64,000 bases of DNA, from contig NC_134297.1 in assembly GCF_949628215.1 (NCBI RefSeq), forward strand, positions 2,852,001 through 2,916,000. Reading direction: 5' to 3'. Numbering within the stretch: position 1 is the first letter of the stretch; each line of letters starts with the position of its first letter. Position numbers and translations under genes: made by a program. The notes below the pieces were generated by a model. The model did no database searches, had not been told where the DNA came from, and worked only from the letters and a program-made list of their open reading frames with translations. The stretch is from Phalacrocorax aristotelis (taxonomy: Eukaryota > Chordata > Aves > Suliformes > Phalacrocoracidae). Positions 1-64,000 of this stretch are shown in pieces.

Positions 1-2074
1 CAGAAACCTGAGCCAATGTCACTGATCCAGCCTCACCACCCACCCCATCATGGTGCCCACCCCAGCACCCTGTGCCAGCTGCCAAGCCCTGCTCATCTTT
101 GCCACCGACCAGTCCTGGCTGGAAGGCCCATCTGCATTCGCATGCAGACCCCAAGGCTGCGGTTAGGCAGTAGCACAGCCCCTGCTGCGCCATGGCCATC
201 CCATGGGAGCAGGCTGGCACCCACACTGAAGTGGTGTGTGGGCATCTGGGCGTGGGGACCCCTGCCCTAGCAGTGGTGGCAAGGGCTTTAGTGAGTGCCC
301 GTGGCTGGCGGCGGGTGCTGGGTCCCCCCCTCTGTCCCCCCCACCAGGGCCTGGTGTGGGAGGGGGAGGCAGGAATTCCCTCCTCCACTCACCCCGGTCC
401 CCCAACCTGCTCCCTTGCCCCAGGGCTGGGGCCAGCGACTAGGCAGGTTGGACACAGGGGGTTCCACACCAGGGCAGGGTAATGCTGGTGCTGCACATGG
501 TGCAGCTCGTTCTGGGGTGGAGGGTGCTGGGGAAGGGGCAGGCAAGACGCTGGCAGCGGGCTATGATGCCGCATGCCCTCCATGGACCCTGCTCCCATGC
601 CTGGGGGCTCAGGTGGGTGTTTACAACCTGAGTGAGTGCCAGGGAGAGGGAAGAGGGGAGCCAGCCCTGCCACGAACAGGATGGCTGGCTCCAGACGGAT
701 GGCGGGGAGACGTTTCCTGCTGAGCCCCAGCTTCAGGCACGTGGTGGGCAGGAGTGTCCACCTCTCGTCCCTACCCCGTGCCTCCAGCTGTGCCTCCCCA
801 GCCCAAGGGCATGGTCCAGACCTCCAGGTTGCTTCCAGGCTGCTCCCACAGCCCTTTTCCCAGGCCCTTGGGCACAGGGAGGGATGTGGCAGCACTGGCT
901 GGAAAGGGAAAGAGCTTCTGCTTCTACTCGCAGGGAAGCAGAAAAGAATATCCCAGCCCTTATCCTCCAGGTTTGGTGTACGTTGGGGGGATAGAGCTGC
1001 AGGGAAGACTGGGCAGGCTGGCCTCCACCATGGATGAATGAAGGCTGACTGGAAAAAGAGTGTGAGACAACGCGGGCAGAGCCTAACCAGATCTTGGAAG
1101 GAAAACTGAGTGGAAAATTACCCGGCTGCTCCCCTGTGTGCCCGAGCTGGCCTGTGTGTGTGATGCCTGTTCCTGGCCTGGGCTGAGGCTCTGGGGATTG
1201 TGTAGCACTGGCCTGGGGCAGCGAGTGCCTGCCACCACGTGTGATGCTGTACAAAGCAGCCCCTGCCATGGAGAAACTGCTCCTTCCCTGGCTGCCACGG
1301 CCCATGCTGGGGCTGGGGCACAGGGCCCCAAGATGGCAGCAATAGACCGTGCCAGGGATTAGGCATCACAGGGCACCAGTGAAAAACCTGACCAGCAGCT
1401 GGACACCGAGTCACTGTGCCAGAGCCAGCACCAGGCAAACCAGCCTTCCCAGCTGGGTGTCTCCAGCAAGGCGAGTGCCCAGACCAGTCATGTCACCTCC
1501 TCTAGCTGGGACGAGGCAGCAGGAAACCCTCTTTGGCCTGGCACTGGGCTGGGACTGGGAGGCAGCAGAGGGCAGGGGGTGTGGGCACAGTCAGCTGTGT
1601 AGGGACATGGTGCACGGTGTGCACCCATGCAGGTTTGCACGCACAGGGGGCCTGAGTTTGCCTGCACGTGCCATCACCTGCTGTCACGCACACATTCAGA
1701 AAGGTGCAACACACACACACTCCTGCCAGCACATGGGCACCCTTAGCCACAAGGCATCCGTGGGGAGCCTCGTGAGCTGTGCTCCCAGCAGTGCAGGCAG
1801 TGAAAAGCACAGCCCCTCAGAGGACACCCACCTGCCTGCACACGCCTGTCTTAGCAGCTCTGGCCCAGGACTGCTGTGGCAGCAAGTATGGCTCAAAGGG
1901 TCAGCAGCAGCCGTGTGGCACAGATGCAGAAACCGAGGCATGGAGCAACAGACCAAGATTCCCAGGGAGAGCATGCAAGGTGCCTCGGGCTCCCCAGCTC
2001 AGTGCAAGCTGGCGCGGACCACATACCCCACTGCAGCACAGCTTTGTCCCCCACCCCCAGTACGCACCACATAC
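1..2074 (-). other. USP2: USP2 intron (between first coding exon and the rest of the gene)
   Basis: This stretch lies directly downstream, on the minus strand, of the splice donor of the USP2 first coding exon. No exon of the USP2 catalytic core (Cys box 'GNTCFMNS', His box 'GGHYTAY') is present in any frame, so the rest of the gene must lie left of the window. I also looked for the alternative short-isoform first exon known in mammals and did not find it. The DNA is GC-rich and has three CACGTG E-boxes (738-743, 1236-1241, 1665-1670) and a short CA run near 1710. The long open frames here have no family resemblance and are taken as chance. Confidence 0.75.
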
Positions 2075-2844
2075 CAAGGGGTCGCGGGCAGGCACGTCGC
2101 AGTAGCCATCATTCCTCTCGCAGGGCTGGCTGGTGCAGTGGGTGCCTGAGGGTGGCAGGGTGGAGCCGAGGGTGGCCTCTGGGGAGCTAAGGGGACCTGT
2201 GGGGAGGCTGCCATGGCCGCTTTTCCTCCCGTAGCTCTCCAGATAGCCGCGGACATAGTCGGAGCGCGCAGCAGCCTTGTAGAGACCCTGCAGGGTGCTG
2301 AGCTCCTGGCAGCCCCGGGTGCTAAGGGGGCCGGGGGTGGTTGCGTAGGCACTGTCCGAGGTGTGCAGCCCTGCAAACTCCCGTGCCAGGTCCGAGTGGC
2401 TGATGGATTTGCGACGGCTGAGAGACGCTGTGGTGGGCAGGTAGCCTGGGGGGCTGCTGGGGGCCCCTGAAAAGGTGTAGCATGCACCCCCGCTCAGCCT
2501 GCTGCCAGGTGGCTGGGTCTGGGTGTGGATGTATGTGGGGCTCAGGCGGATGCTGGAGTCAGGGTACAGGGGCAGCCGGCTACTCTCATAACCACTGGTT
2601 GGGGACAGCCCTGTGTGGTGGTACCGGGGAGAGGCCAAGTAGCTGGTTTTGAAGCCGATTTTGTCGCTGTCTGCATAGGATGTGGCCAAGGTGGATCCAT
2701 AGGAGGTGTAGGAGCTGTAGCCACTGGGCACCTTGCTGTAGGTGGTCTCAACATAGCGGGATGAGTCAACGTACCGCTTCAGGGTGGAGGACACCTGGGA
2801 CATGCTGGAGGTTGGGGCTCAGCAGGCTCTCCTGGAGGCATCGA
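2075..2844 (-). CDS. USP2: USP2, first coding exon (N-terminal region of ubiquitin-specific protease 2)
   Basis: USP2 is a cysteine deubiquitinase (peptidase C19) acting on targets such as cyclin D1, MDM2 and clock proteins. This exon holds only the N-terminal, non-catalytic extension of the long isoform. The ATG is at 2803-2801 and the coding part is 729 nt (243 codons, ending in phase 0). It opens with MSQVSSTLKRYVDSSRY, matching the mammalian start MSQ-SSTLKRY-SxRY. Further along are S/DLAREF, TSDS, ELSTLQGLY and YLESYGRKSG, all in the mammalian order. The donor after residue 243 reads CTTG|GTATGT (GT at 2074-2073). The 5' UTR part runs to an acceptor (TTCTCTTGCAG) ending at 2845. The protein is rich in Ser, Thr and Tyr and looks disordered; the segment RRKSIS near its middle is a basophilic kinase-type site. 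It is more diverged between species than the catalytic part of USP2 usually is. Confidence 0.92.
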
Positions 2845-5800
2845 CTGCAAGAGAAGAGCCCAGGGATCAGCTTCCATGGACCATGGTCAGCACAATGGGG
2901 TGCCCATCACCAGCACCCACCTAGTAGCTTGCTGGCTCCTGTGTCTCCCGGAGATGCTGGAAGGGGTGGGAAGGCAACAGTGGGAACCCAGGGGATGAAG
3001 GGTGCAGGAGGGGCTGTGGGGTGCAGTGTGGCCATGGCTCCTGCCACCTGCCAGCCCTCCTGGAGAGCCTGGGACAGCAGGGCCCAGCTGACTCTGCTGC
3101 CCACGTGCCTTTGGGCACCTTATACCACAGAAGGGAGCCCTGGGGCACAGTCAGAGGCACCCAGCATCCCGGCACCCACAGTTGCTGAAGCCAAGGGACT
3201 GCAGCAGTCACCTCTGCCCCAGCCTTGGCATCCCTGCCACACTGTCCCATGGCTGCCCCACTCCTGGAGCTGGAGAGGTGTCCCCAGTGCCTCCTCCAGC
3301 TGGGAGGCAGTTGCCTGGTTACAGTCATGATATTTAGGCCCAACTCTGGCTGAGATAGGCAGGCAGGATGGACTGATCCAGTCCAGCACCTTCTCCTGGT
3401 TATTCAAAGTGAGTGCCAGGGCTTGGCAGGGGGCTGGCATTTCCAGTTCACTGCTAACACACACCTCATTTGGCTGAGAGGGAAATTGAGGCAAGGTCAG
3501 GAAGTCAGCGCAGGAGTCCCTTCCAACCATCCCTGGTCCCTGCTTGGTGCCTGGCATCAGGCAGTGGGTGAAGATCTCGGAGCAGCCACAACCACCCTGG
3601 GGCCTTGGGGGACTGTGGGGACAGCCAGAGATCCCCTCATTGCAGGGGCCTGGCCACCCAAGTAGCCTGCCCATCTCCTTGCTGCGGCTGTGCCCTGCTA
3701 GCCTCTCATCAGCAATTCAAGCCAATGCAAGTCCTCCTGGTGAGGCGGTTCTGTGCCCCCGCCAGCTGGGCAGAGCCCGCCTGTATGGGTGGGTGACAGC
3801 CCGGCGTTCAGTCCCCACAGGGAGCTGGTGGCTTCTGCCCCATGGCACGGGGCAGGAGAGGAGCATATGGGGGACAGGGACAGAGGTGCCCAGAGCACAC
3901 ACTGAGCCAGCCCAGAGCTGGGACAGGGCAGTGTGACAGCCAGAAGCCTCCAGTGCCTGCAAACACAGACTATCTAGAGCCAGGGGGAAGTTCACTCTCA
4001 GCTCCCATGCTAGCAGGCTGATGGCTGGTTCCCTACCTGTCCTGGGGCTGTGGCTGGCACTAGGGCAGGCAGGACCCCAGCTGAGCTCCTCTGTCCTGGT
4101 GTTGCTGGCGCTCTGCTCCCTGGGTGCCTGGTGTCCCTCCCCTGGCAGGACAGTGGCTCATGTGGCTCCAAGAGTCTCCAGTCACCCAGGAGATGACCCT
4201 GAGACAAAGGCTTTTCCCAGCCCAGCTGGGGAGGGCTCTGGCCCAGCTCCAAGCCAGGAGGTGACCGAAACAGTGCCCGGCCCGGCCCTCGTGCAGCCCT
4301 GGCAGAACGCAGGGCACATCCAGGCTTGGGGATGGGCACTGGATCCTCAGCAAGAGGAGTCACCACAGCATCACTCCCTGCCTGACCCTGGAGGGGACCC
4401 AGACTCCTGCTCAGAGCCCAGGAGTCTCCAGGCATGCCTGCCCTGAGTGGGACCCCCCGCCCAGGAGAGCTGGCAGCACCCCTCTGCAAATGTCACTGCA
4501 GGGGCGGGCGCCACCCTGAGCCTCCCAGCTGCCGCCACAGTGCGTGTGCCCTGCATTTTCCATGACAGGCAGCTGAAAGCGATCCCCATGAAACCGGAGA
4601 GGCAGAAGGGAGCCATGCATCATGGGGATGAGCGCCCTCGGCCCCAGAGACCCTGGGGCAGGGGGAGAGGTGGCTGTGGTGTCAGGTCCCCCAGCCGCCC
4701 CTGCCCATCTAACCTGGCATGGAAATGCCCCAGGACTGCTTTTAGGAGGCAGTGGTAAGAAGCACCACCCAGCCGCAGCGGCCTCATGGCTGGCAGCCTG
4801 GCTTTCTGGCCAGCCGGCTGCATCCTGGCTACTGTTGTTACTCCCCAGGAAACAACCATCCTGCAGTGGAGAGGAAACTATTTACAAGCAAGAGCAAGGT
4901 GGAGCACACAGACCTGTTTGGGAACAGAGGCTGAGGGGTGAATAATCTGCACCCAGGCAAGGATTCCACAAAACACACGGCTCTTCCTGGCCAGGCTACG
5001 GCTGCCCTCGCCAGCACTGGGAGGGTCCAGGAGTGGTTCTGCCAGCCAGGATTTGACATGCATAGTGGGGAATTTTGCTCCGAGGGCCATGGGACCCCAG
5101 CCAAGGGACTGGCACCCCCTATGGGTGCCGGAGTGAGAGTGTTGGAGCCCCTCTGCTTCCAGGGAGCACACACCTGGCTGCCTGCCTTGCTGGGACACAG
5201 AGCCACCTGGCACAGGGACCCTCGCTGGGCCGCTCCTGCTCCCTGTACCCCTAGCCAGCAGAGGTGATCTGGGCTTGGGACAGGCACCTCAGTGCTGGGA
5301 CAGACCCATGTCATCACCCACTGCCAGCAGTGCCTGTGCCCTCCCACTGTGCTGTGCCACCGCCGGCACCAGCAGCAGCTCCCCGTGGGTGTGTGCAGGG
5401 CGCCTCTGCCCCTGGGAGAGCCACTGGCTTGGGAGTGGGAGGGCAGCAGGTGCTTTCTGGCAGCAGGACAGGTCTCCACAGGGCAGCATGTGCCCTGGGG
5501 ACGCAGGGGAGCCGATGGAGGGATGTGGGGCCCAGGAAGGGGAACCTGCCCCAAGACACAACAGCTAACCCATTGGGAAGAGAGGTCTTACCACGGAGGA
5601 CTGCTGCATCTGCTAGGACTGCCTGCGCTGCGAAGTCCCCATGTCTCATCAGAGTGCACCCCAGTGCTGCCGGAGAGCAGAGCGTGCCAGGAGCCAGAAA
5701 AGCTGAGGGGGTGTGAGAAAACCCTGGTTCCTCCCATCGCTTCCTGGCCTGCCTGGCCCCTCCCTGCCCATAATAGCGCTGAGCTTTCCTACTGCTTGGC

Positions 5801-7280
5801 AAAGCCCCGGGGCTGGCATGGCTGAGTCAGGCCTCCTGCACCCTCATCATCCTCCCGAGGTGTCATGGAGAAGCTGAGGCACAGGAATGTCCGGTCTGCC
5901 ATCACGTGGACAGGCAGCAGCCAGCACCAGGGACCCAGGGCCCAGGGCACTGCGGGGCTGCTCGGGCTGCTGGGGAGTTCTGCCCTGGCCTCCAGCTCTG
6001 GCAGTCCTCCTGATGGGAAGCTCAGCCCAAAGCTGGGAGGCAAACCCTTCACCATGGAGGCAGAGGAGCAGAGACTCTGCTCCTCCTCCAGCCGCTGGCC
6101 TCTGCTGGAGCCCTCCTGCCTGTGGTCCGGTAGCTGCTGTCCCCCTTGGCAGCCGTGGAGCCCCAGAGTGGGCTCAGCTTACACAGCACTGGCTCCATCC
6201 AAGGTGTTACAGCACAGCTGCTTCTCACTTACGCACGCTTGGAACTGTGTCCCCTGTCCCCGGAGACGCAATGTACCAGCCTGCAGGTTATTTGGGAGCT
6301 CCCAGCCCTCCGCAACGGCTTAGGCATAGAGGGGACCCTGTGTAAAGCACCTTGCCTACTCCAGCCTGCAAGTGGTTTGGGGCAGAGGGGCTCCGTGTCC
6401 ACCTGACAGTGCCAGAGGGGTGGGACAGCCTCCTGCCCATTCCCTGAGGGGGACAAGGCAAGGGATCCCTCTGAGTATCTGCATTTCCCTCTAGGAAGGG
6501 TGGCCCCAAGCTGCCCTGGGGGGAATGTGCTGCGAAGTGTTTGCTCAGGGAAGGGAAGAAAGGGGCTGGAGTCACACAAAGGGTGTCTTTGGTCAGCAGA
6601 TAGAGACTCCAGTGCCCTGGGGTGCTGCCAGCAGCCCTTCTCCCAGGCCTGCTCCAGCACTCTGGGAGAAGTCACCCGGGCTCCAGCACTGCCCCCACAC
6701 CACTCGCATACCCCAGAGCGACGGGACCAGCCCAAGGTCACACATGCAGCTGGGGCCAGCCTGACCAGGGCCCTTCCCCTACCAGCCGCTGGGCCTGAGA
6801 ACCCTCCAATCTCAGGCCACATGTGCTGGCAGGGAGTCATCGACCTGGACTCACGCTCTGTGCTGCTGACACATACCCACCCAGCTGCAAAACCTGCTAG
6901 TCACCCCTCCTGGGCCACCCCCAGGTGGTAAAACCCCAAACCCACGGGGAACCTTGACATAAGACCCAGGGCACGTTATTGCTTTGACGTCTGCAGGTGG
7001 AAAAAAAGAAGGGACCCCAGGGAAGTGCCCAGGCATGCGGCTCTGCCCACGCTGGGGGACAAGGAGGGTGCCGGAGAGCGCGTCTTGCTGGCAGACAGCT
7101 GCCAAGTTTTTGTGCCTGAACTCTGAACCTGCTCTCTGGAGATATAGATATGGCAAACCTCTCCCCAGAGGTTCTACCCAGGCAAAGGAAGAGGGGGGCA
7201 GTTTTGATGGTACCTCTGAGTCTCTGATGCCGCATCCCCCTCCCTGAGGCCAGCGTCCCCATGGCACCCACTCCACTCAC
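2845..7280 (-). other. USP2: USP2 intron 1 or upstream region
   Basis: No coding exon is recognisable here on either strand. The acceptor at 2845 shows that at least one upstream non-coding USP2 exon exists, but its position is unsure. Donor-like sites on the minus strand occur at 5588 (GTAAGACC), 6234 (GTAAGTGAG) and 7280 (GTGAGTGG). CACGTG E-boxes lie at 3102-3107 and 5903-5908. The rest is GC-rich single-copy-looking DNA. Confidence 0.5.
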
Positions 7281-7600
7281 CTGCATGCGGGTTGGTAGGT
7301 CAGATGGCCAGTGGCTGGTCAGGGGCATGAGGCCGACATGGTGAGGGGTGAGAGGCTGGTCATGGAGTGATGCCCACGGGACTGAGCACGGGGAGCTGAT
7401 CCTGCCTCCTCAAGCCGCTTCCCCTGGGGCCGGAGGAGAGTGAGCGATGCGGAAGGGCTGGCAGCACCCAAGCCCTTTGCAGGGTATAGGCCGCCCCACG
7501 GCTCAGCAACTCTACCCTGCAGGGAGCAGACGCAATGGCCGGAGGGGGCTGAGCCGGAGGCCTGTGGGGCCGCGTAAAAACACCACTGCAGAAATTCATG
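7281..7600 (-). other. Candidate USP2 non-coding first exon
   Basis: On the minus strand a strong donor (ATGCAG|GTGAGTGG, exon end at 7281) follows about 300 nt of GC-rich sequence, and a TATA/MEF2-like element (CTATATTTATC, about 7614-7624) lies upstream of that. Splicing from 7281 to the acceptor at 2845 would give a 4.4-kb intron and a 5' UTR of ordinary length. USP2 is strongly expressed in muscle, which would suit a MEF2-like element. There is no sequence proof; other donors at 5588 and 6234 could serve instead. The 5' limit is only a guess. Confidence 0.28.
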
Positions 7601-9002
7601 TCTCAGGTTACTGGCTAGATAAATATAGTGTCTCTATCTGACCTCACAGGGCACTGAAATGCTCCTCTTGCATTCCAGCTTCGGGGAGGCTTAAAGGGGA
7701 CGTGAACCTGAGGGGGCTGGTGGCCCACAGCAAAGGGGTGCTGGGAGGAGAGGCTGCAGAGGTGGGTGGACTGTGGGAATGAAGAAGGATAACTGAGGGA
7801 AAGTGTGGGGAGGGAAGAGATTTGGGGACAGAGATGGAGGTCCAGAAGTGAAAGAATGGCAGAGGGGTAAGAGAGGGAGCCCATGGCTGCCAGTAAGGTC
7901 TGGAGCACAGCACTGAGGTCAGGGGAAGAGGTGGTCTGGGTTTTGGCCCCCTTGGAGCAAGCTGTAGGGAGAAGAGCCCCCTAAGCCTGCAGCAAAGGTG
8001 GGTATGGGGCAGCCAGCATGGCAGTGTGGGCACAGGGGCAGCCACCCCTTGTGGCTCCATGGGGACACCAGGACACCCACCCGGCACCGCTCCCTGATGC
8101 CTGACCCGCCCAGGGCGGCACAGCCACATGGTATGCAGGCACCTGGGTGGCCATTACTCATCGAGCACCTGCTGAGGATAATTAGAAGGGATGCAATTAT
8201 GGTGGCATTTTCCTCCCTCCTGTCTGGCTCAAGCTCTTAAACAGGGAGGATCGCACGAGGGATGCATCTGGGCGTCACTCAGGGAGGCTACTACAGGGTG
8301 ACCAGTGGTGTTAAGGGTGTGGTGGCAGGACCCTGCTCCCAAACCTGAGGGTTACCCTACCCCATGGTCCCTGGCTCCCAGCATGGGATCTTGACCCTGG
8401 GCAGGGAGCAGTGCATGGCTGCTCCAGAGGATGCGGGGACCCTTGACAGTGCCAGAGGCAGTGTGCAGGCATGGGCGTGCAGGAAGGTCCCTGGCACGAC
8501 ACGCATACCATCCAGGGGCCAGGAGCTGCGGGATACGCTTGCGCACCCAGCCCCACACACACTCCCAGCCCCGGCAACTCCCTCCCCAGAGGATGGCTGG
8601 GCCACGATTGGCCATGGGGTGCCCGCTTGTAACTACCCCGCTCTGCCTCCCTGCCGGCATGGTGGACAGCCCTGGCCCTGAGCTCACAATGGGGTGAGGG
8701 GGGAGCCTCCGGGATGGAGTGGGGGCGATAGGGATGGCATGGGAGCAGTGGGCTTGGGTGCAGGGGTCCATACTCCAGATGGGCAGGAGGAGGTCACCCT
8801 TCCCGGGGGAAGCAAGTTTTGCCCCTGCCTGCTTCTCTCTGCAGGGCTCGGGCTGCTGGAGGCATGGTGGGGGCTCCTTGGGAGGGTGTCCCCCCGAGCC
8901 AGGAGGCTGAGGCCACAGGTTGCCCCTGACCTCACTGCAGGCTGGAGCCCAGCCCTGCCAAGGCCTCTCACCGCACCGCCTCACACACAGGTGACCATGG
9001 CT
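7601..9002. other. Intergenic DNA between USP2 and THY1
   Basis: No gene is recognisable. A purine-rich stretch lies at about 7740-7880. A short AT-richer patch around 8165-8240 (TAATTA-type motifs, then T-rich) stands out from its GC-rich surroundings and might be a conserved non-coding element. The THY1 transcript ends at the right edge. Confidence 0.5.
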
Positions 9003-9021
9003 CCAACACACTACCCAGGGC

Positions 9022-9027
9022 TTTATT
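9022..9027 (-). terminator. THY1: THY1 poly(A) signal AATAAA
   Basis: The minus strand reads CACAATAAAGCCC, followed about 15-25 nt later by a TGTGTTGG element (around 9009-9002). This is the classical hexamer plus GU-rich downstream element. Cleavage is expected at about 9003-9012. It is the first well-formed signal after the THY1 stop codon. Confidence 0.8.
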
Positions 9028-10944
9028 GTGCAGAGAGAGGAACACTCCTGGAGAATAAGTTTTTTTGTTGTTGCTTTTTGTAGGGTTCATTTTTTTCCCC
9101 CCTTAACAGAATTTCTTTTACGACAAGCTGTGGAAACAACTACAAATGCTCACAAAAAAAATGAGATTTGAGACGCATCTGCGCTCTGCCGGCTGGGCTC
9201 TGCGCCTGCCCCGGCGCTCACCAGCAAGCCCAGGGAGCTGGGCACAGCCAGACCTCAGCTATACACGGCCTCAGCAGCACTAGACAGCAAGCAAGCAGGC
9301 AGGGGTGGGCATGGGGTAGGAAGCAGCTCACGGTGTTTGGAGAAGAGCAAGGAGTGGGGAGCAGCTGCACGGATAGCTCAGCAGGGCTGAGGTTCACCCC
9401 ATGGACCCGGATGCTCCTGCCTGCACCTTCCCCTGCCCCCGTGCCCTTCCCTGGGGGAGGGTGCAGCAGGGCCAGCCCTCCGGTCTCTCTCCCCATGGCT
9501 GACTGGGATGCTCCTTGCCAGGAGCCGCCAGGTTTCAGGGAGACCAGAGCAGCAGGCCCACTGGCTCCTCGGGGTCCTGTGGGGCATTGGAGAAGGCCTG
9601 GGCTGGCAGATGTGGGCTGTTGCTTGGTGTCCGTCTCCACACTCTTGCTGACCCCTGGGAACATCCTGGGTGGCCAAGAGCTGGGCTGCCCTTAGGCCCT
9701 TTTCTGCCCTTAAATGGAGACAGGGAAATGTTGAAAGGGAGGAGGGAGAAGAGAGGGGGCACATGGGTTTCTTCCAGCTGCATGGTGGGACTGGAGGAAG
9801 ACTGTGCTGGAGGAAGGCTGCTGAGCCCACCCAGGGCCAGGCACCGCAATGTGTGCCATGAGGAAGGATTGGGGCCTCCAGATGTTTCCTGGGGAAGACA
9901 GGGTGACAGTGCAGAGGAGACCTTGGCGTCACGCTCCCATAAGGGAGCCCCCTCCCCACCAGCCTGCCTAGATCCAGCTCCGGGGCCCTTGGGGAGGGGA
10001 GCAGGGGCAAAGGCAGGGCTGTAGCTAGCTCAGAGAGGCTCTGCTTGCCTCCACTGTGAGCAGATGCTGGCAGCAATTCTCTCGTCACAGCTAAGGGCTG
10101 GTTCCTGGGGAGAGTAAGCGGTGTCTCAGGCTTGGGCAGCCCAAAGGTACCAGACGATGTCTAGAGGAGGCCTCACTTCCAGCTCAGCTGTAAAAAACAG
10201 ACTAGGAAAAACTTGTTGCCAAAGCACGTTTGCAGTGAGCTCCCTCCCAGGGCCCCAGAAGAGCCCTTAGGTGGCAGAGGCATTTGACGGGCGTCTTCCA
10301 GACCTGCTCCCCTCTCTTCTCCCAGCCTGGCCAGGCCTAGTTATCAACTTGTGCCTCCCCTGCTCCCTCTGTCTCTTCCCTACTTGCTCTGAGATAGGAC
10401 TCGCCTTGTGCTGCCTCCCCATCGCGGCAGCTCAGGGTGACTCAGGGCTAGAGGAGCAGGCTGAGAAATCCGTAAGTCACTTGGCTAGCAGGCAGGGTGG
10501 GTCAGGGGTGTCGGCAGCCCTGTCCCCTCTGGGGGCTGTGGGCACAGCACCCAGCACAGGGACCCGTCCGCACACTCTCGTATCATCTCTCTCTCTTACC
10601 TGCCAGTTTAGCTGTCTTTCCCCAGCTGAGAACAGGCAATCCCCGAAAGTTAAAGGGATGGGAGAAGCAGGCTGTGCGGGGCTGAGGCTCCAGCATGAGC
10701 AAACCAGCCAGCCTACTGAGCGGGGAGGTGCGATGGGAGAAGCAACACTGCCTAGCGGCGCCACCATGCTTTGGAGCAGGGCATGTGTGCGTGTGATGTC
10801 AGGTCTTGGCACGGGACGGTGGTTAGCATTAGGTATACGGCTATATAGAGATAACACAGAGAGAGTTCACTTGTTCCAAATGGTTCAGCTTCTCTTTCCA
10901 AGGGCTGCGTTCTGGTGGGGGAGGTGGGTTTGCTGGGGTACTCG

Positions 10945-10972
10945 GTGTGTGCGTGCGTGTGTGCGTGCGCAC
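10945..10972. repeat. Alternating purine-pyrimidine (GT/GC) tract
   Basis: The plus strand reads as a GTGTGTGCGTGCGTGTGTGC-like run ending in GCGCAC. It lies 9 bp beyond the THY1 stop codon, in the 3' UTR. Such tracts can adopt Z-DNA and are length-variable. Confidence 0.75.
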
Positions 10973-10980
10973 TTTTCTTT

Positions 10981-11093
10981 TCACAGGGACACGAAGTCCA
11001 CGGCTTGCAGGAGAGGCAGGGAAAGGAGAAGCAGCAGGAGCCACGAAGTGTTCTGGATCAAGAGGCTGAAGCCGGCGCATTTCTCCAGTTTGT
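10981..11093 (-). CDS. THY1: THY1 last coding exon (GPI-anchor signal)
   Basis: The acceptor TCCTCACAG ends at 11094. The exon begins in phase 1 and encodes DKLEKCAGFSLLIQNTSW, then a Leu-rich hydrophobic stretch, then AVDFVSL and TGA. The hydrophobic tail is removed when the GPI anchor is added, probably at the Cys of EKC by analogy with mammalian THY1 (EKCAG here, VKCEG in human). The NTS sequon in the tail is not in the mature protein. Confidence 0.97.
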
Positions 11094-12285
11094 CTGTGAG
11101 GACAGGGAATGGGGAGGGAGAGAAAAACTGCAGTGAAATCGCCCGGAATAGGGATTGGGCTGCATGTTATAAGGGATACTCGGACTCAGGTTCTTGCCTT
11201 TTCTCTGCCACAGAAATGCAGCAAGTCCCATCCCAACTCCTTTTCTGTTTCCCCTCCTACCTTGTGCCTATGTACTGGTGAAAGACTTTTGGGGCACACA
11301 GACCCTGGAAATCATAACGCTGCCTGTGCCTGACTGAGGTGACAAGGGGATATGCACCACGTAAAACAAAGGACTCTGTGACTGGAGGACTGCTCCTGTG
11401 GGATGTAAGTGTGGAAAATCCCCGCTGTGCTCCCGCTCCAGACCACATACCTCTTCAGTCCTTCACCAGCAGATTTGCCCCCTCTGCTGGGACTGACTAT
11501 GAAGCATCACCTATGGGAGGACACCCAGGCAATGTGCCCAAGGTGGGGCCCAAGGGAGGCGGGGGTAAGCAGTCTGAGATGGGGCAGAGTGAGGCCATCT
11601 GTGGGGCTGGCTGTTCTGTTTGCAGTAGGAAGGACATGTTAGGGTTGGGAAACATTTATGGGGCTCAGGGGGAGTTGGGGTCGCTATAGGGTGTTGTGGT
11701 TTTCTCTGCTGGCCCTGCCAAGCCAAGGAACAGGTGGGAAGGAGGGGCTGAGACCACACACCACTGCCTGACTCACCTTTGATGACAGTGATATTCTTTA
11801 TCTGGTTGATAGTGTAGTCATTGGTGGCCCTCAGCTCGCACATGTAGACACCCTCATCACTGGTGGTGAAGCTCTGCAGGTAGAGGCACACCAGGTTCTT
11901 GTGCATGGTGACGTTGGCTCGGCTCCGGTAGACGTTCTCGGAGACACTGATGGTGCTGTGGATGACATGCTTCCTGTTGTCCTTGGTGATGCTGAACTCG
12001 TAGGTCAGGGGGTTGCTGGTTTTGTTCTCATAACGGCAGTCCACCCGGAGGCTCTGGCCCAGCAGGCAGGCACTCAGGTCCTTGATCATCTGGCAGTGGG
12101 CGGCCTGGAGGACTGGGAGAGGCAAGCAGGGGTTGGTCAGAGAGTAGCAGGCACTGGGGATGCCCAGGCAGCCTCCCGGCCCTCGCCCAGCTGCTCTGGG
12201 CCAAGCTCGCTGGAGAGCAGGGAGGAGATGCGTGTCTGCCAGCCGTACCTGTCAGGATGACAGCGATGCCGACGGCGGGGTTCAT
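10981..12285 (-). CDS. THY1: THY1 (CD90), complete coding region in three exons
   Basis: THY1 is a small GPI-anchored immunoglobulin-superfamily glycoprotein of neurons, fibroblasts and some leukocytes, acting in adhesion and integrin signalling. The coding exons are 12285-12249 (37 nt), 12112-11777 (336 nt) and 11093-10981 (113 nt). They join to 486 nt, which is 161 residues plus stop, exactly the length of the human protein. The signal peptide is MNPAVGIAVILTVLQAAHC; the mature chain starts QMIKDLSACL. One V-like Ig domain follows, with Cys in DLSAC, RVDCRYE, NLVCLY-type context and VYMCEL, the DEGVYMC motif, and N-glycosylation sequons NKT, NVT and NIT. The tail DKLEKCAG then a hydrophobic segment WLLLLLLSLPLLQ is the GPI-attachment signal, with the Cys of EKC as the expected anchor site. 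Both introns are phase 1. All junctions fit GT-AG. It sits next to USP2 on the same strand, as in mammals. Confidence 0.98.
11094..11776 (-). other. THY1: THY1 intron 3
   Basis: A 683-bp intron with donor AAAG|GTGAGT and acceptor CTCACAG. Nothing else is recognised inside it. Confidence 0.95.
11777..12112 (-). CDS. THY1: THY1 Ig-domain exon
   Basis: This 336-nt exon (112 codons' worth, phase 1 to phase 1) encodes the end of the signal peptide and the whole Ig V-like domain. Key features are the canonical Cys pair, the sequons NKT and NVT, and YRSRAN, shared with mammalian THY1. The integrin-binding tripeptide RLD of mammalian THY1 is RVD here (SLRVDCRYEN). The acceptor is CTCTCCCAG, ending at 12113. 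Confidence 0.98.
12249..12285 (-). CDS. THY1: THY1 start-codon exon (signal peptide)
   Basis: The exon spans 12249-12330; coding begins at the ATG at 12285-12283 and reads MNPAVGIAVILT before splitting a Val codon. The acceptor is CCCTTCCCAG (ends 12331) and the donor ACAG|GTACGG. The short 136-bp intron 2 (12113-12248) follows. The 5' UTR part is 45 nt. Confidence 0.96.
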
Positions 12286-12330
12286 CTCTCCGCCGAGATG
12301 CCCAGCGGTGGCTGTCGCTGAGAGGGGAGT

Positions 12331-14860
12331 CTGGGAAGGGAGAGATAGGAAATTAGCTAGGCCATTGCCCTGGCACACAGATGCGGGCACTCGGTGGTGC
12401 AGATATGGGCACACGTGGCACGGGTGGGCAGTCTGCTTCTTGCACAAATGATGCTCTATAGCCTGCTCCTCATCATGCTGTTTGATCCTCTGTACAGGGA
12501 CCAGCTGGTCCTGCGATGAACTAGGGAACTAGGCACTGTGTGTCTGGCCAACATCACCCTTCCATATCCCCAGGCAATACCAGACACGCTCTCTTTTCGT
12601 TGTCTGGATCCCCCATGCCAGACATTGAATGAGCATGGCACAGACCTGCAGCTGCCTCCAGCAAGGCCTGCGTGTGCTGCCCTCCCCACCTTCTGCCCCG
12701 TGCCCACGGTGGGTGTATAGTCAAGGGACGGGCAGGAGAAATCAGGATGCACCCCCGGTGCCTGTACATCATGGCCAGAGGGCTGTGGCTCACTGCTGTC
12801 AGGTGAGGGACCCTCCCTTGGCGCCGGCGGGCGCCGGGCCTGCCAGCCCCCCTGCGGCTCCAGGGGGTGAGCTCAGCAAAGATGACTCATTGTGATGCAG
12901 TGAGGGAAAAGGGCCAAGAGCAGCGAGAAGGAGGGACATGGCAGCTGGACAGGGAGCCAAGACTGCTGAAGGATGGCACCAAGTCTCCAGGGTCTGAGCT
13001 GAACCTGCCTAGCTGCAGGGTGGAAGGGTTTTGGGGTGGCAGAGTCCACTGTGTGGGTCCCTGGCCTGGTGCCTGTCTCTTTTCAGGCTGCCTCCCAGTC
13101 CGTATGGGTAAAGGGCCTCCAGATGTGCTGTCAAAACCCTAGGGCTGCTGACAGTCCAATCCAGCTGAGAGGAATCAATTAAAGGTTTGCAGCCCAGCCA
13201 AGCAGCCGCATGGGGAATCTAGCCGCAGACATGCGGAATGGAGGGAGAGGGTGGGGGAGCAGCAAAGCAGATGCTGGGGCTGAAGGACACACTGAGCGCC
13301 CTGCAGTCGATCCTCCAGGCTGGCAATGTGGGGCCACGTCCAAGAGGGGGAGGTGAATTACCACCCCTTTGGGACTCCAGGCTGGCAGAGCGGAGAGCAG
13401 ACCCCCAGTTTGCTCCTTCTGAGCCCGGCTAAGCTTCCAGGGAAGAGCTATAAACTGTCTGCACCCCAGCCAACTGGATGTTTCTTTTTAGCATTTTTTG
13501 GGTCTTTCATATAACGTTCTAGGAGGAAATACCAAAACCATTTGCTCACTCTGAAGTTGTGACAAATCTCTATCCACAGTCCCAAACCCTGGCCAGAAAG
13601 AAAAATTCTCCTCTGTTTGGTCTTGACAACCAAGAGGTTGCAAATGGGGGCAAGTCATGATGAAGACTACCCAAGTCTCCTCTGGGGTCATAGAAATGGG
13701 CCCCTGTCCCTTGCTTTGTCATTTCCCGGCTCTGACCCACTCGTCTTTGAATGTCCAGGGACACTATCTAGGTCACAGCCAGCCTTTCCTCCCGAAAACC
13801 AGTGCAAATAAGCTCCCAGAGAGGGGGGCTTCCTTCCATCTACGTGCAAAAGCACCCAGATCATCTAGACTCCAGGCTCATGAGCCCTTGGATCCCTTGT
13901 ACCCCTCCTCTCCTCCGGACAGTGGTGCCAGGAGGACAGCTAGCCAGGTAACTCTCACTCCTGCATGACCCCAGGGGCTTTACGTAGGGACAGGACTCAC
14001 GGGGGTGGTAGCATTAGGGTGACTCCAACCCTTGCAGAGCAAAGCTTTCTGGCATGGCCTCTCCCACCTGCTCAGGCCCACACCACGGTAGTAGCTCTGT
14101 GTCCACCACCGTGACACGCTAAGGTGACAAAAGGGCTGTGGGTATGGTGGAGGTGGTGGGGGGGAGGCGTGGCGAAAGAAGAGAGCCAGACTGATGGGCT
14201 GAGAGAAACCAGGAGCCCCAGGAACCTGGCTGTGCTCGGGGGCGGCTGCCAGCAAAAGGGGGGCGCATGGGGGCTCCTGGGGACGCAGCGTGTGCCTGCG
14301 CAAGGGAGAGCGAGGCAGGCGCCCGCTCTGCGAGGGGCAGGAGGCGTCGGGGTGGCAGCTGCCCCTCTGGCAGGCAGCGGGCAGGCGTGTGGCAGTGCGC
14401 GGGGGCTGGAGGCGCGGGGGGAGGCTGGGGGTGCCCGCCTGCATGCGCACAGGCGTGCCCACGGCGGAATGCCGCAGTCCCGATCTTCGGGGGGGGGGCG
14501 GCACCCGCACCAATGCGAAAAAACGGAGAGCGTCTCCCTCGGCGGCCGCCGCCCTCCGGAACCAGCCTGTCCCCGGGAGCCGGGGACGCGTCCCGCCGCT
14601 GGGCGCCGCCCGGGCAGGGGCAAGGGGGGCTCCCCCGGCCCCGCCGCCCCACCCGGGGGCTGCGGACCCTCCCGGCGACGGAGGCGCGGCCGCCCCGACG
14701 TGTCCCCTCCCGGGCCGCCGCCACCCCCAACGCCGGCGGGGGACCCTTTCCCGCGTGGGAGGGGGCACAGCCCGCAGGGTCGCCGCCGCCCCCGGGGCCG
14801 CCCGGTCCGGAGCGGGGCAGCGCGGCGGCGGGGCTGCCCGGGGAGGGGGGCCGCGCTTAC
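12331..14860 (-). other. THY1: THY1 intron 1
   Basis: The acceptor at 12331 is certain; the upstream donor is inferred at 14860. The intron is about 2.5 kb. A CACGTG lies near 12414. A T-rich, less GC-rich patch at about 13470-13560 and the stretch 13150-13200 stand out and might be regulatory. Mammalian THY1 keeps tissue-specific elements in this intron, but none can be assigned here. Confidence 0.7.
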
Positions 14861-15300
14861 CTGCCCGGCGCTGTCCGGTGCTGCCGGCGGCGGGGGCTGC
14901 CGGCGCTGTCCGGTGCTGCCCGCGCTGCCGCCCGCTGCTGCCCGGCGCTGCTGCCCGGCGGGGCTGTGGGCGGCGCGGCGCTCCCGCAGTTTGGGAAGGG
15001 CCGGGCGGGCGGCCCCAGCAAATCACTGCGGGGCGGCGTCACGCAGGCTCGGCCCCCGGCCCTGCGGCGCGGGGGGGGGCTGCCTCTGCGGGTCTGCCCC
15101 CGCCCCCGGCTGCGGCCGGCCCCGGGAGGGGGGGGGGCTCGGCCCGAGCCCGGGGCGCCGGGCAGGAAGGAAGCCCCTCGGGCAGGCGGGGGGCAAGAGG
15201 GGTTCCGCCGGGGCGGCCCCTGAGCCTGGCTTGGGTAAGGCACGCACCGGTGTGGGGAGGGGTCCCATTCTCCCCCCCGCCCCGCCCCCCAGCCCCATTC
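14240..15300. promoter_or_regulatory. THY1: CpG-island promoter of THY1
   Basis: This is a dense, CpG-rich, G/C-homopolymer-rich island with many GGGCGG/CCGCCC Sp1-type sites. It covers the inferred first exon of THY1 and extends upstream of it. No TATA box is evident on the minus strand, which agrees with the TATA-less THY1 promoters of mammals. A TGACG half-site lies near 15040 on the minus strand. Long open frames crossing the island (both strands) are a by-product of the scarcity of stop codons in such DNA. Confidence 0.75.
14861..15020 (-). other. THY1: Inferred THY1 non-coding exon 1
   Basis: On the minus strand GCCGGGCAG|GTAAGCGCGG is the best donor in the CpG island, with the exon ending at 14861. 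Splicing to 12330 reproduces the mammalian arrangement of an untranslated first exon followed by a short signal-peptide exon. The exon body contains short direct GC-rich repeats (GCTGTCCGGTGCTGCC-like, 14870-14945). The transcription start is not visible; 15020 is approximate. Confidence 0.55.
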
Positions 15301-15480
15301 CCTCTTTCTGCAGACTGGAAGGGGCGACAGATCCCCATTGCCATGGGAACATCACATTTTGCAGGACAGCTGCCAAATCTCATCTTCCCTGGCAATGTGG
15401 GACTTGTTCTGTTGGGAAAGGAAGTGGAAAGAAGAGCTGGGCTCCGGCTTTGCTGAGGAGGGAGGAGGTATTCCCCCTCC
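15150..15480 (+). ncRNA. Possible divergent transcript with a mini-intron
   Basis: Leaving the THY1 CpG island on the plus strand is a good donor (CTTGG|GTAAGG, GT at 15235) and, only 79 bp on, a very good acceptor (CCTCTTTCTGCAG, ending 15313). The pair could form a minimal GC-rich intron of an antisense transcript, comparable to THY1-AS1 in human. No conserved reading frame is seen. Both ends are unknown. Confidence 0.25.
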
Positions 15481-18400
15481 TGAAATGAGTAGGTCTCAGG
15501 TGCCTGACAAGGCCAACCTGCACCAATCCACCAGAGACCCATGCAACACAAGCTTCTTCCACATGGGAAATGGCGGTGGGAACGGCAGGGGACACAGCAG
15601 AAGCTGTTTGTGATGGTGCTGGCCACAAGCCTTAAGTTTTAGGCCCAGGGCCTGTGGCAATGAGGACAGAAACAAGGTCTTGCTCCCCACAGGTTCCCAT
15701 GGTTGGGAAGGGGCTAAGCAGAGCTGCTTCTGCACAGGCAAAATACCTTTGCACCCAGAAGGCAGCCTAGCAAAAGACATCTTCCCTGCTCTTGGGCAAG
15801 GTGGAGATGACAGGAGAGGAGGGCAGCAGCAGGGAGCTGCGCTCCCTCCGGGTTTGTGTCCCAAGGCACCCCAGGAAGGAGCAGAAGCGTGCACAATGGC
15901 CTGCCCTGTACTTACCTCTTCCCACACCCCCTGGCTAGGCTCTGCAAAAAGGGCTGGCACTGTGAAAGCTGATATGAAAAGTCATATTCTGCTCCAGCAG
16001 AACCTGATCCCAGGTGACATTTGAGTGCTGAGGTTTTGCAAGCTGGCTGTGCCGTGGAGTTTTGCTAATTCTACAAAATCTTGGCTCCGTCTGCTCGCTC
16101 ACTATGTGGGCTGTGGGTGTGCTGCCCCAAATGGGGCTGGACACCCAGGCTGGCTAGGGAGTCCATGATGCCCAGGGAGTATGTAGCAGGCTTCCCAGTG
16201 TGCTGCCATGTAGAGGGCAAAAGCCTCACCCTACCTGTTATGGCAGCTGGGCATCTGGCGTACCCAGGCTGTGGGGTCACACACAGCTGCATGTGCACAG
16301 CAACACAACTACACTGGTGACCCAGGATGGTACAGACTGATGGCGCTGGCTAAGGACAGGATTAAAGGCATGACAAACTGACACAGAAAACCACCAACAT
16401 GACTGGAAGCCGATCAATGCAATGCAAACAGACAAGCACAAGAGGAGTGTTGCCAAATTGTCAGGGTGCAACAAATACAAGCATGAGGTCTGCATCCAAA
16501 CAGAGCTGTGATATGGGACAGCATATGTAACCATACACACACATGTTCGCACACGGGTCCCTTTTACATCTAGCCCCACATCTCCGCAAGCTGTCTCTCC
16601 TCCATATCCCCACCCTCACCCCCAGCTATACGAACATAGGCAACCAGGGAATTGAAGGCTTGGCTTTTGGAGGCATGCAGTTGCCCAAGTCCCATTGCAA
16701 GAGATTTCAGCTCCCTTTAAATCTCTGGCTGGTGGTGCTGTGGAGGCCCGCATGATTGTGCAGTTTCTGGGCAGTGCTGGCAGTGAGCGTCCTGCATAGG
16801 CATTTGCAGGAAGCTCCTTGCAGAGGTTCTTCAGCTGGATAGTCCATTCACTGCAGATTGCAGTCTGGCTGCCATCCATAAACAAGAGAAAACCAGTCCC
16901 CAAGTCACACCTAATGCAGAGGCCTCCAAATATTAGTCAAAGAAAAAAAAAAAACCAAAAAACCTAAAAACAAAACACCACCAAAAAGGGTGGGGAGGGG
17001 TAAATCTAATAATGACACAGACAAATGGAGAGGGGGCAAGCAGAATTTACAGTAGCAGGTTATCAGACAGACAAACAGCCAGGAATAAACAGGGTCAAGG
17101 AGGTAGCCAAACAGACACTGCAGCACAGCAGTGCAGATACCAGCAGGTATGGGTTGATGTGGCAGAACAGATAGACAAGCAGGCAGAAGCAGGGCACAGA
17201 CAGCCCTCCTAGGAGTTCAGATAAGCCCAGCTACCCCTAGCTTCTGTCTGGAGAGAAAGGCAGGGCATGTGGGGAGTCCTGCTCCAATGGAGTGTGGTGG
17301 GGGCATCACAGCTGCCAGTAGCTCAAGGGCCTTTCGCAGTAGCTGCAGGGGGCAGGCTGGGAGCAGCGGCACTGAGGAGGACCATGACTCGGGTGCCTGG
17401 TGCTGCTGCAGTTATTAAAACCTGGCCTTGCCCCAAGGACATCCTGCTGCAGGGGATGCACTTCTAGGAGGGAGGTGCGTGCACATCTTTCCCAAGAGGA
17501 ACATCTATCCCCTACCCTCAGCCTACCCCAAACACGGCAATAAGTGAGTGTCTCTCCCTCCTGCTCATGAAACACTGCACAGTGTACTCCCTGGGTCCTG
17601 CTCAAAATGTGACAGCAGGATGCCTACGCAGCAGCTGGTCCCTGTACAGCACCCATTTGTCCCCCACTGCTAATTGCTGGGGAGGGGAGGTATGAAGTCC
17701 CACCTACTGGGACCTGAGAGCAGCACTCCTGGAGAAAGGCCCCTGGCATCCTCTCTAAGGCCATTAGACCTGGGGAATTACAGGATGGAGGAGTGGGGGA
17801 GGGCATCTGAGATTCAGTGCAATTGATCTGGCAGAGATTGCAGCTCTAGGCTTGACTGATAGAAATGCTCACCTGCCTTGCAGGGCAGCGCCTGCCCCTT
17901 CGCGTCCCCACTCTGCTTGGCAGTCTGGCCAAGCCCCAGAGCTCTAGCTGGCAGGAGGACTGCAAAGGATTCATGCTTCTCACTGCACTAAGCCAAACCC
18001 AGGCTGTTCCTGTTCCACCTTTGAGGAACAAGAAAGGCTACGGAAGAGCTTTGCCCTTGATTGGAGAGACAGAATGGCCCCTGGGAGCCGAGCGAGGCCC
18101 CACAGATGCTATATGTAGCATAGCCTAGATACAAATCCCCTGGGCTTTGTGGCACCACTGCACAGAACAGGGGTGGAGGAGACTGCTTCCCTCCTTCCTG
18201 CATGCAGCACACAGCCACAGAAAACAGGAGCAGGCAGGGCTCCTGCTGCAGCACTGGTCCAGGGTCTACTTTGCTTTGAGCAGCCACGTTAGCGTAGCAG
18301 AGGAGGTGGCTGGCTGGCACAAAGGCCCAGCTCTGCCAGGGTGGCTTGCCTGCAGTGTGCAAGGCTCTGCTGTTGTAGCCTCTACCTGTTCTATGGCTGT

Positions 18401-21400
18401 ACCGTGAGTACACACCTCAGTCTAACAGAGAGAGATCCAGGGCTAGGAACAACCTGTGGGGAATCAGCTCAAGTCCCTGCACTGACATACCTGCCCACAG
18501 GAAGATCACTCCCTTCCCTCTGTTCCTCCCTGTTTCCCTGCGTGCTCTGGCTAGCAGAAAGTCCCGGCCCTGGGCTCACGCCCAGTCCTGCAAGAGTGCT
18601 CCAGAACAGGGATGCTATGCCCTCCGGCTTGTTGTGGTGGCTTGCCTTGAAGGGAGGCTTCTCAGGGAGACTGCCAGCAGTGAGTGTTTGCTACAGTGCA
18701 GGATCCCCCATCGTAAATCCCTGCTTCACCTGGTACTGCTGTCTTTCCACACTACTGGGATCTGAGTGGCACCAGGCAAGATCCCGGCAATGCAGCTCTC
18801 CTGTGCAAGCAGAGCAGAGCAATTCTCCTTGTGATCTGGTGCCCATCTGGAGGAGTGGGTGACCACCTCTGTCTGCTTCTATCCCTTCCTGCCCACAGCC
18901 ACTAAAATTTTCCTGCAAGATACTTGGAAATCCTTGTGGGAGCCAACCAGGACACTAGAAACCAACTCAGCCTGGAATAGGGGGTTGACTGAGGCACAGA
19001 GCTCTCTGCTTGCTCCATCTGCTCCCCAGACTGAGTGGGAGCAGTGCTTGGCTGCCTCCCATTGCAACCAGTGATGCATTCTGCTGGCAATTGACAAGGA
19101 CTACTTTTTTCACCCCACAGCTGCAAGGATAGAGGAGCTTCTTTCTGCACCATGCTGTGCAAACCTGATCTCTGCTGAGCTCAAAGGGATACTTGTCCCT
19201 GGGGGAAGAAGAAACTTTTCTGCCAACTGAACAAGGCAGGTTTGGCAGACAACTCAGCTCCTAGCTCAGAGTTTGCAGATGAACATCTCTTACCTCTAGG
19301 GTGAGTGGCCAGAAGGCCTGTATTCAATCTCTTTGCAAGGGTGCCACGTACTATGGGCTCTTCGTATGAGAGTAAACACAGAGAGAGAGTTGGAACTGGG
19401 AAAAGATGCCACTTCAGATGATGAAACTTCCCTCTTTCACCCGCTGAACACCTTACCCTGTGTCACACTACCTCCCCACCCCCTTAAGATGGTAATCAAG
19501 GGGGGTGTCTCTGGGGGCTGATGCCAGGTTGTGCAGCATTAAAAGTCCTAGAAAGGCAGCTGATTCCCAGAGACCCCTGTGTTTTGGAGAAATTTACCCG
19601 TGTGGAAAAGGAGAAGCTCCTAAGGCCTTCCTAGAAAGATGCTGGACAGAAAAAGGAACATAGAGCACAGCACAGCTTCTGCTCCCCATCCCCGACCTAG
19701 CTTTCTCTTTTCTGTCTCAGGAAAGATGAACAATGCAAGTTACAGAAAATGGAAATAGTTTCCCTGAAATCTCTCCTCCTACCTGCTAAGTCTTAAAGAA
19801 TGGAAATTGTGTATTATCATTCCTTATTTATGAAGAAGCCATCAGGCCAAGACGATTAACTCTCACCACGCAGGCTCCTGCAGACAGTTCCAGAGAAAAG
19901 TCACTGGAAGCAACTGCCTGCTGGGTGCCCCTGTACTCCAAGCCAGCCAGGAAGGTCCTTGCTCTGGAGAGATGCAGGATAATAAAGGCAAGCAAGTTTG
20001 CCCTTTCAGGCACAGAACAGAGCCTGGTTCTGCATTGATGCTGGACACCGTCAGGAAAACTGGTGACAGAGGGAGACCCAGGCCTGGTGCTCACCGCAGC
20101 AGTGCTGGAAGGGCAGGGGCTGTCACTACAGCACAGACAGTGCTTCCCTTCAGCAGCCAGCCAGCTGCTCCCTGCACTTGGGTTTGTGTCATCAGCTCCA
20201 GCGCTCCCTCATCCACCCCATTGTCAGCCAGGACAATAGGAGCGTGGACCCAGGCTGAGCAAGGAAGGGCTTCCCCCTGCTCCCTGCCTTCTTGCAAGCC
20301 TGTGCTGCCAGCGCGCCTCCTTAGTGCTCCTGCCCCCAGGACAGCTGAGGGGAAAGATAGCACTCCCTGCCCAGAGCCTGATGCTGGCTCTCATAATAGG
20401 CACTTAGCAAGGCCTGCTCCCTGTGTTACCCTTTGTCTCAGCATCAGGCCACAAACACCAGCAACCCTTCGGCCATATCTGGCTGCGCAAGCAGACTTGT
20501 GCTCGCCTTAGTCCCTCAGTGACTCCTCCCAGTCTGTAACAATACATTGTTTGGAGCAGAGGAAGACGTTCAAGTGCTTCCCAGGCAGCTTTTTACCCAT
20601 TGTTGTCTGCTGCTGTTTGCTTAGTAGGCTGGAGAACCTTGCGGTTCTGGGCTCTTGAGGCAGAGCTGGGAAGGCAGAGGCCCCTGGACCCCCAAGACCG
20701 CAGGAAACGCGTCCCTTCCTACCTGTGTGCATCAGTTTTGCCATAGAAAAATGTGGCCTGACGAAATTCCTTCCTTTTTTTTTGTCCAGGCCAACCCTCT
20801 GCTTTGAAATACTGATTGCTAGGAGACAGATAGCTGATAAAGACACCACAGTCAAAAAGAAACGCTGAGCTTTTGTAAAGAGAAATGACAGCCATGGGTA
20901 AAAGCGAGACATGAAAGGGAAAGAAGAGAGTCTTGATTGTAGCAGTGAAGGAGTTACCCAAGCACCCACTGAAGAGCTGTATGCTGGCGTGAGTGCTCTC
21001 CGATGTACTCACTGAGCTACCACAAGCACCAAAGCCCTCCAGCAAACAGAGTCCCAATCACTTCATTTATGCTATAGTACAGAGAATTTTTTCCAACAGT
21101 GCTACAACACCAAATGTCTGAAAACGCTGCTGTCTTGGGATTTTTCCATCATAACGTCACTAGAGGCAGGCAAGAGGGCCCAGCCTTAGCCCAGCACAAG
21201 CCCCTTGCCCCATAATACAACAGCTGTCTTGGAGACATCCCCAGATGTTTCTGCACCGCTGGAGCACTGAAGACAGGCACCTCCAGGAAGCCAAAGTTTG
21301 CTCAGAAGTGAGGTCCCATGTGGCAGTGTGCTCCCCCTCACCTGATCCCTTGCCCCAGGCTCTGCTCAAGTGATAAGTACCAATGACAGTTGTGATAACA

Positions 21401-23480
21401 AACACCGGGTTGTGATGGCTGCATCTGTCTCAAAATGGAGTCCCAGGAAACGGAAGACCACAAAATAGCTGAGGGATAATTTATGGATGTGTGTCCTTGT
21501 CCACCTAACCAGAGTGCTAATTAATATCCAACTCAAGCCACACTTGGCAGAAACTAACATCTGCAGCTGGTACGTAGGTATGACTATGAGCCAATCATCT
21601 TTTGGGGACATTTTCTGCACTGAAAGAACTCAACTCTCTAGAGCTGAATTATCTGTTCAGCTATTCTAATCTATTATTATAAGCAAGCAATTTTTGGGGA
21701 GGTTCAGTTGGAGTTGGATGAATAAGCCTAATTCATACAATGCCGTTAGTAACTTCAAACTTAGGAAACTAACTCCAAGGGGAACTTTGAATTCTTCCAA
21801 AACATGTCAATACAACTTATTTCCACCATAGTCAAATCTGAGGACTGCCTACTGTACCGAGTGCACAGTCCCATTTGCAAGCATAGGTTCGCAGCAAAAT
21901 CTTTCTTACCTCTAAGTTCCACCCTATCACCACTGTTTCCTTAGGAAGATAGACCTTAAATGCAGTTTAGGTGTGCGCATTGGAAAGAAGACAGGATCAT
22001 GACAGGGACCTAATGCTGCTTTATCTAAAACATCGGTAACTGAACAAGCTAAGGCCCTGCCATTCCTAGCACGTTTTAAGTTTAGCCTAGTAGCTTAATA
22101 TACATGAGAAGAAAACAGCACCCTTCTCTCTTTAATGACTTCATCAAAGGACAACAACACAGCTGGTAATTACGGTCTCCTCTGTAAATGCAAGCAGCAA
22201 AACGAAACAGCCTGAAAGGAGGACACCACTGGCGAGAGCCTCACAGGGAAAAGTACAGTGGGTACCACAGCCGTGCTTGGCAGCGCTGTCCAGGCCGCAC
22301 TAACTGCCCTTTGCGAGGCCCTGCTTCAATATTGCAACAGCTGCCAACTTACTCCTTTTAAGTGACACCAAAACCTCTCCCCAGGAGTTTCATATCAAAG
22401 CTGCCACTCCCACAAAACAGTGGGTTTATTCCAAACCTTCCTTATTTTCTAGAGCAAGGCAGGGACCCCAGATGCAGGGACAAGTATAGCTGCTCTGTTT
22501 AGAGGCCCTTTTCTCTGGTACTGACAGCTGCAGAACTGTAGAGCCCTGTACTGTTACTAGAAATAAACAAGTGAAAGGCAACGCATAAAGAATAAACTTC
22601 TGCAACTTCCAAAAGTAAACACCCCCTGACTCTATATCTGGATAATATCTCTCCCTGTAGCTTCAGATATCTTGAACATGCTGAGAAACAGAAGTGGCGC
22701 AGCACTTAGCTAAACATTGCGGAGTTTAGGATCCTGGCAGCCAACCTGATGACAATCACCTTACTCTCCTACTCTTTTAAAGTAAGTTTCATGGTTTATT
22801 AATCTGTGCATTGCAACTTAATAATAATTATCTGTATGTTAAATGCACAGCTTCATATTTGTCTGTAAACAAAACATCTGGCAACAGGCTGTGTCACTAT
22901 CAAAGCTACAGCACCTCACCCTTCTTCTGGAGCTCTTCAGCTCCACATTCAGCAAAGCTCTTGCAAGCAGCCCCTCCAGACCCCTGAAATACTACGGTAC
23001 AGCTACGCAGCCACACAATGCCCCCGGTGTGGCACTGCTCCCATATCTGCTCTGGTATTTTTGTGACTATAGGCATTGAGAGCTACTTACAAGCACGTGC
23101 AGAATAGAACACATACATAAGTAACCACAAGTGCACCAGCGGAGTAAGGCTCGCTTTTTCTTAGTTTCAGATTTGAGCACTCCTTTATTTGAGCAAATCC
23201 TCTGCTACAGAAGGTACATGAACTGCCCCCAAGGATGTCCCATTACCAGGCCAGGCACAGGGTCTAAGTAAGACCTACTGGCAATCCTGGAGATCTGCCC
23301 TATAGTATATCCAGTATGGCCACCTATCTGGACACCACATCATGATACCACTTGGAAGCAGCTAGAACAAATACACAACCACCTAATCACAGGAATAACT
23401 CCAACAGCTGTTAAAAAGGTTAAAAAAAGAAGCGTTATACAAACTTAAAGAGAATAAGAAAAATTAGGTATGAAAAGTGC
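15481..23480. other. Intergenic DNA upstream of THY1
   Basis: No gene is recognised in about 8 kb. Seen: an A-rich simple stretch at 16940-16985, CAGA/GACA-rich low complexity at about 17010-17210, and a gradual fall in GC content towards 21700-23500, where AT-rich single-copy-looking sequence predominates. No clear LINE, LTR or SINE is recognised by eye. The open frames are short and without family resemblance. Confidence 0.5.
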
Positions 23481-23489
23481 TATAAATAC

Positions 23490-23631
23490 AACAAAGATGG
23501 AAAAAGCCTTTTATTGACAAATCAGAACATTGAAGAGTGTGAAAAAGGGACATCAGAGACATGGATCAGGACACAGATTACAAAGGTTGTCTAGGTACTG
23601 GGGTCGAACTGCTTCCTCCTCTGCGGAGATG
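23490..23631 (-). ncRNA. Candidate terminal exon of a minus-strand transcript crossing the array
   Basis: On the minus strand a long T-rich tract ends in TTTTTTATTGCAG (acceptor ends 23632). About 115 nt later comes CAATAAAAGG (AATAAA at 23515-23510), so cleavage is expected near 23490. The layout is that of a short last exon. The nearest upstream donor on this strand is in the first array unit (CTCAG|GTGAGACG, exon end 23888), which would give a 256-bp intron with a T-rich 3' half. The exon has short open frames only; one reads ISAEEEAVRPQYLDNLCNLC and stops a few residues later. I cannot match it to any family. Confidence 0.42.
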
Positions 23632-23994
23632 CTGCAATAAAAAACAAACATAATAAGAAACAACAACACCACAAAACTTAGAGACTAGAGAAAAAAAAAA
23701 ACATCCTAAAAGAACAGCTCTGCCATAGAAAAACCGTTTAACATCTAGGATACACCATTCCCTACACCTACATATCTGGTAGAAAAAACCTCTGAAGAAA
23801 ACCTAAAGCAGCAAGTCCCTCCATGCAGTATATGATGACAGCCCCCACTATCCCATAAAAACCCTGCTGCTTCAGAGCTCGTCTCACCTGAGCCGCGCAC
23901 AGCAGAGCTCCGGCCGGTGCTGGAGCCGGGCTCGGAGGCGGGCACCCCGGGCAAAGCAAGCTGGGCACGCAAGGCGGCGGCCAAAGAGGCTGCG

Positions 23995-25591
23995 CCCCTG
24001 CTTACAGGGGGCTCGAGCCACCGCCTGGACTGCAAAGCGCCCGGGACTCCAGGGCACTGGCCGGGCCCCGGCTTACAGGGCGGCCCTGGTCCCAAAGGCC
24101 CACCGAGGCTCCTTCTCTCCGATTCAGGGGCACCCTGACCCACACCCCGCTAACGGGGCGGTCACCCCACGCAGGCTGCCAGCGGAGCACAAAGGCTCCC
24201 AGGCCCAGACCCTGATTACAGGCAGGTCGACACCCAGGGAGCCAGAGAGCTCGGCCTTCCCCCACAGCGACAGGAACGAGACTCAAAGCCTGGCAGCGGA
24301 GCTTCACGGCCAAAGGCCGGGGGGCCGGGGCCCCGGCCCCGAGGACAGGGAGGGCACACATGCCCGGCCCCCACATCTCCTGGCCCCACGCCTCTGAAAG
24401 GCCAGGGCCAGGGGCACCCGCCTGCTTACAGGGGGTCCCTCCAAGCGCAGGGAACGCGCACGGCCCTGCTTACAGGGTGGCGGTCCCGCTCGGCTCCCAC
24501 AAGCCCCACGGAGCCCGAGGCTCCGACCTGCGCCCGACTTAGGGGCCGGCCGGCCTGGCTGCACCACATCACCACGTCTGCAGGAGCCCAGGGAGCGACC
24601 TCGACCCCAACCGCGGGGAGGTCGCTCCAGCAAAGGCAGCGCCAAAGGCGGGACTGCGCCCTCGGGCACAGCTCTCCCTCAACCTGCACCCTCTAAAGGG
24701 CAAGGGAGGGCTCGTTCCTGTTGGCTGGCTAAAGCAGCCTCCCCAGCCCTGCTTACAGGGGCTCGGGCTGCTCCTGGGGACAGGACAGAGGGCTCCACGG
24801 CTCCTGACACACGCCCCAAGTGCACTCGGGGCTGGCACGCTGGCAGCTCGCCAGCAGGACAGGCAGCCACGCAGGCAGAGACCCAGACCCTGACTACAGG
24901 CTGGTCGCCTTGCCCGCGCTACGACTAAGCGGCTTCGCTCCGTCCTTAGAGAGAAGGGAAAGGGGCAAGCCCGGACTCCCCCTCCACTCGCGGGCTCAGA
25001 GGGGACCCCCCTGTTGCTGCACAGAGCCCTTCTTTCCCTCCCGGGAAGTTGAAGCTAAGCTGCAGCGATTTTAAGGGGGGGCCTAAAGGACAAGCTCACT
25101 CACTCGCTCACACCGACAAGGACAGGGACAAGGGGGGGAGACACACACAAACACAACTTCCCGGAAGAGAGAGCGAGCTCTGTGCAGCCAGTGTCTGGGG
25201 AGCCATCCCTACCCCCGAGCAGGAGAGGAGAGCCTCAGACCTGCCCCCCGGGCTGCACGGAGGCCGAGGGGGGGCCTCAACGTGCCAAGGGGCCTCACGG
25301 GTGGCCGAGGGGCAAATGCCGTGACACGCCCCGACTCCGGGGGTGTCACGCTGGCCAGGCCGCCGGCAGGCAGAAAGCCGCCGCCGGGGCTGGAGCAGGG
25401 GGGCGGGAATACGGCCCTCCCCTGCTTACAGGGTGGGCTTGGGGTCCAGCGAGCTCCATTTCCCCCTCGGGTGCGGAGGCGGTGGCGCTCACCCTCCTTA
25501 CAGGGTCGCCACTCCCTCCAGGCAGCCAGAGGAGCAAGGGCGGCAAAAGGCCCACGACAGCAAAAGCAAAGACCGAGCCCTGGTTACAGGG
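23995..25591. repeat. Twelve short inverted repeats inside unit 1 (sub-repeat motif)
   Basis: Each is a 4-6 bp stem with a 4-nt loop, consensus CCCTG-CTTA-CAGGG. Positions in unit 1: 23995-24010, 24066-24080, 24145-24158, 24211-24222, 24421-24432, 24464-24477, 24689-24700, 24745-24763, 24889-24900, 25420-25433, 25491-25506, 25578-25591. Loops are CTTA, ATTA, ACTA, GTTA or CTAA. At 24145 the stem is CCCCG/CGGGG and at 24689 CCCT/AGGG, so both arms changed together. Most spacings are near 72 bp or a multiple, and many copies are followed by GGTCGCC- or GGTCCC-like sequence. The 2,121-bp unit therefore probably grew from a shorter monomer. The same set recurs in every later unit at +2,121 bp steps. 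Confidence 0.85.
24323..24338. repeat. 16-bp perfect GC palindrome in each unit
   Basis: GGCCGGGGCCCCGGCC is self-complementary and flanked by more G and C runs. It recurs once per unit; unit 9 has a T at about 41294 next to it. It could form a very stable hairpin in RNA or single-stranded DNA. Confidence 0.9.
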
Positions 25592-25824
25592 AGGTCGCCC
25601 AGCGCAAAGCCAGCACGGGCACCCCAAAGGTGCCCGCCCCGCTCTTACGCGACCACGCCCCGGAGACAGGGAGGTCCCTTTGCCCAGAGCGCCTTTCTCG
25701 TGGCCCCTCCGCAGCCCGACGCCGCTCCCCGCTCCTCTTCTCGCTCACTCTTGCCTCGCCGTTCCACACGACGCCTCTTCTCTCTCCTCCGCCAGCTGCT
25801 GCCGAGGAAGGAGGACACGGTTAG

Positions 25825-25890
25825 GCCTGAGCATCACAGGTTGGAAGGGACGCAGCGATCATCTAGTCCACCCTTTGAGAAGCATCAGCT
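25825..25890 (-). mobile_element. CR1 LINE-like 3' fragment embedded in every unit
   Basis: On the plus strand the segment CACAGGTTGGAAGGGACGCA, then GATCATCTAGTCCACCC, matches the hallmark 3' terminal region of avian/reptilian CR1 retrotransposons, which read GGACTAGATGATC...GGTCCCTTCCAACC in sense. The CR1 sense strand is therefore the minus strand. Only about 65 bp remain. Because it is in all units at the same offset (about 27948, 30069, 32190 and so on), it was inside the unit before amplification. It supports a sauropsid origin. Confidence 0.75.
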
Positions 25891-25982
25891 CCTCCAACTC
25901 AAGGAAATGGGGATCCCTACACCCCCAGAGGAAGCTCCCCGAGGCACCACCCGCCCGCCGCCAAGCCCCCACCTCCACAAAA

Positions 25983-28105
25983 CCCTGCTGCTTCAGAGCT
26001 CGTCTCACCTGAGCCGCGCACAGCAGAGCTCCGGCCGGTGCTGGAGCCGGGCTCGGAGGCGGGCACCCCGGGCAAAGCAAGCTGGGCACGCAAGGCGGCG
26101 GCCAAAGAGGCTGCGCCCCTGCTTACAGGGGGCTCGAGCCACCGCCTGGACTGCAAAGCGCCCGGGACTCCAGGGCACTGGCCGGGCCCCGGCTTACAGG
26201 GCGGCCCTGGTCCCAAAGGCCCACGGAGGCTCCTTCTCTCCGATTCAGGGGCACCCTGACCCACACCCCGCTAACGGGGCGGTCACCCCACGCAGGCTGC
26301 CAGCGGAGCACAAAGGCTCCCAGACCGGGACCCTGATTACAGGCAGGTCGACACCCAGGGAGCCAGAGAGCTCGGCCTTCCCCCACAGCGACAGGAACGA
26401 GACTCAAAGCCAGGCAGCGGAGCTTCACGGCCAAAGGCCAGGGGGCCGGGGCCCCGGCCCCGAGGACAGGGAGGGCACACATGCCCGGCCCCCACATCTC
26501 CTGGCCCCACGCCTCTGAAAGGCCAGGGCCAGGGGCACCCGCCTGCTTACAGGGGGTCCCTCCAAGCGCAGGGGACGCGCACGGCCCTGCTTACAGGGTG
26601 GCGGTCCCGCTCGGCTCCCACAAGCCCCACGGAGCCCGAGGCTCCGACCTGCGCCCGACTTAGGGGCCGGCCGGCCTGGCTGCACCACATCACCACGTCT
26701 TCAGGAGCCCAGGGAGCGACCTCGACCCCAACCGCGGGGAGGTCGCTCCAGCAAAGGCAGCGCCAAAGGCGGGACTGCGCCCTCGGGCACAGCTCTCCCT
26801 CAACCTGCACCCTCTAAAGGGCAAGGGAGGGCTCGTTCCTGTTGGCTGGCTAAAGCAGCCTCCCCAGCCCTGCTTACAGGGGCTCGGGCTGCTCCTGGGG
26901 ACAGGACAGAGGGCTCCACGGCTCCTGACACACGCCCCAAGTGCACTCGGGGCTGGCACGCTGGCAGCTCGCCAGCAGGACAGGCAGCCACGCAGGCAGA
27001 GACCCAGACCCTGACTACAGGCTGGTCGCCTTGCCCGCGCTACGACTAAGCGGCTTTGCTCCGTCCTTAGAGAGAAGGGAAAGGGGCAAGCCCGGACTCC
27101 CCCTCCGCTCGCGGGCTCAGAGGGGACCCCCCTGTTGCTGCACAGAGCCCTTCTTTCCCTCCCGGGAAGTTGAAGCTAAGCTGCAGCGATTTTAAGGGGG
27201 GGCCTAAAGGACAATCTCACTCACTCGCTCACACCGACAAGGACAGGGACAAGGGGGGGGGAGACACACACAAACACAACTTCCCGGAAGAGAGAGCGAG
27301 CTCTGTGCAGCCAATGTCTGGGGAGCCATCCCTACCCCCGAGCAGGAGAGGAGAGCCTCAGACCTGCCCCCCGGGCTGCACGGAGGCCGAGGGGGGGCCT
27401 CAACGTGCCAAGGGGCCTCACGGGTGGCCGAGGGGCAAATGCCGTGACACGCCCCGACTCCGGGGGTGTCACGCTGGCCAGGCCGCCGGCAGGCAGAAAG
27501 CCGCCGCCGGGGCTGGAGCAGGGGGGCGGGAATACGGCCCTCCCCTGCTTACAGGGTGGGCTTGGGGTCCAGCGAGCTCCATTTCCCCCTCGGGTGCGGA
27601 GGCGGTGGCGCTCACCCTCCTTACAGGGTCGCCACTCCCTCCAGGCAGCCAGAGGAGCAAGGGCGGCAAAAGGCCCACGACAGCAAAAGCAAAGACCGAG
27701 CCCTGGTTACAGGGAGGTCGCCCAGCGCAAAGCCAGCACGGGCACCCCAAAGGTGCCCGCCCCGCTCTTACGCGACCACGCCCCGGAGACAGGGAGGTCC
27801 CTTTGCCCAGAGCGCCTTTCTCGTGGCCCCTCCGCAGCCCGACGCCGCTCCCCGCTCCTCTTCTCGCTCACTCTTGCCTCGCCGTTCCACACGACGCCTC
27901 TTCTCTCTCCTCCGCCAGCTGCTGCCGAGGAAGGAGGACATGGTTAGGCCTGAGCATCACAGGTTGGAAGGGACGCAGCGATCATCTAGTCCACCCTTTG
28001 AGAAGCATCAGCTCCTCCAACTCAAGGAAATGGGGACCCCTACACCCCCAGAGGAAGCTCCCCGAGGCACCACCCGCCCGCCGCCAAGCCCCCACCTCCA
28101 CAAAA
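25983..28105. repeat. Array unit 2
   Basis: 2,123 bp, with a 9-G run at about 27253 (7 in most units). Private changes include ACAATCTCAC at 27211 and GGCTTTGCTC at 27052. Confidence 0.97.
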
Positions 28106-30226
28106 CCCTGCTGCTTCAGAGCTCGTCTCACCTGAGCCGCGCACAGCAGAGCTCCGGCCGGTGCTGGAGCCGGGCTCGGAGGCGGGCACCCCGGGCAAAG
28201 CAAGCTGGGCACGCAAGGCGGCAGCCAAAGAGGCTGCGCCCCTGCTTACAGGGGGCTCGAGCCACCGCCTGGACTGCAAAGCGCCCGGGACTCCAGGGCA
28301 CTGGCCGGGCCCCGGCTTACAGGGCGGCCCTGGTCCCAAAGGCCCACGGAGGCTCCTTCTCTCCAATTCAGGGGCACCCTGACCCACACCCTGCTAACGG
28401 GGCGGTCACCCCACGCAGGCTGCCAGCGGAGCACAAAGGCTCCCAGACCGGGACCCTGATTACAGGCAGGTCGACACCCAGGGAGCCAGAGAGCTCGGCC
28501 TTCCCCCACAGCGACAGGAACGAGACTCAAAGCCAGGCAGCGGAGCTTCACGGCCAAAGGCCGGGGGGCCGGGGCCCCGGCCCCGAGGACAGGGAGGGCA
28601 CACATGCCCGGCCCCCACATCTCCTGGCCCCACGCCTCTGAAAGGCCAGGGCCAGGGGCACCCGCCTGCTTACAGGGGGTCCCTCCAAGCGCAGGGGACG
28701 CGCACGGCCCTGCTTACAGGGTGGCGGTCCCGCTCGGCTGCCACAAGCCCCACGGAGCCCAAGGCTCCGACCTGCGCCCGACTTAGGGGCCGGCCGGCCT
28801 GGCTGCACCACATCACCACGTCTTCAGGAGCCCAGGGAGCGACCTTGACCCCAACCGCGGGGAGGTCGCTCCAGCAAAGGCAGCGCCAAAGGCGGGACTG
28901 CGCCCTCGGGCACAGCTCTCCCTCAACCTGCACCCTCTAAAGGGCGAGGGAGGGCTCGTTCCTGTTGGCTGGCTAAAGCAGCCTCCCCAGCCCTGCTTAC
29001 AGGGGCTCGGGCTGCTCCTGGGGACAGGACAGAGGGCTCCACGGCTCCTGACACACGCCCCAAGTGCACTCGGGGCTGGCACGCTGGCAGCTCGCCAGCA
29101 GGACAGGCAGCCACGCAGGCAGAGACCCAGACCCTGACTACAGGCTGGTCGCCTTGCCCGCGCTACGACTAAGCGGCTTCGCTCCGTCCTTAGAGAGAAG
29201 GGAAAGGGGCAAGCCCGGACTCCCCCTCCGCTCGCGGGCTCAGAGGGGACCCCCCTGTTGCTGCACAGAGCCCTTCTTTCCCTCCCGGGAAGTTGAAGCT
29301 AAGCTGCAGCGATTTTAAGGGGGGGCCTAAAGGACAAGCTCACTCACTCGCTCACACCGACAAGGACAGGGACAAGGGGGGGAGACACACACAAACACAA
29401 CTTCCCGGAAGAGAGAGCGAGCTCTGTGCAGCCAGTGTCTGGGGAGCCATCCCTACCCCCGAGCAGGAGAGGAGAGCCTCAGACCTGCCCCCTGGGCTGC
29501 ACGGAGGCCGAGGGGGGGCCTCAACGTGCCAAGGGGCCTCACGGGTGGCCGAGGGGCAAATGCCGTGACACGCCCCGACTCCGGGGGTGTCACGCTGGCC
29601 AGGCCGCCGGCAGGCAGAAAGCCGCCGCCGGGGCTGGAGCAGGGGGGCGGGAATACGGCCCTCCCCTGCTTACAGGGTGGGCTTGGGGTCCAGCGAGCTC
29701 CATTTCCCCCTCGGGTGCGGAGGCGGTGGCGCTCACCCTCCTTACAGGGTCGCCACTCCCTCCAGGCAGCCAGAGGAGCAAGGGCGGCAAAAGGCCCACG
29801 ACAGCAAAAGCAAAGACCGAGCCCTGGTTACAGGGAGGTCGCCCAGCGCAAAGCCAGCACGGGCACCCCAAAGGTGCCCGCCCCGCTCTTACGCGACCAC
29901 GCCCCGGAGACAGGGAGGTCCCTTTGCCCAGAGCGCCTTTCTCGTGGCCCCTCCGCAGCCCGACGCCGCTCCCCGCTCCTCTTCTCGCTCACTCTTGCCT
30001 CGCCGTTCCACACGACGCCTCTTCTCTCTCCTCCGCCAGCTGCTGCCGAGGAAGGAGGACACGGTTAGGCCTGAGCATCACAGGTTGGAAGGGACGCAGC
30101 GATCATCTAGTCCACCCTTTGAGAAGCATCAGCTCCTCCAACTCAAGGAAATGGGGACCCCTACACCCCCAGAGGAAGCTCCCCGAGGCACCACCCGCCC
30201 GCCGCCAAGCCCCCACCTCCACAAAA
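28106..30226. repeat. Array unit 3
   Basis: Carries a block of variants shared only with unit 8, exactly 10,605 bp (five units) away: CCAATTCAGG at 28363, CCTGCTAACG at 28390, GGCTGCCACAAG at 28737 and CCCAAGGCTCC at 28758, among others. This marks gene conversion or a past block duplication. Confidence 0.97.
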
Positions 30227-32347
30227 CCCTGCTGCTTCAGAGCTCGTCTCACCTGAGCCGCGCACAGCAGAGCTCCGGCCGGTGCTGGAGCCGGGCTCGG
30301 AGGCGGGCACCCCGGGCAAAGCAAGCTGGGCACGCAAGGCGGCAGCCAAAGAGGCTGCGCCCCTGCTTACAGGGGGCTCGAGCCGCCGCCTGGACTGCAA
30401 AGCGCCCGGGACTCCAGGGCACTGGCCGGGCCCCGGCTTACAGGGCGGCCCTGGTCCCAAAGGCCCACGGAGGCTCCTTCTCTCCGATTCAGGGGCACCC
30501 TGACCCACACCCCGCTAACGGGGCGGTCACCCCACGCAGGCTGCCAGCGGAGCACAAAGGCTCCCAGACCGGGACCCTGATTACAGGCAGGTCGACACCC
30601 AGGGAGCCAGAGAGCTCGGCCTTCCCCCACAGCGACAGGAACGAGACTCAAAGCCAGGCAGCGGAGCTTCACGGCCAAAGGCCGGGGGGCCGGGGCCCCG
30701 GCCCCGAGGACAGGGAGGGCACACATGCCCGGCCCCCACATCTCCTGGCCCCACGCCTCTGAAAGGCCAGGGCCAGGGGCACCCGCCTGCTTACAGGGGG
30801 TCCCTCCAAGCGCAGGGGACGCGCACGGCCCTGCTTACAGGGTGGCGGTCCCGCTCGGCTCCCACAAGCCCCACGGAGCCCGAGGCTCCGACCTGCGCCC
30901 GACTTAGGGGCCGGCCGGCCTGGCTGCACCACATCACCACGTCTTCAGGAGCCCAGGGAGCGACCTCGACCCCAACCGCAGGGAGGTCGCTCCAGCAAAG
31001 GCAGCGCCAAAGGCGGGACTGCGCCCTCGGGCACAGCTCTCCCTCAACCTGCACCCTCTAAAGGGCAAGGGAGGGCTCGTTCCTGTTGGCTGGCTAAAGC
31101 AGCCTCCCCAGCCCTGCTTACAGGGGCTCGGGCTGCTCCTGGGGACAGGACAGAGGGCTCCACGGCTCCTGACACACGCCCCAAGTGCACTCGGGGCTGG
31201 CACGCTGGCAGCTCGCCAGCAGGACAGGCAGCCACGCAGGCAGAGACCCAGACCCTGACTACAGGCTGGTCGCCTTGCCCGCGCTACGACTAAGCGGCTT
31301 CGCTCCGTCCTTAGAGAGAAGGGAAAGGGGCAAGCCCGGACTCCCCCTCCGCTCGCGGGCTCAGAGGGGACCCCCCTGTTGCTGCACAGAGCCCTTCTTT
31401 CCCTCCCGGGAAGTTGAAGCTAAGCTGCAGCGATTTTAAGGGGGGGCCTAAAGGACAAGCTCACTCACTCGCTCACACCGACAAGGACAGGGACAAGGGG
31501 GGGAGACACACACAAACACAACTTCCCGGAAGAGAGAGCGAGCTCTGTGCAGCCAGTGTCTGGGGAGCCATCCCTACCCCCGAGCAGGAGAGGAGAGCCT
31601 CAGACCTGCCCCCCGGGCTGCACGGAGGCCGAGGGGGGGCCTCAACGTGCCAAGGGGCCTCACGGGTGGCCGAGGGGCAAATGCCGTGACACGCCCCGAC
31701 TCCGGGGGTGTCACGCTGGCCAGGCCGCCGGCAGGCAGAAAGCCGCCGCCGGGGCTGGAGCAGGGGGGCGGGAATACGGCCCTCCCCTGCTTACAGGGTG
31801 GGCTTGGGGTCCAGCGAGCTCCATTTCCCCCTCGGGTGCGGAGGCGGTGGCGCTCACCCTCCTTACAGGGTCGCCACTCCCTCCAGGCAGCCAGAGGAGC
31901 AAGGGCGGCAAAAGGCCCACGACAGCAAAAGCAAAGACCGAGCCCTGGTTACAGGGAGGTCGCCCAGCGCAAAGCCAGCACGGGCACCCCAAAGGTGCCC
32001 GCCCCGCTCTTACACGACCACGCCCCGGAGACAGGGAGGTCCCTTTGCCCAGAGTGCCTTTCTCGTGGCCCCTCCGCAGCCCGACGCCGCTCCCCGCTCC
32101 TCTTCTCGCTCACTCTTGCCTCGCCGTTCCACACGACGCCTCTTCTCTCTCCTCCGCCAGCTGCTGCCGAGGAAGGAGGACACGGTTAGGCCTGAGCATC
32201 ACAGGTTGGAAGGGACGCAGCGATCATCTAGTCCACCCTTTGAGAAGCATCAGCTCCTCCAACTCAAGGAAATGGGGACCCCTACACCCCCAGAGGAAGC
32301 TCCCCGAGGCACCACCCGCCCGCCGCCAAGCCCCCACCTCCACAAAA
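30227..32347. repeat. Array unit 4
   Basis: Private changes: ACCGCAGGGAGG at 30976 in place of ACCGCGGGGAGG, and CTTACACGACC at 32010 in place of CTTACGCGACC. Otherwise near identical to unit 5. Confidence 0.97.
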
Positions 32348-34468
32348 CCCTGCTGCTTCAGAGCTCGTCTCACCTGAGCCGCGCACAGCAGAGCTCCGGC
32401 CGGTGCTGGAGCCGGGCTCGGAGGCGGGCACCCCGGGCAAAGCAAGCTGGGCACGCAAGGCGGCGGCCAAAGAGGCTGCGCCCCTGCTTACAGGGGGCTC
32501 GAGCCGCCGCCTGGACTGCAAAGCGCCCGGGACTCCAGGGCACTGGCCGGGCCCCGGCTTACAGGGCGGCCCTGGTCCCAAAGGCCCACGGAGGCTCCTT
32601 CTCTCCGATTCAGGGGCACCCTGACCCACACCCCGCTAACGGGGCGGTCACCCCACGCAGGCTGCCAGCGGAGCACAAAGGCTCCCAGACCGGGACCCTG
32701 ATTACAGGCAGGTCGACACCCAGGGAGCCAGAGAGCTCGGCCTTCCCCCACAGCGACAGGAACGAGACTCAAAGCCAGGCAGCGGAGCTTCACGGCCAAA
32801 GGCCGGGGGGCCGGGGCCCCGGCCCCGAGGACAGGGAGGGCACACATGCCCGGCCCCCACATCTCCTGGCCCCACGCCTCTGAAAGGCCAGGGCCAGGGG
32901 CACCCGCCTGCTTACAGGGGGTCCCTCCAAGCGCAGGGGACGCGCACGGCCCTGCTTACAGGGTGGCGGTCCCGCTCGGCTCCCACAAGCCCCACGGAGC
33001 CCGAGGCTCCGACCTGCGCCCGACTTAGGGGCCGGCCGGCCTGGCTGCACCACATCACCACGTCTTCAGGAGCCCAGGGAGCGACCTCGACCCCAACCGC
33101 GGGGAGGTCGCTCCAGCAAAGGCAGCGCCAAAGGCGGGACTGCGCCCTCGGGCACAGCTCTCCCTCAACCTGCACCCTCTAAAGGGCAAGGGAGGGCTCG
33201 TTCCTGTTGGCTGGCTAAAGCAGCCTCCCCAGCCCTGCTTACAGGGGCTCGGGCTGCTCCTGGGGACAGGACAGAGGGCTCCACGGCTCCTGACACACGC
33301 CCCAAGTGCACTCGGGGCTGGCACGCTGGCAGCTCGCCAGCAGGACAGGCAGCCACGCAGGCAGAGACCCAGACCCTGACTACAGGCTGGTCGCCTTGCC
33401 CGCGCTACGACTAAGCGGCTTCGCTCCGTCCTTAGAGAGAAGGGAAAGGGGCAAGCCCGGACTCCCCCTCCGCTCGCGGGCTCAGAGGGGACCCCCCTGT
33501 TGCTGCACAGAGCCCTTCTTTCCCTCCCGGGAAGTTGAAGCTAAGCTGCAGCGATTTTAAGGGGGGGCCTAAAGGACAAGCTCACTCACTCGCTCACACC
33601 GACAAGGACAGGGACAAGGGGGGGAGACACACACAAACACAACTTCCCGGAAGAGAGAGCGAGCTCTGTGCAGCCAGTGTCTGGGGAGCCATCCCTACCC
33701 CCGAGCAGGAGAGGAGAGCCTCAGACCTGCCCCCCGGGCTGCACGGAGGCCGAGGGGGGGCCTCAACGTGCCAAGGGGCCTCACGGGTGGCCGAGGGGCA
33801 AATGCCGTGACACGCCCCGACTCCGGGGGTGTCACGCTGGCCAGGCCGCCGGCAGGCAGAAAGCCGCCGCCGGGGCTGGAGCAGGGGGGCGGGAATACGG
33901 CCCTCCCCTGCTTACAGGGTGGGCTTGGGGTCCAGCGAGCTCCATTTCCCCCTCGGGTGCGGAGGCGGTGGCGCTCACCCTCCTTACAGGGTCGCCACTC
34001 CCTCCAGGCAGCCAGAGGAGCAAGGGCGGCAAAAGGCCCACGACAGCAAAAGCAAAGACCGAGCCCTGGTTACAGGGAGGTCGCCCAGCGCAAAGCCAGC
34101 ACGGGCACCCCAAAGGTGCCCGCCCCGCTCTTACGCGACCACGCCCCGGAGACAGGGAGGTCCCTTTGCCCAGAGTGCCTTTCTCGTGGCCCCTCCGCAG
34201 CCCGACGCCGCTCCCCGCTCCTCTTCTCGCTCACTCTTGCCTCGCCGTTCCACACGACGCCTCTTCTCTCTCCTCCGCCAGCTGCTGCCGAGGAAGGAGG
34301 ACACGGTTAGGCCTGAGCATCACAGGTTGGAAGGGACGCAGCGATCATCTAGTCCACCCTTTGAGAAGCATCAGCTCCTCCAACTCAAGGAAATGGGGAC
34401 CCCTACACCCCCAGAGGAAGCTCCCCGAGGCACCACCCGCCCGCCGCCAAGCCCCCACCTCCACAAAA
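32348..34468. repeat. Array unit 5
   Basis: 2,121 bp and close to the array consensus; shares AGAGTGCC (about 34173) with units 4, 7, 8, 9 and 10, while units 1, 2, 3 and 6 have AGAGCGCC. Confidence 0.97.
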
Positions 34469-36589
34469 CCCTGCTGCTTCAGAGCTCGTCTCACCTGAGC
34501 CGCGCACAGCAGAGCTCCGGCCGGTGCTGGAGCCGGGCTCGGAGGCGGGCACCCCGGGCAAAGCAAGCTGGGCACGCAAGGCGGCGGCCAAAGAGGCTGC
34601 GCCCCTGCTTACAGGGGGCTCGAGCCGCCGCCTGGACTGCAAAGCGCCCGGGACTCCAGGGCACTGGCCGGGCCCCGGCTTACAGGGCGGCCCTGGTCCC
34701 AAAGGCCCACGGAGGCTCCTTCTCTCCGATTCAGGGGCACCCTGACCCACACCCCGCTAACGGGGCGGTCACCCCACGCAGGCTGCCAGCGGAGCACAAA
34801 GGCTCCCAGACCGGGACCCTGATTACAGGCAGGTCGACACCCAGGGAGCCAGAGAGCTCGGCCTTCCCCCACAGCGACAGGAACGAGACTCAAAGCCAGG
34901 CAGCGGAGCTTCACGGCCAAAGGCCGGGGGGCCGGGGCCCCGGCCCCGAGGACAGGGAGGGCACACATGCCCGGCCCCCACATCTCCTGGCCCCACGCCT
35001 CTGAAAGGCCAGGGCCAGGGGCACCCGCCTGCTTACAGGGGGTCCCTCCAAGCGCAGGGGACGCGCACGGCCCTGCTTACAGGGTGGCGGTCCCGCTCGG
35101 CTCCCACAAGCCCCACGGAGCCCGAGGCTCCGACCTGCGCCCGACTTAGGGGCCGGCCGGCCTGGCTGCACCACATCACCACGTCTTCAGGAGCCCAGGG
35201 AGCGACCTCGACCCCAACCGCGGGGAGGTCGCTCCAGCAAAGGCAGCGCCAAAGGCGGGACTGCGCCCTCGGGCACAGCTCTCCCTCAACCTGCACCCTC
35301 TAAAGGGCAAGGGAGGGCTCGTTCCTGTTGGCTGGCTAAAGCAGCCTCCCCAGCCCTGCTTACAGGGGCTCGGGCTGCTCCTGGGGACAGGACAGAGGGC
35401 TCCACGGCTCCTGACACACGCCCCAAGTGCACTCGGGGCTGGCACGCTGGCAGCTCGCCAGCAGGACAGGCAGCCACGCAGGCAGAGACCCAGACCCTGA
35501 CTACAGGCTGGTCGCCTTGCCCGCGCTACGACTAAGCGGCTTCGCTCCGTCCTTAGAGAGAAGGGAAAGGGGCAAGCCCGGACTCCCCCTCCGCTCGCGG
35601 GCTCAGAGGGGACCCCCCTGTTGCTGCACAGAGCCCTTCTTTCCCTCCCGGGAAGTTGAAGCTAAGCTGCAGCGATTTTAAGGGGGGGCCTAAAGGACAA
35701 GCTCACTCACTCGCTCACACCGACAAGGACAGGGACAAGGGGGGGAGACACACACAAACACAACTTCCTGGAAGAGAGAGCGAGCTCTGTGCAGCCAATG
35801 TCTGGGGAGCCATCCCTACCCCCAAGCAGGAGAGGAGAGCCTCAGACCTGCCCCCTGGGCTGCACGGAGGCCGAGGGGGGGCCTCAACGTGCCAAGGGGC
35901 CTCACGGGTGGCCGAGGGGCAAATGCCGTGACACGCCCCGACTCCGGGGGTGTCACGCTGGCCAGGCCGCCGGCAGGCAGAAAGCCGCCGCCGGGGCTGG
36001 AGCAGGGGGGCGGGAATACGGCCCTCCCCTGCTTACAGGGTGGGCTTGGGGTCCAGCGAGCTCCATTTCCCCCTCGGGTGCGGAGGCGGTGGCGCTCACC
36101 CTCCTTACAGGGTCGCCACTCCCTCCAGGCAGCCAGAGGAGCAAGGGCGGCAAAAGGCCCACGACAGCAAAAGCAAAGACCGAGCCCTGGTTACAGGGAG
36201 GTCGCCCAGCGCAAAGCCAGCACAGGCACCCCAAAGGTGCCCGCCCCGCTCTTACGCGACCGCGCCCCGGAGACAGGGAGGTCCCTTTGCCCAGAGCGCC
36301 TTTCTCGTGGCCCCTCCGCAGCCCGACGCCGCTCCCCGCTCCTCTTCTCGCTCACTCTTGCCTCGCCGTTCCACACGACGCCTCTTCTCTCTCCTCCGCC
36401 AGCTGCTGCCGAGGAAGGAGGACACGGTTAGGCCTGAGCATCACAGGTTGGAAGGGACGCAGCGATCATCTAGTCCACCCTTTGAGAAGCATCAGCTCCT
36501 CCAACTCAAGGAAATGGGGACCCCTACACCCCCAGAGGAAGCTCCCCGAGGCACCACCCGCCCGCCGCCAAGCCCCCACCTCCACAAAA
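34469..36589. repeat. Array unit 6
   Basis: Shares ACTTCCTGG (35764) and CCCAAGCAGG (35821) only with unit 7, showing local exchange between neighbours. Private: GCACAGGCACC at 36221. Confidence 0.97.
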
Positions 36590-38710
36590 CCCTGCTGCTT
36601 CAGAGCTCGTCTCACCTGAGCCGCGCACAGCAGAGCTCCGGCCGGTGCTGGAGCCGGGCTCGGAGGCGGGCACCCCGGGCAAAGCAAGCTGGGCACGCAA
36701 GGCGGCGGCCAAAGAGGCTGCGCCCCTGCTTACAGGGGGCTCGAGCCGCCGCCTGGACTGCAAAGCGCCCGGGACTCCAGGGCACTGGCCGGGCCCCGGC
36801 TTACAGGGCGGCCCTGGTCCCAAAGGCCCACGGAGGCTCCTTCTCTCCGATTCAGGGGCACCCTGACCCACACCCCGCTAACGGGGCGGTCACCCCACGC
36901 AGGCTGCCAGCGGAGCACAAAGGCTCCCAGACCGGGACCCTGATTACAGGCAGGTCGACACCCAGGGAGCCAGAGAGCTCGGCCTTCCCCCACAGCGACA
37001 GGAACGAGACTCAAAGCCAGGCAGCGGAGCTTCACGGCCAAAGGCCGGGGGGCCGGGGCCCCGGCCCCGAGGACAGGGAGGGCACACATGCCCGGCCCCC
37101 ACATCTCCTGGCCCCACGCCTCTGAAAGGCCAGGGCCAGGGGCACCCGCCTGCTTACAGGGGGTCCCTCCAAGCGCAGGGGACGCGCACGGCCCTGCTTA
37201 CAGGGTGGCGGTCCCGCTCGGCTCCCACAAGCCCCACGGAGCCCGAGGCTCCGACCTGCGCCCGACTTAGGGGCCGGCCGGCCTGGCTGCACCACATCAC
37301 CACGTCTTCAGGAGCCCAGGGAGCGACCTCGACCCCAACCGCGGGGAGGTCGCTCCAGCAAAGGCAGCGCCAAAGGCGGGACTGCGCCCTCGGGCACAGC
37401 TCTCCCTCAACCTGCACCCTCTAAAGGGCAAGGGAGGGCTCGTTCCTGTTGGCTGGCTAAAGCAGCCTCCCCAGCCCTGCTTACAGGGGCTCGGGCTGCT
37501 CCTGGGGACAGGACAGAGGGCTCCACGGCTCCTGACACACGCCCCAAGTGCACTCGGGGCTGGCACGCTGGCAGCTCGCCAGCAGGACAGGCAGCCACGC
37601 AGGCAGAGACCCAGACCCTGACTACAGGCTGGTCGCCTTGCCCGCGCTACGACTAAGCGGCTTCGCTCCGTCCTTAGAGAGAAGGGAAAGGGGCAAGCCC
37701 GGACTCCCCCTCCGCTCGCGGGCTCAGAGGGGACCCCCCTGTTGCTGCACAGAGCCCTTCTTTCCCTCCCGGGAAGTTGAAGCTAAGCTGCAGCGATTTT
37801 AAGGGGGGGCCTAAAGGACAAGCTCACTCACTCGCTCACACCGACAAGGACAGGGACAAGGGGGGGAGACACACACAAACACAACTTCCTGGAAGAGAGA
37901 GCGAGCTCTGTGCAGCCAATGTCTGGGGAGCCATCCCTACCCCCAAGCAGGAGAGGAGAGCCTCAGACCTGCCCCCTGGGCTGCACGGAGGCCGAGGGGG
38001 GGCCTCAACGTGCCAAGGGGCCTCACGGGTGGCCGAGGGGCAAATGCCGTGACACGCCCCGACTCCGGGGGTGTCACGCTGGCCAGGCCGCCGGCAGGCA
38101 GAAAGCCGCCGCCGGGGCTGGAGCAGGGGGGCGGGAATACGGCCCTCCCCTGCTTACAGGGTGGGCTTGGGGTCCAGCGAGCTCCATTTCCCCCTCGGGT
38201 GCGGAGGCGGTGGCGCTCACCCTCCTTACAGGATCGCCACTCCCTCCAGGCAGCCAGAGGAGCAAGGGCGGCAAAAGGCCCACGACAGCAAAAGCAAAGA
38301 CCGAGCCCTGGTTACAGGGAGGTCGCCCAGCGCAAAGCCAGCACGGGCACCCCAAAGGTGCCCGCCCCGCTCTTACGCGACCACGCCCCGGAGACAGGGA
38401 GGTCCCTTTGCCCAGAGTGCCTTTCTCGTGGCCCCTCCGCAGCCCGACGCCGCTCCCCGCTCCTCTTCTCGCTCACTCTTGCCTCGCCGTTCCACATGAC
38501 GCCTCTTCTCTCTCCTCCGCCAGCTGCTGCCGAGGAAGGAGGACACGGTTAGGCCTGAGCATCACAGGTTGGAAGGGACGCAGCGATCATCTAGTCCACC
38601 CTTTGAGAAGCATCAGCTCCTCCAACTCAAGGAAATGGGGACCCCTACACCCCCAGAGGAAGCTCCCCGAGGCACCACCCGCCCGCCGCCAAGCCCCCAC
38701 CTCCACAAAA
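36590..38710. repeat. Array unit 7
   Basis: Has CCACATGACGCC at 38493, which puts a TGA in the frame that stays open for 391 codons in other units. It also has ACAGGATCGCC at 38230, shared with unit 10. The broken frame is evidence that the frame is not under coding constraint. Confidence 0.97.
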
Positions 38711-40831
38711 CCCTGCTGCTTCAGAGCTCGTCTCACCTGAGCCGCGCACAGCAGAGCTCCGGCCGGTGCTGGAGCCGGGCTCGGAGGCGGGCACCCCGGG
38801 CAAAGCAAGCTGGGCACGCAAGGCGGCAGCCAAAGAGGCTGCGCCCCTGCTTACAGGGGGCTCGAGCCGCCGCCTGGACTGCAAAGCGCCCGGGACTCCA
38901 GGGCACTGGCCGGGCCCCGGCTTACAGGGCGGCCCTGGTCCCAAAGGCCCACGGAGGCTCCTTCTCTCCAATTCAGGGGCACCCTGACCCACACCCTGCT
39001 AACGGGGCGGTCACCCCACGCAGGCTGCCAGCGGAGCACAAAGGCTCCCAGACCGGGACCCTGATTACAGGCAGGTCGACACCCAGGGAGCCAGAGAGCT
39101 CGGCCTTCCCCCACAGCGACAGGAACGAGACTCAAAGCCAGGCAGCGGAGCTTCACGGCCAAAGGCCGGGGGGCCGGGGCCCCGGCCCCGAGGACAGGGA
39201 GGGCACACATGCCCGGCCCCCACATCTCCTGGCCCCACGCCTCTGAAAGGCCAGGGCCAGGGGCACCCGCCTGCTTACAGGGGGTCCCTCCAAGCGCAGG
39301 GGACGCGCACGGCCCTGCTTACAGGGTGGCGGTCCCGCTCGGCTGCCACAAGCCCCACGGAGCCCAAGGCTCCGACCTGCGCCCGACTTAGGGGCCGGCC
39401 GGCCTGGCTGCACCACATCACCACGTCTTCAGGAGCCCAGGGAGCGACCTTGACCCCAACCGCGGGGAGGTCGCTCCAGCAAAGGCAGCGCCAAAGGCGG
39501 GACTGCGCCCTCGGGCACAGCTCTCCCTCAACCTGCACCCTCTAAAGGGCGAGGGAGGGCTCGTTCCTGTTGGCTGGCTAAAGCAGCCTCCCCAGCCCTG
39601 CTTACAGGGGCTCGGGCTGCTCCTGGGGACAGGACAGAGGGCTCCACGGCTCCTGACACACGCCCCAAGTGCACTCGGGGCTGGCACGCTGGCAGCTCGC
39701 CAGCAGGACAGGCAGCCACGCAGGCAGAGACCCAGACCCTGACTACAGGCTGGTCGCCTTGCCCGCGCTACGACTAAGCGGCTTCGCTCCGTCCTTAGAG
39801 AGAAGGGAAAGGGGCAAGCCCGGACTCCCCCTCCGCTCGCGGGCTCAGAGGGGACCCCCCTGTTGCTGCACAGAGCCCTTCTTTCCCTCCCGGGAAGTTG
39901 AAGCTAAGCTGCAGCGATTTTAAGGGGGGGCCTAAAGGACAAGCTCACTCACTCGCTCACACCGACAAGGACAGGGACAAGGGGGGGAGACACACACAAA
40001 CACAACTTCCCGGAAGAGAGAGCGAGCTCTGTGCAGCCAGTGTCTGGGGAGCCATCCCTACCCCCGAGCAGGAGAGGAGAGCCTCAGACCTGCCCCCTGG
40101 GCTGCACGGAGGCCGAGGGGGGGCCTCAACGTGCCAAGGGGCCTCACGGGTGGCCGAGGGGCAAATGCCGTGACACGCCCCGACTCCGGGGGTGTCACGC
40201 TGGCCAGGCTGCCGGCAGGCAGAAAGCCGCCGCCGGGGCTGGAGCAGGGGGGCGGGAATACGGCCCTCCCCTGCTTACAGGGTGGGCTTGGGGTCCAGCG
40301 AGCTCCATTTCCCCCTCGGGTGCGGAGGCGGTGGCGCTCACCCTCCTTACAGGGTCGCCACTCCCTCCAGGCAGCCAGAGGAGCAAGGGCGGCAAAAGGC
40401 CCACGACAGCAAAAGCAAAGACCGAGCCCTGGTTACAGGGAGGTCGCCCAGCGCAAAGCCAGCACGGGCACCCCAAAGGTGCCCGCCCCGCTCTTACGCG
40501 ACCACGCCCCGGAGACAGGGAGGTCCCTTTGCCCAGAGTGCCTTTCTCGTGGCCCCTCCGCAGCCCGACGCCGCTCCCCGCTCCTCTTCTCGCTCACTCT
40601 TGCCTCGCCGTTCCGCACGACGCCTCTTCTCTCTCCTCCGCCAGCTGCTGCCGAGGAAGGAGGACACGGTTAGGCCTGAGCATCACAGGTTGGAAGGGAC
40701 GCAGCGATCATCTAGTCCACCCTTTGAGAAGCATCAGCTCCTCCAACTCAAGGAAATGGGGACCCCTACACCCCCAGAGGAAGCTCCCCGAGGCACCACC
40801 CGCCCGCCGCCAAGCCCCCACCTCCACAAAA
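38711..40831. repeat. Array unit 8
   Basis: Carries the same variant block as unit 3 over at least about 1.4 kb (38820-40110), and has private changes CAGGCTGCCGG at 40205 and TTCCGCACG at 40611. Confidence 0.97.
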
Positions 40832-42953
40832 CCCTGCTGCTTCAGAGCTCGTCTCACCTGAGCCGCGCACAGCAGAGCTCCGGCCGGTGCTGGAGCCGGG
40901 CTCGGAGGCGGGCACCCCGGGCAAAGCAAGCTGGGCACGCAAGGCGGCGGCCAAAGAGGCTGCGCCCCTGCTTACAGGGGGCTCGAGCCGCCGCCTGGAC
41001 TGCAAAGCGCCCGGGACTCCAGGGCACTGGCCGGGCCCCGGCTTACAGGGCGGCCCTGGTCCCAAAGGCCCACGGAGGCTCCTTCTCTCCGATTCAGGGG
41101 CACCCTGACCCACACCCCGCTAACGGGGCGGTCACCCCACGCAGGCTGCCAGCGGAGCACAAAGGCTCCCAGACCGGGACCCTGATTACAGGCAGGTCGA
41201 CACCCAGGGAGCCAGAGAGCTCGGCCTTCCCCCACAGCGACAGGAACGAGACTCAAAGCCAGGCAGCGGAGCTTCACGGCCAAAGGCCGGGGGGTCGGGG
41301 CCCCGGCCCCGAGGACAGGGAGGGCACACATGCCCGGCCCCCACATCTCCTGGCCCCACGCCTCTGAAAGGCCAGGGCCAGGGGCACCCGCCTGCTTACA
41401 GGGGGTCCCTCCAAGCGCAGGGGACGCGCACGGCCCTGCTTACAGGGTGGCGGTCCCGCTCGGCTCCCACAAGCCCCACGGAGCCCGAGGCTCCGACCTG
41501 CGCCCAACTTAGGGGCCGGCCGGCCTGGCTGCACCACATCACCACGTCTTCAGGAGCCCAGGGAGCGACCTTGACCCCAACCGCGGGGAGGTCGCTCCAG
41601 CAAAGGCAGCGCCAAAGGCGGGACTGCGCCCTCGGGCACAGCTCTCCCTCAACCTGCACCCTCTAAAGGGCGAGGGAGGGCTCGTTCCTGTTGGCTGGCT
41701 AAAGCAGCCTCCCCAGCCCTGCTTACAGGGGCTCGGGCTGCTCCTGGGGACAGGACAGAGGGCTCCACGGCTCCTGACACACGCCCCAAGTGCACTCGGG
41801 GCTGGCACGCTGGCAGCTCGCCAGCAGGACAGGCAGCCACGCAGGCAGAGACCCAGACCCTGACTACAGGCTGGTCGCCTTGCCCGCGCTACGACTAAGC
41901 GGCTTCGCTCCGTCCTTAGAGGGAAGGGAAAGGGGCAAGCCCGGACTCCCCCTCCGCTCGCGGGCTCAGAGGGGACCCCCCTGTTGCTGCACAGAGCCCT
42001 TCTTTCCCTCCCGGGAAGTTGAAGCTAAGCTGCAGCGATTTTAAGGGGGGGCCTAAAGGACAAGCTCACTCACTCGCTCACACCGACAAGGACAGGGACA
42101 AGGGGGGGGAGACACACACAAACACAACTTCCCGGAAGAGAGAGCGAGCTCTGTGCAGCCAATGTCTGGGGAGCCATCCCTACCCCCGAGCAGGAGAGGA
42201 GAGCCTCAGACCTGCCCCCCGGGCTGCACGGAGGCCGAGGGGGGGCCTCAACGTGCCAAGGGGCCTCACGGGTGGCCGAGGGGCAAATGCCGTGACACGC
42301 CCCGACTCCGGGGGTGTCACGCTGGCCAGGCCGCCGGCAGGCAGAAAGCCGCCGCCGGGGCTGGAGCAGGGGGGCGGGAATACGGCCCTCCCCTGCTTAC
42401 AGGGTGGGCTTGGGGTCCAGCGAGCTCCATTTCCCCCTCGGGTGCAAAGGCGGTGGCGCTCACCCTCCTTACAGGGTCGCCACTCCCTCCAGGCAGCCAG
42501 AGGAGCAAGGGCGGCAAAAGGCCCACGACAGCAAAAGCAAAGACCGAGCCCTGGTTACAGGGAGGTCGCCCAGCGCAAAGCCAGCACGGGCACCCCAAAG
42601 GTGCCCGCCCCGCTCTTACGCGACCGCGCCCCGGAGACAGGGAGGTCCCTTTGCCCAGAGTGCCTTTCTCGTGGCCCCTCTGCAGCCCGACGCCGCTCCC
42701 CGCTCCTCTTCTCGCTCACTCTTGCCTCGCCGTTCCACACGACGCCTCTTCTCTCTCCTCCGCCAGCTGCTGCCGAGGAAGGAGGACACGGTTAGGCCTG
42801 AGCATCACAGGTTGGAAGGGACGCAGCGATCATCTAGTCCACCCTTTGAGAAGCATCAGCTCCTCCAACTCAAGGAAATGGGGACCCCTACACCCCCAGA
42901 GGAAGCTCCCCGAGGCACCACCCGCCCGCCGCCAAGCCCCCACCTCCACAAAA
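40832..42953. repeat. Array unit 9
   Basis: 2,122 bp with an 8-G run at about 42102. Private: GGGGGGTCGGGG near 41289 and GTGCAAAGGCGG at 42442. Shares TTAGAGGGAAGG with unit 10. Confidence 0.97.
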
Positions 42954-45075
42954 CCCTGCTGCTTCAGAGCTCGTCTCACCTGAGCCGCGCACAGCAGAGC
43001 TCCGGCCGGTGCTGGAGCCGGGCTCGGAGGCGGGCACCCCGGGCAAAGCAAGCTGGGCACGCAAGGCGGCGGCCAAAGAGGCTGCGCCCCTGCTTACAGG
43101 GGGCTCGAGCCGCCGCCTGGACTGCAAAGCGCCCGGGACTCCAGGGCACTGGCCGGGCCCCGGCTTACAGGGCGGCCCTGGTCCCAAAGGCCCACGGAGG
43201 CTCCTTCTCTCCGATTCAGGGGCACCCTGACCCACACCCCGCTAACGGGGCGGTCACCCCACGCAGGCTGCCAGCGGAGCACAAAGGCTCCCAGACCGGG
43301 ACCCTGATTACAGGCAGGTCGACACCCAGGGAGCCAGAGAGCTCGGCCTTCCCCCACAGCGACAGGAACGAGACTCAAAGCCAGGCAGCGGAGCTTCACG
43401 GCCAAAGGCCGGGGGGCCGGGGCCCCGGCCCCGAGGACAGGGAGGGCACACATGCCCGGCCCCCACATCTCCTGGCCCCACGCCTCTGAAAGGCCAGGGC
43501 CAGGGGCACCCGCCTGCTTACAGGGGGTCCCTCCAAGCGCAGGGGACGCGCACGGCCCTGCTTACAGGGTGGCGCTCCCGCTCGGCTCCCACAAGCCCCA
43601 CGGAGCCCAAGGCTCCGACCTGCGCCCGACTTAGGGGCCGGCCGGCCTGGCTGCACCACATCACCACGTCTTCAGGAGCCCAGGGAGCGACCTTGACCCC
43701 AACCGCGGGGAGGTCGCTCCAGCAAAGGCAGCGCCAAAGGCGGGACTGCGCCCTCGGGCACAGCTCTCCCTCAACCTGCACCCTCTAAAGGGCGAGGGAG
43801 GGCTCGTTCCTGTTGGCTGGCTAAAGCAGCCTCCCCAGCCCTGCTTACAGGGGCTCGGGCTGCTCCTGGGGACAGGACAGAGGGCTCCACGGCTCCTGAC
43901 ACACGCCCCAAGTGCACTCGGGGCTGGCACGCTGGCAGCTCGCCAGCAGGACAGGCAGCCACGCAGGCAGAGACCCAGACCCTGACTACAGGCTGGTCGC
44001 CTTGCCCGCGCTACGACTAAGCGGCTTCGCTCCGTCCTTAGAGGGAAGGGAAAGGGGCAAGCCTGGACTCCCCCTCCGCTCGCGGGCTCAGAGGGGACCC
44101 CCCTGTTGCTGCACAGAGCCCTTCTTTCCCTCCCGGGAAGTTGAAGCTAAGCTGCAGCGATTTTAAGGGGGGGCCTAAAGGACAAGCTCACTCACTCGCT
44201 CACACCGACAAGGACAGGGACAAGGGGGGGGAGACACACACAAACACAACTTCCCGGAAGAGAGAGCGAGCTCTGTGCAGCCAATGTCTGGGGAGCCATC
44301 CCTACCCCCGAGCAGGAGAGGAGAGCCTCAGACCTGCCCCCCGGGCTGCACGGAGGCCGAGGGGGGGCCTCAACGTGCCAAGGGGCCTCACGGGTGGCCG
44401 AGGGGCAAATGCCGTGACACGCCCCGACTCCGGGGGTGTCACGCTGGCCAGGCCGCCAGCAGGCAGAAAGCCGCCGCCGGGGCTGGAGCAGGGGGGCGGG
44501 AATACGGCCCTCCCCTGCTTACAGGGTGGGCTTGGGGTCCAGCGAGCTCCATTTCCCCCTCGGGTGCGGAGGCGGTGGCGCTCACCCTCCTTACAGGATC
44601 GCCACTCCCTCCAGGCAGCCAGAGGAGCAAGGGCGGCAAAAGGCCCACGACAGCAAAAGCAAAGACCGAGCCCTGGTTACAGGGAGGTCGCCCAGCGCAA
44701 AGCCAGCGGGGGCACCCCAAAGGTGCCCGCCCCGCTCTTACGCGACCGCGCCCCGGAGACAGGGAGGTCCCTTTGCCCAGAGTGCCTTTCTCGTGGCCCC
44801 TCCGCAGCCCGACGCCGCTCCCCGCTCCTCTTCTCGCTCACTCTTGCCTCGCCGTTCCACACGACGCCTCTTCTCTCTCCTCCGCCAGCTGCTGCCGAGG
44901 AAGGAGGACACGGTTAGGCCTGAGCATCACAGGTTGGAAGGGACGCAGCGATCATCTAGTCCACCCTTTGAGAAGCATCAGCTCCTCCAACTCAAGGAAA
45001 TGGGGACCCCTACACCCCCAGAGGAAGCTCCCCGAGGCACCACCCGCCCGCCGCCAAGCCCCCACCTCCACAAAA
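42954..45075. repeat. Array unit 10
   Basis: 2,122 bp with an 8-G run at about 44224. Private: GGCGCTCCCGC at 43572 and CCAGCGGGGGC at 44702. Confidence 0.97.
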
Positions 45076-45983
45076 CCCTGCTGCTTCAGAGCTTGTCTCA
45101 CCTGAGCCGCGCACAGCAGAGCTCCGGCCGGTGCTGGAGCTGGGCTCGGAGGCGGGCACCCCGGGCAAAGCAAGCTGGGCACGCAAGGCGGCGGCCAAAG
45201 AGGCTGCGCCCCTGCTTACAGGGGGCTCGAGCTGCCGCCTGGACTGCAAAGCGCCCGGGACTCCAGGGCACTGGCCGGGCCCCGGCTTACAGGGCGGCCC
45301 TGGTCCCAAAGGCCCACGGAGGCTCCTTCTCTCCGATTCAGGGGCACCCTGACCCACACCCCGCTAACGGGGCGGTCACCCCACGCAGGCTGCCAGCGGA
45401 GCACAAAGGCTCCCAGACCGGGACCCTGATTACAGGCAGGTCGACACCCAGGGAGCCAGAGAGCTCGGCCTTCCCCCACAGCGACAGGAACGAGACTCAA
45501 AGCCAGGCAGCGGAGCTTCACGGCCAAAGGCCGGGGGGCCGGGGCCCCGGCCCCGAGGACAGGGAGGGCACACGCGCCCGGCCCCACGCCTCTGAAAGGC
45601 CAGGGCCAGGGGCACCCGCCTGCTTACAGGGGGTCCCTCCAAGCGCAGGGGACGCGCACGGCCCTGCTTACAGGGTGGCGGTCCCGCTCGGCTCCGACCT
45701 GCGCCCAACTTAGGGGCCGGCCGGCCTGGCTGCACCACATCACCACGTCTTCAGGAGCCCAGGGAGCGACCTTGACCCCAACCGCGGGGAGGTCGCTCCA
45801 GCAAAAGCAGCGCCAAAGGCGGGACTGCGCCCTCGGGCACAGCTCTCCCTCAACCTGCACCCTCTAAAGGGCAAGGGAGGGCTCGTTCCTGTTGGCTGGC
45901 TAAAGCAGCCTCCCCAGCCCTGCTTACAGGGGCTCGGGCTGCTCCTGGGGACAGGACAGAGGGCTCCACGGCTCCTGACACAC
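45076..45983. repeat. Array unit 11, partial (right edge)
   Basis: About 908 bp remain. Two deletions are private to it: 16 bp at 45580-45585, between GGCCCC direct repeats, and 27 bp at 45690-45695, between GGCTCC direct repeats. Both look like slippage or microhomology deletions. The identity to other units stops after CTCCTGACACAC. Confidence 0.93.
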
Positions 45984-46085
45984 TCCAATTTAGGGGCACC
46001 TTGATCCATGGGTTGACCCACTCCCTTCTGCGCTAGCTGGTGTTGAGGAAGGATACATTTAGGCCTGATAATGCTAACCTATCTA
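45984..46085. repeat. Decayed remnant of the array unit
   Basis: Two pieces of the unit persist in collapsed form: CTCCAATTTAGGGGCACC, then TTGATCCA (from 45983), matches the unit's CTCCGATTCAGGGGCACC, then CTGACCCA, with four differences, all transitions. Then CGCTAGCTGGTGTTGAGGAA (from about 46031) and TTAGGCCTGA match the unit's segment before its CR1 piece. They are about 1.6 kb apart in an intact unit and about 50 bp apart here. Confidence 0.7.
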
Positions 46086-46590
46086 CTAGAAATGGAGTAA
46101 GATTGACTTTTGGAGCTCTACTCTGAATTCTGTGTTCCGTCTTAAACCCATATCATGTCGAATTTTTATTTCGTGCATCTTCCTCTTCTGTTTTCCCCAG
46201 CTGTATTCCCTCTTTTTCTCACTGCACCCATCCCGGCCATTCAGTGCAGGAAAATCTGTTGCTGAACTCACCGTCCTGTATGGGTTCATCATTCTTCTCC
46301 TTTCCTCCCAGAAGATTATTTTCATGAATTTCTGGTGCACCTATGCTTCAGACCTTTAAATAATGGTCAATACCATTGCTAAATTATTATTTTGAGTGAC
46401 TCCCTAGGAGACAGATCTTTTTTCCTCAGAAAATCCATGCCTATGATCGTTTTATCATTTCTCTTGCACCTTAGTTCCTAGAGCCAAAACAGCCACACAA
46501 ATCAAGAAGGTTCATTTAGCTTCCCCTGCTAAAATCTTCATCCATTCTGGTATTTTCAGCAACCTGTAATATCATAGTTTCTCTCACAAA
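46086..46590. other. AT-rich spacer, nothing recognised
   Basis: Composition drops sharply from the GC-rich array to AT-rich sequence. Pyrimidine-rich on the plus strand with several TTTTCC/CTTTCC runs. No gene or known element is recognised. Confidence 0.5.
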
Positions 46591-46599
46591 GATGTTGCA

Positions 46600-47325
46600 A
46601 TGTCTTCCCTAAGGTACCTCAGATGTTGCCCTCAAACATGCTCACCCCATCCTAACTATCCTCTATATAATTCTGATAAAATATGGAACTCTCTTGGATC
46701 TTTCCCTATCCTCTTAGTTACCTCTGACTTGTCCCTCCAACATACTCTTTCTGTCCCACTTCAGAAACCTAAGCCTTTCCCTCAATAATGCTTACCCTGT
46801 CCATTCTGAGGTGCCTTAGATTTTCCATGAAAATTGTACGGTGGGTCCCCTCTAAATTACCTCAGCTATTCCCTCCAAAATGACACCTCTATCCCCTCTA
46901 TGTTTTCCCAGATTTTCCCACAAAACTACTCATTTTTCCCCTCTAAATTACCCCAGCTTTTCCACTCAAAATTCCACCTCTGTCCTCTCTATGCCAGAAA
47001 TGCTGCCTCTGTCTTCCGAGTTACATCAGACTTTCCCCTCAGAAATGCTCATATCCCCCCTAAATTACCCCAGACTCATCCCTCAAAAAAAGGCCATTTT
47101 GATTCATTGAAGTTACCTCAGGTTTTCTGTCAAAAACATCGCCCCTGTCTCCCCCAACTCACCTCAGCTTTTCCCTCCAAAAATTTGATTCTGTGCCCTA
47201 TAGATTACCTCAGATTCTGCACTCAATTTGTCCCCTCTCTGTTCCTTCTAAGTTACTTCAGCCTTCTCCCGTATGTATCTCATTCTGTCCCCTCAGAATT
47301 ACCTCAACTTTTCCCTCAGGAACTC
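46600..47325. repeat. Diverged ~48-bp minisatellite
   Basis: A plus-strand motif TTACCTCAGCTTTTCCCTC, then roughly AAAATGCTC...CTGTCCCCTCTAA, recurs about 13 times with a usual step of 42-56 bp. Clear TTACYTCAG starts: 46857, 47123, 47205, 47253 and 47300; variants at 46612, 46720, 46947, 47022 and 47067. Because the step is close to 48 bp, one frame stays open for 183 codons with a repeated (P/S)xKLPQxF motif. Given the divergence I regard it as non-coding. The block directly abuts a CpG island. Confidence 0.8.
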
Positions 47326-47597
47326 CACCGAAACACCCTGCTGCCCTCCGAGGCACTCCCCGCCCGGTCCTCCCTCCCTCTGTAACAGCGCAAAGCGTGC
47401 CCCGGGGAGACTCCAGGACCCGTTGAGCCCCAAAGCGCCCCCCGGCCGGCTGCCGTCCCTCCCGCGGAAGGGCGGGAAGCTCACCCAGCGCCGGTTTAAA
47501 CGCCGCGCCACCGGCGGCGGAGCCCCGGCCGGCGGGACAGCCTCGCGCCCTGCCTCGCGACGGAGGGCGGGCGGCCACTCGCACGACTGGGGCCCGA

Positions 47598-47613
47598 GGC
47601 GCCCCCTAGCGGC
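47598..47613 (-). promoter_or_regulatory. Strong CTCF-type binding motif
   Basis: The minus strand reads GCCGCTAGGGGGCGCC, very close to the vertebrate CTCF core CCASYAGRGGGCGC. The core is on the minus strand, facing the array. It lies inside the CpG island. Confidence 0.6.
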
Positions 47614-47722
47614 GCAGGAGAGCCACGCGCCCCCACCGCCCGCCCTTGCGACCGTCGGGGGCGCGCGGGGCACGCGCCGGCTGTCCTGCCCAGAGCCGCG
47701 CCGCGCGCGTAGCGCAGCTGCA

Positions 47723-47738
47723 CCCCCCCCCCCCCCCC
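47723..47738 (+). repeat. C16 homopolymer
   Basis: Sixteen consecutive C within the CpG island, followed by GCCCC. Prone to length error in sequencing. Confidence 0.95.
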
Positions 47739-50700
47739 GCCCCGGCACACGGGGTGTCCCCGCCCCGTCCCGCACCCGCTGCCATGCCTGGGTGATCCCT
47801 TCCACCTGCCCTTCCTAGCCAGGCCCTGGCGGAGGCCCTCTGTTTGCTCCAGCCAGCCCACGGCCGTCATCAGGCTCCTCCAGAGCGCTGCTTAACACAA
47901 GAGGCCCTCTCATTTCCTTTATTTATTTTTCTAAAAAACTCTAAATAAGCATTATGTGCTCTGATGTGATTTCCTCAAGTTTTCAACCGCATGCACCCAC
48001 TTAAGATGATTTTTACGTAAACATATCCATTTTAATCTTTTCCACATTTGTGCTGCTGTTTTCCCAGAACAAATGCTTTGGCCTCTGCCAGTAATAATTC
48101 TGAAGGGAATAATGCTGGTTTGCACTGGAATGCGTGGTCAGAAAGAGCTATAAAAGTTACGGAAATAAGGCTGGTTCCCTAAACATTTTTAAGCTTTTTT
48201 TTATAGGTCTCTCATCTTGCCACCTGCATGGATGTTCTCATGGTTTGCAGGAAAACCTACATTTGCCTTTAAACGATGTCCTGGGTCAGACTGCAACCCT
48301 TTGGGTAATCCCCTGGGGATCCTACCTGACTGGGCAACTACTGCAGTCATTTCAACAGATGGGGAAGACTGCCAGAGACACATGCCAGCAACCCTGAGTC
48401 AGAGGCACCAGGGCTAAGTGATATCTGCCTATAAAACTTACTCAAGACTCTCTAACACTGCAGGGCTAGCTGCTGGCCATACCCTTCAGCTTGCTCAGGT
48501 AGCTGAACAAGGGAAAGCTTTGAGCATTGAGGCAGTGTACCTTGAATACCAGGGTGGCATTGGAGTCCCCCTACTCCATCATCTCTTGATATAGCAGGTG
48601 GAAGAAAGGATTGCACAGAGGCTTTGAAGACCAGACTCACACCAGTAGGCAAAGGGCAGGCCAGGATTATATTGCAGCCTCATGGGTGAGGTGGGGAGCT
48701 ATCTAGTTACATCAGCTCCTGGGGACTTGAGACTTGTTTCTAATACTCAAGAGCCTTGATAAGAACCCCTGAGCAAGGCAAAGCAGGACCCCTATAGCTG
48801 ATTCATGATTTATCTTCTCTAGACTGTCTTGGCACTCTTATGAGTTCAAAAGCTGATGTTTATTGGAACTGGAAGCTCACATCCAGGCCTTGTGTAGCTG
48901 CTACCAGGTTGGAGTTACTGTGCCAACATGAAATGCTGAATCAGTGGAAGTTCACTCTGCTGATTCAGGTGTGTTCCAGTATTTTTGAAGGAGGAAGATT
49001 TGTCCTAGCAGTTTTATGCGAGATGGACTATTGTCTGTGCCCCTGCAGCTGACTAAGACGGAACAAACAGCTCTGCATGTGCCAGCAAATGGGACTAAAA
49101 TCTGTTTGTTCATTGGTCTGGGTAACATCGTTATTGCCAGGTCATCCAACAACACATGGATCCAGTACTAATCAATGCAAAACAGCCGTCTGCTACATCT
49201 ATACTGTAAAAAAGTACTAGAAATTTTTTTGGAAGGAAACAGCCTCAAGGCAGGGGACAGTTTTATAGCAGGTAAAATGCAGATATCTGTAGTGACACAC
49301 GCCCAGGTGTGCCAGGTCTGGCAGGGCAGCCTTCTCCCTTCAATTGTTTGTCTAGACTTTTCATGGCATTATTCTGGGCTCAGTGAGCCCCATGAGATGC
49401 CTGTGCCTACAGTCGAAAAGGCCTTTGGCCAGGCAGGCTGCCCATAAAGCTCCCAGCTCATGCTCCAGGCGAGGAAGGGGCAGAACCTGCAGCTCCAGGG
49501 CAGCCCTGGACCAGCCTCCCGTCCAGTGCTCAGAGCCCCTTATGGCTCCAGTGCTGGTCAGGAAGGGGCAGCCCCCACACCCAGGAAGGTAGACAGCTCA
49601 GCCCTCATGCACCTATTCAAGCCTCCAGGGTCAAAGCACTCAGTGATGTTATACAAGCATTTATCCCAGAATAAGCACACTGGCAATTGGCCTAAATAAA
49701 GCCAAAGAAGCTACTAACAGAGGCTTAACCACCCAAGGGGCATCTCAGTGCTGTGAAGTGCTTCCCCCAACGTCCAGATTAGATTCTGCATCATGCAGGA
49801 TCATTTATATTGCCTAGCAAAGCTAGTCCAGAGAGCAGGCCACCAGCATACCCCACAAACTCAGAGCAACTGCCCCACCCCCTGTAACCCCCCAACCTTA
49901 CCAAGCAAGGGGAAGATTTATTATCATGGTCTGTTGCTATGTTAAATTACAGGGCAGACCAGTCATCCTTTAGCAATCCCCTGGCTTTCTGCAAGGTCCC
50001 CAAAGATCTCCTGAGCTAAAAAGTAGAGACAGGAGTCTAAAAGATGTCTCAAAGCTATTCTTGAACAGTAATCATCTACTGCCTTTTTAAAGAGCCTGCA
50101 CCAAACCATCTTTTTTTTTTAACTGCAGGTCCCACATCACACAGATTAAGCTAAACCTGAAGCACCACCCCTTTGTACACCTTCCATAAGCTACCTGACT
50201 TTCCTGCTTAGGCACAGCTCCCACTGGCATTACAACATCTCCAGGATCACCCAGCCTCACTAGCCCTCCCTCAGCATTGTAACTGTTAATTCAGAGTTAG
50301 AAAAAACTTGATTAATACCCTACCCACCCTAGATACCCACTTAAGTGAAATGTGAGCTCATTTATCAGGTCTACAACCCTAGAAGATACTTTAGGAACTA
50401 TTCAGTTTCTGAAAACATATACACAACCTTCAGGCCAAATACCTTTATCTGGTTGCTTTTCTCCGAAGCTTTAGTCCTGAACATATCGAAGACCCTTCCA
50501 GTACCTATCAGCTTCCTCACACAAGACTGCAGCACAAACACAAGCTTTCACCTGCTGCTGGGAAGCTACTTATAGGGATCCCAGCTGTGGGGAGCTCATC
50601 ATTCCTGGGGTGCTGGGGGCAGGAGCCCTCACTGGCAACACCTGAGGGGCAATTAGCAGCACAGAGGTGCCACCCAGCCTGATTTAACCCTTACATTTAT

Positions 50701-51067
50701 ATAATTCTGGAGTTGAATTCTAAATAAGCCATTTTTGGCCCTTTATAGGTGAAAATACTGTAACTGTATACTATATGAGGAAGTTATTTCTATTTTCCAG
50801 TGGTCTCCTTGGTGTTTTTTAAAAATCTACTTATCAAGAAGTCCTCCTTCTCTACTCGTCCTGTGCAATGGTGGGGAAAAAGTGGAAAAAAGATTTATGC
50901 TATCTCTTTTTAGCTCTGCTTCTCAAGGTTCCATCCTTCATCTCCATGCAATTAGATCTGTACTTTTTATTGCCTTGAAACTCCTGGATACAAAGCATTG
51001 GCCAGTCTGAGTATCACAATATTCTTCTAGATTGCTAAAACTGAGCCCCTGAGATATTCAAAGCCCT

Positions 51068-51150
51068 GAAAAAAGATTATAAAACATGAGATTATAAAGT
51101 TTATAAAACAATCTTATAAACATGAGATTATTTATAAAAAAAAAAAAGAA
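51068..51150. repeat. Local AT-rich duplication
   Basis: The words ATTATAAA, CATGAGATTAT and TTTATAAA each occur twice or more within 80 bp, ending in an A11 run. It looks like a short slippage-derived tandem or inverted duplication. Confidence 0.7.
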
Positions 51151-51249
51151 GGAATTGCTATTTAAGTTCATATGCTGGCTTAGAAACCTTTTGAACAAGT
51201 ATGTTCTCTGCTTTTTATGGCAAGGATAAAGTCAACCATTTGACTTAGT

Positions 51250-51305
51250 TTACTATGTTTATTTATGTATAAACATAAACTATGTTTATTTACATAGTTC
51301 TTTAC
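51250..51305. repeat. AT-rich inverted and direct repeats
   Basis: ACTATGTTTATTTA occurs twice (about 51251 and 51280), separated by TGTATAAACATAA. TATGTTTAT and ATAAACATA form inverted arms, so a cruciform or hairpin is possible. Confidence 0.7.
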
Positions 51306-52199
51306 TATGCAAGCAATGGAGAGTGTTTGTGATGAGTCAGTCATAACATGATGTGTCATTTTACTCTTTCTACAGGATATATATTTTTTTTAATGTTGTG
51401 ATTTTTTTTTAATGTTGTGAATGTCTCTTTTGAAGAGATTCAGATTTCAGTCAAAAAGTGCATTGGGCAAAATACTCCAAAAAGCTATGTTTATGATCGT
51501 GACTACAATCTAGGCTAAGGCTAGGAAATAGTAGTGAAAATATATTCCTTAAAATACGTGTCATTGGAATCTATGCAGCTGTTACCCAGCAGAAACATGC
51601 GTGTTTCTGTGCATCTTATTCAATAAGATTCCTTTTCTTTCTTCCTATTTCTTAACTTGAAAGAAGTGCTTACAGGTATTTCCGAGGCCACACATTAGTA
51701 CACTCAAAACCTCCCTGCAGAACAAGTTATTTGCAAGCAAAGGAAATACACGAAGTTCTGTTGGTGAAAATCAGAGGCAGGGACAGAGAGATGGGCAAGA
51801 TGAGAAAGATAGGGAGAGAATTAGATGAAAAAGAGATACTGTCAGAGGAAAACATTGCTTCTATAGTCATGCATGCACATTGACACAGAGGAAGGCCCTA
51901 CTTACATACAAACACACACTTAATGAAAAGGGGATTTATTAAGCATCACAAACAATGTAATCTGCTGTTTACTACAAGAATAGTAAATAAATGGTAGGAA
52001 TCAAACCTCAGCCTCTTTTAATGCAATTCCTGTCTGTGCTGGCAGGCCAGGGCTACATTTCTGAAAATATTTTAGAAATAAATCACAAAAAGCTCCATTC
52101 AAATGAAGCAAAGCTTTGTAAATTTGAATTAATCCCGTGTGAAAGGGCCAACAAAGACTGCCCTGAAGTATCCATGTGTCCTCCTCATGCAAAGTAATG

Positions 52200-52353
52200 A
52201 CTTGACAGAGCTATCTTCTTCCTCCATTCTCCTTAATACTACGTTAATTGCTTTTGCTGTGGAGATACATGAGGGAATTTACACTGAAACCTGTTGAGTC
52301 AGAAGCAACTTTGACAAAGGGAGAGAACAAAAACAGCTCCCTGGCCTGCACAG
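52200..52353 (+). ncRNA. Candidate lncRNA upstream exon
   Basis: Ends in a consensus donor, CCTGCACAG|GTGAGTGTG (GT at 52354). The only reason to call it an exon is this donor and the well-formed terminal exon at 53483. The start is unknown; no frame looks coding. Confidence 0.25.
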
Positions 52354-52868
52354 GTGAGTGTGAGCACAGCCCCTTGCACCTTGCTGCGTGTATTTAATGG
52401 CTTTCCATGGTAAAGGTGGTCTGTGTTATTGGCTGAGGGGGTAGGTCACTCAGCATGGTTGGTCATCTTTTTCTAGTATAGTGTTTTAGGGAGCCGAGGG
52501 TGCTATGGCACTCTCAGTGATAAAGCTGCATGATACAGCTAAGTTGGTTTGTATGGAAGGATGTGGGAGAAGCAGCATGATGTTAACATCCCTGACTTGC
52601 AGCCCCTGTGTAAGCTCTGGTGAGTAGTGGGCAGACTGGTTATTCTGCTAGGAAGCACCAGAGGGTAGCATTGCCTTTTGCTGGAGTGTGATTATGGGAA
52701 CCAGTGTAGTGCTGCTGTTTTCCCTAAGGGTTGTGAGGCTTGTTGGGGTGCAGCAGGCTGGATCCTAATGTCCTGCACTGGCTTGTTCTTATATGTGAAA
52801 AGAAATGCATTGTAGAAGCAAAAAGTTCTATGTTTTGTTTATGGGCTGCAGTCGATTGGTAGAGGGTG

Positions 52869-52869
52869 G

Positions 52870-52900
<31 letters not shown>

Positions 52901-52910
52901 AAAAAAAAAA
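52869..52910. repeat. T-rich/A-rich simple tract
   Basis: A GTTTT-rich stretch passes into T12 and then A10. It could be a poly(A)-derived scar or slippage product; no adjacent retroelement is recognised. Confidence 0.8.
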
Positions 52911-53482
52911 TGATCCTTGGGTTTCAGGCCTTGTCTTCCCTGGTAGGGTAGATAGGAAGGATGAAAGTAAGCTTTATAGACTCATCTTGTCATGAGATGT
53001 ACAGCTCTATTTTGTGTATATGCTAGCAGGCCTGAGTTTCTGAGGCAGGGCTTTAGCGGAGAAGCACGGATTTCAGTGGGGAGGAGTGCTCCTAGCTGTA
53101 CAGAAAGGGGGAGTGGGAAGAAGTTAAAAGATGCTGATCTCTTAGAAGCTTACTAGATGAAATGGTTAAAAGCAATACCAGTACAACTTCTGAATGCTGT
53201 CAGTGATGTGTATAGTGTGTGTAATGGGTTCCATGAAGCTGTATGGTTGCATCAAAAGGGCAAGGCAGACTTCGGTGTGGTGTGCTGGCAGGGAGAGACT
53301 TATAGCATTGCTGGAAGGCCAGACTGGTAGTATCTCTGAACAGTGTTCAAGTCTTCCTTCTCTGTCCCAGGCTTTCCAGGGCCAGCAACATTGCTGGCAT
53401 ACCTATGTTTGCTGGCAAGGGGCTTAGAATTTGGAGTTCTCCTGGATTGCCTTTCCAGGCCTAATGTGTCCTTCTTCTGCAG

Positions 53483-53645
53483 GTATGAACCAGGCTGAGG
53501 AACGACCCTGAACCTGCCCTGGTGGCTGCAGACCTCAGAGTTGCATTGTGCTGCTTGACTGGCTATAGCTCAAGCTACCTTGACCTATAATATAATTTCC
53601 AGCCTCTTGCTGAGCACCATCAATAAATGTTCTTTGATCACTTAA
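53483..53645 (+). ncRNA. Candidate lncRNA terminal exon
   Basis: A strong acceptor (CCTTCTTCTGCAG, ending 53482) is followed by about 140 nt and AATAAA at 53622-53627, with T-rich sequence after the expected cleavage point. The layout is that of a short last exon. No reading frame of note. Spliced to the donor at 52353 it would remove a 1.13-kb intron. Confidence 0.4.
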
Positions 53646-56600
53646 ATATTTTCCTGTCCCCCATCTAGCCAAACTCTGCCTCTTTGGCACCATTTATAAC
53701 TCAGAAAAACTTCAGGCAACAGAAAAAATTGTTTCCTTGTTTGCAAAATAAAAAGAAAATAACACTTACCTGCTTGAGGGGCACAGGGACCTTGTTTGCC
53801 CTGCTTCAGCCTGGAGTGAGTTTTTATGGGCAGGTTATAAAACCCCTGCACAGCAAGCTCTGTATTATTGACAGACCTTTCAGTGTAGCTGCTTTAATAC
53901 CTCTGGTCTGACAGCAGCAACACCATACATCTCAGGGGATAGGATCGGAAGCAGATGGACATTTTTGGCTATTGGCAGGCTTGTGTATACTTCACAGGAG
54001 CCTTTGTCTTGCTAAGGAAGTGGAGACCTTTCAGTGTCTCTTGGTGGGGAAGGAGGAGGAATTCAACGTGAACAAGGCAAACCCATTCCAGTCCTGCTGA
54101 AACTACTGTTTTGCTCTGAGCCTCTGGTTGCCTGCAGCAAGGACTGCTTCTTAGTGCTGTGTGATAGTGACAGTGTCCTGCTTCAGAGGTAGCTGCATAA
54201 TTTTCTACCCACAGCAGACCTTGGGATCCTTCTGTGAATGGCATTGATGGAAAGTAGGCCAGGGCTTAACAAAGTGTTGGTCACCTGACTTCCCATGCAG
54301 TTTAATAGGATGCAATGACCTACCTTCCCCTAAGTGATGCTGGAATGTGGAAATATAGTAGCTTTCAAGGTCAGTCAGCAGTACTAGCCAGAGCTTGGGG
54401 GCCAAATCCTGCAGAGCCTGCAATGTTAGCTCAGCTCTGGGTAGTGGCAAAAGCCCAAGCAAATTCTTTTGTGGGTGGGAGAAACAGGACCTGACTTCCC
54501 CCTTGAGAGGCTCTGGAGAATCCTTTTGGTAAGGGGAGGGCTGCAGTATACCATGCTCAAGTTCTGTATTTTTCCATGAGGAAAATGGAGGGGGAACTAT
54601 GTTGGGAACAAGCAGAATCCTGGATAAGAGGTAGCTTGGACTCTAGAAGTCCCATCAAAATCTGTTTTATACTGTATGTGTACTATGGCATTGCCTTTCT
54701 GCCCTTCCAGTTTCCAGCACTATTGGAGTACCATTACTCCAATTTTAGTGGTAGGGAAGCAGAGTCCCTAACAGACCATGCTCAAGTAAGGTCATGCTGT
54801 CTTCTGCAGACCTGGGGTTGCCTTGAGTTTGCAAGATGGGGGCAGGGAGGAGATATGCAGCATCAGCCAAGTGCCTATTTGCCCCAGCTGAACTCAGTCT
54901 CAGTGGTGAATCCTGCTGGAGGATGGGGGTCTGGTACCTGGCTCAATATGGAAAGCAGAACCTTCCTCTGTGGCTGGCAACTCAGATCCCTGCTTGCTGG
55001 AAGTTGAGGAATTTACTCGAATTCCCTTGCAGGAAGCCTGCTGGTAAACTCTCTCCAAGGAGGAATTTGGGGCAGAGCCTTGGTACCTTGTTCTAGAGCT
55101 GTCACCAGGCCAGTGTCCAGCTGCCAGTGTCACAGCACTGAGGACCTGCAAACACCCTTTTATTTTCCTGTGCTCTCTGTCTGGCACATTTTCCTCTGCA
55201 GCCTTCATTCCTTCCTTATTGTAAATCCTATAGGATTTAACTTCTAGATACTCATCCTTTTGACAGTAATGGACCATTAACTAACTCGACATAAAATTGA
55301 AAGTGTAAATCCCTCTCCCTCGGGGAATTAGAAAGCAGGTTTAGGATGCAGGCCATGAAATGCAAGAGTTCATTGTAATCGCGAATGAGGCCTGATTAAC
55401 TCTGCCTGCCTGGCATCCCCAGGTCTGTGCCAGCTGATGAACAAGAAACCAGAAGCTAAGGCTAGACAGAACCATTTGTATTTGCCAGGGGAAAGCCTAT
55501 ACTCTCTGTGTTTGACCTTGTTTATCCCATTGCCAAAGTCTTCCCTGTAAGACAATGAGGGGAATCTGGGCTGCTAAGGAATTATCTCCAGAGACTGGTG
55601 CTGACTTTGACTGCAGGCTTGGTGTGTTTTCCTTTTCTGGGACAGGGTGAGAAGGGAAGACCAGGAGCTTTGCTCACGTCAGAGGTGAGGGGGAAAAGCA
55701 CAAGGTGCCTCTGCCCCAGGGGAATAGCCCAGACTGCTCCCACCAGGGAGAATAAGATGGTACAACAGCTCTGCAGGTTGGTGTGTACCAAGTCCAGTTC
55801 CCAACACTTTACCTAGAGTCTCCAGTAATGTGGCAGAGCTACGCTATATAGCTGTGGGAATGAGTTTGCTGCTGATTCTGTTCTCCAGACCTTGAGATCA
55901 GTGCCCACTGATTAAAAAAAATTAATTACCTTCATCTTGCAGGAATGACTCTACTTTCAAGGTCTCCCAGGCCCTTAATCAAGCATCTCCCTTTGAAAGA
56001 AGTTTTGATTGAATTGCAGTAAACCATCATTACAGCCAGGATGGCCAGGTCAGAGGAGGATGAGTTCAGAGACCTAACTAGGCTCTACTTATGGTGAATG
56101 GAGTGGTTCCAAACTTATCAGAAATAAGTAACTAAATCAAAAAGAAGAGGGGGAAACAGGTTGAAAAGCAGTTTAGTTATGCAAAAATATCTTAGGCAGT
56201 CTGAGTACCGCCTGGAAATTATACAGGTTACAGCAGAAAAACTAGCTGCATATATGGAGGCTACTCAGCATGGGAACACTGCAGGAGAAGGAGAGGACCT
56301 GGCCTAGATTCTCACTGGGCTGTAGATGCAGTTTTTACAAGATTTGAACGCTCAGTAGTAAGTAGTTCAAGGCTTTCTCTTCTCTGTGCTATGCTCTTTC
56401 TTCAGGCTCTGCTTTGCAACCACAGAATTAGAGGACAATTTGCTCCTCTAACACAGGATTCTCCAGTAATCACTTGATTGTAGCAGCTGGGCTTTGGGAG
56501 GCGCAATGCCAACAGGGGCCTGGCAAGGTGCTAGATGGCCATATCACCTGCCCTCACACTGCCTCCGAGGCTCCTCTGAGCCTGTGATGTGAGGGACTCT

Positions 56601-56769
56601 AGGCATGGTGCTGATGGTAGGCAGGGCTGGGTGTGGTCTGTATCACTACAACCAGTGTCATCCCTCCTGGGAAGTGAACGGCCTGGTGACAGCTGGCCAG
56701 TGGCCCCTGCACACCTCAGCCAGCCTCATCATGCATGTATGCTCTGGTGTTTCCCTCCTTTCCTTGCAG
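53646..56769. other. Intergenic DNA
   Basis: No gene is recognised. On the minus strand there is a good donor (CAAGCAG|GTAAGTG, exon end 53770) about 50 nt after a CATAAAAAC TATA-like element, which could be a start in the opposite direction. The segment 55340-55470 with TTGTAATCGCGAATGAGG has a look often seen in conserved non-coding elements, but this cannot be judged from one sequence. Confidence 0.4.
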
Positions 56770-56915
56770 CCCATGGCCATGCTCCTGCAGCCAGGCTGCG
56801 TGCTGGTGCCTGTGCCATTCATCATGCCAGCAGTGCAAGAGCAACTGGAAAAAGTGTCTGGAATTTATCACTCATGGCAGGAGCTTTTGTCTCTAATAAA
56901 AAACATTTTCCCCCT
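56770..56915 (+). ncRNA. Second candidate lncRNA terminal exon
   Basis: The acceptor TTTCCCTCCTTTCCTTGCAG ends at 56769 with a long pyrimidine tract. AATAAAAAAC follows, hexamer at 56895-56900, 125 nt into the exon, then C/T-rich DNA. There is no convincing coding frame and the matching donor is not clear. Confidence 0.32.
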
Positions 56916-56950
56916 CCTCTCTTCTAGTGCATTCCCCCTTCCCTTCTCTC

Positions 56951-56966
56951 ATTATTATTATTATTA
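56951..56966 (+). repeat. (ATT)5 microsatellite
   Basis: Five ATT units followed by AAG. Confidence 0.95.
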
Positions 56967-59900
56967 AGAAGCTTAATACCATATGTCTTGCTGTTTCATA
57001 AATAACCCCTGTAATGAAACAGCACTGGGTAAATGGGCAGTCCAGCTTGTGCAATTTGTTTGACAAAATGAATCCAGAAGAATATGAGTCTGTGGAAAAA
57101 AGACAAATAGAGCAGCTTGGATGAATGTGTTAACCAAGAGAAAAATGGCTTGGCAGAATGGTTGATGCTATATTTATCCATGCAAATGCAGTTCAGGGCT
57201 AATTTATTAAAATTAGAGCGCAGAGCTTGCCAGAACGGTCAGTGTCTCCTGGGAGGGGTAGCAAGAAACATGGCCCTGCCAGGGTCACAGAGGGGAGCTG
57301 TGCTGAGGCTTGGCCGGGGGGTTAGGTCTTTCTGCACTGTGGGGAGGCAGGCAGTGCTGAGAGGTTAAAGGGACTCCACCCTCGGCTGAAGGTCACACGG
57401 GCTGCAGCAGCAGGGCTAGTGTTCACATTCCTTTGTGTGTATTGGCAATGCAATCCCTGGCCTCCTCTAGGTGCTGGATATATCTGAAGACAGACATTGC
57501 TGCAAGGAGCAGACAGGCTAGGAAAAATGATCAGCAGGTGCTTGTTGACTCTTTGATCTTCTGGGCTTTTTTCACAGGCCTTTCCTCTGAATCTCTAAAA
57601 GGGTCCAATAGGCTTTCATTCAGCATCAGTCCTTCCCTAGCCTTATTGGTTCATTTTAATTGCTTGTGGGGAAACCAGGACTCCTGACTCCCTGTTTTGG
57701 GACTGAGCAGGTCAGAGCTGGCTACTGGCAAAATGTTACAGCCAGAACACCCCTCCTTCCAGCTGGGAGACTCCAGCCAACCATGGCTCCTTGCCATTTG
57801 CTGGCAAATGGGTTGTGGCTGGCCAGGCGACAATGTTGCCTGGCTGGGGGACAGGCAGGAGGGGAGCCAATTTCAAGCCCCTGTGGGCTGGGAAAAACCT
57901 CTGAGCAGCATGGAAGCTCAAGGGGACCCTCAGCCTCTGCAGCTGCCACGGTGCTGAGCTCCAGGCTGCTCCTGGTGAGCTTTATTTGGTTGATTCCTGC
58001 TAGATCAAAATGCTAGGGCCAGAAAGGGCATGCTGGTGAGCAGAACAGGCTGAGCAAATATCTCCAGCCCTGCAGGATGCTCAGAGTGCTATAGGAGGAA
58101 ATGCAGGAGGCTCAAGCCTTGAGCATCCTTGGAGGCAGCAGGTATGTGGAGACGTTTTGCCTGGTCTTTTGCAGGGCTTGCTGTGCCCTTTTCCTCTGTC
58201 TGCCACGCGGGAAGTGTGACAAGGCACCAAGTGTTTCTCTGCCTATTGGAGGCACAGGGTGTTTTGTTCTCCCTCTGCAACTACGTAGGGAGTGAGGTGG
58301 AGCCAGCCCAAAACGTGCCTAAGCTGCAGGCAAGGGTAGTTCAGCTGCAGACTCCCTGACCCTGCTGACTGCAGTGCCCAACTGCCTCTTGCTGGAACTA
58401 GGAGGATTCTGGACAACTTCTTGCCTGCTTTCCCAGGCAGGCATTTAGTATTGCCTGGACAAGATGAGCCCCACGGTATGCCCTAGGTTACCTACATGCT
58501 AAGGTGAGCCTGAGAGGCCCCTTCAGAAGGAGGTATCTTTCTTAAAGATGTCTCTGCAGTCTGGGCATATGATGAACACGCATGAGGTGCCAGGAGGAGG
58601 GAGGGCTGGGCCTGGAGCATCACCCAGGTGGCAGGAAAAAAAGGCAGAGTGCCCCTGAGCTGGTGCTCCTGAGAGCCAGCCATCGTTACACCACAGGGAG
58701 ATCCCACAGAGCTGCCAACCTGAGGCTCAGGAGAGCCAGCTCCCAGCTGGGTGTGACCCTGTTAAAATCACAGAACAGATGGGGTAGCCCGGATTTGAGG
58801 ATGCAGCCCTTTCCACTAGCTGTGTCTGATCCTGGTCTGTGTTCCTTTCATTAAAGGTGAACTTTGTCTTTCTCCTCTGGGTAAGGTCCAGACCCTGCAT
58901 GCCTGCTCACCTTCCACTGACTTCAGCTAGGCCGGGTTTTCCTAAAGCTCTATGCAGCACCTGGTGCTGCAAGGCCAAGATCGTGGGTCAGGCTCCCCTC
59001 AGGTGCTGCTACAACACAGCACAGGTAATGGCATTTCCAGGTACTCTGGCTGTAACTGTCTTGTTTCCCTCCAGCCACTTCAGTTTTGCTGGCAGAGACC
59101 TTGAGAAACAGCAAGCACTGAGCACACAACAGTGAAAGCCTTTTGCCTTTCTGAGAATTCCTCCAATGCTTTTACACAAGGAGGTGGGGTAGCATGTGTG
59201 CATAATAGCAGCCCTTTGGTGTGTCTGGGTTTGCTGGGAGGAGATCTGTGCCTTCCTGAACATCTCTGCAATTGGGCCGCTGCTACCTGTATGTACCCTG
59301 CTGCAAGATGTACCCCAGTATATGAGTGAGCTTCTTAGGGCAGGAAAAGCTGAATTATGCCTTTAGTCATGTCCTGTAAGGTCGTGTCTCTTCACCAATG
59401 CTATCTGCAGTCTCTTCCGTGTGAAATCCACCCCAGAAGATAGTGAGAGCCTGCCTTAGCCTGGGAAATGCTGCAACCTAGAGGAGAAATCCCTTTATGC
59501 TGCATTAGAGCCCTGCCTCTTCTTCACCATGAGGCGGCAATACAGGCTCTGGTGACTGGCAGGGTTGAGATGTGCCCAGAGCAGAGGAAGAGGAGCATTT
59601 TTCATTGATGAGAAATATCTCTGCTACTGCTCCCTGCATCTCACCTTTTACAGACTTGCCCCTTGCCCATGTCAGCTGAAAAGCTGAATTTTTAATCAAA
59701 GAAATGATTGTGCTTTTAGGTAAGGGGTATGTGTGTAGAGGTGGATGTTTTCCTACCTCCTCACCTCCTTCCTGCCCTTAGAGCACCTGAGCTGTCATTG
59801 CTCTGACTTTACAAACACAATGCTGTCCTGCAGGCTTGAAGGGGTGCCCATGGGATGACCTGCACACTGGGATGCAGGGTGGAAAAAACAGAGGCTGTTG

Positions 59901-62900
59901 CTCCTGCAGACCTTTGCTGGGCCTCAGCTGTGTGCCAGAGGGAGAGGCAGGCAAAGCTGCAGTGCAGGTGGCTCACGTGTGGGACTGCACATCCACCAGG
60001 AAGGATGCTGGCTCGTTAGTCAGGAAATACCTCTCTCCTGTCTTCTTCCCTCCCCCTCCTGTAAGTGGGAACACAGCCCCCACTCCCCATCCTTCTTTCC
60101 ATTCCTGTTGTGTATGAGTATTCTTTTTTAAGTGGCAAGCTGAATATTTTAAACAAACACTGCTTAAAATGTATAATTTATGGGCAAAGCTTCAGAAGAG
60201 GAGATGAGTAATTTCTTGGAGCTGAGGGTGGCTCTCCATCTACAGCAGCCACCACTGTTCTGTTTCCAGTCAACTGGCACAGCATAAGGGATTAGCCTTG
60301 GGCAGGGCAGCCACCGAGCAGCACCCAAAAAATTCCCAGCTCTGAATGAAGAGAAACCAGATTGTCTTCTCTTGCAGACAGGAACAACTCCGAGCTGTCC
60401 CCCAGCATTTGCCCCCAGGAGAGAGCCCTGTCCTCCCACTAGCTCCCCTGGGAGCAGCTGGCTGGGCCCCAGGGTTTGGCTGAGAGCTGGGATATTTGAG
60501 CCTCCACAGCTTTTGGAGTGCAGGGTTAGAAATCAGCAGCCTTCCTTCAGCCCCACTTAGTGCAATGTGTTGGCTCCTGCTTGACGTGATAAAGCACCTT
60601 TGTGGCACCTCTACCTTCTCCTGCAAGCCACTTCTGGTGTTTGGGCCAGGACCCCAGCTGCAGCTCCCACCTAACCCCTTATTTGGCACTGTTTCAGCTG
60701 CAGCTTCTCTCCCATTCCTCCTTCACCAGCCCTGCATCCTTGGTGGGGTGTTGGGGCCCAGGAGTCCTGTGACCAGAGGGACCCACTGCCATCAGCAACA
60801 GGGAATTCGGCCCAGGAAAAGGAAGGAGGTGAACAAAGAGGAAACGATGGTAATTTTTCAGGGTTACTGCAGGGACAGTGATCTGAGAAGAAGCCAGCAT
60901 GGGCCTGGAGTTAAAACCTGAGGGAGCCAGGGCACAGGCAAGGAGTCAGAGCTTGCAGAGGCTGAACTCTCAAAGCTGGCAGGCTAGACATGATCCTGAA
61001 CCAGGACCTGAACTTGAGCTTAAAGGCACTGCTGGACAGTGGGAGACCAGAGGTCACTGGTAGAAGACCCTGCCTCTGCTGTCCTTCTCCCCTTTGTGCC
61101 CCTGCATGTTCCCCAAGCTGAGCTGCACGTGGAGGATTCCAGGCTTGTTCATTAATTGGAGTGGAGAGACTTTTGTTTTGATTAATTAATTTACTGCTCT
61201 TCCCCCTTTTCAGGACCATCTTTTATTCATAGCCAAGTGGTGCAGACACTGCTGCTTGCTGCCTTCTCAGGATGCTGGCATTAATATTTCATGCTGGAGC
61301 CTGCTCTCGCTGAAAAGAGTTCATGTCCCATGTACCTGTCTCTTCCTGCTGATCTCCTGCCCTGGCCCAGCTCATATTCTCCACTTCTAGCCCCAGACTG
61401 GGTCTCCCTGTCTCTTCACCAGCTGTACGGCCTCTCCCCAGCTTGTATTCCTGCCAATTAAATGTGGCACACTTCGAGCTGGGGCTTGCCGCTCACTTCC
61501 TTTGTCTTCTGTGACGCTGGGTAATCAGCCCTGCCTGTGCTGAGGGTGCTGTGATTACTGCAGCAACAAAGGGTTCTAGGAGCAACTTGTTTTGATATAA
61601 AGCAGCAGGGGAGCGGAGTGACCCATATTCTTCTGTCCTTCTGCCCCCTCCCAGGAAAACAGGGAAAAAGTGACCTATGTTTGAGTTGCCGGAGAAGCAG
61701 TTCAGTGCTGTGGCTGCAACCTGGGAGGAAAAAGGCTGCTGAAGAAGAAAACCCTGGCTGTACCTGTCAGAGGAGCCCCAGAAATGATGAAAAGAAGCTC
61801 TCCTCCTGCTTCTTCACCCCCCTCCTGGCTCCTGTGCATGCACTCTCACGCATCATTTAGCTCTGCAGAGCTCTAAGGCCAGGAGCAGCCTTTGCTTGCA
61901 GCTTCTGCAGCCCCAGCAAGATACTCTGTCTGAACAAGGGCAGGCCACAGTGCAGCCGTTTGGAGTGGCACTTCATTTACTGAATGGCAGCTCCATAATC
62001 CTCTTCAAATAAAAAGAATCTGAAGTTTCTGTGCTGGGAGCTGGTGGAAGCCTTTGCATTCAGGCGGGTGACACAAAGGAGTATCTCCTTGCTGGATGTA
62101 GGAGTTCCTGGGTTTTGCTTGGGCTTTGTTATTTGATTATTTGTTTTCTTCTTCGCTGAGAGTTTTAAGGATTCTTCGGAGGGCCTGATAGCACATTCCT
62201 GGTTACCCTCTTCAGGACCAGTGTATCCAATGCACGCTGTATATGGGGCTCTCTGCAATATGCTGATCTCAGGATGTTGCAGTTGAGGAGGCAGATTAAT
62301 TAGGGTTCAGTTTGTTGCAGTTCAGGTCTAGTTTGCAGGGGTGCCTTTCATGTCAGAGTGAGCCTGTGGATCAGGAAGGATGTGTTTTTCCTCCTTTCCC
62401 ACCTTGCAGAGGAGGGCAGGGTGGCAAAAAGGGGAGTCTAGGGATGCCCATGTTGCCTTTGCTCAGAGAGGTGTTCAGGGAGGAGGCTGGTATGGACCTA
62501 TTAAAATGAAGAGTTGATCCTGTTCCCAACAGCAAGGTGTCTTTGGGGCTAGTGGATGGGATACGTTCTCCCTGTTTGAAGTGTTGTTCTGGCAGGAAAA
62601 TGCTTTGCAGGTCTCCTGGGATGGGAGGAGGGGCCTCAAAAGGCATGACCTGTTCCTGTCCCTCTTCACCCCAGCTCTCGGCAGGGCCTATTCCTGGTAC
62701 ATCATCCATCTCTTCAAGAGCAAGGTAGAGTAGTAGTTCATGAACTGTACGCTGCCAGCCCTCTGGCTCAGAGTAAAGAGGCAGCACCTGCCCTGCAGCA
62801 GAGCCAGGTGCTTTAGGAGTCACCAGACAAAGCACCATCTTAAAAGAGGTCCCAGAATTGGGGCAGGAAAATGTGTGTCTGCTCCAAACTGAGATGCTTT

Positions 62901-64000
62901 TGGAAAGACCAGATGTGGCTACTGGAGAGTCACAGTCCCCACATTTGCCCTATGGCCTCAGGAGCCTGGCAGGAGGCACGGACAGAGAGGGGAGTTGGGA
63001 GCAACTGTTTTGCAAAGGGTGGGTTGTGTTGGAGAGCACGTGCACGTGAGTGTGCATCCATACATGTGTAGTGGGGACGTGTTCAATTAAGGGAATGTGA
63101 CTGCAGGTTGCAGGATGTGCAGGCTGTGAGTGGCAGAATCTCCACAGCCTCATTAAACTCTCATGTCCAAATTAAATGTCAGATTTGCATATCAGTTCTG
63201 TGTTTTCAGGCCTGCTGTATAAGCAGAAGCAGGGAGGAAGCGCATGGGCGGGGTGCTGTGGGAATCTGGCAGGGAACACGAGCCATGATGTCTGCTTGGT
63301 TGCAAGGGCACACCATGGAAAATGCCCAGCAAGTTGGAGGAGGAGGAGCTGGTGGCAGAAGTGTGTGCAAGGCAGTGGTGGGCTGGGGGTTACACTTTGC
63401 AGGGGGGAGTAGCCTGTACGTGGGAGAGACGTGGCAATGCTGAGAGGCAGCTGAGCAAGCTCTGAAGCTGCCCAGCAGGAGTGAATACCATGTAGTGCTC
63501 CACTCATTCTGGTCCTGGCTCAGAGGCCAGGGCTGGTTCCTCTCCAAAGCTGTGCAGGCAAGAAGAGATTGCTACCTCGCTCCTGGGAGCCCTGAAAAGC
63601 CAAGCATGTGAAATTTTAGGGAGAACTAGAGGCTAAGCTTGGTTTTACACGAGTCTGGACTCTCTTATGGCTACCTTCATTCCCGTAGGTAGAAGAGAGA
63701 ACTGCATGTGATGGACAGTGCTGTTTTGGAGTATCCAAGCTGGTATTTGGCTATGGACAGGTTCCCAAACCAGCTTCTGTGAGTTTTTCACTTCTCCCTT
63801 GCTTTCAGGAGACAGAGAAAGGACACTGCACTCCCTGGGCTCTGGTTGTAGAGCTTCACCTCCAGGAAGGCTTTACAATTTCCCCCAGGCTGGATTCCGT
63901 TAAGATCTTGTTTTAATCTGATTTAATTACCTGTAAAGACAGACAAGCCTCTTTCTTGCCCTTTGGGAAGCCCAGCCAGGAGGGTAGCTTCAGGTATTGG
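56967..64000. other. Intergenic DNA, presumed THY1-NECTIN1 interval
   Basis: No exon is recognised on either strand in about 7 kb. Motifs of possible regulatory use are octamers ATGCAAAT (57181-57188) and ATTTGCAT (63182-63189), a homeodomain-type GATTAATTAATTTA (about 61180-61193), and two abutting CACGTG E-boxes at 63037-63048. In other amniotes the next gene is NECTIN1; none of its Ig-domain exons is in this window. Confidence 0.5.
63037..63048. promoter_or_regulatory. Two abutting E-boxes
   Basis: CACGTGCACGTG is two perfect CACGTG boxes with no spacer. bHLH proteins such as MYC/MAX, USF or CLOCK/BMAL1 bind this core. Function here is unknown. Confidence 0.5.

Follow-up and report, generated by a model that had tools for sequence, protein, structure and literature searches.

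The window analysed here, a 64,000-nucleotide stretch of the Phalacrocorax aristotelis genome, contains a long tandem array, array A, and a THY1 exon that encodes the Ig V-set domain of Thy-1 (11511..12251, minus strand) and is the nearest verified gene to the array. A phmmer match to Thy-1 chain 9pms_C (E 2.8e-28) and a V-set domain match support the exon, bearing out the original prediction that the array lies near THY1. The same prediction supposed a bird microchromosome, and the 8.36-Mb size of the contig, C22, in a 1.28-Gb genome fits that probable assignment.

Array A occupies window positions 23858-45983 (C22:2875858-2897983, plus strand) and comprises ten full units, each 2121-2123 bp long, followed by 0.43 of a further unit. 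Unit starts fall at 23858, 25979, 28102, 30223, 32344, 34465, 36586, 38707, 40828, 42950 and 45072, with a spacing of 2121-2123 bp, and self-comparison of the window reveals peaks of identity at lag 2121 and its multiples; Tandem Repeats Finder made no call because its longest period was 500 bp. Unit 1 (23858..25978, plus strand) provides the reference numbering 1-2121. Unit 11 (45072..45983, plus strand) is a truncated copy, 912 bp long, that has lost stretches of 16 and 27 bp; together with the ten full units it yields the 10.4 head-to-tail units first proposed.

Pairwise divergence among the ten full units is 0.14-1.08% at a GC content of about 68-69%, in keeping with the earlier description of a young, GC-rich, macrosatellite-like array. 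The accompanying claim of only scattered substitutions holds for this low divergence but not for its pattern: units also differ by small indels, 33 of the 51 substitution variants are CpG/TpG/CpA changes, and some variants are common to distant units (U3 and U8 are only 0.19% apart). Private variants occur in 9 of 11 units, with U3 and U5 carrying none. Array A is confirmed as real as assembled, array copy numbers being taken from one genome assembly. Of 120 informative site pairs, 47 fail the four-gamete test, some of them perhaps through recurrent mutation, given that CpG sites make up 12 of the 16 informative sites. With one failure among the six pairs in which both sites are non-CpG, recurrent CpG mutation could mimic exchange between units.

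The original prediction treated the array as a lone locus, a view overturned by a second array, B, located 1.3 Mb away on the same contig (C22 1,523,669-1,548,146), and by older single or partial copies on C22, C2, C4 and C24. Array B contains twelve units of about 2.03 kb that share 91% identity with array A; pairwise divergence among the 11 units compared is 0.10-0.99%, and 44 of 210 site pairs fail the four-gamete test. Across the whole unit, indels included, the two arrays differ by about 9%, and at cleanly aligned non-CpG sites by 0.84%. Both are head-to-tail runs of highly identical kilobase-scale units, the organisation of a macrosatellite. Among the genome matches listed, whose counts for unit and flank pieces are lower bounds, arrays were found on C22 alone, and the CR1-like tail was the sole part of the unit covered in 29 of 49; as far as searched, the unit is not a known dispersed satellite. 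Exact 24-mer scans of viral and prokaryote collections returned no match, and open-licence literature, searched by title or abstract start with query names other than THY1, USP2 and NECTIN1, held no description of this repeat.

The copy on C2 provides a single-copy counterpart to the arrays. It consists of one unit between 111-bp direct repeats that are 79% alike and 2,095 bp apart, and its 3′ flank is colinear with the right flank of array A. Judged by its sequence, the C2 copy resembles a pre-amplification state. Array B opens at unit 1906 and closes at unit 1982, positions within this type of direct repeat or just beyond it. Immediately outside array A lies a diverged unit remnant (45984..46083, plus strand) that matches unit 261-285 (84%, E 0.52) and unit 1923-1973 (75%, E 0.043); these pieces are weak singly, yet give the best score among 835 flank windows. 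The right flank continues as a degenerate AT-rich minisatellite of ~46-bp period (46045..47318, plus strand), colinear at 61% with the sequence directly after the C2 single copy, and includes a further segment colinear with C2 (50528..51613, plus strand) whose listed own-genome matches are here and on C2 only. A retrocopy origin of the C2 segment was rejected, as gaps between its colinear blocks, read by eye, lack clear splice sites; plain insertion or deletion is likelier.

Each unit carries an 18-bp motif, CCCTGnTTACAGGGnGGnC, with 13 same-strand copies in unit 1 (span 23996..25676, plus strand; counted with at most 3 mismatches in the first 14 bases), against at most 3 in 200 shuffled units. 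The motif is near-palindromic and has 6 further scoring sites on the opposite strand of unit 1; linkers between its copies differ from each other, and no clear short period of the motif was found within the unit. Motif cores are slightly better conserved than linkers in each of four comparisons (C4, p 0.02; C22 copy, p 0.09; array B, p 0.11; C2, p 0.51), and with p below 0.05 in just one of these, a protein-binding site under selection was rejected as an explanation. A 13-mer scan gave 150 + 35 matches genome-wide versus 3 + 2 for the reversed control, which contains CpG and is therefore unfairly rare. This excess was set aside, as the 154 matches that could be placed (100 from the listing and 54 from array A) include 96 within the two arrays, and 31 others have no position.

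Near its end the unit includes a fragment (unit 1973-2022; 25830..25879, plus strand) that we take to be CR1. Its exact marker string is present in all 10 full units of array A and in 10 of 11 units of array B, and the single-copy loci on C2 and C22 gave no match to the fragment. Neither G4 nor an Rfam family was found in the unit, and none of nine unit ORFs tested contains a Pfam domain; across all 14 ORFs tested, none reaches the curated Pfam cut-off (weak DUF7777, E 0.023). A coding array was considered on account of a 397-aa open frame and a unit length, 2121, divisible by 3, but rejected given a shuffled 95% level of 422 aa and the lack of Pfam domains in the nine ORFs.

CpG sites are hypervariable within both arrays. 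CpG variation is 2.9% versus 0.19% for non-CpG sites in array A, and 2.7% versus 0.20% in array B, making CpG sites 14-15 times more variable than others inside each array. This hypervariability suggests that CpGs of the arrays are methylated in the germline. Nearly all CpGs are nonetheless common to arrays A and B, and between the arrays CpG change (8.0%, versus 1.8% at non-CpG sites) falls below the prediction from the within-array rate. The deficit of fixed CpG differences is significant at p 8e-5 unmasked and 0.019 after masking of indel neighbourhoods.

New within-array variants comprise 53 S>W versus 6 W>S changes, whereas the stem shared by A and B shows W>S to S>W ratios of 19:2 (outgroup C2), 22:5 (C4) and 11:1 (both agreeing), against 7:21, 4:16 and 3:9, respectively, in the single-copy sister. 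A gap-buffered stem test gave p 0.002 and 0.005. With CpG-prone sites removed, the stem-versus-sister contrast keeps its direction but becomes small (2:1 v 3:9, p 0.24; 5:1 v 2:7, p 0.04; 3:1 v 1:5, p 0.19). Array B's own later changes number 8 W>S versus 1 S>W, and those of array A since its split from B number 2 W>S versus 6 S>W, which argues against GC bias in A. The signs of CpG hypermutation combined with W>S fixation bias are mixed: strong on the shared stem, weak without CpG-prone sites and reversed in A's latest changes.

CpG gains and losses number 13 v 9 (C2) and 13 v 8 (C4), values near those expected from parallel loss alone; parallel CpG loss mimics gain on the array stem. Compared with C2 alone, the sister's decayed CpG sites are the same in 8 cases and different in 4. 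Of the 15 sites that could be decided, 13 have the sister's TG/CA as the majority state of other lineages (p 0.007; 3 further sites were undecided), which points to a probable gain of most of these CpGs in the array lineage. Unit GC is 69% in array A versus 59% in C2, while GC is lower at A than at C2 in each of the five paired flank pieces, confining the GC rise to the array. The stem pattern fits GC-biased conversion, weakly once CpG-prone sites are removed. Off-array DNA is not all decayed: a 286-bp piece (C22:1631113-1631398) and its inverted twin are 96-98% like array A. The piece keeps 21 of its 24 scored CpGs, a state that recent exchange or arrival would account for.

We favour, at a probability of roughly 0.6, a local macrosatellite family of one microchromosome that was amplified by unequal exchange, homogenised and partly GC-restored, and that would have no specific role. 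The founder would have been a non-coding segment of about 2 kb between direct repeats of roughly 110 bp one unit apart, which may have gained the CR1 fragment on C22 before tandem amplification. Unequal exchange would then have amplified array A in place beside THY1, and a unit of the same lineage may have seeded array B 1.3 Mb away. Exchange between units within each array would keep it uniform by concerted evolution; germline-methylated CpGs would mutate fast, GC-biased conversion between units would most likely undo part of the CpG loss and yield a GC- and CpG-rich unit, and copies outside the arrays would decay. The arrays most likely have no specific cellular role, judging from the absence of signs in their sequence.

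An alternative in which a CpG-rich segment was recently amplified without GC bias, from a founder that was an unmethylated CpG island and with single copies decaying, appears unlikely. In its favour, non-CpG diversity inside the arrays is just 0.19-0.20%, parallel CpG loss can yield much of the stem pattern, strict non-CpG tests reach p below 0.05 with one of three outgroups, and array A's latest changes run towards S>W. Against it stand the between-array CpG change, lower than the within-array rate predicts, and the sister TG/CA sites, 13 of 15 of which match the majority, implying CpGs that were probably gained rather than kept. Expansion of one or a few real units by the assembler is extremely improbable: U3 and U5 lack private variants and copy number is known from the assembly alone, but private variants in the other nine units, mosaic sharing between distant units, and an array B of other unit length with the same internal diversity all oppose it.

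A dispersed transposable-element fragment, later tandemly amplified, would account for old related copies on C2, C4 and C24, several of which have a common 3′ limit near unit 1964-1980 and differing 5′ limits. It is nevertheless highly improbable, as unit 1973 is where the CR1 fragment starts in A, the C2 and C4 copies remain alike for about 160 bp beyond it, two right-flank pieces adjoining A matched C22 and C2 only among the matches listed, and none of the 14 ORFs reaches the curated Pfam cut-off. Neither arrays nor full copies lie at many places among those matches, and ancient low-copy duplication fits better than dispersal. A functional, methylation-switched array of the DXZ4, D4Z4 or chicken MHM type, transcribed or protein-binding and acting on THY1 or its neighbours, is very improbable. 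In unit size, GC content and proximity to a gene there is a resemblance to those systems, MHM itself being described as a 2.2-kb repeat in over 200 copies (PMC2453332), and one strand of the unit carries the motif 13 times, with cores more alike than linkers; however, the best CTCF-like score in the unit is 7.9 bits versus a shuffled median of 11.3 (CTCF-like matrix), the unit has no G4, Pfam or Rfam match, and there are 10-12 units per array, not hundreds. The DXZ4/D4Z4-like chromatin organisation initially suggested finds no link here, and a regulatory-element role has no support so far.

Comparison with described systems places the arrays beside several classes. DXZ4 and D4Z4 are described as kilobase-scale, GC-rich and CpG-rich tandem units, as here (PMC3491370, PMC5333175), but DXZ4 has a CTCF site per unit, with none above shuffled background in ours (CTCF-like matrix), and D4Z4 a homeobox ORF per unit, with no Pfam family in our nine unit ORFs. 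Chicken MHM, described as Z-linked near DMRT1 and female-transcribed into non-coding RNA from over 200 copies (PMC2453332, PMC4004567), is likewise avian, with a 2.2-kb unit in which CpG methylation matters; our arrays have 10.4 and 12 units on the THY1-bearing contig and are set apart from MHM by description, not sequence. Chicken chromosome arms are reported to carry small satellite families, richer on small chromosomes, with arrays called satellites only above 50 units (PMC4992247). Both are local tandem families with arrays confined to one small chromosome, whereas here a 2-kb unit is present in 10-12 copies with a traceable single-copy paralogue. A further class, mentioned in PMC5333175, is that of methylated CpG islands whose CpG richness is sustained by biased gene conversion. 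It shares with our arrays CpG richness, a methylation-type mutation spectrum and W>S changes, here on the array stem; in the present case exchange between tandem units is the likely driver, and the off-array copies provide an internal control.

More tentatively, and at less than even odds, the arrays may be a refuge for methylated CpG, in which GC-biased exchange would restore lost CpGs while departed copies decay. If true, an array would be CpG-island-like without being unmethylated, and the arrays and off-array copies on one microchromosome form an internal control for this possibility. The locus represents a young, small, assembled case of macrosatellite birth, in which a single-copy paralogue between direct repeats is found together with two diverging arrays and decayed off-array copies. 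These arrays allow direct measurement of how much mutation, unequal exchange and GC-biased conversion each contribute in bird microchromosomes, and their main value is as a case for examining how tandem repeats of this kind keep their uniformity and high GC.

The head-to-tail array claimed in the original prediction is present at 23858-45983, where window self-identity peaks at a lag of 2121 and its multiples. Unit starts are spaced 2121-2123 bp, the last unit measures just 912 bp, and the ten full units differ pairwise by 0.14-1.08%. The array (array A) has a GC content of 68% and a CpG observed/expected ratio of 0.60, against 0.18-0.33 in its flanks; it is missing from the TRF list because the longest TRF period was 500. 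The window occupies positions 2852001-2916000 of an 8.36-Mb contig (C22) in a 1.279-Gb, 352-contig assembly; these sizes and the CR1-like repeats are consistent with an avian genome. Proximity to THY1 was likewise borne out by a minus-strand ORF (11511-12251) matching the V-set protein Thy-1 (PDB chain 9pms_C, E 2.8e-28), and ORF 1901-2818, which we take to resemble the USP2 N-terminus, had no Pfam match. Beyond the array, 46700-47310 is a degenerate ~46-bp AT-rich minisatellite, also present on contig C2, with recurring words such as AAATTACC(C/T)CAG; the CpG-rich stretch 47301-47800 (GC 77%, CpG observed/expected 0.93) includes, at 47597, the top CTCF-like score of the window (15.0 bits, approximate matrix).

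Array A belongs to a family and is not a lone locus. Searching the unit against its own genome, a check named in the original prediction, revealed a second array together with single and older copies. A pattern search with one unit-specific 29-mer (≤3 mismatches; counts are lower bounds) gave at least 25 matches, every one of them on C22: array A accounts for 11, the second array (array B) for 12, and two single-copy clusters for one apiece. Array B (C22:1,523,669-1,548,146) comprises twelve units spaced 2023-2048 bp and shares 91% identity with A across the unit. About 11 kb to its right, C22:1559000-1560600 is GC-rich and CpG-rich, a possible promoter of a gene. The single-copy clusters, at C22 ~1.631-1.635 and ~2.369-2.373 Mb, are mutually inverted copies (96-98%) whose unit pieces are mostly 68-91% like A. 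The exception is a 286-bp piece (unit 48-333, numbered on the first unit of A; C22:1631113-1631398 and 2372423-2372708) that is 96-98% like A and whose first copy has kept most of its CpGs; the piece may have exchanged sequence with the arrays recently or have arrived recently. The inverted duplicate itself spans ~6 kb (C22:1.6308-1.6368 and 2.3667-2.3730 Mb, 96-98% alike, ~740 kb apart) and contains rearranged unit copies and a GC-rich 52-bp minisatellite, with 10.5 copies in the 1.6308-1.6368 Mb member. Older copies lie at C2:80980475-80982422 (almost the entire unit, 72%), at 14.146, 15.517 and 39.522 Mb on C4, and at 5.003 Mb on C24. The CR1-like tail alone (unit 1973-2022) accounted for 29 of 49 matches in a genome search with the unit that omitted arrays A and B, which other searches list (counts are lower bounds).

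The copy on C2 consists of one unit and carries two direct repeats of 111 bp, 79% alike, that start 2,095 bp apart. Since array units measure 2.03-2.12 kb, unequal exchange between such approximately unit-spaced repeats would yield tandem arrays. The limits of array B, unit 1906 at its start and unit 1982 at its end, fall within or just beyond the direct repeat. From 46045 onward, the right flank of A aligns colinearly with the 3′ flank of the C2 copy at 61-79% (46045-51613 and, beyond the window end, 69914-70562), with gaps of 2.2 and 18.3 kb on the A side lacking from C2; two pieces of this flank, searched in the same genome, matched only C22 and C2. This segment looks like an ancient low-copy duplication shared by C22 and C2. 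The fetched flanks of B had no match to those of A; given the colinearity of A with C2, A probably lies at the older position and B was probably seeded elsewhere. A CR1 fragment found in units of both arrays had no match in the C2 and C22 single-copy loci, indicating that amplification postdates its insertion.

CpG to TpG/CpA changes, in either direction, make up 33 of the 51 substitution variants in A. CpG sites differ by 2.9% within A, 2.7% within B and 8.0% between the arrays, and other sites by 0.19%, 0.20% and 1.8%, respectively. This CpG-heavy spectrum points to germline methylation of the arrays. Among 139 CpGs of A in the aligned element, 130 are also CpG in B and 6 in C2. Counts of CpG to other sites were 56:24 for polymorphic and 10:24 for fixed differences (p 8e-5), or 50:17 and 3:6 with indel neighbourhoods masked (p 0.019). 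Where A has CpG and the single-copy sister has TG/CA, the sister has the state of most other lineages at 13 sites and departs from it at 2, with 3 sites undecided (p 0.007).

The four-gamete test failed for 47 of 120 informative site pairs in A and 44 of 210 in B, and units 3 and 8 of A, five units apart, differ by just 0.19%; together, these patterns suggest that units probably exchange sequence. Recurrent mutation may contribute to the failures, since 12 of the 16 informative sites in A are CpG and just one failing pair joins two non-CpG sites. At an assumed mutation rate of ~2e-9 per site and year, the non-CpG diversity of 0.19% would, as a rough estimate, mean that units are homogenised in about half a million years, and the 0.84% separating A and B would correspond to about two million years.

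Whether this exchange favours GC was assessed from A/T to G/C versus reverse changes. Rooted on C2, these numbered 19:2 in the lineage common to A and B (the stem) and 7:21 in the sister (p 7e-6); rooted on C4, 22:5 and 4:16 (p 3e-5); where both roots concur, 11:1 and 3:9 (p 0.003). Dropping gap-adjacent columns gave p 0.002 (C2 root) and 0.005 (C4 root). The stem counts are inflated by parallel CpG loss: with all CpG-prone sites excluded, stem and sister stood at 2:1 versus 3:9 (C2 root, p 0.24), 5:1 versus 2:7 (C4 root, p 0.04) and 3:1 versus 1:5 (majority outgroup, p 0.19). New variants at non-CpG-prone sites comprise 16 changes towards A/T and 2 towards G/C, a spectrum compared with stem changes at p 0.08, 0.003 and 0.02 under three outgroup choices. 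After the split, the ratio was 8:1 in B and 2:6 in A, the latter speaking against a steady bias in A. Unit GC is 69% in A and 59% in C2, whereas all five paired flank pieces are lower in GC in A than in C2, so the rise is local. Collectively, GC-biased exchange between units is likely, though not proven.

Pfam identified no domain in nine unit ORFs and none at the curated cut-off in five flank ORFs (a weak DUF7777 match only, E 0.023, 15.4 bits versus a cut-off of 27); Rfam gave no match at gathering score across the window, and neither a G4 nor a CTCF-like site (approximate matrix) was found in the unit. An 18-bp motif occurs 13 times per unit, its cores slightly more conserved than the linkers in four of four comparisons (p <0.05 in one). 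These checks (Pfam, Rfam, G4, CTCF-like site and motif) yielded no sequence evidence of a role for the array.

Passages in the literature put MHM at more than 200 copies of its 2.2-kb unit (PMC2453332) and state that the cloned repeat, 2.2 kb long, carries methylation in males (PMC4004567); others report many small satellite families in chicken, richer on small chromosomes (PMC4992247), and name a class of methylated CpG islands that biased gene conversion maintains (PMC5333175).
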